Shown here: positions 1 through 64,000 of the stretch, in pieces | How the letters are laid out: every line of letters starts with the position of its first letter | Position numbering within the stretch: the stretch's first letter is position 1 | Assembly: GCA_007026445.1 (NCBI GenBank) | Contig: VDMD01000062.1 | Coordinates: forward strand, 92,477 to 156,476 | Direction of reading: 5' to 3' | Source of the DNA: Schizophyllum amplum | Taxonomy: Eukaryota > Basidiomycota > Agaricomycetes > Agaricales > Schizophyllaceae | Length of the DNA: 64,000 nt | The notes under the pieces: generated by a model | Databases searched by the model: none | Seen by the model: only the letters and a program-made list of their open reading frames with translations | Told to the model about the DNA's origin: nothing | Program-made: the position numbers and the translations under genes

Positions 1-1681
1 GAGTCGGGAACTCCAGGGTTAACCGGGCAGCCAGAATTCGGGAGCGTCGCGATCGGGGGTGTGGTTCCAGACATGTCGACAGTGAGTATATGCGCCTCAA
101 AAGCGGAGTAAAGTTCTCGGGAAAATTGGAGACGGCGAGGAGACGTTCAGGTGGATCGTCGTCGTCGAAGGTGAGACTTGAAAACGAAAGCAGGCGAGGA
201 GCTGCGAGGCGCTAGTGAGAGCGAGGGCAGAGCAGCGATGAGGCCGACGCGTCTTCCGCGCGCGTGACCGTACGGCGCTTCTTCGAAGCGCCGATCACGG
301 CCCCGGCGCTATGGCCGGACGTGCGGCCCTCACTTCGCTTGACTTCCGTAAAGGTACCGCAAGCGGTACCTTTACTATCAACAAGCCTCGCAGTCACGCT
401 CTGTGAACTTCGACAGCGACTTGCATGAAGCTTGCCAAAGGTCCCCAGAATTCCTCCCTTCAGTTTATGCATCGCAATGACATGGACTTCAACCTGCGCT
501 CGCGATGATTTGGAAAAGCTGTGGAAGAGCTCTGTATGAATATTTCCGTCTCGTAGTTGCTCTCAGTCAATTCAACTATTCCGTCACCTCGATGAAAGCC
601 GCTTATAGTCGACGTGCAAGTGATCTCACAACGTTCAATGCTTCTCCGTGTCATACAACCTGCTCACTCCTTACGAACGACGGGCACTTTGCACCAATGA
701 TGAAGGGCTTCGAACTACAAGCCAGCCGTCAGAGAGGTGGACCGACGCTTGCAGCAAGGTCCGATTTGAAGCCCCGAAGAGACGTGACCTCGGTGACCTT
801 GATCTCCGCTGCCGGAAGTTGGATGGCCTTCTCAATTCCCAGCATACCCCTCGTCAGAGCAAATGCACACGGCGATGACAGGAATACATGGGTAGCTTGG
901 AGCAAGGAGAGCACCGACAGGTATACCTACTGCATAGCTACTCAGGTACGGCTGCCCGAATATCTTGCTATCGCACTTGACCATAAACATTACTGACCTT
1001 CCTATGCAGATTACAAGAGAACAGTCGGCATGGCGCAGCCAGAAATCAAGTGGACAGTACATCATTCAACGCAGTTTAGGCTCAGCGGGCTGATCCCTGC
1101 GCGCGAGCGTGGGGGCGAACCTGGGGCGAACGATATAGACGCGCGCGGAGCCGCCACTTGAACCCATCGATATCGGTGCCAATCGCGGACAATGCGCTTC
1201 CAAAAGCGGCATCTCGTTGGAAGTTCTCTTCTGCCCAAGTTGGATCATTGGCACCGCCGACCTCTGGCGTTACCGACGACTGCGCGGCATGCGCCCGGCC
1301 GCATCTCGGTGGCGCAACCCTCTCGGCGGGCACGCCGATATCGCCCTTCGCGCTACTTGGGCTTCTGCTGCTCGCTGCGCCAGCCGGTGATCAACACTAG
1401 ATGCTCGTAACAGTCACTGGTGGCGTGTGTACGTGAAGTGTTATCGCGAAGCTAGCAAGGTTCGACAGAAGATGCCCCGCATGTCCGTTCCCTCTATCAC
1501 CGCGCGGGACGGTTCAGTAGGACTATCACAGCCCACCGGACGTGCGTGTGAGAACGTCGGGGCGTATGTATAAGGGCGACGAACGAACGCTTTCCCGAGG
1601 CCCCTTCCCGCCGGCACACCCTCCTTTGCCTTCCTCCTGCTCCCTTTACGGCCTTCTGATACCCCCATCGGCGAACGCAAC
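1..1681. other. No recognisable gene
   Basis: Open frames here (the longest about 160 codons, near 505-996) have no recognisable domain, no consistent splice pattern and no low-complexity or membrane signature. I see only a short perfect inverted repeat at 348-375, listed separately. The stretch probably holds intergenic or degenerate sequence. Confidence 0.4.
348..375. repeat. Perfect 13-bp inverted repeat
   Basis: GTAAAGGTACCGC (348-360) is followed by AA and then by its exact reverse complement (363-375). It could form a hairpin with a 13-bp stem or be a dimeric protein-binding palindrome. No gene start or end can be tied to it. Confidence 0.6.
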
Positions 1682-3199
1682 ATGACGCCAGAGGAGCAGA
1701 GACTGCTCCTGGTGCTCGGGCACAACGAGATGAAAAACGTGACGGTGCTGTTCTTCATGGCTGTTGCATACGGTGCGCCTTCTTCCCCGCATACCCTTGG
1801 GCAGCGCTGATACTCATTATGATCGTCAAAAGGCATCTTCCTTTGCCTCACGCCACTCGCACTGATCATAATGTCGTGCGTCGTCTACGCGCTCATTATG
1901 CATGGGCTAGGCGCTTACGCACCCCAGACGCCGCGGCCGGACGCGCGCCGTATACGTTCAGATTGGCGTCATTCTCTTGCTCTTCGCGAGCGTTACGGTG
2001 AACACAGCATGCGTGCTCGGGGTTATCCTCCTGCAGTTGTCCCGCGGATTCACGCGCAACCTGGACGAGCCGCTGCTCCAGCGATTCTTGGCAGCAGACC
2101 AGGAGACGATGTGGATGTTTGTGTACCAGACGTGGGCGCAGCCCATCCAGGTGGGTGGCTTGTTCGGGCGGGAGTAGGAGAAGCAGGTGTTAACGAGCGT
2201 CATGCAGTTTGTTGCCGGAGATGCGATTGTGGTGTGGCGTGCGTGGACGTTCTGGCGAGGAAGGCGAGCGGTTCAGTACGCGCTGCTGTTTGTCCTCTTC
2301 GCGGATGCTTGTGAGCAGTCAAACTTCCTCTGAGTGTAACGAGTCCTGATGAGCATACTCATTTTAGCGATGGCCATCGCATACGGCGCATGGACGACGA
2401 GGAATATCTACGACTCCATTCGTGACCCAGGGCTTGGTGCGTCCATGCTAGCGGCATCGACCTTCCTGTCCTTTGGTGTGAACTTGGTCGCCACGATGGC
2501 GATAGGCTTCAAGGCAATGTAAGGCCCCTGAGCGCCGATCTCAGAACATTCGGACTTATTCCTCGGGCAGGCAGAATCACCGCCGGCTAGCAGCAACGTT
2601 CAGCTTCTCGTCAAGTATAGCAGGCTCCGGACATCGAGTGCGCCGCACAGAGAGCGTCTTCTTCATTCTTGTCGAGAGCGGTGCACTTCTGTGCGTCTGT
2701 CAGGTGAGCTTGCCTCATGGAAAATCCATTGCCATCCGTAGCTGAAACCCGGCGTAGTTCATCTACGCCATACTCTCTGTGGTCGACAATGTCAACGGAT
2801 CGCCGTTGGACTGGGCGTCCAGCCTTTTTGGAACGGTTAGCCAGATGCTTGCTGTAAGCCTGACTCTTCCTTGCTGTTGTCGTGGCAGCCGCTAATATTC
2901 TATCTTAGGCGTTAAACCCAGTACTCGTCATCCTCTTGGTACGCCTGCGGTTATCCATCCTGGATTCAGACCAAGGAGCAACAACGACCGGAGGCGTAGC
3001 CGGCATCGAGCGGATCGCGCTGTCCCAGCGTTCGCGTTCACTCGACCTGGACTCGCAGGGACCGAAGACTCCGGAGTCAAGGAGCCCGCCTTGGAGGGAG
3101 GCTGAACTCAAGGGTTCGTGGCCGGAAACGAGCGCATACTCACCGCCCTCTATGGACGGAGTCATGATTCAGACGGTGACGACGAGCCATGCTTTGTGA
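1682..3199 (+). pseudogene. Seven-helix membrane protein gene, frame-broken
   Basis: A chain of exons gives hydrophobic segments typical of a large, uncharacterised family of basidiomycete integral membrane proteins. They include an N-terminal MTPEEQRLLLVLGH, the signature DAIVVWRAW near 2220-2245, a VESGALLC segment near 2670, and a last helix ALNPVLVILLV near 2910-2941, followed by a Ser/Pro-rich tail ending at 3199. Probable introns begin at 1773, 2311 and 2519. At two places (about 1890-1912 and 2620-2650) the reading frame changes with no intron of normal length to explain it, so I call it a probable pseudogene or a gene with sequence errors. The function of the family is not known to me. 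The start at 1682 is the first ATG in frame with the first helix. Confidence 0.5.
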
Positions 3200-3978
3200 G
3201 AGTGGCTCACTTAGTCTACTTATGGATTTTGAGGCTTCGATTTACGGGTTTTGATGTATCTTGCTTGACGATGTATGTAGTTGTATCTTATACGTATGTA
3301 ACTCTCCTTCGGTTTTTACGAAGCAGGCAAGACGTGCATGTGCGACGCCCATGCGATGAGTGTGGGTCCCACTTGGACAAACCGATAAGTTGCATCACGT
3401 GGGCAGGATCCTTTGATCCGCGGCATGGGCCGAGCTCGGAGCGCCGTCGATGCGCTTTGTTCTTAACTGTGATGGGTAGCCTTGAGAGGACCGAGCACCA
3501 TCAAAGGCTCAAAGTGCAAGCCTGCTGTCGGAAGCAGGATATGACAAAGTGCGAACCACTCGCGACCACGTGTCCTCCTCTGTGAGTCCGGCCTCGAGTT
3601 TTTCTGTGCAACGACGATGCATACCGTGCTGGGAACCTAGCGCAACCTCATATAATGCGGTCAGCAATCCCTCCTTCGTTCCTTTGACTTATCATATACA
3701 TCCAGTTGCTCGGGGGGTGCTTCGCCATGCACTTTGCATGACCCACTGTGTGGTGGCAACGGTTGCGATTGCTACCGCAGAAAATGGTTCCGCTAAGGGC
3801 TTTGTCGGTCCCTTTTTGCTTCTATGCTTGGTGCTGCTCTGTCCGTTTGTTCTCTCAACTGAATTCCCATATTTGGGAACATAATATTGCTGGCCAAGGG
3901 TCCTGGAGCGGTCAGCATGTCCTATAAAACCTCCTCCGCTCATTGCCTTCTCTCAACAAATCATTGTCGCTCCCTAAC
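3200..3978. other. Intergenic, promoter side of next gene
   Basis: No coding signal is supported. The last 60 bases before 3979 carry a TATA-like element (3923-3929) and a pyrimidine-rich leader. Confidence 0.4.
3923..3929 (+). promoter_or_regulatory. TATA box of the 3979 gene
   Basis: TATAAAA lies 50 bases upstream of the ATG at 3979, followed by a C/T-rich stretch, the usual arrangement of a fungal core promoter. Confidence 0.5.
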
Positions 3979-4749
3979 ATGTCTTCTTGCCCATTATCTG
4001 GCCTCAGGTGCGTATACTCAGCAGTGTCACGATATCGTCGCCTCTGATGCTATACATTACACAGAAAGATTCTCGACGCCGTCACTGCAACGGTCGTCCC
4101 CACCCCCTTGCACATCGAAACCCTCATGCGTGGCAATCCGCACTGGCAGCTTGAGCTTGACCGGCGCTATGCATGTCTCACACCTGATCAACGCGCTGCT
4201 GCCGTGGCACGCTTTGCGGAGCACTTCACCGTCTACCCAGACGGTCTGAATTGCCGCATCCGTGGCGCAGAGAGCCCTGGCTTCATTGCCTACGCGCTCG
4301 TCATGGATCTTATCGTCGCCGAACTCGGCCACACGCTCCCGCCACGCTGTTCGCCACTTCCAGACTCGAGCCATCTCTCGCGCGACGTACCTGCTTACTT
4401 TCCGCTTGACATGAAGCCGCTCGAGCCTGGCGCGCCGGTTCCACACCCACCGATGGGCGCGATGGAGCTCCCCGCATACATCGAGCTCACTGATGAAGCG
4501 GGGATGCTGCGTCTCTGTGCGGGAACGCTTGTGGGGTTCTCATTATGGGTACCTTATCCGTGCAAAGGAACTCGGGTGTTGGGACCGGGAGAGCATCCGG
4601 ACGGAAGTCGCTACTACTTCAGGGGGTTGGCTCCGGAAGGGGCATGGTGGTCTCCTTATTCTCAGTGTGCCGGCACCTGTGGTGAGGCCTCCTTTGGGCG
4701 CGCGTTCAAAGATGTTTACGGTGTGGAGCTGCTGCCTTCCGTGCCCTAA
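3979..4749 (+). CDS. Hypothetical orphan protein, 237 aa
   Basis: I do not recognise this protein. Splicing 3979-4007 to 4065-4749 (57-bp GT-AG intron 4008-4064) joins MSSCPLSGLR in frame to the long exon and replaces an internal non-ATG start, which is why I chose 3979. The protein has no signal peptide or membrane segment. A central stretch (about residues 68-98; FTVYPDGLNCRIRG then ALVMDLIVAELGH) matches the product of the gene at 5496 (DFVTLDGRTCVLRA, FVMDMVIAEYM), so the two are paralogues. The C-terminal half is rich in Pro, Gly, Trp and Cys (for example RYYFRGLAPEGAWWSPY) and is absent from the shorter relative. A TATA box sits upstream. Both genes seem to be a tandem duplicate, one truncated. 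Function unknown. Confidence 0.75.
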
Positions 4750-5495
4750 AAGGATGCAAAGGTGTTGCTGTGGAGACATGAGGCCGGACCTCTCTCGTAT
4801 TATCTCTTCTCATCCGAGATCGCGATTCATTGACACAGTATGATTGCATGCAGGCATGGTTTTTGTTGTACATATATCATTGCATTTATAATTTGCCGGC
4901 TGTTCAAGCAGCTGAACGTGTTGGACGACAAAGACTTCAAGGTCCAGTGCATCTGATCATGTAAGGAATTATGTCTGGGACTTTGTGCGGAAAGCGCGAA
5001 TGAAGAGATGACCGGTCACATAGCCGAACTTCAACATGCATGTGATCGTGCGAAGTTAATGACGATTTTCACGTGCTTGCGTCACGTCGCGTCTCTCGAC
5101 TCTCGAGCCCCGGCCCGCCGCTCTACTTTCGACCACCACTGACAAGGGGTACAGACTCGACGAAAAGCACCTTCTGACTCGTTTAGCACAATGAATTGTA
5201 TAAGGGGACCAAGCATCCCATATGTGATCACACCTGCGTTTGACTGCCCCTTTTGGGCATTCATATATGTTGATCCTTTGTGAGCAGGTGCTGGACCCGC
5301 GGTGGCGCTCTCTTTGACCTGCTGCGAACCATTCATCGACAGGAAATGAATGGCCTGTGGCAAGCATTAAAAGCAGTATGCTGGCTGCTCACTTAACTCG
5401 TTCTTACCCGCCACCCTCGAGCCCATTCAGCGTCTCATCGTCGTCCTCTTCGTCGCCATTCAACCCGGTTTCTTGCGTGACATAAGTTCAACAAG
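4750..5495. other. Intergenic between the two orphan paralogues
   Basis: No supported gene or RNA. It contains the 3' flank of the first gene and the leader of the second. Confidence 0.4.
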
Positions 5496-5889
5496 ATGGC
5501 CGACCTCAACGCTTACTACGACTACCGTTCTCTCACGTAAGTGGCACGCATTCTCTAGAAACAACATCTGTCCTGAAGACTGACCATTATTCTGCAGGAA
5601 TTTTATCATAGCCGTCGCGCAAACTGCGCCCCCGCACGACATGAACTCCTCTTCTCCCCCTCAGAGGGCACCCGACAGACGTAAACACTGGCCGCTCGAA
5701 ACGTGCGCGTCCCTCACGGCTACGGACAAGGCAGCTCTGCGCAAGATCTTTGATGAGGACTTCGTCACGCTGGACGGCAGGACTTGCGTTTTGCGCGCGC
5801 TTCCGGATGATAAACGCTTCAAGATGGGGTACAAGTTCGTCATGGACATGGTCATCGCGGAATATATGGCCAAGCAGGGCCGAGCTTGA
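5496..5889 (+). CDS. Hypothetical orphan protein, 110 aa, paralogue of 3979 gene
   Basis: Exons 5496-5536 and 5598-5889 are joined across a 61-bp intron with a perfect GTAAGT donor and TCTGCAG acceptor, giving MADLNAYYDYRSLT followed by the second exon in frame (111 codons including stop). The C-terminal part (KIFDEDFVTLDGRTCVLRA, FVMDMVIAEYM) is clearly related to the middle of the 237-aa protein encoded just upstream, including the same short-first-exon organisation. It lacks that protein's long Trp/Cys-rich C-terminus. No known domain, signal peptide or membrane helix. Function unknown. The start is the first ATG of the first exon; an in-frame ATG at 5641 would give only 82 residues. Confidence 0.75.
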
Positions 5890-6020
5890 TGAGAGCGGAA
5901 GGGCGAGAGACCGAGCCTCGTACATACTGCCTTGCATCACTTCGATTTTCTTTCTAATGCTACTTTCTCGGTGAACGTGAACTATCATATATCAACCAGT
6001 ATAACTAAGCGCACTATGGT

Positions 6021-8135
6021 TTACCTTCGTACCGCAGACGAAGCTGACATCTCGACGATGAAGGATATTCCCTGGAATTCTAAATCAGTAAGTGCATCCA
6101 ACAGAGAATAACAGCATAGAACGAGGCAGCGCATGGAATGACAGAGCATGGTGTAGACGGGTTCGAAGGACTTGAACTACATCTTCAAATCGCCCTAACA
6201 TCCGACTAGAAACTGTGACTCACCAGCTTCACGAACCGCAACAGATGCTCGAAGCTGTACTCGCCCTCCAGCAGCTCGAGGGTGTCATTCACAGTGTGGT
6301 AGCCTTCGCCCATTTCTGCGCGAGAAAAGGAGTGCATCAGTCAAGAGGGACGTCAATGTCGGCGACTGCTCAAGCTTCGAGCGTCACTGCAAGGCTCACT
6401 CACCCTCGAACGGCCCTTCGCACACGTACGCCGCGCGGTACCCTGCACGGGTCCAGCTCATGTGGTCCGAGCCGCACCGCTTGCCGCAGCCGGTCAGCAC
6501 CCATGGGACGGGGAGGTAGGCATCGACCTGCGTGGGTACGTTAGTGGGTCGAGCGGACAATCAGTACATGGGAAGACAAGAAGAGAAGACGCAAGGAGGC
6601 TCATCACGCACCAGCCCCGTCACGTAGTCCACCAGCCCCTTGTCGACCTCGTCCTGGAAGAAGCCGATCCTTGGTACCGAGCCGTGCTTGACGACAGCGA
6701 GGCCTGAGCAGAGATGAGCGGACAAATCGAGGTGTTCCCCCGAGCCCGACCGAGTGTTCCACTAACCGTCCATCTGTAGCATCCCTAACACCTCTATGTC
6801 CTCGCGCTCGTACTCCGCCGCGATATCCTGGGAGAGGTGATGTCAGAACGCATCACCGCCATACTGTCTGCCCGCTACTGCGCCAGCCACCACTAAAAGT
6901 CAAACGCCACTCAGCAAGGCCGCTACTCACCTGACTCCCAAGCATTCCGCCCTCTTCTGCTGCGTACCAGTGAAGTTCAACTGCCGTGCCCGCAGGAGGC
7001 GTGAAGGTCTGCGAAGGATAAAATGAGTATATTTTAACCGTGCCACGCGATTGAAGAGTGAGAAACTCAACACCGGGAGCAGGGGCGGACTCCCGAGAGA
7101 TGCTAGACCTGTAATCGCACGCTCACCTGCTTCATCAACGTGCGTAAAATATGCAGTAGTACCACAGTGCCGCTGCCATCGTCGTCTGTTCCGGGTGCGC
7201 GATAGAAGGGAAGAAGATAGTTGAGGGAGTCCTGGAAGCTCGTACATGAGCTCGTACTGCACGAATGATTTACTGGAAAGCATACCTGATGTGCCCCGAT
7301 GATGATGAGCTGCGTATCGTTCGGCGCCTTGTACTTTTCCGCAGCCCCTTCGATGCGCACAGTGAGCGACTTCTGCGGGAAGGCATGCTGAAAGCGCCGG
7401 ATTGTAACGTTCACCGAGGGGCTTGCAGCCTTGACGATCTGCAGCCTATCAGCATCCATTACCCGTCGCACGACCTTCCGGATCCCCACTCACCTCCGTT
7501 ACATACCCGTGCAGCCAATCGCTGCTGCGCGCCCCCCACGGGCTGCGGTAGCTGCGCGTCCAGAAGGAAGTGAGGTTTGCGATGTCCTGGCGCAGGTGCG
7601 CGTCGTCTAAGTCGCTCGTCAGGCGCACGGTCTCACGCAGGGCGTCGATCGAGACCTCCGGGGAAGCGCTGGGTAGGCTGAGTAGGTCGACGGGGGAGAG
7701 GTTGAGGGCAACGGCGCGAGCTCGGCGCAGGGCGCCCAGGTTGGGGTGGTCGGTGATGTCCATGAACTCGTATCCGGAGGCACGCAGGCGGAGCTTGTCG
7801 CCCTCGGTCATACTGAAGGGGTGTAAGTCACGGTAGTGAGCGTAGATAGGGATAACGGCGCACCTCCGTGGTTCGTCTTCGCCGAAGACCTGCACCAAGC
7901 GGACCGTGTCAAGCCCGCAGGCGTCGCCGACCTCGGTGAGCAGGTCGACGACATCACGTCCTTGCCACGCCTCAAGTATCTCCTGCGACTGCAGCGTCGA
8001 GAGCGCGGCAAACGCATCGGGGGAGAGTGCATCGGCGCAGAGAGACGCGTCGCCCGCAAGGGGAATCTGCGCGTCCTGGGCGCTCGTGAGCGCGACAAGA
8101 GCCGTAAGCAGCAGGGCCGTCTTCATGGCGCCCAT
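6021..8135 (-). CDS. Secreted M28-family zinc aminopeptidase, 448 aa
   Basis: Ten exons (8135-7864, 7812-7494, 7438-7286, 7231-7127, 7008-6931, 6827-6767, 6703-6612, 6527-6404, 6315-6224, 6071-6021) splice to exactly 449 codons with every junction GT-AG. The N-terminus (MKTALLLTALVALTSA) is a signal peptide, so the enzyme acts outside the cell. A prodomain-like region precedes the catalytic domain. The co-catalytic zinc site of M28 aminopeptidases is complete: GAHQD (H247), GTDDDGSG (D265), AAEEGG (E301 catalytic base, E302 ligand), QMD (D329) and GYHT (H408). Known members remove N-terminal residues from peptides. Two starts, four residues apart (8135 and 8126), are possible; either leaves the signal peptide intact. 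The last exon (GISFIVEM) gives the family's usual end. Confidence 0.93.
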
Positions 8136-8897
8136 CTCTCAGGTGCAACGATGAGGGCGAGAGACAAGCTGCTCATGCGGCGTTTGTTGATCTTTCCGAT
8201 TCGACGAGCGCCCTGCGGAGTGGCACGCCGTTCGTCCCATCGTCGGCGGAACCAATCCCTATCAGCCTCGAGATCCAGGCGGTACCACCTTCATTGTACG
8301 TTTGTCGAGCTCATTGTTCAAGTCGATAGGGCGAGACCGCCAAGGATAAGAAAGTGGTGAAGGATCCTCGCGCTGTCGGATCCTTGCTATGTATTGAGAC
8401 TGGGTAGGTAATGGTGATAACTAGAAATACAAAGTGGACTCATCTGGAAGCAGCACACATCGTGGGTAATATGTAACTAGTCGAGCCGAGGTAAGGCATA
8501 ACAGGGCCGCCTCTCCGCTCCCAGTCCGACTACGATAAACAATCCTAAGTATCCTTTCCATCTCGGTATCTAGATGCGCTCTGAGATCCCTATAGGGAGA
8601 GCTTCGAATCTGAAGGTAAGTAAAGAAAGATTACTGCTTGTCGCTCGTAGCCATCGTGGATGCGTGTAGCCGTCGTGAGTGCCGTAGTCGTTCGAGGTCG
8701 TCACCGAAAGCCCGTGTGCGAGAGAGGAGGTCCGTGCTGCGCCCGTCCATTAGAGGCGCATACCGTAGCATGATGCGCCGCCGACTACATGCCGTCGATG
8801 TAGAACAGGAGTGAAGGTGCCGGATGTCGTCGATGATCCCGTGGTAGTGTATGCCGTTGACCGAAAGAATGCCGCCGATGTGTAGTGGGGAAGCACC
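8136..8897. other. Intergenic, 3' flank of the large gene
   Basis: Promoter of the M28 gene (one ATTGTTC at 8313-8319) and 3' flank of the gene ending at 8898. No coding sequence supported. Confidence 0.4.
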
Positions 8898-11800
8898 TCA
8901 ACGTGCGCGCCCCAAAGTCGGACCAGATGAGGCAAGTATGATCTTCGTCGACCTCCGGTGAGCCTTCTTCAACGCCCTTCTCGTCGCGGGCGCAGGGATG
9001 GTCGCTGCGGGGGCAGGCGTCGATGTGGGCATGTCCAGGCTCGCGGTCTCAGCGGCATCGTTGATGCCCACGGTCGCATCCGTGTCGGGCTCGGGCACAG
9101 GCTCCATAACCTCCCCATTGCTCTCCGGTACATCCGCGGCGCTCGCGGGCATCTCCTCGGCCCTCACGGCAGCAGCTTCCACAGCCATGTCGACAACGCT
9201 ACTACTTAGGACATCAGCGGCTGAGCGGTAGTTCTCAAAGCGTGATGCATACCTTGACTGCTCCTCCACCGTCTCCTCCGGGTCGTCAATGCGAGGGTAG
9301 GTCTCCATTGCCGACGGCTCCTGCGCATCCTCGAGGACCGTCTGCTCCTCCTTGCTCGACCCGCAAACACTCTCCTGCAGCACCTCGTCCTCGCACGGCA
9401 CCGGCTCCTCGTCGACCTGCTCCCTCTCCATCTGCTCCTCCTCGTCGACCTGCTCCTCACCGGCCTGCGCCTCACCGATCAGCTGCTCATGCTTCTCGAC
9501 CTCCTCCTCGACCCCCTCCACCGTCACCTCTCCCGCCTCGGTTGAGATTGGAGTGCACTTCATGATCCCGTACGGTGGCTCCATCGTCAGCGGCTCAACG
9601 AACCCCGAAGGGTATGGGGCATGGACAAAAGGCGAGGGGTGCGCCGCGGTCTCGGGAGGTGAAGGATACACGCCGTTATCGGGGGCGGGCATGTCGTTGT
9701 TCGGGCGGGAGACGTCCATGCCGTTGTTCGAACGGGACTCGTTCATGTCATCGAAGTACCCTGGAGGTAGCGGGTAGAAGAACATGGGCGGAGCGACGTT
9801 GGAGGGCGGGTTGTGGGCAGGTGCGTGCGGAGGACAAAACGGCCCTTCCTGAGCAAAGGACATGCCCGGCGGAGGCTGCATCGGGCCCTGAAGTGGATAT
9901 GCGGGGCCTTGAGGAGGATACGTGGGGCCTTGAGGAGGATACGCGGGGCCTTGAGGCGGATACACGCGTCCTTGGGGCGGGTACATAGGTCCCGGCGCCT
10001 GGAGCCGGTCGTTGTGCATTGGAATGGGCGGGTGCGGGAGCAGGTGAGGCGGGTTCGGATGAGGCGGACCGAACGCCGGGTGCGGGTGCTGAAACCCGGG
10101 CGGCGCGGTCGGGAATCCAGGCAGCGGGTGAGGGAATCCAGGTTGCGGGTGAAGGAATCCGGGCGGCGGGTGAGGGAATCCCGGCGGCGAGAGAGGGAAT
10201 TCCGCCATTGGGTGCACGAGACCATTATGGGCGTTTGGTGGCGGCGGATGGACGAGCACGTTCGGTGGCGAGGGTCCATGATGACCTTGTGTGCCAAACC
10301 GCGGAGGGTGCTGGAAGCCAGACGGCGACGGGTGACGCCCGTGAGGCATTGGTCCACGTGAACCCGACAATGCGTCAGCAGGGAAGGGCGGGAGGAGGCC
10401 GTTCTGCACTGGGAACTGCTGCACCGTCTGGGGCATCAACCGTTGCTGCATCGCCTGTGGCGTTGGCCACTGCACTACCTGGGACGTCGGAATCTGCTGA
10501 CGGTGCAGAGGGAATTGCTGAAGACGCATCGGAGATTGCTGGTGGAACATTGGCGGGGGCGGCATGCTCGTGGGCAGACACGACGGAGGCTGCATCGGAC
10601 CACTGGCGAGAGGGCCCTGCAACTGCTGCTGGTTCGGTCGCCGCAGAGATGGACGAGGGTCGGGTGTCGGCAAGTGCCCGTTGCGCTGCGCTATATCCGC
10701 CTCAGCAACCTCTCGACGCGAGCGCCGGTCCGTCTGAGCTTGGATGCGACTCCGGGTGGTGCCGGGGCTCTCAACAATGATAGGCGCCGCCTCTTCCTCG
10801 CAAGGCGACTCAGGCGCAATCTGCGGCAAGTCGTTGTCCGCATTGACGTGCTCCGAATCGTGATGCTCCTCGACGGCCTCGTCGATGGAGCATGATTGCT
10901 CCGTCGACGCGGTCTCCTCGGGAGCCTCGTCGTCTTGGGGCTGAGCAACGCCGTCATTGTCCTCTAAACTCGTAGATTCGTCGACGTTGTCCGTAATCGC
11001 CCCGGTTGAGACAGGCTCAGGTTGGTAGGCACCGGGCAGGATGGCCATGAGGTTGGTGGCAGGGGGCAGTGTCACATAACTTGCCCGATCCTGATCTCTT
11101 GTGCGATGTTGCAAAGGCAACAGGACGATGTCATTCAAGGACGACGGTGTCGAGGAAGATGACGCATTCCTGTGGTTCATGTCAGCCAAACAGAAGTCAT
11201 CAATGTAAGGTATCACGTACTTCAAGAGCAAGTTTCGGTTGTTCTGCAGCTGCACGAGTACGACCGCTAACTCGGAATTTTTCCTGGGAGAATGTCACTC
11301 AAGGTGAGTGAATTGAGCTTGATCGACTTACCGATCTACGGTCTGCTCATCTGATGTACTTGGTGGGGGCGACTGATTGATGAGGGCGACTTCGGCCTCA
11401 GGCGTCGAGATGGTGGGGAGGTCGTTGAATGACGGTGAGAGGGAGCTGCGTAGCAGTCAGAAACCATGCTCGACATTCACATCATGCACTCACGTCGTCA
11501 AATCGTCGACGTCGCCGTCTTCATCTTCGGTCGGCTCGTGGTCTTCGCCACACTTGACGTTATCAACGTCACGTCCGAACACTATCCACTCTTCTTCATC
11601 GTCCACGATGTCGTCGTCTTCCATCTCTGCACGACGCTCTATCGCGGGGTCACTGAACACTCATGAGCAATGAGTAGGGCGCGCCAGACATACACTTACT
11701 CAACATACAATGAGTCGCTGGCCATTGTTGAAGCGATGTCCTTGGCGTCATCGTCGTTTTCAGCCGGTGTCGTGATAGGGGACTCGGCTTCGTCTTCAAT

Positions 11801-13968
11801 ACCATGCACGCCCACGGCGGAAGAGGGAGGCTGGCAGTCTTCTTCTTCGGTCGCGTACATCGAATCGTCCTTGACGTGCTCGGCAGACTCTCTGTGTGCA
11901 AGCCGTAAGAACCAATTATGATCAATCCACGGACGGAACACGTACGAAATCTCTGAGGGAAGGACGGCGACTTCTGGATCCTCGGGTGATTGAGAAGGAT
12001 GAGAGGTGGCGGTGTGCCCAGCAAATTCATTGGCAACGGCATCTTCCGCGTTAGGCTCACTAGCGAACAATCAGCATAGCTACAATTAAGCGAGAGGGGA
12101 TTTGACGAACCTCACGACTGGCGTAGAGGAGGCTGGTAAGGGAGATAATGGGGGAGGGAGATTGTCGAGGGTCGCGGTGTCCATGGTCAGCTGCTCGTTG
12201 GTTGTCGACGACGACGACGTCGTATCAACGTCGTTCTGCCCGTCAGAGGTGCAAGCATTCACAGCAGAGTCGCTGATGTACAATCAGTACAAAGTCTGTG
12301 TGGGAGGAAGGACAACGTACTCGAGGGATGGTGTTGACGAGGCAAGAGGGAAAATTTGGACTTCTTGCTCCTCCTTGGTGGACTGTGCGGTTTCGCTGAA
12401 AGCAAACTCAGAAATATAGCGGTCTGGACGAGAAGATAGCGTACGGATTATATGTGCCGGCGGCGTTGATATCGAGGGTAGGAGTGGAGGGGGTTCGGAA
12501 AGCGCTCGACTGCGGGGACTGGAATAATGCCTGCTGATGGATGTGCGAAGGGGGAGCGCACGCAAGCTGCGTCGACTCAGCGTGCGACTGAGCCGGCAGT
12601 ACGGCGGGCGGGATGGTTGGGACGGAGAGGGCGTGGTCGATGGGCTGGCCATTGGCGATGGTCGAGGTGCTAGAGTCGGTCCCGCCGTCTGGCGCGTTGT
12701 TGTCGTTGCCTTCGGCGATATGATCGCTGTGGTCGCTGTTGTCGTCTTGAGCCGCGTCGTCCGCGTCACCAGCGAGCTGGCTGATATGACCGGTGGGTTG
12801 CTCGTATGATGCCTGGACCTGAGTGGGTCGGGCGGCCTGCATATCCTGCTCGGAGGCATCGGCATTGTCCTCGGTCAGGACTTCCCCGCGGATATCGACT
12901 TCAATTCGGGGAGCCGGCGCGTCGGCGGCGTCGGCAGTGTCGTCGGGCACGTTACAAGACTCGCTGGCAGCGGGCAGCTCATCATGGGCGGTACGGTCGT
13001 CCTCATCGCCGTCAGAGTCGCCGATGTCGCATTCATTGCAAGGGGGAAGGTTGGGCTCGTCGTCGGGAACACCGTCGCTGTCAAAACGAACCAAAATCAG
13101 CGCGGGCACGCGAGCGGCAACGAGGAAAAATCGCACGTGGGTGGTGGTGACGGCGGCTTGCCGGCGGAAACCTCCGCGGCAGGGCGACGCGTGCTTCTCT
13201 TGGACCGTCGCCACAGGTAGATGGCGCCGACCATGTTCATGATAAGAACGACCTGCTCGCGCATCAGCGTTGGCCGTCCGGTCCCTACATTGCTTGACTC
13301 ACCACGAGGGTCGCGAGCAGAACATTTATCGTCCACGACTTCTTCGCCAAGGCGTGCTCCAGCTGGACGTTCTCCTCCGCGTAATGGTCCGCGACAGCGG
13401 CGAGGCGCTCTGCTACGAACTGCGCACGCTCGGCGTCAGCTCCCAGTCGCTGGATATCCGCAGCTTGTCGCTCGAGTTGCTGTTGCTGCAGTTGAATCTG
13501 CGCCGCTTGGTGCTGGTTCTCGAGGGCCTGTGCTTGTACCGTCGCCGCAAGTCGCTGATCTCTAACCCTGTCCAGCTCGCGGTCCAACGCACGCAGTGTC
13601 GCCCCTTCGCGGGCCCACTCATCTACGGCGAGCTGCGCCCGGTCGGTGGTATTGTAGAAGAGGAGGGCGATGGGGTTATCGACATAGACGAGTGGCTGGA
13701 CGGCGTCGAAGGGGTTCGCAATGAGACCGAAGTCGTGGGCAGCTGTGCCGTTGTAATCATGAGCGTGCGCGAACTCGATGGCCGTGGTGTTGAGCGCGAT
13801 GGGGATGAGGCGAGGGGCCTGAGAGGCGAGGGCGGTGATGTGGTAGACCGGGATGTAAGTCGCTGACAGGGTTTGGACGAAGCCCATGCCTCCGCCAGCG
13901 GCCTGGATGGCGGTGGTGAGCGCGAAGCTCCAGACAAGGCTGACCACCTGGATGGTCAGGCTGTCCAT
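8898..13968 (-). CDS. Large membrane-anchored coiled-coil, acidic and Pro-rich protein
   Basis: I do not recognise the family. Ten exons splice in frame (13968-13303, 13252-13137, 13077-12445, 12395-12321, 12272-12111, 12059-11946, 11891-11700, 11652-11494, 11445-11332, 11283-8898), about 1,540 codons. Two further stretches of exactly 51 bp inside the last exon (about 11160-11210 and 9190-9240) have good splice sites and may be in-frame introns. The N-terminus is a hydrophobic anchor (about 6-30). Residues about 140-215 form a Gln-rich coiled coil, followed by a second helix (VVLIMNMVGAIYLW). The rest is disordered: Ser/Asp/Glu-rich blocks, a long Pro/Gln/His region with heptad YPPQG repeats and GFPHP repeats, a Glu-rich block (EEEVEK, DEEEQME), and a basic end. 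Small introns cut the acidic part into similar modules. Cell location is presumably an endomembrane with a large cytosolic tail (inference). Confidence 0.75.
9883..9986 (-). repeat. 21-bp coding repeats (YPPQG)
   Basis: About five copies of a 21-bp unit encode the heptad YPPQG(P/R)x within the large Pro-rich protein. The third and fourth copies are nearly identical, which suggests recent slippage or unequal exchange. Confidence 0.8.
10087..10205 (-). repeat. Coding repeats GFPHP/GF..P
   Basis: Four to five imperfect 24-30 bp units encode PGFPHP-type repeats in the same protein, directly N-terminal to the YPPQG array. Confidence 0.65.
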
Positions 13969-16900
13969 ATCGACGATGGGGATGGAGATGAGGGCAGGTG
14001 TAGTAGTCTCACAATATGCTGGGGTGGTAGTGGGTGGTAGAGAAAGAGGTCAGAGCGCGGGCGCCTCTCTTTAAGAGGAGCGGGAGTTATTTATTGAATT
14101 GTAATCCCCATTGCGGCTTGAAAGAGACGATAACATGCGGAGGCGGCCCGGCCGAGCGGCGGACGCTAACCCGTTCCTTTGTCCACCCCAATGGGGTTTG
14201 CACCCATCGCAACGATGTGAAGGCGCGGGTTCTTGCATGGAATGCCTGCGAAGCTTCACTGACCTTGACGCGTTCGACGAGCGTCCGCGAGCAGATAATG
14301 GCACTCGCAATATGTTTGCGTCTCGCAAAAGCGAACTATCGAATGGCTCGAATGGCCGGCGTCGCGGCGCAACGGCCGGCTCGTCTATTGTCAAAGTGCT
14401 GTAGCAAAAGCCTCGTGGTGCGCACAGGATCTTCAAGGGATCTCCGCCGATACAAAGTCGTTCGTTCTCTGATGAGGCGCGCGGTCAGCCTAGCACTGCC
14501 GATAGAAGGACATGTTTTACTTACCGAGGTAACCACGGGATGATGGCTTGCGCGGCTGCACCTTTGACGAGCGTTCCGAGGGCACCGGTAGGCTCCCAGA
14601 AATTCCCAGAAGCTACAAGGCGTGAGAGCGCAATGGAGCACCGCAGGGGCCGCCGGCCTGACGCGTGGTCACTAATTGTTCGTGACGCGGCTGTGGCGGC
14701 AAAGATGTGTGCTTGACGCGATGTCGCCGAGGTCCTGCTTGGTGCGCTGTGCCCCTTCCCGGACGACTGCGAAGACCAAGAGAAAAGAGTTTGGATGTGC
14801 ATGTGGGGGGACGTCGTTCTTTGTTACGGGGCACAGGTTGTGGAGCGGCCGGTCCCGGGCATCGGTGGACGCAACGTCGCGGAGTCGAGAGCATGAGAGC
14901 AGAGCTGATAACGAGATCAGTAGGCGTCTTTGCCTCAGCTGAAGCACGCACCATGGACTCTGCAGCCATCTACATGCTGTCCCACCAAGAGCAAGATCCC
15001 AAGTGCTCGCGGCGACGCAGCGTCGAGCGCATGAGGCGCGATGGCTTTCCCCATTCGTACATTCCTTTGTGATCGCTTGTCGGTGTCTTCGCTCGACCTC
15101 ACTGTGGCCTGCTCAGGCATTCAGCGTCAACCTGCGAATGTGTACGAATAGGGGAGGGCGAAGCGACTATGAGAAATCAAATCTACAGCCCCTTCGAAGC
15201 CCGTTCAGCATTGCCAGAAGATCGCGAGTGCCCATTCGACTCACATTGGCGAATAACCTAGAGCTCGTAGGTTATTGCAAGCAGGAGGACTCTCCAGCAT
15301 CGTCGCGTCCGACTTGGAGGGGCGGGGACAGTCGAGCTGGGAAAGTGCTGCAGGGCGCCGGTATGCGTGACGCGGCGCACCGTGACGGTTCATGTCGCCG
15401 CGTACAGGATCGCTGCCTTCCCTCGCCGTCGTTGAGACCCGCAGCGATGGAGGGAGGCTGTCGACGATTTTTCCCTTTGTCGGATAAGACGGCCATGAGG
15501 GGGAGAGGAAGAAAAGGTGACACGTACGTCTGTGACATGCCTGTTGCTGGCTCTTCATGTGCAGCCGTGACACCTCCGTTTTCCTCGCTCTATAACCACT
15601 GAATTGAAAGAAGTTCGAGTCCGTAAGATAAAATAGGAGCAGGTAGTCAGAAAGCCCAAATGCTGAATATGAAAGATTTGGCGAAAACACGAAGAGTCCG
15701 ATCGGAACCAGCCGGGGTGCCCTCGTTCCAGTCGTCAAGATCGGCCACGAGCACAGCGCATTCCTCCTCCACGGCTTCATGCCTCCCACCCTGCGCCTTC
15801 AGAGATCTGACACCCTCCCCTCATGGTGACACCGGATTCTCTGCCGCCCGCGCAGATACCCCATAGCAGCCAGATTCAGCTCGAAGTTTGCATATCATTC
15901 CGAGACGGTGATCTCGCCATAGAGCGCGCATTCTACAGATTTTCCGCACTTGTACAAGTAAGCCCTCCTCGAACGGGCCGGACAAGCATAGACGTCTTGT
16001 CCGTCCGACGATGAGAAACAGTTGAATCGGATGACGTCTCATGGCCATCGCCAGGCCACGTATTATATGCCGTCGTATGAGCAGGGTATGCCTCGACATA
16101 GTCTAAAAGCGCAGAGCAAACCGATAGATCGACCAGAATATTTCCTCCCGATTGTCGAGTGCTGCAGATGGACGCGAGGATCAGAGGCGTCGAGAATGGT
16201 GAGCAGCTAACGCAGCGATATACGCACTGGAGCACTGTAGCCAATGTGTAGACTGCGCGCTGCAAAATTACACCTCACTCCGATTCGCAGAGCAAAGACA
16301 AGAGCGGCAAAGTGCGGAAGGGCCTTGACCGTTGACAGCCTTCCAAAGCAACAGTGCACGCTGGCACGCAGAACCGCTCCAAGTCGAGGGGTTGTCAAGT
16401 GCATGTCGTAGCTTTGAGCCAAGCACAGATAGCCCGCTTATGATAGCAGCGAAAAGGCCATACAAGCCAGACCAAGGAGGTACGCCGCCGCAGTCAAGCC
16501 CAATTTCGCCGCCTCACTGGGTCCCGGGAATGAACGAAAAGGTCGCCACAGCCATGTGAGTTTTCCAGGAGCAAGGGAATACCTCTAGTGATGAAGAGTC
16601 GAATGGCAGGACAAGCGGTCATGGACAGCTTGGAGGAACGGAGTCAAGCTCCTTTTCAACATTGCGCAAAGTTTACCAAACAGTGACAGTGACGCGTCGC
16701 GTGGCCGGGTGACATCCATGACGCGCCACAGCGTTCGTCAAGTTCAAGTTCTTGTTGCCTCCTACAGTCAAGCAGCTGTTCCGGTCAGTGCTTTTATCTC
16801 AAGTGTGAGACCTGCCTTTAACGTCTCTTACAGGATAGACACGGAGATGTTGTGCTATACCAAAATAGTATAGCGTTCGTTGATTATGACGCGACCAGCC

Positions 16901-17904
16901 GAGCGCGCTCGGACATCGTCACATCTGGATCCCTCAAGGATTGCTTGTCCTATATCACGAGTCGCGACTCGTTGCTGGATCCAGCTACAATCAGCTCTTT
17001 GGAAGAGCCAAAATAGCCTTTCGGCCATCGTCGCAAAGTCTACCGCCGGAAATTTTCACGGAAGATGTAAGGCATTGGGGCATTTGTAAGTCGTGCGGTG
17101 GCCGAGAGATACGCGTTAGGCTCACGAAGTTGGACTTGCAGCTTTGCAGCACAAGTGAAGGGGGAGATCTTTCACCGAAGATCATAGGTCGTTGGCGTCA
17201 AGCTGGTGTTGTCCACCGCCTCCGTGGCTGCTTCCGTTCCGCAACATGACTGTTCGAGTTTGGCCGCCAATTCTCGATGACGCTCGGGGGACATGCGCTC
17301 AACGTGCGCTGACACAGCGGGTCCCGAGGGGCTTGGGCACCGCGAACCCGGTCGGTCCTCCCTCGAAACGCTGGCAGAAGCACGACCCGAAGACCGGCTG
17401 GCAGGATCTGGACACTGATTACACGAGACAGCAACGAGCGCGTCGGCCGCACGTCCTCTGGCGCAACCTCTTGCGACCTCTGCGGCGCGGTACGCTTCCC
17501 AAAAATCAGCCATGCTTGCTTTCCTTGACGCAGATTTAGACAGCGCACGAGGTGAAGCGTAATGCATTCACACCGAGGGCACTCGAGCGCACAGACACGA
17601 ACTTCAGCGGACTTTGACCATGTTCGAATCGCACTTCGGTCCCGGAGGCGGAACCATAAAATGAATCTAATTTTGGTTCTCCTCGCATTTCTCCAATTTC
17701 TCCTTGGTTTCTCCGGTACCTGGCGGGCCCATGTCCGTAATCACCGTTCGTCCATCACCACGATGCGCGTCTATTCATAACCCTCTGGGCCCCGATGGCT
17801 GAAATTATTCACCGTATATAGCATCCAGCAGTGTCCTCACGCGTTCCACCTCTTCCTTTCTCCCACATTTTCTATACCCCCCTACGCTCCTTTGCGATCC
17901 CGTC
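13969..17904. other. 3.9 kb without a convincing gene
   Basis: Many open frames overlap on both strands here but none shows a known domain, membrane pattern or a chain of good splice sites. One weak candidate is on the minus strand at 17172-17567 (MADFWEAYRAAEVARG, later SPERHRELAAKLEQ), which could be a small gene whose exon joints I could not settle. The last 300 bases are the promoter and leader of the KRE6-type gene. No transposon ends or tRNA were found by eye. Confidence 0.35.
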
Positions 17905-20377
17905 ATGTCGTCTCCCTTTGGCCCGAACGCGCCGCGCCGCGATTACTTCCCGCCTCAGCCGGGACTGCAGACCAACCTTCTGCCGCCGTCAGCGAGAGGC
18001 AGCGCGACGAGCTCGGCCGCCGTAGGTCAGAACTCTCGATCGCTTTGTGAGAGCTGACGCGACGGCGTTCCAACAGACTCAGCCTATGCTCCGCGGTAGT
18101 GGCGCTTCGCACACTTCGTCCCTGGCGGAAAAGGTGCGTGCACTATGTTGCGATTCTGCGTCCCATGCTCACCCAGATCCTGTCTTCAGTTCTCTCTTCC
18201 CGCCGACCCAGCGGCATGGGGCGCCAATCTCAATGAACGGGACCCCGACGACTACCTGCACACTCCCGATCCCAAACGCGACATGCGTATCGATACCGGA
18301 GGCACCATATTCACCTGTCGTGGTTTCGCCAACTTGGGCTTTCTGCTGTTCCTTCTCCTGGGCTTGCTCACGCTTTTGTGCGTATACTTGTCGTTCTGCA
18401 GGACGACAGCTGACGAATCTGTATTCTCCCAGTGCCGGGTACCCTATCATCTCGCATTTCATGGAGGGTTCCCAAAGCAAGAACGGAGGTTTCAATCTAG
18501 TGCGTCTTAACTTTCGCATTCGATCCGAATCGCTAACATCCCAATTACAGGGTGGCATCAATGGCACGGGGCAGGTGCGGGCGCTCGTTACGCTAAATCC
18601 TACATCGTATTGACGTCCTCCTCCTTCAGGTTCCCGAGATGACTGGCAGCTTCGGCCTCATCGACCCCGATACACCGGCGGACGTGCGGTCGAAGAAGGG
18701 ATACACCAACGGCGACGACATGGAGTTGATCTTCAGCGACGAATTCAACGTCGACGGACGCACCTTCTACCCTGGCGACGATCCGTACTGGGAAGCCGTC
18801 GACCTCCACTACTGGCAGACGAACAACATGGAGTGGTACGATCCTGTGGCAGTCACGACCGCCAACGGCTCCATGGTCATCACCCTCTCTGATACCCCGA
18901 ACCACGGGCTGGACTACACTGGCGGCATGGTCCAGACATGGAACAAGTTCTGCTTCACGGGCGGTATGGTGGAAGCGTCCATCATGCTTCCGGGCACCAA
19001 CGATATTCTCGGCCTCTGGCCGGCCGTGTGGGTGATGGGCAACTTGGGCCGCGCTGGCTACGGTGCGAGTTTGGACGGCACCTGGCCGTATGTTATTTGC
19101 TGTCCCGCTTTTTCTCGCTTTGCTGATCATCGGCAGTTATACCTACGATGCTTGCGACGTTGGCACTCTCGCTAACCAGACTCAGAACGGGCGTCCTATT
19201 GCCGCTACCGAGAACGGCGATGCGAGTCACGACGGGGTCCTGTCATACCTTCCTGGCCAGCGTCTCTCGCGATGCACGTGCCCGGGAGAGACGCATCCTG
19301 GACCCATCCATGCTGATGGGTCGTATGTCGGGCGTGCGGCGCCGGAAATCGACATTTTCGAAGCGCAGGTATCGAATGATCAGGGCTTCGTGTCCCAGTC
19401 TGGACAATGGGCGCCGTTCAACGAGGGTAAGCTGTTTTTTCATCCCATACTTGGAAACCTATGCTCATAAGCGCACAGAGTACATCTGGAAGAACACCTC
19501 CGGCAATTTCATCTTATACGACGAGACCGTGAGCTCGTACAATACGTACTTGGGAGGCGTCTACCAGCAAGCGACGTCTGTGGTGTCCATGACCGCTCAA
19601 GATTGCTACTACGATGGACCTAACCCATGCTTCGCGATCTACGGGTTCGAGTACGTCCCAGGTTTCGATGATGGCGTAAGTCGTTCCATGCGTCGTCAAT
19701 CACTGAGTCTAATGATCGGTGGTTATCTAGTACATTACCTGGATCAACAACGGGAAGGCGGCATGGACGATTACATCTGACGGAATGGGAGCGGACACGG
19801 GCGTGGAGATCTCTGCGCGCCCCGTTCCTCAAGAGCCCTTGTACCTGCTCGCTAACTTGGGCATGAGTATGTCGCGGATGGCATCCGTCTATCCCTCGTA
19901 TGTCTCACATGTACCGTGCAGGTCCGAACTTCGGCTATGTCGACATCGACCACTTGACCTTCCCGACATCGATGTTGATAGAGTACGTCCTTTCAACACT
20001 ACGGAGTCAATATGTTTGCTGACATGTCGCAGCTATATTCGTGTCTACCAGAAGGCCGGCCAGACCAAGTGAGTACAGCGATCTTTGTGTAGCGCTAGAC
20101 TGACAATCGCAAAAGTATTGGTTGCGATCCTGCCGACTTCCCGACCGCGGCGTACATTGCCCAGTTCCAGGAGGCGTACACGGTACGCAATCCGTTTATC
20201 CGATCTCGTTGACCCTGCTCTTACACGCACTGCCAGAACACGAACTTGACTACCTGGGAAGACGACTACGGACAGGTCACTCCCAAGAACAGGTGCGCGT
20301 CGTCTTTGAGCGGGAGCCCGCTTTTCCTTGCGGGCGTTGCTTACTGACCGCCACCCAGCCTCGTCGACCAGTGTTAG
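17905..20377 (+). CDS. KRE6/SKN1-type GH16 beta-glucan synthesis protein, 590 aa
   Basis: Fourteen exons (17905-18021, 18077-18133, 18190-18377, 18433-18499, 18551-18574, 18630-19087, 19137-19426, 19479-19675, 19731-19866, 19922-19982, 20033-20068, 20116-20182, 20237-20292, 20359-20377) give exactly 591 codons. It is a type II membrane protein: a Pro/Ser-rich cytosolic N-terminus, one helix at about 107-128 ([19 protein letters not shown]), then the lumenal GH16-like domain ([35 protein letters not shown]). The catalytic-type motif is EIDIFE with Glu at about 374 and 379. The C-terminus ([36 protein letters not shown]) is diagnostic of the SKN1/KRE6 family. In yeast, members act in the ER/Golgi and are needed for cell-wall beta-1,6-glucan. 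The identification is firm; whether it is the KRE6 or SKN1 orthologue cannot be told, and basidiomycetes often hold several. Confidence 0.93.
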
Positions 20378-20914
20378 ATGGAAACGTCTGATGCCTGATG
20401 CATGATAGTGGGTCGGTGAGCTAGCCCTGGGACATTCTGCACGCACATAAGCATTGCTATATTGTATCTCACTGTGAGCTTACTTGGATGTGATGAACGC
20501 CGGTGGTCGCAGTAATGGAGCATAGAAGGCCTGATGGCGCTCAACCTATATCATTGCGATATCATTAATTGCGGCCATATTCGAAGCGATCTCGACGCGC
20601 AGTACGGCGATGTGGAGATGAAACTGGGTGCGTACTGCCCACGCTCCCCATGCAAGTCCCCAAGAGCCGCACAGATAGTGCCAAAGTGAGTGTCGCGCAC
20701 CATGCCGTGAGGGCTGAAGTCGAGGATGACGATGTCAACATCGAGTCACGAAATTCGCGTCTTATTTGTCTCGTTGAATATACATTGAATGAATTCCATG
20801 CTTTATATGTATGGATGGTTTCTCAAGATCTCACTGCTGCCTGACGTCGTTCAGCCGCGCCTGTGCCCAGCGGTCAATAAATGAGGAAGGGGGAGTGTCA
20901 AGCGAGCCGTACCT
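20378..20914. other. Convergent 3' flanks
   Basis: Shared 3' region of the KRE6-type gene (plus) and F-box gene 1 (minus). Nothing coding is supported. Confidence 0.4.
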
Positions 20915-22654
20915 TCATTCGTCCTCCTCGTCTGATGAGGAATCTGACTCCAGTTCGCGATCATCTACCTTGATATGCCAGGTGAATTTTGGAGGCGCCG
21001 TTCCCGCCGCCTCCATGCGCTCGTGCTCCCGTATCCTCGCGAACACCTTCACCAGCCCTCCTACGCGCCCCCAGCGCTTTCCTGGCAGGCCTTCGGCAGT
21101 GTCAACGATGAGGAGCCGAGGAAAATAAATGGACAGAAACGCAGCAACGGCACGCGAGCTGTTAATGGGCGACCACTCCACTGTGAGTGAGACCAGCGAT
21201 GACGGCTTCTCTGGACGCGGCGGATTCTGGTCGAACGACACGCCGGTCCCGTCGAACTCGAGCGCGAGCCCTTGCAACTCGGTACATTTGATGGCGAAGG
21301 GGACCAGCGCGTGGAGCGTCAAGCGTCTCTGCCACTGCGGACGCTCTATACCTCGAAGCGAGAGGTGGCTTAAGTCGGACCACGCTCCTGCCATACGCTC
21401 GAGCGTCTTCGGTTCCAGGTCAAAACCACCCTGGCACTCCAGTTCGACTGAGCAGAGGCCAGTGAAACCGAGTAGGGGAAAGATATCGCTATCTGTCACC
21501 GGATCATGATGCTGCGCGTTGGTTTGATCAAGGTTCCACTGCATAATTTCCAGGTAGCGCAGCAGCTGGGGTTGAGTATGCGCGGCGCGTAGCGCGCGAT
21601 ACAACTTCGTCCAGTCGCCGGTGGCGGGGTTGCAGGGGCTTAACTCGAGGGCTTCCAACGCCTTGAAGACGCAAGATTGTAGGAGGTCTATGCATAGCCG
21701 CATATCTATGCGCTGCAGGTTGAGTTGACGCACAGATGCGAATGCATTAGCTGCCAGCGAGATTGACTTCCAGCGTAGTATGTCCGTGCGAAAGTTGATC
21801 AGCTGCCTCAAGGATGATAACTGAGCCACATGGACGAGTGTCGAGTGCTCTAGTATCGTGGACTCCAGAGAATGCAGGTCCCATGCCTGGACAAGACGCG
21901 AATGCAAGGCCTTGACATCTTCCACGTCTCCATTGTAGTTCTTTGTGTCCAAGGTAAATGAGGTAACATAAGGACAGCGAACAGCGAGATCCGACAGTTC
22001 AGAGATGTGCGGGCGAGCAGATCTTGATAGCTTCAACATGAGCGAGCTGAGCGATGGCGGGAGGTAGGGCCGGATATGGCTAAGGCTGGCGCCGCTGGTA
22101 TACCAGAACAGGTGGCGCAAGTTGACAAAGACGGGATGAGGAAGTACGGAAGATATAGCTTCGTACCCTTCTTCAGACAGCCCGGTCTCTTCCATCCCGT
22201 TGCGCGAGTACGCGGTGAACGATCTGCCATCTGCAGCCCGGCCGAAACTGAGCTGGTTGACTAGTGGCGCATGAAACATAACGCGCTGCACATCGGCCGG
22301 GAGTACAGAGCGCTTTGGATACTGATATTCACCATTGGTGTGAGCGACGGCGGGAAGATTAAGAGTACATATGCTTACGAGTAACTCTGCACAAGCGCTT
22401 TGGGTGTTGGGCTTCTTTTCCCAGAAGTCTTGCGGCATGCAGTGCAGTAAGATGATCTCGATTGTCAGGTTGTCGTGCTTCCAAAGCGCAGTGACGGCGG
22501 GCATATAGAAAGCTCGACATGTCCGCGCGCATGCGGCGAGCGCGCGAGTGTGCACGTCGTAGCCTGGACCGTCTCCATTTGCATCGTCCTTTTGGGTCAC
22601 CAACTCGTTGCATACCGACCAGACAATTTCGGGTATCGATAGCGCGGGATGCAT
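20915..22654 (-). CDS. F-box-like/LRR-like protein 1, 560 aa
   Basis: The start is MHPALSIPEIVWSVCNEL; the frame is open further upstream but lacks the family N-terminus. Residues about 1-50 form an F-box-like helix set (SIPEIV, LAACARTCRAFYMPAVTALWK), followed by irregular leucine-rich repeats and an acidic end (ESDSSSDEEDE). F-box proteins link substrates to SCF ubiquitin ligases; the substrate is unknown. An open 57-bp stretch (22322-22378) has a good donor (GTAAGC) and acceptor (TATCAG) exactly where paralogues at 28309 and 32252 have an intron, so I treat it as an intron that happens to keep the frame. The closest paralogue in the window is at 62121. Related genes are at 28309, 32252 and 34163. 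Confidence 0.85.
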   Translation of the reverse strand: MHPALSIPEIVWSVCNELVTQKDDANGDGPGYDVHTRALAACARTCRAFYMPAVTALWKHDNLTIEIILLHCMPQDFWEKKPNTQSACAELLVSICTLNLPAVAHTNGEYQYPKRSVLPADVQRVMFHAPLVNQLSFGRAADGRSFTAYSRNGMEETGLSEEGYEAISSVLPHPVFVNLRHLFWYTSGASLSHIRPYLPPSLSSLMLKLSRSARPHISELSDLAVRCPYVTSFTLDTKNYNGDVEDVKALHSRLVQAWDLHSLESTILEHSTLVHVAQLSSLRQLINFRTDILRWKSISLAANAFASVRQLNLQRIDMRLCIDLLQSCVFKALEALELSPCNPATGDWTKLYRALRAAHTQPQLLRYLEIMQWNLDQTNAQHHDPVTDSDIFPLLGFTGLCSVELECQGGFDLEPKTLERMAGAWSDLSHLSLRGIERPQWQRRLTLHALVPFAIKCTELQGLALEFDGTGVSFDQNPPRPEKPSSLVSLTVEWSPINSSRAVAAFLSIYFPRLLIVDTAEGLPGKRWGRVGGLVKVFARIREHERMEAAGTAPPKFTWHIKVDDRELESDSSSDEEDE

Positions 22655-22843
22655 GGTCGTTAAATGGCACTTTTCTGAATTTATCTGAGTAGTTGTTTGG
22701 CGATGCGAGCAGGGTGGTAGACATACATATTCAGGAGCTAGCCTCACGTTCTCAGCAATGAGGGCGGGCGGGTGGTCACCAGTCAAGTGAGGAACATCGT
22801 GGTTCCAGCCAAAACTGAACAATCGCGCGACGCGTTGCCACTT

Positions 22844-22860
22844 GCCGGCTTTCGCCGGGA
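22844..22860 (-). promoter_or_regulatory. Block shared with the promoter of F-box gene 5
   Basis: GCCGGCTTTCGCCGGGA, about 190 bases upstream of F-box gene 1, matches 16 of 17 bases upstream of F-box gene 5 (61867-61883) in the same orientation relative to the genes. It is itself an imperfect palindrome. It is either a duplicated promoter remnant or a conserved factor site. Confidence 0.5.
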
Positions 22861-22908
22861 CAAATATTTGTCAATGTTGATCTTATCGCTCCTGATGCTT
22901 GTTGACAG

Positions 22909-23699
22909 ATGTCGCAATTGAACGAAAGCTCAAACGTTCAGGTTGCCATGTCCTGCAAAAGCAAGGCGAAGATGAACTGCGACTACGTGCGCCAGGGCCC
23001 GGCGAATGTCAAAGGAACCGGGACATTCGCGAAATGGTTCTGGAAGGCGAAGTGGCTCGTACTGAAAAACGCCACAGTTGAGATTCGCCAGTCGGAGGTA
23101 TGTACGACGATTTTACTCATCAAGAGCTGCTGACACTGATTAGAGAGACAGAGTTTTGGTCGGAAGTCAATTCTTATACCGCTGAGCAACATCCTGAAAG
23201 TCGAACGGACGGATCTCAAGCCGTACTGCTTCCTCCTGGAGACCAAAGGCAAGCAGTGCGTTACCCCAGTATGACACCTTCACATTCTTTAGCTGAAGAG
23301 TTACATCCTACAGGTACCACGTCTCTTTGGTACTGTTCTGCTGTCTGTACACGAATTGACTTACATCGCCGCACAGAAATCCGACTCGGAACTTAATTGT
23401 ATAACTGGCAGGACGACATCTATTCTCGCTCTCCACTCGTAGGTGGCACCGGTCCGACAAACTTCGTTCACCATGTACGCGCCCACAAATACCCACTGCT
23501 GCAAGTGCTGACAAAGGAAACAGGCCCACGTCGCATTCGACGAGGACAAGGGCGAGTGGTTCGCTACGGACGATAGCGCACCCGAGGACTGTGCTAGAGT
23601 GAGTACCTTCTGTCCATGTGCCATCCTCATTCTGTTGGGCTGACAATAGCTATTTTCTAGGTTGTCCAAAAGACGATGGACATCTTGACTAAGCCATAA
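22909..23699 (+). pseudogene. Truncated CLA4-like PH-CRIB copy, frame-broken
   Basis: Exons 22909-23097, 23152-23255, 23314-23329, 23377-23475, 23524-23598 and 23661-23699 reproduce the start of the CLA4 gene found 4 kb away on the other strand. There is a PH domain ([34 protein letters not shown]), the same 16-bp micro-exon (encoding YHVSL), and a CRIB motif (PTNFVHH, HVAFD). The kinase domain is missing: the product ends TMDILTKP. In the fourth exon about five extra bases at 23394-23399 break the frame before the conserved [11 protein letters not shown] segment. As it stands a PH-only protein of about 120 residues would be made. It could be a pseudogene, or a live PH-CRIB decoy if the break is a sequence error. 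Confidence 0.7.
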
Positions 23700-24332
23700 C
23701 GAGCCGTATGTGAAGCTGAATCGTGCAGACACTTTATAGCTCAGCATTCTAGCTGAGCAAGTCTTCGCATATATAAGTATGCCTGCGACGCGCATCGTCG
23801 CCTGCGTACCCAGTATTTGTTGAGACCACACAGTTTTAGCTCGACCATGATACAGGTTCATTTCGCCTTCTCCCTCACGGTTCTCTCAAACTAGATGCCT
23901 GCGCACAATGCCTCCGAGCCTCAAAGGCCGTACACATGTCCTACACTCGAGGGAAAGAGATGAATAAGACTCCACAAATATACAGAAACGAGGAAGTGGG
24001 ATAATAATACGACCGGCCGAAAATACTGCTGAATAGGCTGCCAGAGTCCGCTGGGGTCGACATAAACCGACACTGCGAGAGACGGCATATAGACAGCAGC
24101 GATGCGGACGCGCGACAGACACCAACGAGCGCAGACACGCCCAACAATGCGCGAACATGCAGTACGATGCGGATATGGACAGCGGAGGAAGCAGCGCAGT
24201 GAGTAGGTACATATGCATGTGAATGGGGAATCGCCTTTCGTCAAGGGTCGTTCAGTCGTGAGACATGGACGAATACGACGGACGGAACGGTGCCATGACG
24301 CGGCGGACAGTATCATGAGTCGACGAACGACA
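23700..24332. other. Convergent 3' flanks of PH-CRIB copy and CLA4
   Basis: No gene supported. A TATA-like stretch near 23770 has no start codon assigned to it. Confidence 0.35.
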
Positions 24333-27300
24333 TCATGACTGCGTCTTGTTCTTGAACCGCAAGAGCGGCGCGAGACCGGTCGACGTGCATGCCTTCTTCA
24401 GGAAGGCGTGCTGGGGACAACGTCAGGCTTCATAGCAGTGCAACCACAGACAAAGCACTTACCTCCAGCAATTCACCCGCAGTTGCTCTGCTGCTCACAT
24501 CCACGCACAAGCAGACGGCAAGGAAGCCCTTCAGCTCCTGCATCATAGCGTTAGTGCCTTTGCAAAGTACGTAGTCGTGTTTGACGAACCTTGCTCAACG
24601 CTTCCGGCTTCTTCAAGGTCGGCGTGCCATTTGTCGCGATGAGGTAGAGCGCCTTAAGCGGTTCCCTATCAAGGAGATCAGCCTGAGTGTCGCCTACAAA
24701 AGAGCCGCGAAGACGCACTCATCGAGATACGGCGGCTCGTTCTCAATCATCTCAATGGCCATAATACCAAGCGACCAAATATCGACCTGCGGTCGCATTG
24801 TCAGAACTAGGCATTGTAAGTCTGAACACCGGCCTCACCTTGGCTCCATACTCCTTTTGCTTCACGACCTCCGGAGCCATCCAGTACGGCGTGCCCACCA
24901 TGGTCGCACGCTTCGACTTCTGGTCCGTCAACTTCGCGCAGAAACCGAAGTCGGCTGGAGGTACGTCAGTACATTTGTTGACAGGGCCCCGATAGACGCG
25001 ACTGACTGATCTTCACGTGCCCGCTGGCATCCAACAAGACGTTGTCTGACTTGATGTCACGATGGATAATGCTTTGACTGTGGAGATGCCCGAGGCCCTT
25101 GCAGGTCTGACTCGGGAGGTTTATGAAGAGACAAGGGAGGAAGAGCAATGGCAGACGGACCTCCAAGCATATACTCGATATCTGGTCCTCCTCAAGCGTG
25201 TTGTTCTCAATGATGTCTGCAATTTGTAAGAGAAGTCCCCAAAAGGTTCATAGGCATCACATACCCGTCAAAGCACCACCCTCCATGTACTCCATGACGA
25301 CCCAAAGCTCGTTACTCTTGACCAAGAACGAGTCTGACAGACGTATCAGTGCATATATGCATGCGAAGAGACGGAAGTCTTACCGAGGAAGTTGACGATG
25401 TTCGGATGCTGGCTCTCCTTCATGACGATGATCTCATTCACGATGAGCTCCTTCCGCGGTTGGTGGCTGGGTAAAGGTGAGCTCGTCAGGGTCGCACCGC
25501 GCACGATACATGACGATGACTGACCTGAGGTCCATCTCCTTGATGGCGACTTTCTTGCCTGTCGCCAATGTCTTCGCGACGTAGACATGGCCGGAGGCAC
25601 TGGTCAGACAGTCAGTAAGCAGCAAGACCAGGACAATCATGCACACGGCAAAGAATACAATATAGCGTCGCCATGTCTTGGTATCTATCGATCGAATATG
25701 AAAGAGACTTACCCCTGACCAATCTTCTTGATCTTGCTGTAGATCAACTTAGGATCTTCATCCGTCACCACCTTAACAAAGTTGGTCTGTCAGCCAGACA
25801 CACAACGAGCTAGGCAAAACTTCCTCACCTGCCGCAACTTCTCCCATGATCTGCACCTCCGTCATCGTGCTGATGCGCTTCTCCTACAGCCCGTTAGCCT
25901 CACATCTCAGCCCCAACTCGCCATCGCTCACCTTCTCCTTCGGCTTCTCCAGCGCAGCCGCGGCCGCAGCCACCCCTGTGCCACCTGCCTTCGCCGGCTT
26001 CTCCTCCTCCTTGATCTGGATCTTCTTCGCCGGCTGCAGCGGCTTCACCGGCGGCGGCCCCGCCAGCGCACCTGCCGCCCCGGGCGCCGGATGCGTGCTC
26101 GGCTGGCTCGTCGCTGGCGCGCTCTTCGCCGGTACCCCCATCCCCGGCCGCTCCTCGCGCTCGCGCTCCCGCTCCGCACGGTCCGCGCGGTCCCGTTCGC
26201 GCTGCTCGCGCTCCTTCTCGCGCTGCTGCCGCTCGACCGCCCGCGCGCGCTCCCGCTGCTCGCGGTCCGCGCGGTCACGGTCACGCTGGTCACGATCGGC
26301 ACGGTCCCGGTCGCGCTGCTCGCGGTCGGCGAGGTCCTGTTGCTCGCGCTCGCGCTGGCCGGGGTCAAGGCTTTCCTTTCGTGTGGGAATGCCACCTGAG
26401 GGACCCTGGGCAGGCTTCCGTGCGCGCAGGTCGGCGGCGCTGGGAGGGGAGGGTGCTGGTCTGATGAGAGAGATCAGCGCATGTTGGCATGGGGGGCAGG
26501 ACGACGATCACCTGTTGGCAGTGAGGAGGGGTCGCGGCGGCGCAGGCCGAGTGGCCTGCAAATTCGGCACAGATCGCTCTGTGCTAAGGGCTGGTCGATG
26601 TTGCGAGCCAGGGCCTAGGGAGCATGAGCAAAGGCAGTCTTAGAGGCATAGCGTCACGCACCGATCGTTGCGGCATGGCCACGGTCACCGTTGACCTGCT
26701 CAGCTGCGCGGGCGACTTCAGCAAACTGTCAAAACGTGCATGAGGCTTCACATAGAATACGCACCCTGAGATGCCAAAGGCGCGGGGGCGGTATCTTGGC
26801 GAGCAATAGGTGGTCGTTGCTGATATTTGGGCGTAAGCGGGTTGCTCTTACACGGGACAGATGAACTGACTGATGCACCGGCCAGACCCGTGCCCGCGTT
26901 GAAGCGGGCGGGCGCGTCGGTGTAAGGTTGTGAGGGCACGCCTGGAATCGTTGTGAGCGCCTGATGGAACGTGTTAAGCGATTCGACGCACCCATATCCC
27001 CCATTTCTTCTCTCTTCTGGTGGTCGACGTAGAACTCCAAGACGTCCAAGACGGCCTGCGGGTCCTTAGCGTAGTCCTCCCGGGTGATAGCTGACTTCGT
27101 GAGCAACTTGGACCACTGGTCCGGCAGGCCGGTAAATGCGCCTGTAACTGCGTCGAAGCCGACGTGGACCTGCAACAGGTCTTAGCATATGCGCTGGTAA
27201 TTGGCGGGCTACGCGCCTTGTGAACAAAGTTGGTTGGGTTTGAGACGCCCATGAGCGGAGAGCGAGAGTAGATGTCGTCCTGCCAGCCGTACAGCTCCTC

Positions 27301-27755
27301 GTCGGATTTCTGGCAGAGATCAAGGTCAGGGACTGTATGTGCAGAGACGGCGAGGTGATCACCAATGACATATAGAAGCTGCGTGAATATCGTCAATTTC
27401 TGATGTACACAATGCATATGGACGCGACGCACCGCTTGTCCTTGGTCTCCAGAAGCAGACAGTACGGCTTGAGGTCTGTTCGCTCAATGTTCGATATGTC
27501 GCTCAGCATGATGACCGATTGCTGAGGCGCGTTCTACGGCGAGCATTAGCCACGGTCCTCTGCGCGATCAACGATGGCACGAACCTCAGACTTGCGGATC
27601 TCGAGGACGGCCTCCTTGAGGACGAGCCATTTGGCCTTCCAGATCCAGCTCGCGAACGTCCCGTCCTCTTTCAAGCTCACCAGACCCTGGCGCACGCAGC
27701 CAAAGCCTCCCCCATTGCGGTTGGTTGGCGAACCTCCGATGCCTGTGTACGACAT
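24333..27755 (-). CDS. PAK-family Ser/Thr kinase CLA4
   Basis: About 21 exons. Order of domains: PH (27755-27363; [29 protein letters not shown]), CRIB (27309-26992; [22 protein letters not shown]), a long disordered linker with an Arg/Asp/Glu/Gln-rich coil ([14 protein letters not shown]), then the kinase: [18 protein letters not shown] (Lys), [22 protein letters not shown], ending RFKNKTQS. It is a Cdc42/Rac-activated kinase for polarity, septation and hyphal growth. The PH-CRIB-kinase order separates CLA4 from STE20. Oddities: the intron after PTNFVHK begins with GC instead of GT (27216-27215); one linker joint (about 26726-26870) could not be resolved; and a run of three G (25843-25845) puts the conserved MTEVQIMEKLR segment out of frame by one base, probably a sequence error. 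Confidence 0.9.
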
Positions 27756-28308
27756 GGCAACCGTGGGTCCCCGGGTGTGTCGTCAGAATTCAGGGATGTG
27801 AGTCTTCGAGCTCGTCGTCTGTGTCGTGAGCGCGCTCGTTTGCTACGCCTGCGCTCGAACGCTGATCAGCGTCGAAGACGATCAAGGATGATGCTTGTGA
27901 TCAGCGAGAGCGGCGTTCGACGGTTCGCCGAGCAGCGAGCAGGCTGATGCAGAGAAGTTTCGTGGTCGTGATCGTTGCCGAGGTCGGCGTCGGCGTCGTC
28001 AACGTCGCCGCGGGCGTCTTTAGCAGGTTCACCGTCGTCGCGAACGACGAGCACGCTACAGATAAACAGGAGTCAATATCCTGCACGTGCTGCCGGCCCG
28101 GTAAATCCGAGTCTTCCGTTTCCAAATGACAAGTCCAACCCGAACTTAACTTCGAACTTACGAATCAACCGGAAATCCCAGAGCCAAGTGTCTATGCATG
28201 CGAGGTTCAGGAAATTCTCACGTCAATAAAGTGCAGGTAACTTTTTTCATGGAAGGACAGGCGCCATTTTAACGCATCGCAGAGTTGACTTTCAATAAAC
28301 CGTTGCAT
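27756..28308. other. Divergent promoter region CLA4 / F-box gene 2
   Basis: Shared upstream region of CLA4 (minus) and F-box gene 2 (plus). No coding sequence or clear element. Confidence 0.4.
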
Positions 28309-30055
28309 ATGCATCGCGCGTTCTCTATACCTGAAATCGTCTTCTCGATATGCAACACTCTAGCTCATGGAACAGCCGATATAGATGGAGACGGCCCATA
28401 TACCATATCTGATCCGGCTACACTGGCGATCTGCGCAAGGACATGTCGCGCCTTTCACCTGCCCGCCGTCAGCGCGTTATGGAAGCACGACTTGATGACC
28501 CTAGAGACTGTCCTACTGCACTGCATGCCTTCGGATGTCTGGAACTTAGAGGCTGACGCAGAAGAATATCATAGCACACGAGCGGATCGGATGGTGAGCA
28601 CTTTGTTCTTCTTTCATCAGTCCCGTTGATCACGATTGATACCAGACACTCAAACGTCCCATCCGTCCGGACGACCTGAACCGGCTTGCGCACTACGCTC
28701 CCCTTGTCAACAAGATTGCGTTCGGCAGTGCCTCCCATCGCGTCTATATCCGAGGGAGGCTCACGAACCTACCGTTCCTGTCGGACGACGCGTACCTCGC
28801 ACTATCCCTTGCAATCCCTAATCCCATGTTCCCCAACCTTCGACATCTATTCTGGAACGACCAAAGCGCTAACTTGCTTCGTATCACACCCTACCTTTCA
28901 CCATCTCTTGTCACCCTCGACATAGATCTGCACGATTCCAACCCGACGCATTCACCCATTATCCAGCACCTGCCGTTGCGCTGTCCTGATATGAGCCAGT
29001 TCACTATTAGCTGCCTAGCCGAGCACGAACTGGCGCTGCGTAATATCGCGTCCATGCTGTCCCCTGCCGTCTGCGCTTGGAACCTGCGAAAGTTCGGCTC
29101 CCCCACGGCCGACCACGCGACCATTCGCCATCTCAGTCAATGCCCTTCTCTCACCACGCTCTCAATTTACTATCTTGCGCCTCCCTTGGATCAATCAGAC
29201 ACTGCAAAGCTCACGCATCCCGGGGCCTTCTCCTTCCTACGGACGATGCTTATACACAGGCTGGCAATGGACCGCTGCGTCGAGCTCATCCAGGGTTGCT
29301 CGTTCACCAACCTCGAAGAGCTCACTCTTAAGCCCCTAAATCCCTCGACGTCGAGTTTCTCAGGCCTCCTCCGCGCCATCCGCGACGCCCACGCACGCCC
29401 TCAACTCCTCCACCTCCTGAGGGTCGCCGAAAATACCGTGCTTACCCAGGTGGACCCGCCACCGCTGCGCGATGCGGACATCGAGCCTCTCCTCACTTTC
29501 CCTGCACTCAGCGGCCTCGTTCTTAGCTGCGCTGGCGGCTTCGACCTCGCCGACAGCACCATCCTGCGCATGACAGAAGCGTGGCCGAGCCTGGAGCGGC
29601 TCAAATTATCCGGTCTGCAGCGCCCGACATGGGATCGGCGCCTCTCGCTGCGCGCGCTTGTCCCCCTTGCGCTGAACTGCCCGAAGCTGCGAACGCTCGC
29701 GCTCGAGCTGGATGCCACGAGAGTGGCGTACGACCGCAACCCGCCGCGGCCGGCAACGCCGCACTGCCTGCGGCACATCTCGGTCCTGTGGTCGCCCATC
29801 GGCAGCCATCGCGTCGTTGCGGGCTTCCTATCCGTCGTGTTTCCTGGTGTACGGGCGGTCCTTGTGGCTGACGATGTAGACGAGAGGGCGGCAAGGCGAT
29901 GGGACCTGGTCGGGTTAACAACGCAGCTCATTGCCAAGCTGCGGGAGCATGAGCGCATGGATCGGTTAGGGCTGTCGCAGCCTTCTGTGAACTCGAACGT
30001 GGACGATGTGGACTACATTTCAACTCCCGAGTCGGAGGCGGAGGTGAATGACTAA
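28309..30055 (+). CDS. F-box-like/LRR-like protein 2, 564 aa
   Basis: Exons 28309-28593 and 28646-30055 (52-bp intron) give 565 codons. The N-terminus MHRAFSIPEIVFSICNTL and LAICARTCRAFHLPAVSALWKHD form the F-box-like region; leucine-rich stretches follow (FPNLRHLFW, LPLRCPDMSQFTI, LRTLALELDATRVAYDRNPP), and the acidic end is STPESEAEVND. The intron falls just after the F-box region, at the position shared by all family members here. Predicted role is substrate choice for an SCF-type E3 ligase; the substrate is unknown. It is most like protein 3 at 32252, pointing to a local duplication with the MYND gene between them. The stop lies only 97 bases from the stop of the convergent MYND gene. Confidence 0.87.
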
Positions 30056-30152
30056 GTCATCGTCGAAGCTGGGCTGCAGATAATTCGGGGATGCGGGAAT
30101 AAATACAATGGACCATCAATTTAAATGTAGGTTCTAATCGTACTTGGGCGAC

Positions 30153-31920
30153 TCAGGAGTCTTTCGCCCGCATTATCATCTCTGCATATCCGATTCCCAC
30201 ATCTCTAGTTATGCGATTCATGTAGTTTCGCTCGATGGGGGACATGCCTTCCTGCATCTCCCCCAGCTGCGGTATGGTCGAGCTACCCGCTTTGAAATAC
30301 TCATTCCCGTACTCTGCGCGCTTACCATGCCGCTGTGCCATGAAAGCTGGGGTGCTTTCCTCGAAGTACGGCTTGAAGTACTCTTCGGCGTACTCGAAGT
30401 CCATCTCTGCGTACAGGTCGATGAAATTATTCCACACGACGGGTTCGTGGGGTGCAAGCTGTAGCTGCCCCAGGGCCGCATCGCACCAGTCATGGTCGGT
30501 GATCTTGGCAGTGGTGAGGAGACACGGTAGAGAGACCACAGGGCATCGGGATATGATTTCCGGATACGCGTCGTATTTGTGTCCGTCACCAAGGCGGTAC
30601 TGCACGCGAAAGACCGCGAAATCGCCGGGACCAAGAACGACTTGCGCCTTCTCCCAGTCAGCAACGCGATCCCAGGGCGTTCCCGTTGGTCGTGCAGCAG
30701 GCTGGTACTCGCCGCCTGGCGCGAAGCGGCCTTTGGGCGCTACGAATCCATTGATCTCGGCAATCGCTACTCGGAGCTTGCCATTGTAGTCGATCCATGG
30801 TGGATTAAAGACGATCTGTTTACTATAAGAGTGATCAGTTCCGTACTACGACAAGAACATACGAATCGCACGCACTCTTCCTCGATCGTATGATATTCGA
30901 CCCTGGCGAGTTCCTCGGGCAGGAGACAGCCCTTCAGGTGATCGTATACGCCATAGACAGTATTATCTCCGTAGACTGCAACCACGCGCCCGTCCGTGCG
31001 TCTGTTCTGCACAACAATGCGGAGCGTAACGAGGGTGAAGCCAATATATTTTCTGGCTTCGACCCCCTTGCCGTGCTTCTGCATGTCCGGAAGCCCTGCC
31101 CAGCTCTGGTAGGACGGGGGCCCGTTGGAAAAGTCACAGTCGGGTCCTACACCTTCCGCGGGCTCGAATGCCCGTTGCAACCTGTTGGCGGTCGTGAGCT
31201 TCATCAGTAACAGGTTTTCTGATATCAAGCAATGCGCGATCTCACAGGGTTCCCAATCGGCCTCCCGTGGCCATCCATATGCCTACCCCATTCTGATTGC
31301 TTTTCGCGAAGATGGGATCCACCGGCCACGGAACGTCGAGCCGATCGGACGGGTCGAATGTCTTCGCGAGCGGTGGTTGCATGAACTTGGCGCACTCCCG
31401 CTTGTGGCCAGCGCGCCAGTGCTCTTGTTGGCAGTTCTCGGAGCAGCTGAATAACTTCCATCAGCTAAGTTCTCGGCGCATGGCCAAACATCGCACTAGT
31501 TGATTGACCTGCCACCGCTGCGTAAGTGTAGTTCTCATATGGCGTAAGTCGACATACGCACTTGCAGCGTGAGCACGTCTGTAGACGCGTACCGGCAAGC
31601 TTTCTCTTGTTGCAGCGCCCGCAAACATTCTTCCTGTCCTTTCTGCGCGCTTTACGAGCATTGATTTCTTCGAGAGCGGCTACCTGAAATCGGCTCGCGT
31701 GTGCGTACATGGCGTTCACTGCTGCATTATGGTTGGGATCCCAGGGGTTCCTCCTCCTCGTGGATTGACCTGAAGGAGCGGAGTGAGATGACGATGGGTC
31801 CCTCCCAGCGCTGCTGCTCGTAGTCAATGATGGATTCGATTGCGCGATAGCGCGCCCAGGATCTCCGGTCAATAATCTGGTAAAATCTTGTTCGAGCTCT
31901 GCGATGAAGTGTGACTCCAT
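30153..31920 (-). CDS. MYND zinc-finger protein, 517 aa
   Basis: Exons 31920-31558, 31454-31246, 31181-30863 and 30815-30153 give 518 codons in frame. A MYND finger lies at about residues 100-143: CGRC, then CSRC, CSENC, and HWRAGHKREC, with all eight Cys/His zinc ligands present across the first splice joint. The N-terminus is Ser-rich with a basic stretch (KARRKDRKNVC). The C-terminal 370 residues have no domain I can name (VAVYGDNTVYGVYDHLK; APHEPVVWNNFIDLYAEMDFEY). MYND fingers usually bind proline-rich partners, and many basidiomycete MYND proteins of this build are uncharacterised. No SET domain is seen, so it is not a methyltransferase of the SMYD type. Neighbours are F-box genes. Confidence 0.88.
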
Positions 31921-32251
31921 TGTGGTTGTGCCAACCGCAGGCGGTCAACGTGAGTTATGGCTGACGAAAGACGACGAGTCTTTGATCGAGTCACGGAACG
32001 GCGTAAGGAGATGAATATGAGAAAACTGGAGGACAGCGTGGGAAAGCGTGGAAATTTAAATTCATCAGACACCCGGTCCGGTCCGGGGCGTCGCACGACT
32101 CTTTCTTTTCTCTGCCCTTCGGCGAGAAAAAGTTTTGCCTCTATGCAGGACTGACCAGGAGTCAGTCAAAGTCCTCTAGATATATCACAGGCAAGTGGAT
32201 ATTTTTCATGTGAAGTCTTCGCGCTGACGCGCGGGCACCGTCAGTCCAGAA
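31921..32251. other. Divergent promoter MYND / F-box gene 3
   Basis: 330 bases between two divergent starts. No coding sequence. Confidence 0.4.
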
Positions 32252-34007
32252 ATGCATATCGCCTTGTCTATTCCCGAAATCGTCTCTGAGTTATGCAACG
32301 CCTTACTAGAAGATAACGGAGCAAGGGAGGGAGAGGGTCCATACACCATATGCGACACGCGAACGCTGGCAGTCTGTGCGAGAACATGCCGTGCCTTCCA
32401 CGCCCCCGCTATCAAGGCGTTATGGAAGGACGACAGGCTGACGCTGGAGATGGTTCTGCTGCACTGCATGCCCCGAGAAATATGGGAGGTACAACGTGGC
32501 GCGCCCGGCTACTACTCCTCTAAGAAGATAGATAAATATGTAAGGGTCTCATATCCCTTTACGGTTCCTCGCTGATTTTCCACGACAGACACTCGGACGC
32601 GCTATCCGCTCATCAGACCTGGACCGACTTGTCTACTATGCCCCGCTGATCAACAAGCTCACGTTCGGCAGCGCTGCTCATCTCAAATATGAGATGACCG
32701 TCCCGTATGGCAAAGCCTTGCCGGAGCTGTCGGACGAGTGCTACCTAGCACTCTCTCTTGCGTTACCCGGTCCCATATTCCCAAATTTGCGGCATTTAAT
32801 TTGGAACGATCAAAGTGCAAAGCTAGAGCACATGCTACCCTTCCTCTCGCCTAATGCCGTATCTCTCGACATCACTACACATTACACAGGCGCGTCTCTG
32901 ATGACGGTTCTATCACACTTGCCCTTGCGCTGTCCCACCATCACCAACTTCACCTTCCTCTGCGATAGATGGAACAGCCTGGCAGACGTGGAGGTCGTTG
33001 AGCGTACGCTTGCTATCACTGTCTGCTCGTGGAGCCTGCGGAACTTCAGATCTAGAACGGCCGACCATACGACTATCCGTCATCTCAGCCGCTGCCCTTC
33101 CCTCGAAACGTTATGGATATACCGCGATAGACTGCCCTCGTGGAATCTCCCCTCCATCGAGCTCGGGCATACCGCCGCGTTCGCATCCCTACGAACGATG
33201 TTCCTGCACAAGGCATCGATGAAGCGCAACGTCGAACTTATGCAAGGATGTGCTTTCAACAACCTCGAAGAACTCAGGATTCGCTTGGAACACCCTTCTA
33301 CCGGAGAATGGCCGGCACTCTTCCGCGCTATCCGCGATGCTCATGCCCGCCCCCATATCCTGCACACTCTGGAGATCAACGAGTGGCGAGCGGACCGTCC
33401 CGCCGAGTTCCGTGATCCCCTGCGGGACGCGGACATCGAGCCTCTTCTCGCATTCGGGCTTCGACACCTCGACCTCGAATGCACGGGCGGCTTCGACTTC
33501 GCCGACGAGACGATCCAGCGAATGGCAGAGACATGGCCGCGCTTGAAGAATCTCAGGCTGTACGCGAAGGAGCCCGCGACATGGGAGCGCCACCTCACCC
33601 TTGACGCGCTGGCATCCTTAGCGATGCATTGCCCGGACTTGCAGTGCCTCGAGATCGAGGTCGACGCCACAGGTGTAACCTACGATCGCAACCCACCACG
33701 TCCCGCCAAGCCGCACCCTCTGTCGTCCATCTCATTCCACTGGTCGCCCATTACAAGCGCGCGAGTCGTTGCAGGTTTCCTGTCCGTTATCTTCCCCAAT
33801 CTCACTGATACCGACGCGAACGAAGACGCGGACGAGGCGGTCAAGAAGCGGTGGCGCAGGGTTGGGTCGACGGCAAGACTGTTTGCTATGCTGCGCGAGC
33901 AGGAGCGGATGGATGTTCTGGGAGAAGTGCCTTCGGACGAACTTTTGGAGGTGGATGACACGAATTATATTTCGGCCTCCGAATCAGAGGTAGACGACGA
34001 TGAATAA
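32252..34007 (+). CDS. F-box-like/LRR-like protein 3, 568 aa
   Basis: Exons 32252-32539 and 32589-34007 (49-bp intron) give 569 codons. MHIALSIPEIVSELCNAL and LAVCARTCRAFHAPAIKALWKDD are the F-box-like part. The body repeats the layout of protein 2 (PNLRHLIWNDQSAKL, LPLRCPTITNFTF, LECTGGFDFADET, NPPRPAKPHPL) and the end is acidic (SASESEVDDDE). It is a probable SCF adaptor; the target is unknown. With protein 2 it forms the most similar adjacent pair after proteins 1 and 5. It is convergent with F-box gene 4 (155 bases between stops). Confidence 0.87.
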
Positions 34008-34162
34008 CATGTAGGCTGCTTTCTTCGACCATTACGACAACAATGCTGCTGCCTCTCGAGCCTGCACCAGGTCATTCGGTGATGCCCAGTCCTGCAGCTG
34101 GATGTTCTGTAACTTTAAGGTGACATGCGAGCGCAGAAAGAGTGACATCACTTGCATTACTC

Positions 34163-35876
34163 CTAGTCGCCCTCTTCGGGCTCGGCATCTGTGTCGAATT
34201 CATTATCGTCCAGCTCCTCTTCTCCTATATCCTCGCTAGCGTCTGACACGTAGTCAAGCCCTCGTCGCTCATGAGCGCGCACGACGCCGAATACCGGTAG
34301 CATATCAGCTACTCGCTTCCACCTCTTCCGCCGCGCGGCCGACTCCTCCGGGTCGTTGCGGACCAGCGCGCCTTCAGAGCTCGTCGCCGCGCACTCGATG
34401 TCTAGGATGCACGGAAAGAGCGCAGAGAGATATGCAGCGACGATGCGTGCACTTCTGAGGGGCGAGAACTCCACGTCGAGATAAGTCAGCGAGCGCTGCC
34501 GTGCGCCCGCCGGGGGGTTATCGCTGAACGATAGGTCCTCCGCGTCAAAGTCGAGAACGAGATTCTTTAGGCGGCGACAGTGCTGCGCGAGCGGCACCAA
34601 TCCCCGGATGGTCAAGCATCGCGGTCGGTTCTCGTCGCGTCTGGACATAAGCCAGAGATGTTCAAGAAGAGGCCAAGCTTTCGCTAGGTCCTTCATGTCC
34701 TCGTCTTTGAGAGTGAACGCGCCGAAGCAGCGTAGGCTGACCCTGACGAGGTTTTTAAATTTGAGCAGGGGGCTTAGCGTGGCGCTGTCCAACGAATGGA
34801 GGCCGATCTCGCTGCTCAGGTCGTCGACCATGTCGTCGTTGATGTCTATGTCCTCCAGTGTTAATGGGCAGCAGTGGCGACCGAGTTCGTTGATCAGGCT
34901 TCGCCAATGGTCCTCCTTCTGGCTCCGTGCGCACTTGAAGCGGAACTCGCGCAGAAAGATCGTGTTCGGAAGGGAGCGGAAGAAGTTTATACCGAATGTT
35001 AGACGGGAGGGTGTTAAGGACAACGACCGCAGGGCTCGAAACGCAGGCGCGGGCATGTCTGGGAATTTGTCACGGCGGCCGGGGTTGAAGAGGCGCAAGC
35101 TCGACAGCTGAGGGAGAGCTGCGAGGACCAACATGCCACTATCGTCCAGTCGCGGCACCTCCAGCGATCGTATGCCAGGCCACCGACATAGCAGGTACCA
35201 TAGCATCACGATAAGGTCGTCCGTCGCCCACTTTTGATCCAATAGCGCGAAGTCCTGCATGTGAGGGCATTTCGCGGGGAGGTTAGGCAGCAAGGTCGCG
35301 TTCGGATGCGCTCCAGGGCGGCTGTGATACCCAACACGAATCTTCAGGCTCGTGATCTTGGGGTGGAGGAACAGCGTAAGGTACTGGAAGACCTGCGGCC
35401 CTGTGTAGTTCGTGTGCATGAAGACCCACTCAAGACTCTGCAGATTCGGTAGAATGGGTGGCGCCAAAGACATCTGCAAAGCTGCCCAGCACGTCGCATC
35501 AAGCAACCTGGCCACGTATAGTGGCATGCACAATCTCCGCACAAAGCGGGCGTAGAAGATAAATCGCTTCAAGTCTCCCAGGTTGACGGGGCGTCGCACA
35601 ATCTGCGAGTATATGCATAAATTTGCAGAAAATCCGCACGTGTGCGGGGTGCTCACTCACGAATCTTGTCCCGCTGTCTTTCTCGAAGACATCACGCGGG
35701 ATACAAAATAGCAACGGCCAAATATCGCGTAGCTCTCTCCACATCGCCGCGATAGGTTGGATATGGAGCGCCTTGCATGTTCGCGCGACTTTTCCTAGGG
35801 CATCCTTGTCGTTGGTGTCCATCAAGCGATCACATATTATTGCCTGCACCTCGGGAATAGTGAGGCAGATGTGCAT
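34163..35876 (-). CDS. F-box-like/LRR-like protein 4, 551 aa
   Basis: Exons 35876-35661 and 35602-34163 (58-bp intron) give 552 codons. The N-terminus MHICLTIPEVQAIICDRL and LGKVARTCKALHIQPIAAMWREL is the F-box-like region; the body has leucine-rich segments (PNLQSLEWVF, LRSLSLTPSRL, LKNLVLDFDAEDLSF) and a strongly acidic C-terminus (EEELDDNEFDTDAEPEEGD). It is the most divergent of the five paralogues and its N-terminal region is about 23 residues shorter, but the intron position is kept. The substrate is unknown. Confidence 0.87.
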
Positions 35877-36491
35877 CTAGACAGAAAAAAATCATAGAGC
35901 CAAGCGTCAGTGTAAGCGCCCATGGCGCTGACAAGGACCATACCTTTCGCTCGGTATCATCAGGCCACAGGCCTCAGTATTCAATAAAGAGCGCGAGGAT
36001 ATAGATGAGGGTCGAGAGGGAACCTGGATTTTCTTCGTAAGTATCAAGACGCGGTGACTTGACACGTCACGGTACCGAGAGGCACACGTGGCTCACGTTC
36101 GACCCGCCGCGCGGCCGTCCGCTGCCTTGTTCAGTTGGACATTCTGAAGGCGTACAAAGCAAATACTTTCATCAAACACCGGCACTGGAATGTTCGATAT
36201 GATATATTTGTCAAGTCCTACTGTCCGTGAAACGATCTACTAGAGCGTGAAAGTAATGCTACAGATAGTCATGTGTCATGCGAGAAAATCCAAGCCAGGA
36301 AGACAATGCACAAGAAAGGAGCCAGCGGTATGCCCAGCACTGTCGAAGAAGAGTGAATAAAACAAGATGCAATGAGGAGTGAACATGAAATCAGGTTTTC
36401 ATGGGGGAAGGGTGCTAATGCATGAAAAGTAATAATGGAAGTGTGGCAATGAAAGTTACACTGTTGCTTAATCGCCAGAACACTGGCGTTT
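35877..36491. other. Intergenic, 3' flank of receptor 1
   Basis: Promoter of F-box gene 4 and the 3' flank of the first receptor gene. No coding sequence supported. Confidence 0.4.
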
Positions 36492-38490
36492 TCAAGCGTC
36501 CTGCACTTCGCGCTCCATCTGCACGGTGACCCGCACCGGCGACGTAGATTGCGCGCGCCGCGCGAACAGCATCGGAAGTGGCGTTGGCGCCCTCTTCGCC
36601 GCAGCTTCCGCGTCCGGCGCCGCAGGGGCAAGGTTGGAGAACGGCGGCGGTGAAGGCGGGTCCGCGGACGCATCGTAAGGGGTCGTGTAGTATCCTTGGT
36701 TTGTGTAGTACGCGTGGTTGGGGTCCGTAACGTAGGCGTCCGAGATGTAGATGACGTCGCGCGAGGAGAGGGACGTGGCGAGGGAGGCGCAGGACGCGAG
36801 GGAGGTGACCGAGCCCTGTGGCGTGTGGCGCGCGTGGAGGTGGACGGAAGGTAGGGAGGCCTCGGAGGGGCTGGCGAGGATGCTGCGGTCTGGTAGGCGG
36901 TACTGTGGGCGAGCGCCGTCAAGTGAGCCGGCGCCAGCCGTCGCGGTCGACGTCCGTTGCGGCGACGGCGGGATGATGTGCACAGGCAGCGCTGGGATGC
37001 TCTCCGCTGAATCTTGTCCGAGGCCCGGCGGCGCTGACCAAGATGATGACCGGGTCAGGTCATCGACGTGCTGGCTGTTCAGGCTCCTGCTGCGGCAAAG
37101 ATCTAGGCTCTTGCTGCGGCTCGCGGAGAGGTCGGCGGGAGCGAAGGGGTCCTTGCGCGTCGACGCGAAGGGATCGTCCGAGTCGCCTCCGCCGGCCACG
37201 TAGACCGGCAGGGATCCGATATAGGAGTCCGATACCGGCTTCTCGACGTTCCAGTGATCCTTTTTCCATCTACGAACACCGTAAGACATCGTCAAGACTT
37301 AGCAATCAGAATGATGCGTACTGAGGATGTGGTAGCTTGAACGTTGGCGCCGTAGAGCGGCGGAATACCTTCCGCAGAACGTGCAGACAGCGTTCCTGGT
37401 AGCTCGCTTCACCAGCAAGGCCGAACAGCGCGAAGAATGCTAAGGCGCAGAGGACGGGCAGCCACCTCTCCGTCTCGATAGCAGCGCTGTTGACACTGGA
37501 GGCGCGCCAGTCTGCCGCCAGCACTCGCGTGATTTGGCCACCCTGCGAATGCGCATGAGGCCATGATACCCAAGGTTCAAGCGCACTCGAATGTGCGAGG
37601 GCTGCGATGCGGAGACTGGCGGTGGTGATAGTAGCGAAGTTGGTAAACAGGGCGAGAAGGACGAGGCGGAGGCAGAGGCCAGTGCGCATGCTTCCCATCT
37701 GTGCGAGCATATGGTCGAACTGCAGACGGTGGATGTAGGAGACGCGCAGGCACAGCACTGTAGTAGTGTTAGGACATGTGATATAAGGATACGCCAGGAA
37801 CATACCTGCGTATATTAGGGAGGCCGCGCAGAGCCCGAGGGGCCAGTTGAGGACGAGGAAGTATGCGGGAAGGGTATTGTAGATGGCCGCATGGCAGCCG
37901 AGGTCTTCAAGAATGGTGAAGCGGTGGTCTTGGACGATAACATCTGTATAAATATGAGCATGGGTCGGTCGTAGAAGATGATGCAACGACTGACGAAGGA
38001 TCATAACGAGGAGGGGGATCCCAGCAGACAGGCCGAGATCGAACGCAATGACGCGTAGGGTCTGGAACTCAGGTTAGTCGTAGAATAGAGTAGTAAGAGC
38101 AGCACGCACATCTCGTCGTGTCTCGGGAACAGCTTTCGTGGAGGTGACCTGCCAGAGGCGATGGGATATACAGAGACTGGAGGCAGGGATGCCGATACTA
38201 GCGCCGACAAGTAGCTTGGAAGCTTCATCGTTGTATCAGCCTTACATTCTGAGGAAGTATAGCGGTCACGCACCTATGTCACACCAGCCCGGTACAGCGT
38301 TCACGACGTTCCCCGCCCAAACCACCGCGTCGATGAAGGATAGCAGGCAGGCGGTCGCTGCCCAACACGCGAGCGCACAAGCGCCCACATTCCATGCCTG
38401 CAGCGTGAACGGCAGGGGCAGCAGGGCAAGCACAGATCCCAGGAAAGCGAGGATGGGGAAAAGAGGATACGTCGGGTCATTTGAGAGCAT
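36492..38490 (-). CDS. STE3-type pheromone receptor 1, 582 aa
   Basis: Exons 38490-38274, 38222-38110, 38061-37995, 37943-37806, 37757-37322 and 37269-36492 give 583 codons. The protein starts with the short outer N-terminus MLSNDPTYPLFP and has seven helices in the first 300 residues. STE3 landmarks are ASIGIPASSLCI, IVQDHRFTILEDLGC, YIHRLQFD, and a last helix before RWLPVLCALAFFALFGLAGEA. The cytosolic tail (about 324-582) is Ser/Pro-rich and contains HIIPPSP, RSILASPS, RDVIYISDAY (about 494-503) and PLPMLFARR, all shared with receptor 2. It would sense farnesylated peptide pheromones from a mate and signal through a G protein. The six-exon plan and exon sizes match receptor 2 almost exactly. 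Its promoter holds three GAACAAT/ATTGTTC sites. Confidence 0.95.
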
Positions 38491-39321
38491 TGCGGGGTCG
38501 TAAGTCGTGCCGAGACGAGGCGGAAAGGGATAAAGAACGGAAAACCGAGACGGGGAAAGAGACGGAGAAAGAGATGGAAGCGTACATCCTGATCTCTCCG
38601 TCCTTAAGTTCCTTCCCGGGCGGTACCTGGCAACACGAGGACAAGTGCATTTTGGGAACAATGAGGGCGGAGGCAAAACCCGACGGCACGAGGCGTTACA
38701 GCGTCACGATTCATTGTTCGTGACTGCGTGACTGCCATTGTTCCCGCTTTGATCGTGGGACGTGCGCCCACAACCGTTGTGTGGGTTGGTGATGGCAGCC
38801 CCTTTCCGGACATGCCCTATTGTCAAGCTACGCTCAAATGTGTCCTGTGCTCGCCGACGTCAGCTCAACCTCATCGTAATGCGCACCGGCCTCAGCTGCT
38901 TGCATTTCTGTCTCACGATTCTCCTGGCCACGTTCGTCATCTTCATCAATATCGTCTCGACGAGCCTCCGCATCTCAGCTCCTGCTTAGTCAAGTGAGCT
39001 TGCACCCTTGGTCCTATAGTCCCATGCGCCTTACTCTCAGAAGCACCCTATTAAAGGCTGCCCGTACGGTGTTCTTCCTCCAGTCTTGTTCAACACGCTC
39101 TTGGATTTAGGGTCATGCGAGCTACCGTGAGCGGTGTACGAGCCCTCCGCAAAACATACTCCGCCGGGTTTGACGGCGTCAACGTTCGAGTTGCCCGATG
39201 CCGGACTCTTAGTAAGCCCTGTCCTCCCTTCAAGTTCGAGTTACTACGAGTATCAATAGAGATATTCATAGCATCTTCAGATGGAAGACGAATGCGCGAT
39301 TCAGCCGAATCCAGTCTCGTA
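38491..39321. other. Promoter of receptor 1 and spacer
   Basis: Contains the receptor 1 promoter motifs (38656-38743). A hydrophobic open frame near 38880-38990 (LLATFVIFINIVSTSLRIS) may be a remnant of a membrane-protein gene, but I cannot support an intact one. Confidence 0.35.
38656..38743 (-). promoter_or_regulatory. Three GAACAAT/ATTGTTC sites upstream of receptor 1
   Basis: GAACAAT at 38656-38662 and ATTGTTC at 38713-38719 and 38737-38743, 166-253 bases before the start. The core AACAAT/ATTGTT is the kind of sequence bound by HMG-box factors; in basidiomycetes pheromone-response regulators such as Prf1 are HMG proteins. Binding here is inferred. Confidence 0.5.
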
Positions 39322-39813
39322 TACAGTCGAAACTCTCGTAATGGATACTGTCAAAATGTATATTTCTCATAATGGATAGGATCTGGGCGAAAACGAGCGG
39401 CACCCCCTCTTGTATGCGGGGAAATTGGCGATTCATGAATAATGAATAATGGATAGGCCTGTAGAAGCAATATTCATTTCGACGGGCACATTTGGCAGGG
39501 ATTGTGCCATCACTGCATACTCTGTCGAGGTCAGTGATGATACTATACAGCTCCCTTCACAATGAAGATCCATTGTCTGATGCTTTGGGTGACCCAGTGA
39601 TACATCGAAAGGGGTCTTGTCGGCGGTTGGTGACCGGGCCGACAGTGAAATTTGAGAACAATGGCATGACTCACAGCGTTACATTTCGTAGCGTACTGTC
39701 ACGCGCACGGGCAACCTGTCACGGGGTTGTGACAATGCGGGAATGAATAATCTCTCATAATGAATAAGTTTTCGGCGGCTCAGACGCTATCCATTATGAG
39801 AGTTTCGACTGTA
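39322..39813. mobile_element. MITE, pogo/Tc1-mariner type, 488 bp
   Basis: The left end (from 39324) reads CAGTCGAAACTCTC followed by GTAATGGATA; the right end (to 39811) is its reverse complement with one mismatch in about 24 bases. Both ends are flanked by TA (39322-39323 and 39812-39813), the target duplication of Tc1/mariner/pogo elements, whose ends commonly start with CAGT. There is no transposase, so the element is non-autonomous. Inside are subterminal copies of CATAATGGATAGG-like and AATGAATAAT motifs and one GAACAAT (39656-39662). Confidence 0.85.
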
Positions 39814-41463
39814 CCTACGTGAGCTCCTTATACGTGATAGGCGCTCCGCGGACGAGCGCTACGCCGACGTCGACCTCAATGCGCAGGGACACCCTTTCGT
39901 CCCGGCCAAAATGTGGGCGAGGCGCAGCAGGAGCTTGAGCAGTCGAACAACCGACTTCAGACGTGCATCGTCCAGAACGTTTGCACCATAATCTGCGGAG
40001 ATCGTCCTGATATTGTCACCCGTTTATCGTAGGTGCTGTGCTGTCGCTGAATGCTTCCTGTGACTTGGACTTGTTCCACCGCGGCCATAACTTTCTGCCT
40101 GCCCGCGCCCCTCGTATTCTCCGCCCGCAGCCTCCACTACCGGTCCTTCAGAAGTCTCGCTGGAGCTCTGCACCTTCAGCTGCGTCAAGCCCGCCCAGGT
40201 TTCGGTCACCTCCCTCCCCGCTTGCTCCTCGCTGTCCATATCCGTCTCGCCAGGGGAACATCTTCTGCGCCTATACCACGGCCCACTATAACGCATACTA
40301 CAAGGCTCAAGCATCCTGCACAATCTTTCAACTTGACCGGGAACCCGCCCTCACGCTATGTTCCAACCTCCCGCCGACGGGAATGAAAGGGGTGGCGTAG
40401 GCCGCGCCTCGCCCCCGCTGCCGCTGCTAGCGCTGTCCGGACGGGGCCCTCAGCCACCGTCTGCGATGCGGGTCACGGCGCGAGGCGCAACGGGGGCGCT
40501 GGTCTCGACCCGTCTCAGGGATTGCGAGCGCCTTCCTTTCTTCACGGCTCTGTTCGTCATGACACTGATCATCGCCAATGCACCCTCCCTGCGACTGCAC
40601 GTCGCCAATTTCTTCCGGACTCGGCATGATCTTTGAATCTTCTTTGCCTGGTATTTATTCGTCTTCGACTACGCTTCAACCTTGTTCATTCTGGCTTGGG
40701 TTCCAGGCCGTATCATCATCATATTTTCGTGTCCCACTTTAGATCACGATACAAACTGTAGCTTTACTTACCTAGTCCCGACTCTGGATGCAGTGCTCGG
40801 TTTAAGCAATAGCCTGGCCGCTCCTCGTGTGGATATCAACTCTGGTTGTCGCGCTGCCGCCTTCTGAGTCCCCCGCACGAGTCTGGTATAGGGATCCTGG
40901 GAGACATAGAACCAGCTCTTCCAAGTGTGGGCTGCCCCTTTCATTGTACGCAATATTTATTATTCCGCCGGGATCTTTGGTGCGCGTGCATTGTACCCAA
41001 GCTGTTCCGATCTTCCCGCCGCGCGTCCGCGAATTATTCCGACCATCGATAAGGGTATATCTCGCTTAACAGTCATGCGCCTGCGCGGGACGCGCGTCGC
41101 TGAATAATGGAGGTCGGAGTCGAATTTGAGGAATAAGCAACTCCGACGGCTGCGGTCCGGCGTTCCGAGGGTCCCGGAAATGAATCTGACGTGCACAGCC
41201 ACCCTAAACTCCTGCCTGTTTGGGCCACTTTCTCGCTCTGCGGGGATATCGACGGCAGCAGATTTCGCACGCTCCGTCGGTGTAGCCCGTCCGCGGTGGT
41301 GCCGAGGGTTGCCGCTGAGTCTGAAATGGGGAGAGTATATAAGGAGGCGCCGCATGTAGCGTGAGAACAGTAATTGCCCTCTATCTCGAGCCATCACCAT
41401 CCGCCATCGCTGCTCAGACCAGCCATCGCCGCTCAGCCCTTCAATATCTATCATCGCATAAGC
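39814..41463. other. Spacer between MITE and pheromone gene 1
   Basis: No intact gene. Short hydrophobic frames (for example FFTALFVMTLIIANA near 40540) could be debris of a membrane-protein gene split by the MITE, but no convincing exon chain can be drawn. The last 130 bases are the leader of pheromone gene 1. Confidence 0.35.
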
Positions 41464-41752
41464 ATGACTTGTAAGTCCACGATGCATTTTATCTTATCTC
41501 ACAGCTAATCATGCTTCAGCTGCAATGGACGCTTCTGCCTCCATCGTCACTTCTCAAGTCGCCACTGAGACGCCCGCCGTCCAATCTCCCTCCACCGAGA
41601 TGTCGACCACCTCCGCCGCCCACGGCGCGCAGCCCCCCTCCTCGCAAACCCTCGAGCCCTCTAACGATGGCGCGACCCTCGCGGTCCTCATCAACTCCGA
41701 GCATGTCGAGGAGTCCAATAGCAACGTTCATGGCTGGTGCTCCGTCTCGTAG
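41464..41752 (+). CDS. Pheromone precursor 1, 79 aa, CaaX CSVS
   Basis: Exons 41464-41470 and 41520-41752 (49-bp intron) give 80 codons. The N-terminus is MTSAMDASAS; an internal ATG at 41525 (MDAS) is an alternative start giving 75 residues. The C-terminus SNSNVHGWCSVS is a CaaX box for farnesylation, with CSVS as box. A probable processing site is SEH upstream of VEESNSN. The Thr/Ser/Pro-rich middle is the usual discarded pro-region. The end NVHGWC is shared with precursor 2, so the two form one class. The gene lies about 1 kb from the stop of receptor 2 and faces it. Confidence 0.9.
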
Positions 41753-42761
41753 ACGTGTCGACGAGGCCGAGGCCCGCTCTCTGGTGCGCATTACTTGCCC
41801 TTGACTTCACCGTAAGCATATCTAACTCCCTGACCAGGTCTCGCCTCCATCGCCTCTCAGGCAACATATGCAGTCCACTTTTCTCGGTCTCGTTGGTGTA
41901 CAATAGCCCTGATTCATGTCTATCGACGCTGCTCGCGCGAAATGTTCCCCGCTTGCGGCACGTCGTCCTATATGCCTTCCCCCTCATCCTGACCAGCGCC
42001 TGGTCTCATTATCGTGGCGCTTATGTACTATGCAACCTTCTATGCTCTATCTGTTTTATCGGATATCTATCGGAATATCATCGAGTCGTCTGTCCAGCAT
42101 CCTGGACCCTTCCAGCAATACCAGGAGTGGCGCGAGTTCCGAGCGCCGACCTGAGCGGATAAGTGCATGAGGCTGCTTCAGCCTCTTAAGAGATAACCGT
42201 GTTAAGCCTTCGCTTTCCATGCAAGGCTTGCCCCTTCATCGACTTCATCGACCCAGCGGCGCTGCGTGACCATCGCGACTACGCATCACGTAGTCTAACT
42301 TCCACAAGTGCCCTCCTCAAGTTTCAACCCATATTTGCGCTGTGCCGGACGCAGTTGTATACAACGACGATACATTGCACATGTGGTCGTCTACTTATAT
42401 ACACGTCTGAAGCCCATGAATCTCATGCTACACGTTAGATAAGTCAGATATAAAGAGAGACGTGAACGTCGAAGGGGTCGTCAGATGCAGGGAAAACAAC
42501 GCGCGTAAAGCAGCAGCGTCGCGGGTATGCAAGATATGCAGAGAGATGTATGCGTGAAAAGCGTGGAGGAAATGTATGTGTGTAAGAAACGTATGCAAGA
42601 ACGAACAAGTCCGCGACCAGCGATGAGTAGAGGAAAGGCAGGCATATATGATAAGTGGGGCATAGCGTCGGTAAACGACGATCGTGCTGGGCATATGGAT
42701 GACGAGCGCCTCCAGGGCGGCGGCGGCGACGAGAATGGAGCAGGGGGGTGCCCGCCCTCGT
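41753..42761. other. Convergent 3' flanks of pheromone gene 1 and receptor 2
   Basis: 1 kb with no supported coding sequence. Confidence 0.4.
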
Positions 42762-44725
42762 CTATGGGTGGTCCGCATCCCGCTCAGTCTCGACAAATAC
42801 TCGCACTGGCGGTGGGGACCGCTCGCGACGAGTGAAGAGTGGCGGCAGCGGTGTCGCTGCGCGACGCGGCTGCCGTGTCTCCGCCTCGCTCGGCTCCTGG
42901 CCTGCGGGGTCGAAGTTCGAGAAGGGCAGCGGTGATGGTGCGTCAGCGTACGCATCGTAGATGTAGATGACATCGCGACCAGATGTGGTGGAGGCGAGGG
43001 TCGTTGCGAGACTATGCAGCGAGCTGTGTGAGCGCGAATGCTGGGGGGTGTGGTGTCGCGCAGGCGTAGATGGTGCGCGGAGTGATGCGAGCGACTGGCT
43101 GTGGAGCGAGCTCGACGACGGGCCGGCGAGGATACTGCGGGACGGAAGGCGCTGGAAGGAGAACTCGCGATGCTCGATCTCCGTAGATGAGCGCCGTGAC
43201 GACGACGTGGTTGTTGGCGAGCTGGGCCCGGAGGACGGAGGCGAGGGCGGGATGACGTGCAGAGATAGGTCGTGCATGTCCCTGCCCGGATATTCGTACT
43301 CGGGAGGCGCAGTCGTCGCCGGTGATGATGGGAGGGGAATGCCCTTCTCGGCGTCGAAGCTCATGCTGCTGTCCGCAGCAGTGCTTGAGGCGAAGGTGTC
43401 CTTCATCTTCATTTTCTCCGCAGAGGCGAACGCGCTGTTGGCAGCCTTGGGCATATAGACTGGGAGAGAGCCAGCATCCTTCTTGTTGTCCCACCTGAAG
43501 ATGAGTCAGTACAGTAAAATATAAGGACATGCACATGGACGTACTTGGGATGAGCCAGCTGGAAGCCGCGCAGCTTGGGGCTTGATACGTGTCCGAGCTT
43601 CTTCGCAATGACGGCATAGCGTTCGGAATAGTACCTCTTGGCCTCGTTCGCGAAACCGAAGAGCCCGAAGAACAGGAAGGCACAAATGACCGGGAGCCAT
43701 CGCGTTAGCTCGACGGAGCTCTGGTATGTTGCGTCGGACCGCCAGATGAGGGCCGGAATCAGCTCGACGCGGCCAAAGTCGTAGTGCGTATCCTCCCAGG
43801 AGATCCAGGGGGATAGCGTGATCCCATGGCTGCTGAGGTAGATGCTCAAAGCACCGAGAGGAATAGTGCAGCACATGTCAATGATGGCCAGCAGCATGAG
43901 CCGCATGTAGCGGCTGGTGTTGAGGGATTTGTTGCGCGCAAGGATCTGCGCAAACTGTAGGCGGCGGATGTAGAATGCGCGCAGACAAAGGGCTGGTAGT
44001 TGATGAGATGCGGGTCTCATCTTCAGGATGAATGTACTTACCAGAGAAGATGAATGAGAAGAAGCCGAGGACAAGCGGCCACATGAAGAACAGGAAGTAG
44101 GCGGGTAGCGTGATGTAGATGGCCGCGTAGCATCCGACGTCTTCGAGAATATCAAAGCGGTGGGGTTGAACAACGACGTCTGCAGAGAAGTCAGTGGATG
44201 CCACTAGTGCGGAAGGAGCGGACGCACGAAGGATCATGACCAGGACGGGGATGCCAACCGCAATCGCAAGGTCAATACAGATGGCGCGTATTTTCTGCGA
44301 GACAAAGGGTCAGCCATGTTCTCAGGAGGGACGTGGTCCACTCACGTCCTGGCGCGTGATGGAGACGCATTTCATGGCAGAGATCTTGTACAGACGGCGG
44401 GAGATACAAAGGCCCGACGCCGGGATGCCAATGCTGACACCGAGCAAGAGCTTCGACGCTGACGAAACTATAAGTCGTGGGATGGAACAAGCAAGGCGTA
44501 GTACTCACAGATGTCGCACCATATGGGCGCGACGTTGAGGGCGTTGCCTCTCCATACGATCGCGTTGACGAAGGAGAGCAGACAGGCGGTGGCCGTCCAG
44601 AGCATATAGGCGCATGTTCCCGAGTTCCAAGCCTGCACATGCCATGGCAGCGGTACGAGGCTGAGAACGAAGCCCAGGAAGGCGCAGATGGGGAACAAAG
44701 GGTACGTTGGGTCGTTCGAAAACAT
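42762..44725 (-). CDS. STE3-type pheromone receptor 2, 574 aa
   Basis: Exons 44725-44509, 44467-44346, 44294-44228, 44179-44042, 43992-43545 and 43494-42762 give 575 codons. The start MFSNDPTYPLFPICAFLG mirrors receptor 1. Landmarks are WCDI, GVSIGIPASGLCI, GIPVLVMIL, VVQPHRFDILEDVGC, FYIRRLQFAQIL, and SVELTRWLPVICAFLFFGLFGFANEA before the tail. The tail shares HVIPPSP, RSILAGPS, RDVIYIYDAY (about 504-513) and the end TPLPPLFTRR with receptor 1. Exon lengths 217, 67 and 138 are identical to receptor 1. It is a G-protein-coupled receptor for lipopeptide pheromones at the cell surface. Precursor genes 1 and 2 lie on either side and share a tail class. Confidence 0.95.
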
Positions 44726-45688
44726 TACGGTGGTCGTGAAGCGTCGGAAGAACGAGGAGGAGCGGCGAAGGACGAGAAGTCCGTGCGGGAGGGAAGGAGG
44801 AAGTAAGCTCTTTCCATCCCGGCCACTTCGCCTTTATGATCCCGCATTGCCGAGCACGAGGATGAGGACAATGGGCAAGACGTCTTTGTGACATGTCACG
44901 AAGCATTGTGCGTAACGGTTGTCACAGACGGTGACCTGTCACATCTATTGTTCAATTTTTGAGGCGAACAGCAGGCTGGAAGCCGTTGCGTGGTCGCGAT
45001 AGCCCAGATTAGACCATGATAAGTAGAATTCCATGGATACTCCTTTTGTAGGCTGCACACTTCCCATATTCCTGCCGTGTACCTGACGTTCGTAGTGTCG
45101 GCGTTGACTCTCTGAATCCGGTGCTCTGAATCGGAAGTTGTGAAGTGCAGCCTCGTCGAGGTCAAATTTTCAGGGCTACTTACAGCATATAGTCCGGGTC
45201 TTGTTGATACAGTCACAAATGGGATCAGCTTTGCCAGGATGTTACGAGGAGCGAGGACAAACGTGCATCCTCAAGTTCACATCGAGACACGCGTGAGCCA
45301 CAGTGAACCAGCAATACCATTCCAACTCCAAAGCGCTTTTCAGTCATAGCTCTGCCAGCAGATGTATCATTCACCATAGATACTGCATAAAACTTAGTCG
45401 ACGTGCGGGTACTACATAATAGGTTCGTATGCGTGCGATCGTCAGGTCATCAAAAAGACTGCGCCTACGCGCTGTCAAAGACGAGGTCGAACGAAGAAGG
45501 TATGAAGGTGAAAGGCGGTGCAAGATATAGTACAACGAGAGCGGTCAAAGGGACAACCGGGAGTTTGGTATGGACGCCTGAGGATGGGATGAGCATAGGG
45601 TATACAGAGGAAGGGAGGGAGAGCAGAGGGAGAGCGAGACTTACCGGCATAGATGGGAGCCCGGCGAGAAGGAGGGAGCGGGAACGGA
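44726..45688. other. Promoter of receptor 2 and 3' flank of pheromone gene 2
   Basis: No gene. It contains a cluster of TGTCAC/GTGACA words (44885-44945) and one ATTGTTC, both listed separately. Confidence 0.4.
44885..44953 (-). promoter_or_regulatory. TGTCAC cluster and ATTGTTC site upstream of receptor 2
   Basis: Four or more GTGACA/TGTCAC words, including the palindrome GTGACATGTCAC (about 44888-44899), lie within 60 bases, followed by ATTGTTC at 44947-44953. TGTCA is a typical TALE-homeodomain core and ATTGTT an HMG core. That the A-locus homeodomain or an HMG factor acts here is inference. Confidence 0.4.
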
Positions 45689-45889
45689 TCATGCGATTGT
45701 GCACCAGCCGTGCACGTTGTTGTTCCCGCTATAGTGCTCGGCGTCGAAGAGCATGGAGAGGATGTCGCTATCCGCGGCGGCAGAGCTGACAGCCGCAGCG
45801 GTCATGGTAGGTGAGGCCTCGGCGGGGCGCTCAGCGGCGTCGGAATCGGAGGCGCCGAAGAGGTCAAGGATGTCGGTGAAGTTATCCAT
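45689..45889 (-). CDS. Pheromone precursor 2, 66 aa, CaaX CTIA
   Basis: A single coding exon starting MDNFTDILDLFG, a start form common in basidiomycete precursors. The end is DAEHYSGNNNVHGWCTIA: CaaX box CTIA, and a charged pair EH that fits the E-R/E-H processing signal, which would give a mature peptide of about 12 residues ending in farnesyl-Cys. A likely 5'-leader intron (GTGCGT to CCCTAG) ends about 20 bases before the ATG. Its closest relative is precursor 1 (NVHGWC). One GAACAAT site is at 46221-46227, upstream. Confidence 0.92.
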   Translation of the reverse strand: MDNFTDILDLFGASDSDAAERPAEASPTMTAAAVSSAAADSDILSMLFDAEHYSGNNNVHGWCTIA

Positions 45890-47109
45890 GGTTGCGGAAG
45901 GTGTTGCGCGCTAGGGAAGATATAAGCCCATGTCCAACGGTGAGAGTGACACTCGACGCACCTATAGCGGCGAGTCGACGAGCAGGCGGCGAGCGATGCG
46001 CGCGGGGGTCTTGAGTACTTTGATGCCCACTCCACACACAGGCAGCTTTATACGCGTGGGTGAGACCGCCTTGCGCTAGTCCATGATTGGCTGTCCACGA
46101 CAACAATAAACTGCGCGGCACGCCACAGACAATGGTGTAACTCCTCCTGTGACCTGTATAGTCACAGGATTGCAACAGTCATGGCGGACCTTGAGAAAGT
46201 CCAAAACTGGGGTCCTTGGAGAACAATGGTGATCGAGCTGCACGCTCCTGCCGTGTTGTTGTCTGTTTGGGTTGCCCGTCTAGTTCCTCTCGGCGAGGCC
46301 GCGATGGCCGTATTCCGAGGTCGTCTAATCATGAGGGATGAACAAAGGAAGGGAACGGTCGTGAGCGTCAGGAGAGATTCGTGCCCACTTTGCACGGGGA
46401 ATGGTGAGCGGTTCATGCCATTGCATGGTTGCGAGAACAAAGCTGCTGCGTGGGAAAATCGGACGCTATCTGGTCCCGCGGAAGCGCCACGGAAGCGGCT
46501 TTGGTTGCCGATCTCATATTACCGGATTAGGCGAACAAGGGGAGTGGCGACTTTGGAGGGAGGCTTGCATGGGACTCTGGTAAGCCTTGCTTTGCAGGCA
46601 ACGAGCTCGCTCTTTTGTAAACAGTCTACTAGTTCGAGAGTCTCACAGACGCGGCAAGGAAGTTCAGACAAGTTTGGCATTCGGGTAGGAAAGAGGGCAA
46701 GCTACTGTTACAGTCGTTGTATATACTCAGAGTTACAGATTGTATGTACACTGTCGCAGCTGCCAGCAACTGCTACATGCAAAGGAGAGAGGGTAGCCAT
46801 AAGTAAGACTGAGCGACCATATGAACAGAAAGACCCGGGAGACCATAATAAGGAATAAGTAGACGTGGCTCGAAGTCGTAAGTATCGTGATGAGGGAGTC
46901 GAGGCTGCCGTAGCTGCCTCGGAGTGTTGGTAGGACGAGTCATAATGATTCTGCACGTCGGTGAAGACGATGGAGACGGTAGTAGGGAAACGTGCGAGGC
47001 AGAGCGCTCGAGGCGAAGTCTACAATGTTGATCAGAACACGACTCCTTCGGGAGATTCGAAAAACGTACCTGTGCGCGTCCTCCCTAGCGTCCTGGCTAG
47101 CGCCAGAGC
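45890..47109. other. Promoter of pheromone gene 2 and 3' flank of gene 3
   Basis: A 225-codon open frame on the plus strand (46181-46858) has no domain or relatives I recognise and overlaps the promoter; I do not accept it as a gene. GAACAAT lies at 46221-46227. Confidence 0.4.
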
Positions 47110-47307
47110 CTACGCAATGGTGCAGTAGCTCCCATAGTCTCCTATCGTGTCTGCGTTGACCGGCAGGGGCGAGCCCTCGCTGCCTGGCATGCCGGATGCG
47201 CCCGGGTGGGTGTCGCTCTCCGAGGCGCGGATGAGCTGCTCGAAGGCAGTATCACTGTCGAGCGACCCGTCGACGAGTAAGGTGAGGATGGTGTCGAAGG
47301 AGTCCAT
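47110..47307 (-). CDS. Pheromone precursor 3, 65 aa, CaaX CTIA
   Basis: Starts MDSFDTILTLLVDG and ends NADTIGDYGSYCTIA. CaaX box CTIA directs farnesylation of the Cys. The acidic N-terminal pro-region with MD.F start is the family pattern. The frame is open upstream of the ATG at 47307, but MDSF is the family start. The mature tail (DYGSYC) resembles precursor 6 (YYQSYC). The gene is divergent from precursor gene 4 and shares a 0.9-kb intergenic region holding five GAACAAT/ATTGTTC sites. Confidence 0.92.
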   Translation of the reverse strand: MDSFDTILTLLVDGSLDSDTAFEQLIRASESDTHPGASGMPGSEGSPLPVNADTIGDYGSYCTIA

Positions 47308-47472
47308 GTCGCTTGTGAGGGTGATGATAGTCGCGAGGACGGGATGGGGATAGGCGTGCAAGGTGCGTCGTCGACGGAGAAGGTCGAAGGTTACGGGTGG
47401 GCAACGAAGGTAAGAGGCTCTCACATTTACCAAGGACGCCTTCTTATGTGAGCCAGCGTTCGTGGGAGTTAC

Positions 47473-48026
47473 ATTGTTCGCAAGATTAGAACAATGAAGT
47501 CAAAAAAGCGGTGGCGCATCGTGCCGTCCTAAAAGCCATCGTTTGGTTTCACACAGTAATCCGAGTCACGCAAAGTCGCGCAGGACATTTGCATGTCTCT
47601 TGACGGAGAGAATGGAGGAGAAAGCAGAGCAAGCTGAGGCGATGAAAGAGCAGGAGGCAAGGGTGCGAACCGTGACGCGGCATTCATGTTCGGTGTAAAC
47701 AAGAGCAAATATCGATCATCTCACGCCCGACCGTCATTGTTCTTGTCTGCTTTCGTCCTGTGGCTGGGTCTGTGCCTCTCTCTGCTCGCATTTCACCTCA
47801 AGGGGGATACTGCTCACGGTCTCCGTGCGACAAGAACCAGGGACATACGGTACACAGCGAGAGATGTGCCTCTGAACGTGTCTGTGACTAGCCGACGAAC
47901 AACGAAAGACGAACAATGGTAACGCGGCCGATCGCAGGCTCCCAGCCCAACAATAGGACATAAGGTCATAAGCCTCTCATACACTCTTGCCTGCTGGGTA
48001 CATAAGGTGCCCCAATGCTATTGTTC
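47473..48026. promoter_or_regulatory. Five GAACAAT/ATTGTTC sites between pheromone genes 3 and 4
   Basis: Sites at 47473-47479, 47489-47495 (the first two form an inverted pair), 47736-47742, 47911-47917 and 48020-48026 lie in the divergent promoter region of two pheromone genes. They are HMG-box-type words, and the density is far above chance for a 7-mer. Confidence 0.55.
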
Positions 48027-48221
48027 GCGCTCACTCACCTGCGCTTCGCTTCACCCCGCTGTATTTGCTCCCAAGGTGCGCTCGCTCTGCCACGAACAAG
48101 TGCTGCTCGCTGACATGCACATCCATAGCCCTACTGCTTGCCGCCTGCCCGCCCGCCGACGCTACCTCCCGCCCTACGACACTACCTACCACCCAACTTC
48201 GCACTGCCCACTCGCGCACCC

Positions 48222-48398
48222 ATGGATACATTCACTACCCTCGAGTTCCTCGCCGAGACCGCCCCGGACCAGGAGGCTGCTCCTTCTGTCACACCATCTG
48301 AACCTTCTGCGCCGGAAGGCTTCGACGACTTCCTCCGCATGGTCGCCGACAGCGACTCGCCGTGCGGTTACTTCGGCGGCTACTGCGTCGTCGCGTGA
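48222..48398 (+). CDS. Pheromone precursor 4, 58 aa, CaaX CVVA
   Basis: Starts MDTFTTLEFLAET and ends DSDSPCGYFGGYCVVA. CaaX box CVVA. The acidic Pro/Glu pro-region (SEPSAPEGF) precedes a tail that defines a class with precursors 5, 7 and 8: (N/D)(A/S)D(S/K)P then GY..GYC. An internal Cys (SPCGY) in the predicted mature peptide is unusual. The start is the ATG with family form MD.F; the frame runs open further upstream. Confidence 0.92.
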   Translation: MDTFTTLEFLAETAPDQEAAPSVTPSEPSAPEGFDDFLRMVADSDSPCGYFGGYCVVA

Positions 48399-49369
48399 GG
48401 CCCCCCTTCAACACGGGACACTCGCCTGTACGCTTACTAAGGTGCGCAACACGCTCCTTGACCATTTTGCATCCCGCTGACGATGCGCTAGGCGACAACA
48501 CATGTAAATGCCCACCACCAACGATGCATGCTCGCAGTGCCAGGCTGCGAGTTGCCCTCACGACCCCCTACCCTTCATGACTGTCCTCTATTTTCTTCGT
48601 TCATGACCTCTGTATCACAAGCCCTCGCCTTCGTCCTCTTGTATACATACGCGCCCTCCGCCCGTCCTTCCGGATATGTTCGTTTCACCCACTATCCACT
48701 TTCTTCGATTGCAGGACGGCATCATGTTGCTCGTTCTCGACTTATCTATATCTCCTTGACTTATTTACTTGGTTCGGCCTCCCGTGTTGTATCACTACGT
48801 ACTTAGGTTGAACGCGCGGCTGCATGCAGGACGTCCTGCGCGTTCGTGGATATACAGTTGGTTTCTGTCTCTGAGTCGATCTGTCCTGCTTGCTGCGTCG
48901 TTCTGTCGGGCCTTCGAAGGTTCTGTCGAGTCTTCTAAGTTTACACACGAGCACGCGCCGCTAGGCTGTAGTGCAATGAGGAGAAATCCCGGAAAGCACA
49001 GGTCGAGCGACCTCCGAGTCCAAGTTGAAGTTGGACTCCATGGACTCCAAGCCTAATTCAGCATGTTCGCTTTGATGGCCGGAGCCGATCTGATCTTCGA
49101 TGACTTGATCTTTGTCAACTTCTGGCTCCTGCCACCATCGCAGACAGCATCCTCCGCCTCAGTCGACTCCGCTAAGTGCTCTTCACCTTCATCCCGCCGC
49201 TCCCCCTGCCACGCCCCCACCAGCAGTCCTCCCGAGATGCCCCGACCCTCATCGATAAGCATTGAAAGTCCGATACCATACCACATGATCCAGACCGACA
49301 AAGCAAGCTGACAGCATAATGGGGTCTCGAGAGTCGGCGCGGGGCTTGAATCTAGGCAGTTTAAAATTT
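48399..49369. other. Spacer, no gene
   Basis: 3' flank of pheromone gene 4 and distal upstream region of gene 5. No coding support. Confidence 0.4.
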
Positions 49370-49470
49370 AGCGTGGGACTCCGAGTCTCCCATTCTAAGT
49401 AGCGTGGAATTCCGAGTCCCGCATTCCAGCGTGGGACATCGGCTCGCATGCTATAAAGCGTGGGACCGTG
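49370..49470 (+). promoter_or_regulatory. Four direct repeats and TATA upstream of pheromone gene 5
   Basis: AGCGTGGGAC/AGCGTGGAAT units begin at 49370, 49401, 49428 and 49457 (steps 31, 27 and 29). The first two extend into (A/T)TCCGAGTC and CATTC. A TATAAA box (49452-49457) lies at the joint of the third and fourth. The repeats sit 120-210 bases before the first ATG, where activator sites are expected. Confidence 0.6.
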
Positions 49471-49579
49471 CTTGATTTTCTCTCCTTGCCTTCTGCAACC
49501 CGACTACCGAGCCCCTGCCTCAGCCGCTCTTCGCACATAGCAGCGTCCATCAGCGTCTCCTCATCCATCGCAGACCCGC

Positions 49580-49876
49580 ATGTCAGCCGCTCCCCCCGTA
49601 TCTCAGCCGCTTCAAAGCAGGTGCGTTTTCTGCATCGTCGCCACAGAACCGATTGACTAACCGCCTGATCCCTCCCTCTGCAGCCAACTCTCCTTCACCC
49701 CGACCGCGTCCATGAACACCCTCACTGCCGGCCGCGCAGCCACCCCCGTCGCATCAGCGAAGCCGGCGCCGACACCCAAGCCCGGTCCGAAGACGAGCGA
49801 CGGGGAGGTCGTGCGGATGTTGGCGAATTCCGATAAACCCTGCGGCTATGGCGGCGGATACTGCACCATCGCGTAG
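49580..49876 (+). CDS. Pheromone precursor 5, 77 aa (or 54 aa), CaaX CTIA
   Basis: Exon 49580-49620 (MSAAPPVSQPLQS) splices in frame across 49621-49683 to 49684-49876, total 78 codons. If translation instead starts at the ATG 49712 (MNTLTAGR), the intron is in the leader and the precursor has 54 residues; I cannot choose. The end NSDKPCGYGGGYCTIA has CaaX box CTIA and differs from the ends of precursors 4, 7 and 8 at few positions. The pro-region is Pro/Ala/Lys-rich (KPAPTPKPGPK) rather than acidic, which is atypical. Four direct repeats and a TATA box lie upstream. Confidence 0.88.
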
Positions 49877-50717
49877 CCCCCACGATCCTTCATCGCGCGC
49901 CGCGTACATCTTTGAGCGGTGAGTCCTTCCGTCGATAACTTTGGCGTTAGCCGTCACTGACGTGCATCGCAGGTAGCGTTCCATGTTTTCGTCTTCTTCA
50001 CGTCGCGTCAGCTGTGGCTCAACGTCCAGCGCGTAGGTGTCCTCCTTGCGGTCTCCAGAGAAAGAAATATGTTCTGTATGATTATGTATCCTTATGTCTA
50101 GTATATGCACCGTCTGTGTCGCTCAGTCCTCAGTTCGTCTGCGTGCGTCCTTCCAATCGCCTGCCGTCTTGCGTCTGTAGTGTCCACCCGATATCTGTCT
50201 CCACGACGATGTCTAGCTGCCTCGGCACGCCATTCCCGCCGGCAGCGCGCTGTCGAATTTCATTCTAGACCCCGTCCTGAGGACGATCCGCGTCCATGAT
50301 GTGAGTTGTGGTACGCGGCCTGGAGCCGACGCCCTCCCGTCTTTTTATGCGAGCTCGCAATCTCGTTACAGCGCTCAAAAGTTAGCGAGAAGGGGATGAG
50401 TCCGGCGACGGGCAGCAAACCAGGTTCGTGCGCGCGACTCTTCATGCATGCATGGCGGAAGCTCTGATTCTCGCCAACTGAGTAACTGTCGCATAAAATA
50501 CATGTTTGGCATAGCATGAGCATATAGGACTATACGATGGGCTGCCCTACGGCGCCGATCCTCGAACAGAATAAGTAAAGGCAGCCATAGGATTGCAGGA
50601 TGTCACGAAAAAGGAAGCGGGCGCGCCGTCTGCATTCCTGTGTCAGAATTTACAGGGGCTCAACAAAAAACTACGCACCTAGTACGGCGCCAGAGGGGGG
50701 ATGAGGGAGCGTGGAAG
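49877..50717. other. Spacer between pheromone genes 5 and 6
   Basis: 3' flanks of two convergent pheromone genes. No coding support. Confidence 0.4.
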
Positions 50718-50849
50718 CTATGCAACGACGCAATAGCTCTGATAATACTGTATATTGTCCTCGCCATCGCAGGGGACCTCGGTGAGAGGCTCCCGGTCGA
50801 CAGGGGCGGCCAGAGCGGGAGCGATGGGGATCATCGTGAAGCTGTCCAT
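50718..50849 (-). CDS. Pheromone precursor 6, 43 aa, CaaX CVVA
   Basis: A very short gene: MDSFTMIPIAPALAAPVD, then EPLTEVP, ending IQYYQSYCVVA before TAG. It has all family marks (MDSF start, acidic pro-region, CaaX box CVVA) and fits between receptors 2 and 3 with the other precursors. The tail YYQSYC is nearest to precursor 3 (DYGSYC). At 43 residues it would be missed by a usual length cut-off. I saw no classical GAACAAT site in its immediate upstream region. Confidence 0.88.
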   Translation of the reverse strand: MDSFTMIPIAPALAAPVDREPLTEVPCDGEDNIQYYQSYCVVA

Positions 50850-51723
50850 GAATCTGGTGGGGGTGGTCGAGCGACTGCGTCACAGCTGTGTATCAGCGCG
50901 AGTACAGCGAAAATAACGAGGGAAACGCACCTATGGCAGGAGGGCTCGCAAGGAAGGCTGCTCTGAGGGGGCTTCGCGGCTGGTAAGCGGCTGTCGGCGG
51001 TTGCAGGTAGCTCAGGTAGGTAAGAGTGCTGGTCGAAACAAGGTGAAGGATTCCCGCTCCCCAGTCTTGCATTTATATTCTCCGACTGCCGGTGTCCCCA
51101 TATGGAAAGAAAGACACGGTTTCCGTTCTCGGAATCTGATTGCCGACCATCGATATCGAAATCGGCATTCAATCTCTCGGCTGCGGGGCCTTTCTCGCTC
51201 TCACGTCGATGGAGGCGTCGTCTACGCACGTTCTGCGCTGCATTTCGCGTCCATCGATGCGAAGTCTTGCGCTCAAAATTGAGCAGGGGACCGCGGGACG
51301 CGTCTCTTATGGCACAAGCGGCGGCTTGAACCCGCGCTAACCGATAATTGAACTCCGACGAGCATATGATTATCCGCGCAGCTGAGTCGCTGACTATAAA
51401 AAACAAGGGTGTCTCTCATCGGCGCCCATCTACTCGCTCAGGCTTATTGTGCTCTTCGTGAGAAGCGCGGGAACGCAAATCTTCATCTGTCTTCCAGCGC
51501 CGTCGCATCGCTTGTCCAAAACCACCTTCGACACCATAGCAGTCCGTTGCTTGCGCTTCGCCACTCCCGCTGTCTGCATCGCGCATCGAGCTACCTGCAC
51601 CAACCGCCGTCTCGATTCAGCGTCTCTCGCTCATTCGGTCACCGACCCTTTAGGTAAGTCCTCCGAGACCACCGTTCACGACTTTTCACTGGCTAACTCA
51701 AGCCCCAGCCCACCTCACACCCA
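50850..51723. other. Divergent promoters of pheromone genes 6 and 7
   Basis: No gene. A TATA element (TATAAAAA, 51395-51402) is followed by a leader with a probable intron just before the ATG of gene 7. A tRNA-like T-arm near 51324 was rejected. Confidence 0.4.
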
Positions 51724-51963
51724 ATGGACGCCTACGCTACCGCTGCCCCCAGCTCCCCGGCTTCCAGCCTCGTAGCTGATGCTGTGCCTGGACTCGAAGG
51801 GAACGCTGCCCCCAGCCTCGCAACAGAGGTCCCGCCTTCCCCCACCACCACAGACACTACCACTGGCGCCGCCGCCGCCGCCACGGACGCCCAACTCACT
51901 CGCGTCCTCACCAACGCCGATAAGCCGTCCGGGTACTTCGCCGGCTATTGCGTCGTTGCGTAG
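51724..51963 (+). CDS. Pheromone precursor 7, 79 aa, CaaX CVVA
   Basis: Starts MDAYATAAPSSPAS and ends NADKPSGYFAGYCVVA. CaaX box CVVA. The pro-region is Ala/Thr/Pro-rich (TTTDTTTGAAAAA). The tail is of the precursor 4/5/8 class but has Ser where those have the internal Cys (KPSGY against SPCGY/KPCGY), a change inside the predicted mature peptide. A TATA box lies 320 bases upstream (51395), with a probable leader intron from about 51653. Confidence 0.92.
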   Translation: MDAYATAAPSSPASSLVADAVPGLEGNAAPSLATEVPPSPTTTDTTTGAAAAATDAQLTRVLTNADKPSGYFAGYCVVA

Positions 51964-53268
51964 TCTCTGGGTCATCGCGCCGTCCGTATAACGAAGCGGT
52001 GCGTTTTTCCCCTTCTGTCCCGCGGATCCGTCTGACTCGAGAGATAGACGGCGCGCTGGCTAGCCCTCGGCTAGTACTGCCGAGCTCGGTACAGGCTGGC
52101 TCGCTGGGCCTGGTTCGTACCAGGTTCCCGAGCATGGCGCAGGCTGGCTTGGTTGTTGTTTGTATCCTGTACTTGTATCGCGCACCCATCACCCTCGTTC
52201 ACGCCCTCACCAATTCTTTTCGCCGTTCGACGTTCTTTGACCCCTACACAGCGCCTTGGACACCCTCATGACACCTGCGACATCTATGACTCTGCTCTCC
52301 TATGCCTTTATGCTTTTTATGTATCTTTATGCCCCAATTATGCACACGGTGGTCGTTGCGCGCGCTGCGTTGAATTCAATTCCTGGGTGTTCTCTAAGCT
52401 TGCAGTCATCGGGTGCCCTGGCGTTGCCAAGCTCCAGGGCCTCCTCACAAGAGTGAATGGCAGATATGTCGCCGCGGAGAAGACTCAGAAAAGACTCGGA
52501 CGGTTAGAGTACAGGCAGGCGTTGAAAGTTGAGAGGCGAGGGACGTGCGTATATGGAAAGCGAAGGTAGACCGCCGCAACCAAGCGACCGTCGGCGGCGT
52601 CCAGAGAGGATTGGCCAGATGCTCGCGATGGCTGGTGGTTGACTCCGGCTGCAAGTGCCCTGAGAAGACGTAGAAGACCGCGCGGACACGGAAAGACGAC
52701 GTTTCAGGTCATTCAAGTTAACTGAGTTCGAGCAACATAAATAGCATGCATTGACAGACCTCGCGATACAGATACAGCCCCGAGTGCTATGAGTACATGT
52801 ATATATACCGGGAAATGGATACAGAGGTGAAGAACGAGGCAAATAAATGAGACGGTAGTCATAACGAGGCAGGTATACGGAACTGTAGAGCAAGAACGGG
52901 ATAAGGATACGAGAGCGTATTGGCGACGAAAGGAGTGGGGGGCAGCTGCGAGGAATGGAAGACAGCTGCTAGGACTGAAGGCGGCGTTCACCAGGAGCGA
53001 CGTGTGTTTCGTGATATAGGATGTCATGAAGAGGAATGAGGCGGACGTAGGGGAAATGGAGACGAGGGTATAGGTGTGACCCTTAGAAGAGAGCACGGGG
53101 AGGGCACGGTAGACCGACACGGTGCTTTGCGAGAACTGTAGACAGTCGATGCGCAAGGTCGCGGTCTGCGTATACGGTCAGCGACGTCAAAGCAGCCCAA
53201 AGAAAAAAGGACCAAGGCAGCGTACCGTGTAGAGTCTGAAGGCTGCGTATAGACTCAATGCCTCATCG
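51964..53268. other. Convergent 3' flanks of pheromone genes 7 and 8
   Basis: 1.3 kb with no supported gene; open frames on both strands are compositional. Confidence 0.4.
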
Positions 53269-53501
53269 TCATGCGATAACGCAGTATCCGCCGCCGTAGC
53301 CGCACGGTGAATCGGCGTTGGCTACGAGGTAGAGAAAGTCGTCCATAGCTTTCGCGTCATGCGACACGTTCGCGGAGGATGGACGACCAGGCAACGGGTC
53401 CCCGAGCACCGGGTGCGCGTCCCGCTGCTCGAATGCCGGCGCGGCTTCAAGAGCATCGGCATCGTGTCGTCGAGGAAGTCGAGAGTGGTGAAGGAGTCCA
53501 T
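53269..53501 (-). pseudogene. Pheromone precursor 8, frame-broken, CaaX CVIA
   Basis: The start at 53501 reads MDSFTTLDFLDDT, very close to precursor 4 (MDTFTTLEFLAET), but this frame does not lead to the tail. The end NADSPCGYGGGYCVIA (CaaX CVIA) is in another frame, which also carries a plausible pro-region (EAAPAFEQRDAH). The span is 233 bases, one short of a whole number of codons, so a one-base loss near 53455-53470 explains it. Either the gene is dead or the base is a sequence error. Two ATTGTTC sites lie upstream (53751-53757, 53765-53771). Confidence 0.75.
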
Positions 53502-54471
53502 TGGTGGTGAGTGATGGTGGGTGGTTGGGGTAGGGTATTGAGATAGCTGGAGCTACTGTCAGCATGATGCGATGAAGGCAGCAGGGTACGACGCACCAGA
53601 AGACAGGTTCAAGGGCGAACGATGGTACAGACGGTCGAAGAACAGATGGTTTCGTTGGCGGATGAGGTAGAGTCGTTCTCATACTCGCGCAAGAGGGTCA
53701 TATAAGTCTTCCTTTATCGTTGTTCGCTCGTTATGGGTTAGGCAACGTCTATTGTTCAAAAGCTATTGTTCGCTGAATGGGTCGTTCCTGGCAATTCTGG
53801 TGTGTACACTTATGCCTTTCTTGGGCTTGAGGAACAGCACAGGACATGAACGCAAATAAGAAGACCGTGGGTTCGGCAGTGACTGGAGCTGAGTGTTGTT
53901 GGACGAGAAAGGACTGCCGATCAGATTCACAACTCGGGAAGCTCGGTCCGGAATGCCGGTGTGACGCATCGTGACATGCTGGATGGTGACTCACCCCAAC
54001 TTGCCCTCAAGTTCTATCCTCGGTCGACGCTTGCTTGCTAACGGGTGCCCGCTCGCCCGCACAGCGCCAGGACTGGAACTCCGTCTCCTCTACCGCTTTG
54101 CCGCTCCGCTCGGAATATCAGAATAAAGTCGCACCCCATTATGCAGCGCATTGAGACTCCGACCCGACCTGCATGGTCACTTGAGACTTTTCGGTCGGCG
54201 CACACGCGTCCCGACCCACGCGCAACCTTATCGCGACGATCTCCGACCCGGTGGAAGTCTCTATCGAATTTACTCACGGTGTCGGAGTTCAATTGAGGGG
54301 TACCACGCGCCGCCTAATTATCTCTTCATCCGTACCACCACCTTGCGCCCTCTTGCGAAACCTACAACTTGCCTCATTCGCTCGCGCACTTGCCTTAGCT
54401 CGATACACCCATCGTCGAGCACGCACGCACATCTACCAACGCAACTACCACCACCGTTCAGCCAGCTAGCC
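53502..54471. other. Divergent promoters of pheromone genes 8 and 9
   Basis: Contains the paired ATTGTTC sites at 53751-53771. No gene. Confidence 0.4.
53751..53771 (-). promoter_or_regulatory. Paired ATTGTTC sites upstream of pheromone gene 8
   Basis: Two ATTGTTC words, 14 bases start to start, about 250 bases before the start at 53501. Confidence 0.5.
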
Positions 54472-54685
54472 ATGCCCGCCGCCGCCGCCGCCCCCGCCAC
54501 AGCCGCCGCGCCCGCCAACACACCCGTCACCCCCACCAAGGCCCGCCGGTCTATCCGCTGCCGCCGCTCATGAGGCCGCGCTCAAGAAGCTCCTCGACGG
54601 CGCCCCCTCGTCGTCGCCTTCAGGACCGAAGAACGGAGAGCAGGAGGGCGAGGGGAACATGACCTATTTCTGCGTCGTCGGGTAG
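54472..54685 (+). pseudogene. Pheromone precursor-like gene 9, frame-broken, CaaX-like CVVG
   Basis: ATG at 54472 opens an Ala/Pro-rich frame (MPAAAAAPATAAAPAN) that stops after 33 codons. Another frame continues with AAHEAALKKLLDG, then GEGNMTYFCVVG and TAG. The end matches precursor 10 (GNMTWYCVVA), so this is a member of the family; the span of 214 bases is not divisible by three and the frame must change near 54545-54575. The last residue Gly is unusual for a farnesylation box. It is probably a decayed copy, or else carries an indel error in a GC-rich run. Confidence 0.6.
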
Positions 54686-55664
54686 TCAGACAGGCGTTTT
54701 TGTGCGCGGATTGTCGTACGTGTCTCTTTTTGACGCGTCCGATGTTGAGGTCGCTGAACGGATGATGCAGGTCTCGCGCACGATGGGCTCGCCACCGAAG
54801 CCCCCATCCCGGTCTTTTTTGTTCTCACCAATATGCGCCTTCATCGGCGGCCGCGTTCTATGTTCTATGCTTATGCTCTATGTATCCTATGCCATACCGT
54901 CCTTTTAGTTTGTCAGCCGTCTGAAATCATCCACGTCTTGATCTGTTCTCTTGGGCTGCACGTATGCTCTGTGGCGTGCACTTAAATTCCCGCCGTGTTG
55001 CCGATCGTCGGATGGCTGCTGCATCGTCTGGTCTATACTTCTTCGCTCGCTCGCTGACTACACCAAGATCCTGTTGACGCGGCCTTTCAGGCGAGTACGC
55101 AGTCAATCTTGGCTGTCCCGGTCCTGACCTCTGTGTCCCAGCCCTTCGCTATGCCGCTTCCAAGTTACCTTGCGGCGCACCCTCCTCCCCTGCGTGCAGA
55201 TATCAGCCGCACGCCTGTCCCTTGCTCTCGGTCGCACCCACCAAGGTCGCCAATCCTTCATTCCCTGCATTCGGCCCACTTGTCGCACTCTTTCTCCAAG
55301 TCGGCCGACCACAGTATCATCTACGGCCCTTGTCACTAGGCCTGCCATCTAGTCTAACTCGTGCAGAATCAATCATGCTGTACCAGGATTGGCTTACTGA
55401 TCCCACGCCACTCAAGTCCTCCACACGCCACTCACGGTCGCCACACGTCGTCTATCTCCAGTTTATCTCTCCCCCTCCTCCCTCCTCCCTCATCGTCCAT
55501 ATCTCCACCGCCATCCCACCCTTTTCACCACTCACAGCCCATCCCTATCGCCCCGATTTCAAATCCCAGGCATAAAACAGCGGGGCCAATTCATTTACGA
55601 TTCCTTCTCTTCTCTTCTGCCAGTGATCCGTGCGGCTCTCTTCTTCGAAACACGATCGACGAGG
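54686..55664. other. Spacer, no gene
   Basis: 3' flank of gene 9. Open frames are C/T-rich and unsupported. Confidence 0.35.
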
Positions 55665-55915
55665 ATCGACGACGACGGCGGCCCCTGACACCGACGACGG
55701 CGGCCCCTGACAGCGGCGACAACGACGGCGGCCCCTGACAGCGACGACGGCGGCCCCTGACACCGACGACGCGGCCCCTGACGGTGGCGACGACAACGGC
55801 CCCTGACGGTGGCGACGACAACGGCCCCCGACGGTGGCGACGACAACGGCCCCGACGGTGGCGACCCCGACGGTGGCGACGACAAGCGACGACAACGGCC
55901 CCTGACAGCGGCGAC
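55665..55915. repeat. GC-rich minisatellite
   Basis: Roughly 250 bases of imperfect tandem copies: first GACGACGGCGGCCCCTGACA units (about 20-24 bp), then GGTGGCGACGACAACGGCCC units (about 20-24 bp). It yields long open frames on several strands that are artefacts of the repeat. It lies between pheromone genes 9 and 10. Confidence 0.85.
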
Positions 55916-56868
55916 ATCCTCGAGCCGGAAGCAGATGGAGTGTTGATCGCCGGGGTTGAGCGTCGGTGGCGATGACGAGGGAAGGACAAGGCGTGGACGA
56001 GGTCGACAAGGACAGAACACGGACGGGAAGAACGACCACTGACGATCGTCGACCGGAAGATGCGGTGGATGAAAAGACGCCAACTCACCACTGATAGCGA
56101 CGCGGACGACGCTGATCGCCCAGAGTCAGCGACTGGTAATCGCAGAGATCAGGCAACGCATGAAGGAGCGAGAACGAGATAGATAAGACAGCTATCCATA
56201 CAAGCAGACCAAAAACCCCGGGGGAATAACGATATGTATGCGAGTACAACCAGCGGGCGTCGTGAGAGTCGTAAGAGAGTCGTGAAGGGAGGTACGAGTA
56301 CAGATTGGTTCGTGAATCGCGGTATAGACAAGGGCGGGATGAGTCGTATGTACAAGACAGCTGTGAAAAGAAGGAGTAAATATGGTTAGTATGTCTGGGC
56401 ACGGAACGTCGAGATATGTACAAGATCAGTCGAAGGATATGAACAGGGACGGTCGAAAGATATGGACATGGGCGGGTCAAAGTATATGGACAAGAACGAC
56501 GGCCGGGAAACGAAGAGGATAAGGATATCTGCGCGCCAGGCAACAGGTAACGGAGGGAGTGTGGGTGGGTTTGGATGGTTCCGAGTTGGTCGGATACGAC
56601 GGAGGTTGTGTACGTTCCGGGCGGGGAGTCGTCTACGCTCCAGACGGGGAGTCGTGTATGTGCCGACATGGGAGATCGTTGAGATATGACTGAAGGGAGA
56701 AGGTCAGTCTCATGCAAGACAAGAACAAGGGAGCGACGCACTACAGGCGCAAGCATGCGCGGGATATGTACAGGGAGGAGAGTTGAATCTGGAGCCGTGG
56801 CATGCGCACGTCGCTGAAGATTATCGATCAGTCCCTGCGGCGGTTGTGGACAAAGCTGTAGAACGCAC
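55916..56868. other. Spacer, 3' flank of pheromone gene 10
   Basis: No gene supported. Repetitive A/G-rich text on the plus strand. Confidence 0.35.
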
Positions 56869-57036
56869 CTAAGCGACGACGCAATACCACGTCATGTTCC
56901 CTGAGCCGTAGCGCTCCGCGTCCGTGGGGACGTCGTCGGCTTCAGCGGTAGACTCCGTTATGGGTGCCGCGCACGCGTCAAGGAGCGCCTGGAGCAGGTC
57001 GTCCTCGACGGCAGGAAGGGTCGCGAAAGAGTCCAT
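56869..57036 (-). CDS. Pheromone precursor 10, 55 aa, CaaX CVVA
   Basis: Starts MDSFATLPAVEDDLLQALLD and ends DAERYGSGNMTWYCVVA. It has CaaX box CVVA and a classical Glu-Arg processing site (DAER), predicting a mature peptide of about 10-11 residues. The frame is open upstream, but MDSF is the family start. The tail class is shared with broken gene 9. Two ATTGTTC sites lie about 250-280 bases upstream (57284-57290, 57314-57320). Confidence 0.93.
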   Translation of the reverse strand: MDSFATLPAVEDDLLQALLDACAAPITESTAEADDVPTDAERYGSGNMTWYCVVA

Positions 57037-57905
57037 GGGATATTGACTGTGAGACTCGAGGATGTGGGTTGCACACAGGGAGCGCAGGGGCTGGTATGCG
57101 GAGGGCAGGGGAGGTATGCGAAGAGCAAGAAGCGACGATGTTGTCGAGCCGGTGCTCGAGCGAAAGATTGACGGGGGGCGTACAAAGTCACTTGTGGGAA
57201 CCCAAACGCGCTTCAGCTGTCCTTTATAAACTGGAAACAAGTCCCATGTTCGCTAGATTGGGACGCCGCGGACTTGCCGACCCATTGTTCGCTGCGTGAC
57301 CTCCAGGCCGTGCATTGTTCTGCGCACCACGGTGCGATATGTCGCCGCTTCATGAGACGCCACAGTCCCAGAGAGACACAGCTCACGGATATGTTCCTGC
57401 ATTCTTCTGCTTATGTCTCAAGGTCTCGGTTATCGTGGTGGTGAAGTTCAAGAGCATCGCCCCTTCCTTTGTTGAAATTGTTTGTGAGCAGCAGCGTGTC
57501 ACGCAAATGTGACACATTGCGTGACTGAGTGCCGCGCGCGTGACGCGATGCACGCGATCGGATGTTGTGCTAAAAATACCACATTGTTCTACTCCGACGC
57601 CCACCCCAGAACGCGCGCACCGGGGGCATCGTGCACAGTCTACCCCTCTCGGCAGCTGATTAAGCGTCAGGCGGTCGGACTATAAAGTCGCAGCGCGCGG
57701 TGAAGGAGGGCATCCGATACCGTTTTTCCACACCTCAGAGACAAGCCGAGCCCAACCGCGCGCATCCCGCCCGCCCGCTCCTGCTACTGTCCGCGCATCG
57801 TCGCAGCTGCTACAAGGTACGCTATTGAGAGCCTGGAAGATACGCACTGCTGACTCCCTCCCAGCAACCCAACCAAAGAAACCCCACCATCCTTCAATTG
57901 TACCC
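57037..57905. promoter_or_regulatory. Divergent promoters of pheromone genes 10 and 11
   Basis: ATTGTTC at 57284-57290, 57314-57320 and 57593-57599; several GTGACA/TGTCAC words at 57496-57530; TATAAA at 57681-57686 on the side of gene 11, followed by a leader with a probable intron ending just before 57868. No coding sequence. Confidence 0.5.
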
Positions 57906-58072
57906 ATGGACGCCTTCCTGGAGTTCCCCCACCCTCCGTTGACGCACCAGAGGCCTCGTCCTCCCCCTCCTCGGCTCCGGACAGCAGCCGCCGATGACGA
58001 GGTCCTCTCGTACTCTTCGACGCTGAGAAACCAGGCGGATCCTTAACCTACGCCTGGTGTGTTGTCGCTTAG
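57906..58072 (+). pseudogene. Pheromone precursor 11, frame-broken, CaaX CVVA
   Basis: ATG at 57906 gives MDAFLEFPHPP, but that frame ends at 58046 without a CaaX box. The frame that ends at 58072 reads LFDAEKPGGSLTYAWCVVA, a typical precursor end with CaaX box CVVA. The span is 167 bases, one short of a multiple of three, and an Asp/Glu/Ser-rich pro-region appears in yet another frame, so at least one, perhaps three, small indels are present. The tail (LTYAWC) is a class of its own. It lies 1.2 kb upstream of receptor 3 in the same direction. Confidence 0.65.
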
Positions 58073-59247
58073 CGACACACGCCCCTCTACGCGCGGCATC
58101 TACCCTAGCCGGTGAGCGATCCATCCCCTTCGTTGTCTGCGCGCCGTGCTGACTTCCATCCAGCGCTTCATCACCGCCCATCCCCCTCTCTCTTCGACTT
58201 CTCCCGTCGCGGATCTGGCGCAGCAGTGCGACAGGTTCTCGGACCCCTTCCACAAACCAATGTATGCCCTATGAACGACCAAGGTCGACCATATATGCCC
58301 GACCTATGATCCCCAACGCCCTTGTATCATATCTATTATTGACAGCCTGGCCGTCTTTATCACTCATTTATTCACCGGGATTCACGACTGCGCCGTCCTT
58401 GTAGTCATGTACGTGTAGCTCTTGTGACTGGAATGGGATTCACTGGATATGTCTGCTCTGCGCGATCGTCATTCTCTCGAAGATCATAAGCCAAAAGCTC
58501 ATTGCAGCCTCTTGTATTTGTTAGACACGTCGAATATGAGAAGCTTGTGATCAGGAATGACCGAGCCTGCGTTTGCGCATCGGCATTCGACGCCAGGATT
58601 CTTGTGTTGACAGGATGGCAGCGGAGATACACGTTATGCAGCATTGCAAAAGTAGGACACAAGCCCAGGAATCGCTAAGCAAACGATCATACCGACCAGG
58701 AAACATGACAGTAGCCACTGGATGGCTGTTTGCCGCAGATGGAGATTCGCTCGACGCTCAGAACCTCGTTCCTCGCTGAAGGATGCTGATATTCGAAGAA
58801 CGACGTGATTCTGCGTGTCTATACTTCTCCATGACAGCGTTTACACCACAGAGTTGGGACAATAGACATGACAGCCCACGGGTCGTTTACAACGTCGCCG
58901 CGAGAGCCACGCGAGAACAATGCAGGAGATCATGGTAAATATCTGTCAACAAAGGACTTGCCGTTCGGCCCGACCTCTCCGAGCCATTGTCCTCAGGCCT
59001 CATGTTCGTTGTCCTCACAAAGGGGAAAGAAGGTTGCAAGGACATAAAAATGAAGGAGATGGAAGTACGCCCTTTGCTTTCTGTTCCATCCCGGCCTCTC
59101 ACCGTAGACCAGCAGATCTCTCGGCCTCGTGCCGTCGCCTCTCACGACTTCCATCCACCGCCCAAGTTCCCTCCCGCTCAACAGCCTCCGCCGCTGTACG
59201 ACTAGACTCACCGACACGTCCTCTACGAACTCCTCACTGCCCTCGAC
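58073..59247. other. Upstream region of receptor 3
   Basis: No gene. One GAACAAT at 58915-58921, 327 bases before the receptor start. The last 120 bases are pyrimidine-rich leader. Confidence 0.4.
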
Positions 59248-61221
59248 ATGCTTGACCCGACCTACCCAGCCTTCCCCGTTTGCGCCTTTCTGGGCTTCAT
59301 GTGCTGCATGGTGCCGCTGCCCTGGCACCTACAGTCGTGGAATTCGGGAACATGCTTCCTCATGATATGGACCGCCATCGCCTGCCTCAGCCAGTTCGTC
59401 AACTCCATCATATGGGCAGACCACTCTCGCAACGTCGCGCCTATCTGGTGCGAAATATGTACGTGTCGCCAGTGCATCGCGGGCGTCCTACTGACATACC
59501 GCTCAGCTATACGCATCACCCTTGGCGCCTCCGTCGGTATCCCCGCGTCCTCCCTATGCATTGTACGCCGCCTCTACAGCATTGCGAAAGTGCAGGCGGT
59601 CTCCTCCACTCGCGCCGAGGTGCGTCATTAGTCCACTTGCCTGCTTCGGTGTCTGACCCTTTGTTCAGAAATTCCGCGCCATCATGGTGACTCCCTCATA
59701 TGCGTACTGTTTCCCATCCTCTATATCGTGCTGCGTGCGTCCCTTTTCCTCTCATTACTGCTCTTCGCTCATGACCTCTCAGAAATCGTTGTGCAAGGCC
59801 ACCGTTTCAACATCCTCGAGAACATTGGCTGCTTCCCGGCCATTGTCAACACCCCTTGACGTATCCTATCACTTTCATGTGGCCCGTCCTCGTCGGCTTC
59901 GTCTCGGCGATATATTCAGGTGAGTACCCATCCACTCTTTCCTTGCTATAGCTAACATCCTCACTAGTCCTCACCCTCGTGCATTTCAACCGCCATCGCC
60001 TGCAGTTCAGCCAGTTCCTTCACAGCAACTCCACGCTCAGCGTCAGCCGATACCTCCGACTTATGGCGCTCGCGCTTACCGAGATCATGTGCACGACGCC
60101 CATGGGTATCTTCGTCATCATTCTCAATGCAAAAGCCACCCCTGTCTCCCCCTACGTCAGCTGGGAGGCTACACATTGGGGATACTCGCGCGTCGATCAG
60201 GTGCCGGCTATCCTCTGGCGCAGCGACCGCCTGCTCGTCGCCTCGTACGAGCTGACGCGATGGAGCTCGCCTGCCATCGGGTTCATCTTCTTCTTCTACT
60301 TCGGCTTCGCGCAGGAAGCGCGTCGCAACTACGCCGCCGCCTGGTCCGCCGTCCGCCGTTTCCTTCGCATTCCGGAGACTCTTCCTTCGCTGCCGGGTTC
60401 CAAGAAGTGCGTTTCCTTTGTTCCCTTTACACGATCGCTTTACTGACATTTGCCTCAGGCCCTTCGCCATGCCATCCATGGGCAACTCTCTCCCGGCCAA
60501 GGCCAAGGCATATCCCGCGCCCCCCAAGCAATACGCGAGCAACAAGCCATACGCGACACCCATCCCCATCCACATGCACGGCATGCAGAAGCTGGCTTCA
60601 TTCGACCTGTGCAACAAGGATCTCCCTCCATACCCGACGTCGAGGCGTACCCCTCCGCACCCATATACACCGTCGAGCACTCCACCGTCGTCGACTCCTT
60701 CGCCATCGGCACGGCATACTCCACGGACGGCACCGCGTACACGACAGACAGCACCACGTACTCGCCAGATGCGACCCCTGCGGCCTTCCGCTCACACAGC
60801 GTCGCCTACCGCCCGCACAGCGTGGCCGTCTCCCTGCCCATGACCGCAACCGCCCCGGCGGCGGACGACCTCCCAGATACGCCGAGCTCGTGCTCCTCAT
60901 CGGACTCGTTCTCGACGTTGCAGTCGCGCGACTTCATCGTCCTCCCGAGCACGCGGCCCAGCAGCGCTGAGCTCGCGCTGCCGCGGAGACCCAGTCCGTC
61001 GAGCCCCGCCGCGCCTGCCGCGGCTCTCGCAGTTGTTCGGGATCGCCCCATTGTCGGAGACGGTGCAGCTCGACGCGCCTGAGGCGGAGGCAGCGCGACC
61101 AACCTCGGAGGCGACCCGGCAAACCTCGGAGGCAGAGGTGGAAGCGGCCGAGCCGCGCTCGCCTGGCCTCCTCGACGTACCGACGTCCCCGAGGACGCAT
61201 TTCCGGCACGCGTCGGTATGA
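59248..61221 (+). pseudogene. STE3-type pheromone receptor 3, multiple frameshifts
   Basis: Exons 59248-59458, 59507-59619, 59669-59734, 59783-59919, 59968-60406 and 60459 onward follow the same six-exon plan as receptors 1 and 2. Landmarks are DPTYPAFPVCAFLGF, WCEI, ASVGIPASSLCI, VVQGHRFNILENIGC, and ELTRWSSPAIGFIFFFYFGFAQEA. Exon 3 is 66 bases (67 in both others) and exon 4 is 137 (138 in both others): one base is missing in each, near 59685-59692 and 59851-59858, so the frame is lost inside the helices. In the tail the frame also seems to change near 60607-60620 and again before 61033; SRDFIVLPS corresponds to the SRDVIYI tail motif of the others. The gene is either decayed or carries indel errors. 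The 3' end is uncertain (61082 or 61221). Confidence 0.8.
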
Positions 61222-61641
61222 TGATGATGAGGACGATGCCTGACGGACCTTCTGCTATGTTTTGACGCTTTCCGACGCCTGCTATATACCACCCCCTGAT
61301 CGCTGGCACCCGCCTGGCGAATGCATGGCTCGAGAGACATCTCGCCTGCTCATTGAATATCACCCCACTACCGCTCCCGACTATTCATCGCTACCAACTA
61401 TCTCATCGTTACTCACTGACTATCGCACTGCTACATACTTACCCTCTGGTCTTGCGTTGCCGTTGTGCGCCAAGGCGAACGCTTCCCTCTGTCTCTTAGT
61501 TACTGACGCGCCACCTTTCGTTATTCCTTGTCGCATACCTTTCACGCATATGATCACGACTGCTTACTTAGATATCCTTCCTCTGGTCCCGAGGTCTTGA
61601 CGACGATGTACTTCTAGCTATGTATCTCATGCGAATGAAAC

Positions 61642-61658
61642 GATGATGATGATGATGA
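61642..61658. repeat. GAT microsatellite
   Basis: Five to six GAT units in a row. Confidence 0.7.
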
Positions 61659-61866
61659 ACCTGGCGTCAAGTTCTTGGTTCTCGAGCTGGAAGTTCGTTT
61701 CAGTCTTCCGCGGCCTGGCTGTGGCCTAGAGGTCAACCTCGCATACGACAGCGGCTTCAACTGAGGGCCAGGTGGATAGCTATACGTGGGAGAGAGTTGA
61801 GTGTGGATCTACTAGTACATACTTATCCACACCAGCACCCATCGCGATCAACAAAGGAAAACACCG

Positions 61867-61883
61867 TCCCGGCAAAAGCCGGC
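61867..61883 (+). promoter_or_regulatory. Block shared with the promoter of F-box gene 1
   Basis: TCCCGGCAAAAGCCGGC, about 240 bases before F-box gene 5, is the counterpart (16 of 17 bases) of 22844-22860 upstream of F-box gene 1. Confidence 0.5.
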
Positions 61884-62120
61884 GTGACAGCGTCAATGTT
61901 CCTTTTTGCGCCTGAGCTCGTACTCCCATCGACGACAGGCCAGCCCACGCCAGCCGCTGCCATAGACTTCTTCATCTGACGCTGAACTTGGGATCTTCGC
62001 AGACATCGACCGGCGACGAAATATACTACACATATTTCGAAGTGTATGCCTGCTTTTTCACTGTCTTCCATCGAAAGACTGACCCAAAATCGCAGATTTG
62101 TGCGCACGAGTCAATCAATT

Positions 62121-63786
62121 ATGCATCCAGCTCTAGAGATACCTGAAATTGTACTCTCGGTATGCAACGCGCTGGTCGCAAAGAAGGACGGTGCAGAGAA
62201 ACACGGTCCGTACGACGTGCACGCGCGCGCACTCGCCGCATGCGCGCGGACGTGTCGGGCTTTCTATATGCCGGCTATCATGGCGCTCTGGAAGTACGAC
62301 GGCTTGACGCTTGAGGACATCCTACTGCACTGCATGCCGCAAGACGTCTGGGAAAGGAGGCCAAACACCCTAAGGTACCTCGGCTGTGCAGAGTTATTCG
62401 TACGTATGTTCACTCTTGATATCACCGCTGTCGCTCACACCCAATGCCAGTATCCAAAGCGTCCCATACTCCCCACGGATACAGAGCGACTCATGTTTTA
62501 CGCGCCGCTGGTCAACAAGCTCAGCGTTGGCCATCCTGTAGATGACATACACGACAGGGAGCGGGAGGTTGGGCTGTCTGAAGAAGGGTACGAAGCCATC
62601 GTCTCTGTGCTTCCTCATCCCGTCTTTGTCAACCTGCGTCACCTCGTCTGGCATACCTCTGCGGGGCCTCAGCCATATTCAACAATATCTCTCGCCGTCG
62701 CTCAGGTCGCTCACGCTCAAACTATCGTGGGATGCTCGCCCGCATATCTCCCTGCTATCCGACCTAGCTGATCGCTGTCCTTTCGTTACGTCATTCCATT
62801 TGGACACCGAATTCAAAAGCTACGACGTAGAAGACAACGACGAACTCAAGATCCTTCATTCGCGTCTGATTCGGGCCTGGGACCTTCACTCCCTGAGATC
62901 CGACTTACTGGCTCATTCATCCCTCATTTTCTTGTCCCAGTCATCACATCTGACACGACTCGTCACCAGCCCGCAAGATACGCTACGCTGGATTCCAGTC
63001 TCGCTGCCCCCCAAAGCCTTTGCATTTCTATGCTATCTCCATCTAGGAAACATAGAAATGCGGCTCTGCCTAGAGCTCTTACAAGCCTCCACCTTCACAG
63101 CTTTGGGAAGCCTCTCGCTATGTCTTCTCAAAGTGGCTGCTGGTGACTGGAAGAGACTGTACGCCGCTATCCGAGCCGCACATGCGCAGCCTCAACTGTT
63201 GTATTCCCTGGGTATCGAGGAGTGGGACCCAAAGGATGACAACATAGAGGTCAATCCGGTGACGGACGACCAGATCATGCCCCTTCTCGACTTCACCGAG
63301 CTGTGCGAGCTCAGCATGCAGACCTTGAGCGGGTTCGACCTGGAACCGGTCACGCTCGAGCGCATGGCGACGGCGTGGCCTGCCGTGGAGAGGCTCTCGC
63401 TTCGCAGTACCATACACCTGGAGTGGCAGCGGCGCTTGACGGTGTACGCGCTCGTCCCATTGGCAATGCACTGTCCCGACTTGCGCGACCTCGACCTCGA
63501 GATCGATGGTACCGGTGTGTCATTCGACCAAAATCTGCCGGACCCGAGCACCTTGTCGCCTCTCTCGCCCATCCACGACTCCCGTGCCGTCGCTTCATTT
63601 CTGTCAATCTACTTTCGTCAGCTGGCTAGCATTCACTCGAATGCCAATAGAACACCGGGCGAGCTCTGGAGGCACGTAAGAAAGCTCGTAAAGAAGTTCT
63701 CGAATATGGGGGACCATGAGCGCATAGAGGCGGTTGACGACTATGATCTGCAGTTAGATTTCTCATCAGACGAGGAGGATGATTGA
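62121..63786 (+). pseudogene. F-box-like/LRR-like protein 5, one frame break
   Basis: Starts MHPALEIPEIVLSVCNAL, with ARALAACARTCRAFYMPAIMALWKYD, and is clearly the closest relative of protein 1 at 20915. A 51-bp stretch (62400-62450; GTACGT donor, TGCCAG acceptor) is the family intron and again happens to keep the frame. Near 62661-62667 (a run of four G) the frame changes by one base in the middle of the segment HLVWHTS / LSHIQQYLSPSL, which is continuous in protein 1; after it the second half is open to 63786 (LRDLDLEIDGTGVSFDQN, ending FSSDEEDD). It is probably a functional gene with a one-base sequence error, or a recent pseudogene. Role: presumed SCF adaptor, target unknown. Confidence 0.8.
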
Positions 63787-64000
63787 ACTTGGTGCGGTCT
63801 GATTAACGCTCTCCGCTATCTCATATATTGACGGTCGGGTACAGAATGCAGTTCAACGATGCATGGCGATGATCAGGTGCAGTGAATAGGTGGCCACACA
63901 TGCACACTGTCGATATAGGGCATCGCTCGACACATCGACGTCAACCACGGTGTATCATATTCTCCGAGACAGCGGAGCTCGTAAGTGTGCGGAGGGGCCA
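63787..64000. other. 3' flank of F-box gene 5 to window end
   Basis: No feature seen. Confidence 0.4.

Follow-up and report, generated by a model that had tools for sequence, protein, structure and literature searches.

Receptor and pheromone precursor genes of a probable B mating-type haplotype in Schizophyllum amplum

The Schizophyllum amplum segment described here very probably represents one B (P/R) mating-type haplotype, comprising Bβ (receptor R2, a Bbr, with precursors P1 and P2), Bα (receptor R3, a Bar, with P10 and P11, the precursors closest to it, at a minimum), more precursors between the two and the neighbouring Brl1 gene R1, with a single Bβ receptor and its peptides separating the nuclei. 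It lies in a 64,000-nt stretch of DNA (the window; positions prefixed w follow its numbering) on the contig designated C269. Gene content and orthology are those of a B locus, and deep allelic divergence is limited, among R1-R3, to the Bβ core. The locus is a well-resolved further example of an already known kind of system; none of the matches listed in a search of titles and abstract beginnings dealt with the B locus of this species.

STE3 genes and CaaX precursors

A search of the genome with PF02076 gave three matches above cut-off within the window, at w37402-38454 (-), w43628-44689 (-) and w59278-60332 (+), recovering all three STE3 genes that a sequence-only reading of the window had proposed. 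R1, R2 and R3 thus carry the seven-helix STE3 domain expected of an agaricomycete B locus. Two further STE3 genes, both probably receptor-like, lie upstream of the window (C269:80760-81818, which was included in the trees, and 84437-85393), and the locus therefore exceeds the window. A sixth is located on another contig (C1:2296442-2297454) and has a Con-6 gene about 4 kb away (C1:2301353-2301846; Con-6 matches number 11 genome-wide). The set of five linked genes and one elsewhere beside Con-6 has the same number and linkage as in S. commune, for which the text on the locus describes bar, bbr and brl1-3 as linked and brl4 as lying near Con-6 (PMC8161036). Six exons were claimed for all three receptors; spliced models confirm this for R1 and R2, whose GT..AG introns are 48-52 bp long in each haplotype, while inspection of the disturbed R3 frame reveals the same order of exons. 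Exons of 113, 67 and 138 bp and introns of about 50 bp in R1 and R2 resemble those described for the S. commune B locus.

An independent scan found exactly the eleven CaaX tails counted before (CSVS one, CTIA three, CVVA five, CVIA one, CVVG one), so that precursors are linked to the receptors as in a B locus. Eight of the eleven (P1-P7 and P10) have clean ATG-to-CaaX frames in C269, whereas P8, P9 and P11 are disturbed there, the first two of them in both haplotypes. Under a strict pattern (ATG-started ORFs of 30-130 aa ending in C[VTSI][VI][ASGC]), nine ORFs (P1-P8 and P10) occur in 25.3 kb of the locus, against a shuffle mean of 0.02 and a maximum of 1 in 50 shuffles, and none occurs in 66 kb of flank. 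PF08015 exceeds its curated cut-off in 7 of the 11 (P11 through its copy on the second contig, C241), is weak in P5, P6 and P9 and is not matched by P8. Pheromone-family matches genome-wide number nine (17 candidates scored), all on C269 or C241.

P3 (w47110-47307, -; 65 aa) ends in DYGSYCTIA, P4 (w48222-48398, +; 58 aa) in DSPCGYFGGYCVVA and P5 (w49712-49876, +; 54 aa; Pfam below cut-off) in DKPCGYGGGYCTIA, each with the same tail in C241. P6 (w50718-50849, -; 43 aa; ...QYYQSYCVVA) is whole here and interrupted in C241, and its Pfam score is below cut-off; P7 (w51724-51963, +; 79 aa; ...DKPSGYFAGYCVVA) is identical in C241. The precursor-like P8 (w53269-53504, -; ...DSPCGYGGGYCVIA) has its MDSF-type start and its tail in separate frames in both haplotypes; the frame is open to the tail in C269 and is interrupted as well in C241. 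P9 (w54471-54685, +; ...GNMTYFCVVG), also precursor-like and below the Pfam cut-off, lacks an in-frame ATG in both haplotypes. P10 (w56869-57036, -; 55 aa; ...AER/YGSGNMTWYCVVA) has an identical protein in C241, and P11 (w57906-58072, +; ...AEK/PGGSLTYAWCVVA) is broken here and whole there. P3-P9 may each go with Bα or with Bβ.

The sequence-only reading had taken the high ratio of eleven precursors to three receptors to imply several specificities or subloci in one haplotype. In nine of the eleven precursors the C-terminus is shared between C269 and C241, and the aaX residues are removed during pheromone maturation; specificities thus cannot be read from count or tails, and the ratio overstates specificity.

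Other searches were negative in their scope: six of the pheromone tail strings gave no literature match, no solved structure related by sequence to R2 was found, tRNA and Rfam scans returned no matches, and of ten other window ORFs searched with Pfam, nine matched nothing and one gave a weak leucine-rich repeat match that stayed below cut-off.

Allelic divergence at the Bβ core

Contig C241 of the same assembly carries an allelic B locus, colinear with C269 from C269:64781 up to where that contig ends, with gaps in between; 70 of 81 bins (up to 1 kb) differ by no more than 9%. The Bβ specificity core (w38747-46449) has no colinear high-identity match in C241 except for the 25%-diverged R2. This gene (w42762-44725, -), the Bβ receptor, encodes 571 aa in six exons and is 74% identical in protein to its C241 allele, with 25-26% substitutions per kb and a dS of 1.13. 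Such diverged receptor alleles, typical of a B locus, were not seen for R3, which is alike in both contigs, or for R1. With the contrast between C269 and C241 as a proxy for segregation, only R2 of the three receptors would fit a heteroallelic mating-type gene.

After its own S. amplum entry (P0001, 100%), R2 of C269 is closest to Bbr2 of S. fasciatum (74%) and S. commune (70%), with which it groups in the trees at 98/94 and 95/96 (95-98 bootstrap), although forks between Bbr and Brl1 are weak. A constraint uniting the two S. amplum R2 alleles was rejected (AU p 0.014; the group was chosen after the first tree had been inspected). R2 thus groups with Bbr2 of other species and not with its own allele, and is therefore a case of trans-species polymorphism. 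Between the alleles, 18 of 44 residues differ in the TM6-TM7 loop (residues 233-276), as against 42 of 256 elsewhere (p 0.0008; loop limits were fixed after the differences had been viewed), and only 6 of 44 differ between the C269 loop and that of an S. commune Bbr2. Specificity probably resides mostly in this loop.

The precursors beside R2 also differ, two being present in C269 and one in C241. P1 (w41525-41752, +; 75 aa; ...SEH/VEESNSNVHGWCSVS) occurs in the C269 haplotype only. P2 (w45689-45889, -; 66 aa; ...AEH/YSGNNNVHGWCTIA) has as its positional counterpart in C241 a different peptide ending in HGWCVVA (dS about 1.0, dN 0.50). These comparisons point to a single receptor and one or two pheromone genes as what would distinguish the two nuclei.

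The Bα side and alternative explanations

R3 (w59248-61221, +) is a Bα receptor of the Bar2 type, 60% identical over its full length to S. commune Bar2 compared with 52-53% for Bar1 and Bar3, and in the trees it falls with the Bar2 proteins of two species (100/100 and 100/99). Short indels disturb the reading frame in C269 and another does so in C241, and the gene is whole in neither contig. The two copies align over 1456 bases with 0 substitutions but with single-base indels in each contig, a pattern that suggests residual base-level errors in the assembly; pseudogene status was set aside for R3 and P11 on this ground, and may apply to P8 and P9.

The last 5.1 kb of the window (w58885-64000) likewise has 0 substitutions relative to C241 yet 10 short indels, so that the Bα held in common may reflect collapse at the end of the contig and not the sequence of a second nucleus. 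It is a real possibility, if the lesser one, that the assembly changes over to the C241 nucleus in the right part of C269 (about w50-64k), in which case the true Bα of C269 is missing and may differ. The R3 indels, substitution rates of only 0.1% and 0.6% in the two kb left of w58885, up to 26 short indels per kb across w50450-w58884 (mostly 0-3 further left) and the end of the contig at w64000 are in keeping with a switch. However, w46450-56884 retains 1.2-9.4% substitutions per bin, and a second haplotype is thus the source of at least P3-P9.

A segmental duplication within one nucleus, giving a constitutively B-on or self-fertile strain with two Bβ specificities, is unlikely. It would suit an assembly that seems mostly single copy, as judged by a count of Cpn60/TCP1 alone (11 places on 11 contigs, where the expected number of genes is about 10), and in which only one A (homeodomain) haplotype was identified, from the matches on C244; a fertile dikaryon should have two, which is a point against the preferred explanation of two nuclei. 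Four of five PF05920 matches lie on C244, where they accompany a peptidase M3 gene, apart from the B locus on C269 and C241 at the level of contigs, an arrangement that may be tetrapolar; the remaining PF05920 match lies on C90, and eight of nine PF00046 matches are likewise outside C244. Against a duplication, the gapped colinearity and the low divergence of most bins fit an allelic relationship, a further pair of duplicate contigs is present (C70/C146, 99.6% over 4838 bp), and C269 R2 groups with the alleles of other species, so that the pair is not a recent duplicate.

It is highly improbable that R1, R2 and R3 all carry mating specificity as three subloci, like the three-receptor Coprinopsis B loci. 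Three linked STE3 genes do lie amid precursors, with P1 between R1 and R2, and R1 (w36492-38490, -; six exons, 582 aa) is 41-44% identical to Bbr over its full length. In the trees, R1 and Brl1 fall within the Bbr alleles at weakly supported forks, so that Bbr as a whole is not cleanly separate from Brl1, and a role in mating has been proposed for Brl1 (PMC8161036). However, R1 is 51% identical over its full length to Brl1 of S. commune H4-8 and forms a 100/100 clade with S. commune Brl1, its protein is 96% identical between C269 and C241 (3-4% substitutions per kb, dS 0.09), and the text on S. commune gives only Bar and Bbr as pheromone-recognising mating receptors (PMC8161036). By sequence, R1 is the ortholog of Brl1, a receptor-like gene, and all three receptors as mating receptors were rejected on this ground: the mating-type receptors are two. 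The proposal of a B locus with subloci thus survives for two of them (Bbr-type R2 and Bar-type R3), but without a third mating receptor.

A non-mating STE3 cluster merely adjoining small CaaX genes, which R1 and probably both out-of-window STE3 genes as receptor-like genes would suit, is the least probable alternative, since R2 and R3 are closest to recorded Bbr2 and Bar2 of S. commune and S. fasciatum and the R2 alleles are deeply diverged with a trans-species grouping.

Predicted interactions and comparison with other species

If the segment is one of two B haplotypes, each precursor would be farnesylated at its CaaX cysteine and cleaved upstream of the tail, at an acidic/basic pair where present, and the mature peptide would be exported and recognised by a STE3 receptor that the other nucleus encodes. 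The C241 Bbr allele would respond to P1 and/or P2, and R2 to the C241 peptide (...VADGNTTFHGWC), while the nine shared precursors would have to be silent on every mating receptor of both haplotypes. The two nuclei would be alike at Bα and different at Bβ; in S. commune, a Bβ difference with like Bα suffices. A bolder scenario is doubtful as a whole: a heterokaryon whose compatibility rests on very little, namely a single Bbr allele plus one or two peptides, while Bα and nine precursors are shared. The GYC/SYC-type P3-P8 would either be kept for matings in which other alleles are met or serve as ligands of the Brl receptors, and the C269 Bβ allele would still recognise S. commune Bβ pheromones across species. 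No receptor in this haplotype would then be dedicated to P3-P8, and they would be silent on all mating receptors present. The two haplotypes reduce a puzzle of three receptors and eleven pheromones to a testable set of two receptor alleles, three peptides and a defined loop.

The order in S. amplum is two STE3 genes, about 43.6 kb, Brl1, P1, Bbr, ten precursors and Bar. It appears changed from that in the S. commune text, where brl1 lies upstream of bar, brl2 and brl3 lie downstream, and no intron is described in the 3' part of brl1, unlike the late intron of R1 (PMC8161036). Precursors cluster around bar and bbr in S. commune as they do here, but bbr and bar are 14.5 kb apart in S. amplum, compared with 7 kb between the subloci as described for S. 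commune. The description of the locus as expanded holds only mildly: eleven tails exceed the 4-5 pheromone genes reported for S. commune Bx strains and the 8-9 reported for By strains (PMC12028200).

Trichaptum MATB, as described, is similar in having two polymorphic mating receptors, lineages that predate species and conserved non-mating STE3 genes, but two precursor genes are annotated in its reference genomes, and its evidence consists of population data whereas that for S. amplum consists of two haplotypes (PMC8970355). In S. fasciatum, compared by two receptor proteins alone (P0002, Bbr2, and P0124, Bar2), each listed on a contig of length 47166 and for that reason taken to share one, the allelic lineages would be paired as in S. 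amplum, Bar2-type with Bbr2-type. Lineages of both Bbr and Bar extend across three Schizophyllum species, which suggests that certain mating specificities known from the classic model are older than these species.

Receptor genes of the B locus

A STE3 family search of the whole assembly (49.65 Mb, 309 contigs) identified five STE3 genes on C269, the contig that bears the window (C269:92477-156476) and terminates at w64000 (w, position within the window). Three of them lie inside the window, as the sequence-only reading had claimed: R1 (w36492-38490, minus strand), R2 (w42762-44725, minus strand) and R3 (w59248-61221, plus strand). The other two, in the same orientation, are located upstream at C269:80760-81818 and 84437-85393. 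On C241, a second contig carrying a putative allelic B locus, five STE3 genes follow the C269 order; a further one is on contig C1. The six exons previously proposed were recovered by splice models for R1 and R2 in both haplotypes; the R3 frame in C269 is disturbed by short indels, and its C241 copy (annotated protein P0121) also has an indel.

The protein nearest to R1 after its own allele is the receptor-like Brl1 of Schizophyllum commune H4-8, while R2 is nearest to Bbr2 and R3 to Bar2, receptors of the Bβ and Bα subloci, respectively (support 94-100 in a 31-row tree). R3 clusters with Bar2 of both S. commune and S. fasciatum; Brl1 is placed among the Bbr alleles in both trees built, with weak support. 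A Con-6 gene sits roughly 4 kb away from the C1 gene; S. commune brl4 likewise has a nearby Con-6 gene (PMC8161036). Thus, the six S. amplum STE3 genes match the S. commune set in number and linkage; by these two criteria, the two genes outside the window would correspond to brl2 and brl3.

Allelic divergence centred on R2

C269 and C241 are colinear, apart from gaps, between C269:64781 and the end of the window. In 70 of the 81 bins compared, each no longer than 1 kb, substitutions do not exceed 9%; across C269:80760-85393 they amount to 0.2-3.8% per kb. Of the other 11 bins, two are those of R2 (25-26%), three fall within w30571-36570, one is at w52450, four lie far to the left of the window, and one is an end piece of 134 bases. 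Within w38747-46449, R2 is the sole piece with a colinear match of this kind in C241. This block includes a MITE-like dispersed repeat of about 490 bp (w39321-39816), whose ends match in opposite orientation as well and which has near-full-length copies on 10 other contigs (85-99% identity). About 7 kb of C241 (256647-263668) is missing from C269 between w30514 and w30571. Open frames at w61986-63783 have no Pfam match; a diverged relative of theirs occurs at a later position on C241 (294339-296248), other parts of the locus surroundings hold inverted matches, and the frames perhaps represent a local gene family.

R2 of C269 clusters with Bbr2 of S. commune and S. fasciatum, leaving R2 of C241 outside (support 98/94 in the 31-row tree and 95/96 in the second); a constraint uniting both S. 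amplum alleles, a group chosen after the first tree was seen, was rejected in the second (p-AU 0.014). The two S. fasciatum Bar proteins likewise do not form one clade (p 3.5e-67, second tree). The pattern is one of trans-species polymorphism, which is already described for mating receptors in Trichaptum (PMC8970355). Between helices 6 and 7, with loop limits taken from hydropathy and fixed after allele differences had been inspected, the two R2 alleles differ at 18 of 44 residues versus 42 of 256 elsewhere; the corresponding values for R2 of C269 and S. commune Bbr2 are 6 of 44 and 23 of 256.

Pheromone precursors and mating specificity

All eleven claimed CaaX tails (P1-P11, w41525-58072) are present. 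A strict CaaX ORF pattern occurs nine times in the locus (P1-P8, P10), versus 0.02 by shuffling, and is absent from 66 kb of flank. Frames are clean in 8 of the 11 in C269; P11 is whole in C241, whereas neither haplotype has an undisturbed P8 or P9. P1 and P2 (EH), P5 and P7 (DK), P10 (ER) and P11 (EK) carry an acidic/basic pair just ahead of the tail; an exact pair is absent in P3, P4, P6, P8 and P9. The sequence motif, together with established knowledge, suggests that the precursors are processed and farnesylated. A GC-rich tandem repeat (units of 22-25 bp) lies between P9 and P10 (w55667-55916). S. commune is reported to have 8-9 pheromone genes in By strains and 4-5 in Bx strains (PMC12028200); the 11 tails of S. 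amplum are slightly more than the former and well above the latter. No paper on the S. amplum B locus was found among the openly licensed papers searched.

Comparison with a B haplotype of the same species, which the sequence-only reading had proposed as a check, revealed differences at R2 and P1/P2 but not in the tails of P3-P11, whose last 18 residues are alike in both haplotypes (9 of 11 precursors). P1 has no counterpart in C241, and P2 differs from the precursor at its position there by a dS of about 1.0 and a dN of 0.50; dS between haplotypes is 0.09 for R1 and 1.13 for R2. Thus, as far as sequence tells, the B specificity difference lies in R2 and P1/P2 versus one other peptide. The allelic evidence at this locus is unusually clear. 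In S. commune, a difference at Bα or Bβ alone is reported to suffice, and Bβ receptors are reported to be unresponsive to Bα pheromones (PMC5871698). Since no haplotype may activate itself, P1/P2 would act on the Bbr of C241 and the C241 peptide on R2, and the nine shared precursors would activate no mating receptor of either haplotype.

Evidence against the proposed reading

Other observations weigh against the proposed reading of the locus. Only one A-locus (homeodomain) haplotype, on contig C244, was identified among the matches examined, four of five for PF05920 and one of nine for PF00046; the rest are on C90 (PF05920) and on further contigs (the eight of PF00046). The C244 homeodomain matches occupy two places about 550 kb apart, C244:554171-560214 and C244:1108929-1115284, which are probable A subloci; the second adjoins a peptidase M3 gene, probably encoding the mitochondrial intermediate peptidase. 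No second A haplotype was identified among these places and the matches examined. The assembly looks largely single copy, with Cpn60/TCP1 matches in 11 places on 11 contigs, although C70 and C146 form another duplicate contig pair (99.6% across 4838 bp). Relative to C241, the final 5.1 kb of the window shows no substitutions and 10 short indels, and the Bα common to both contigs may thus be an assembly effect.
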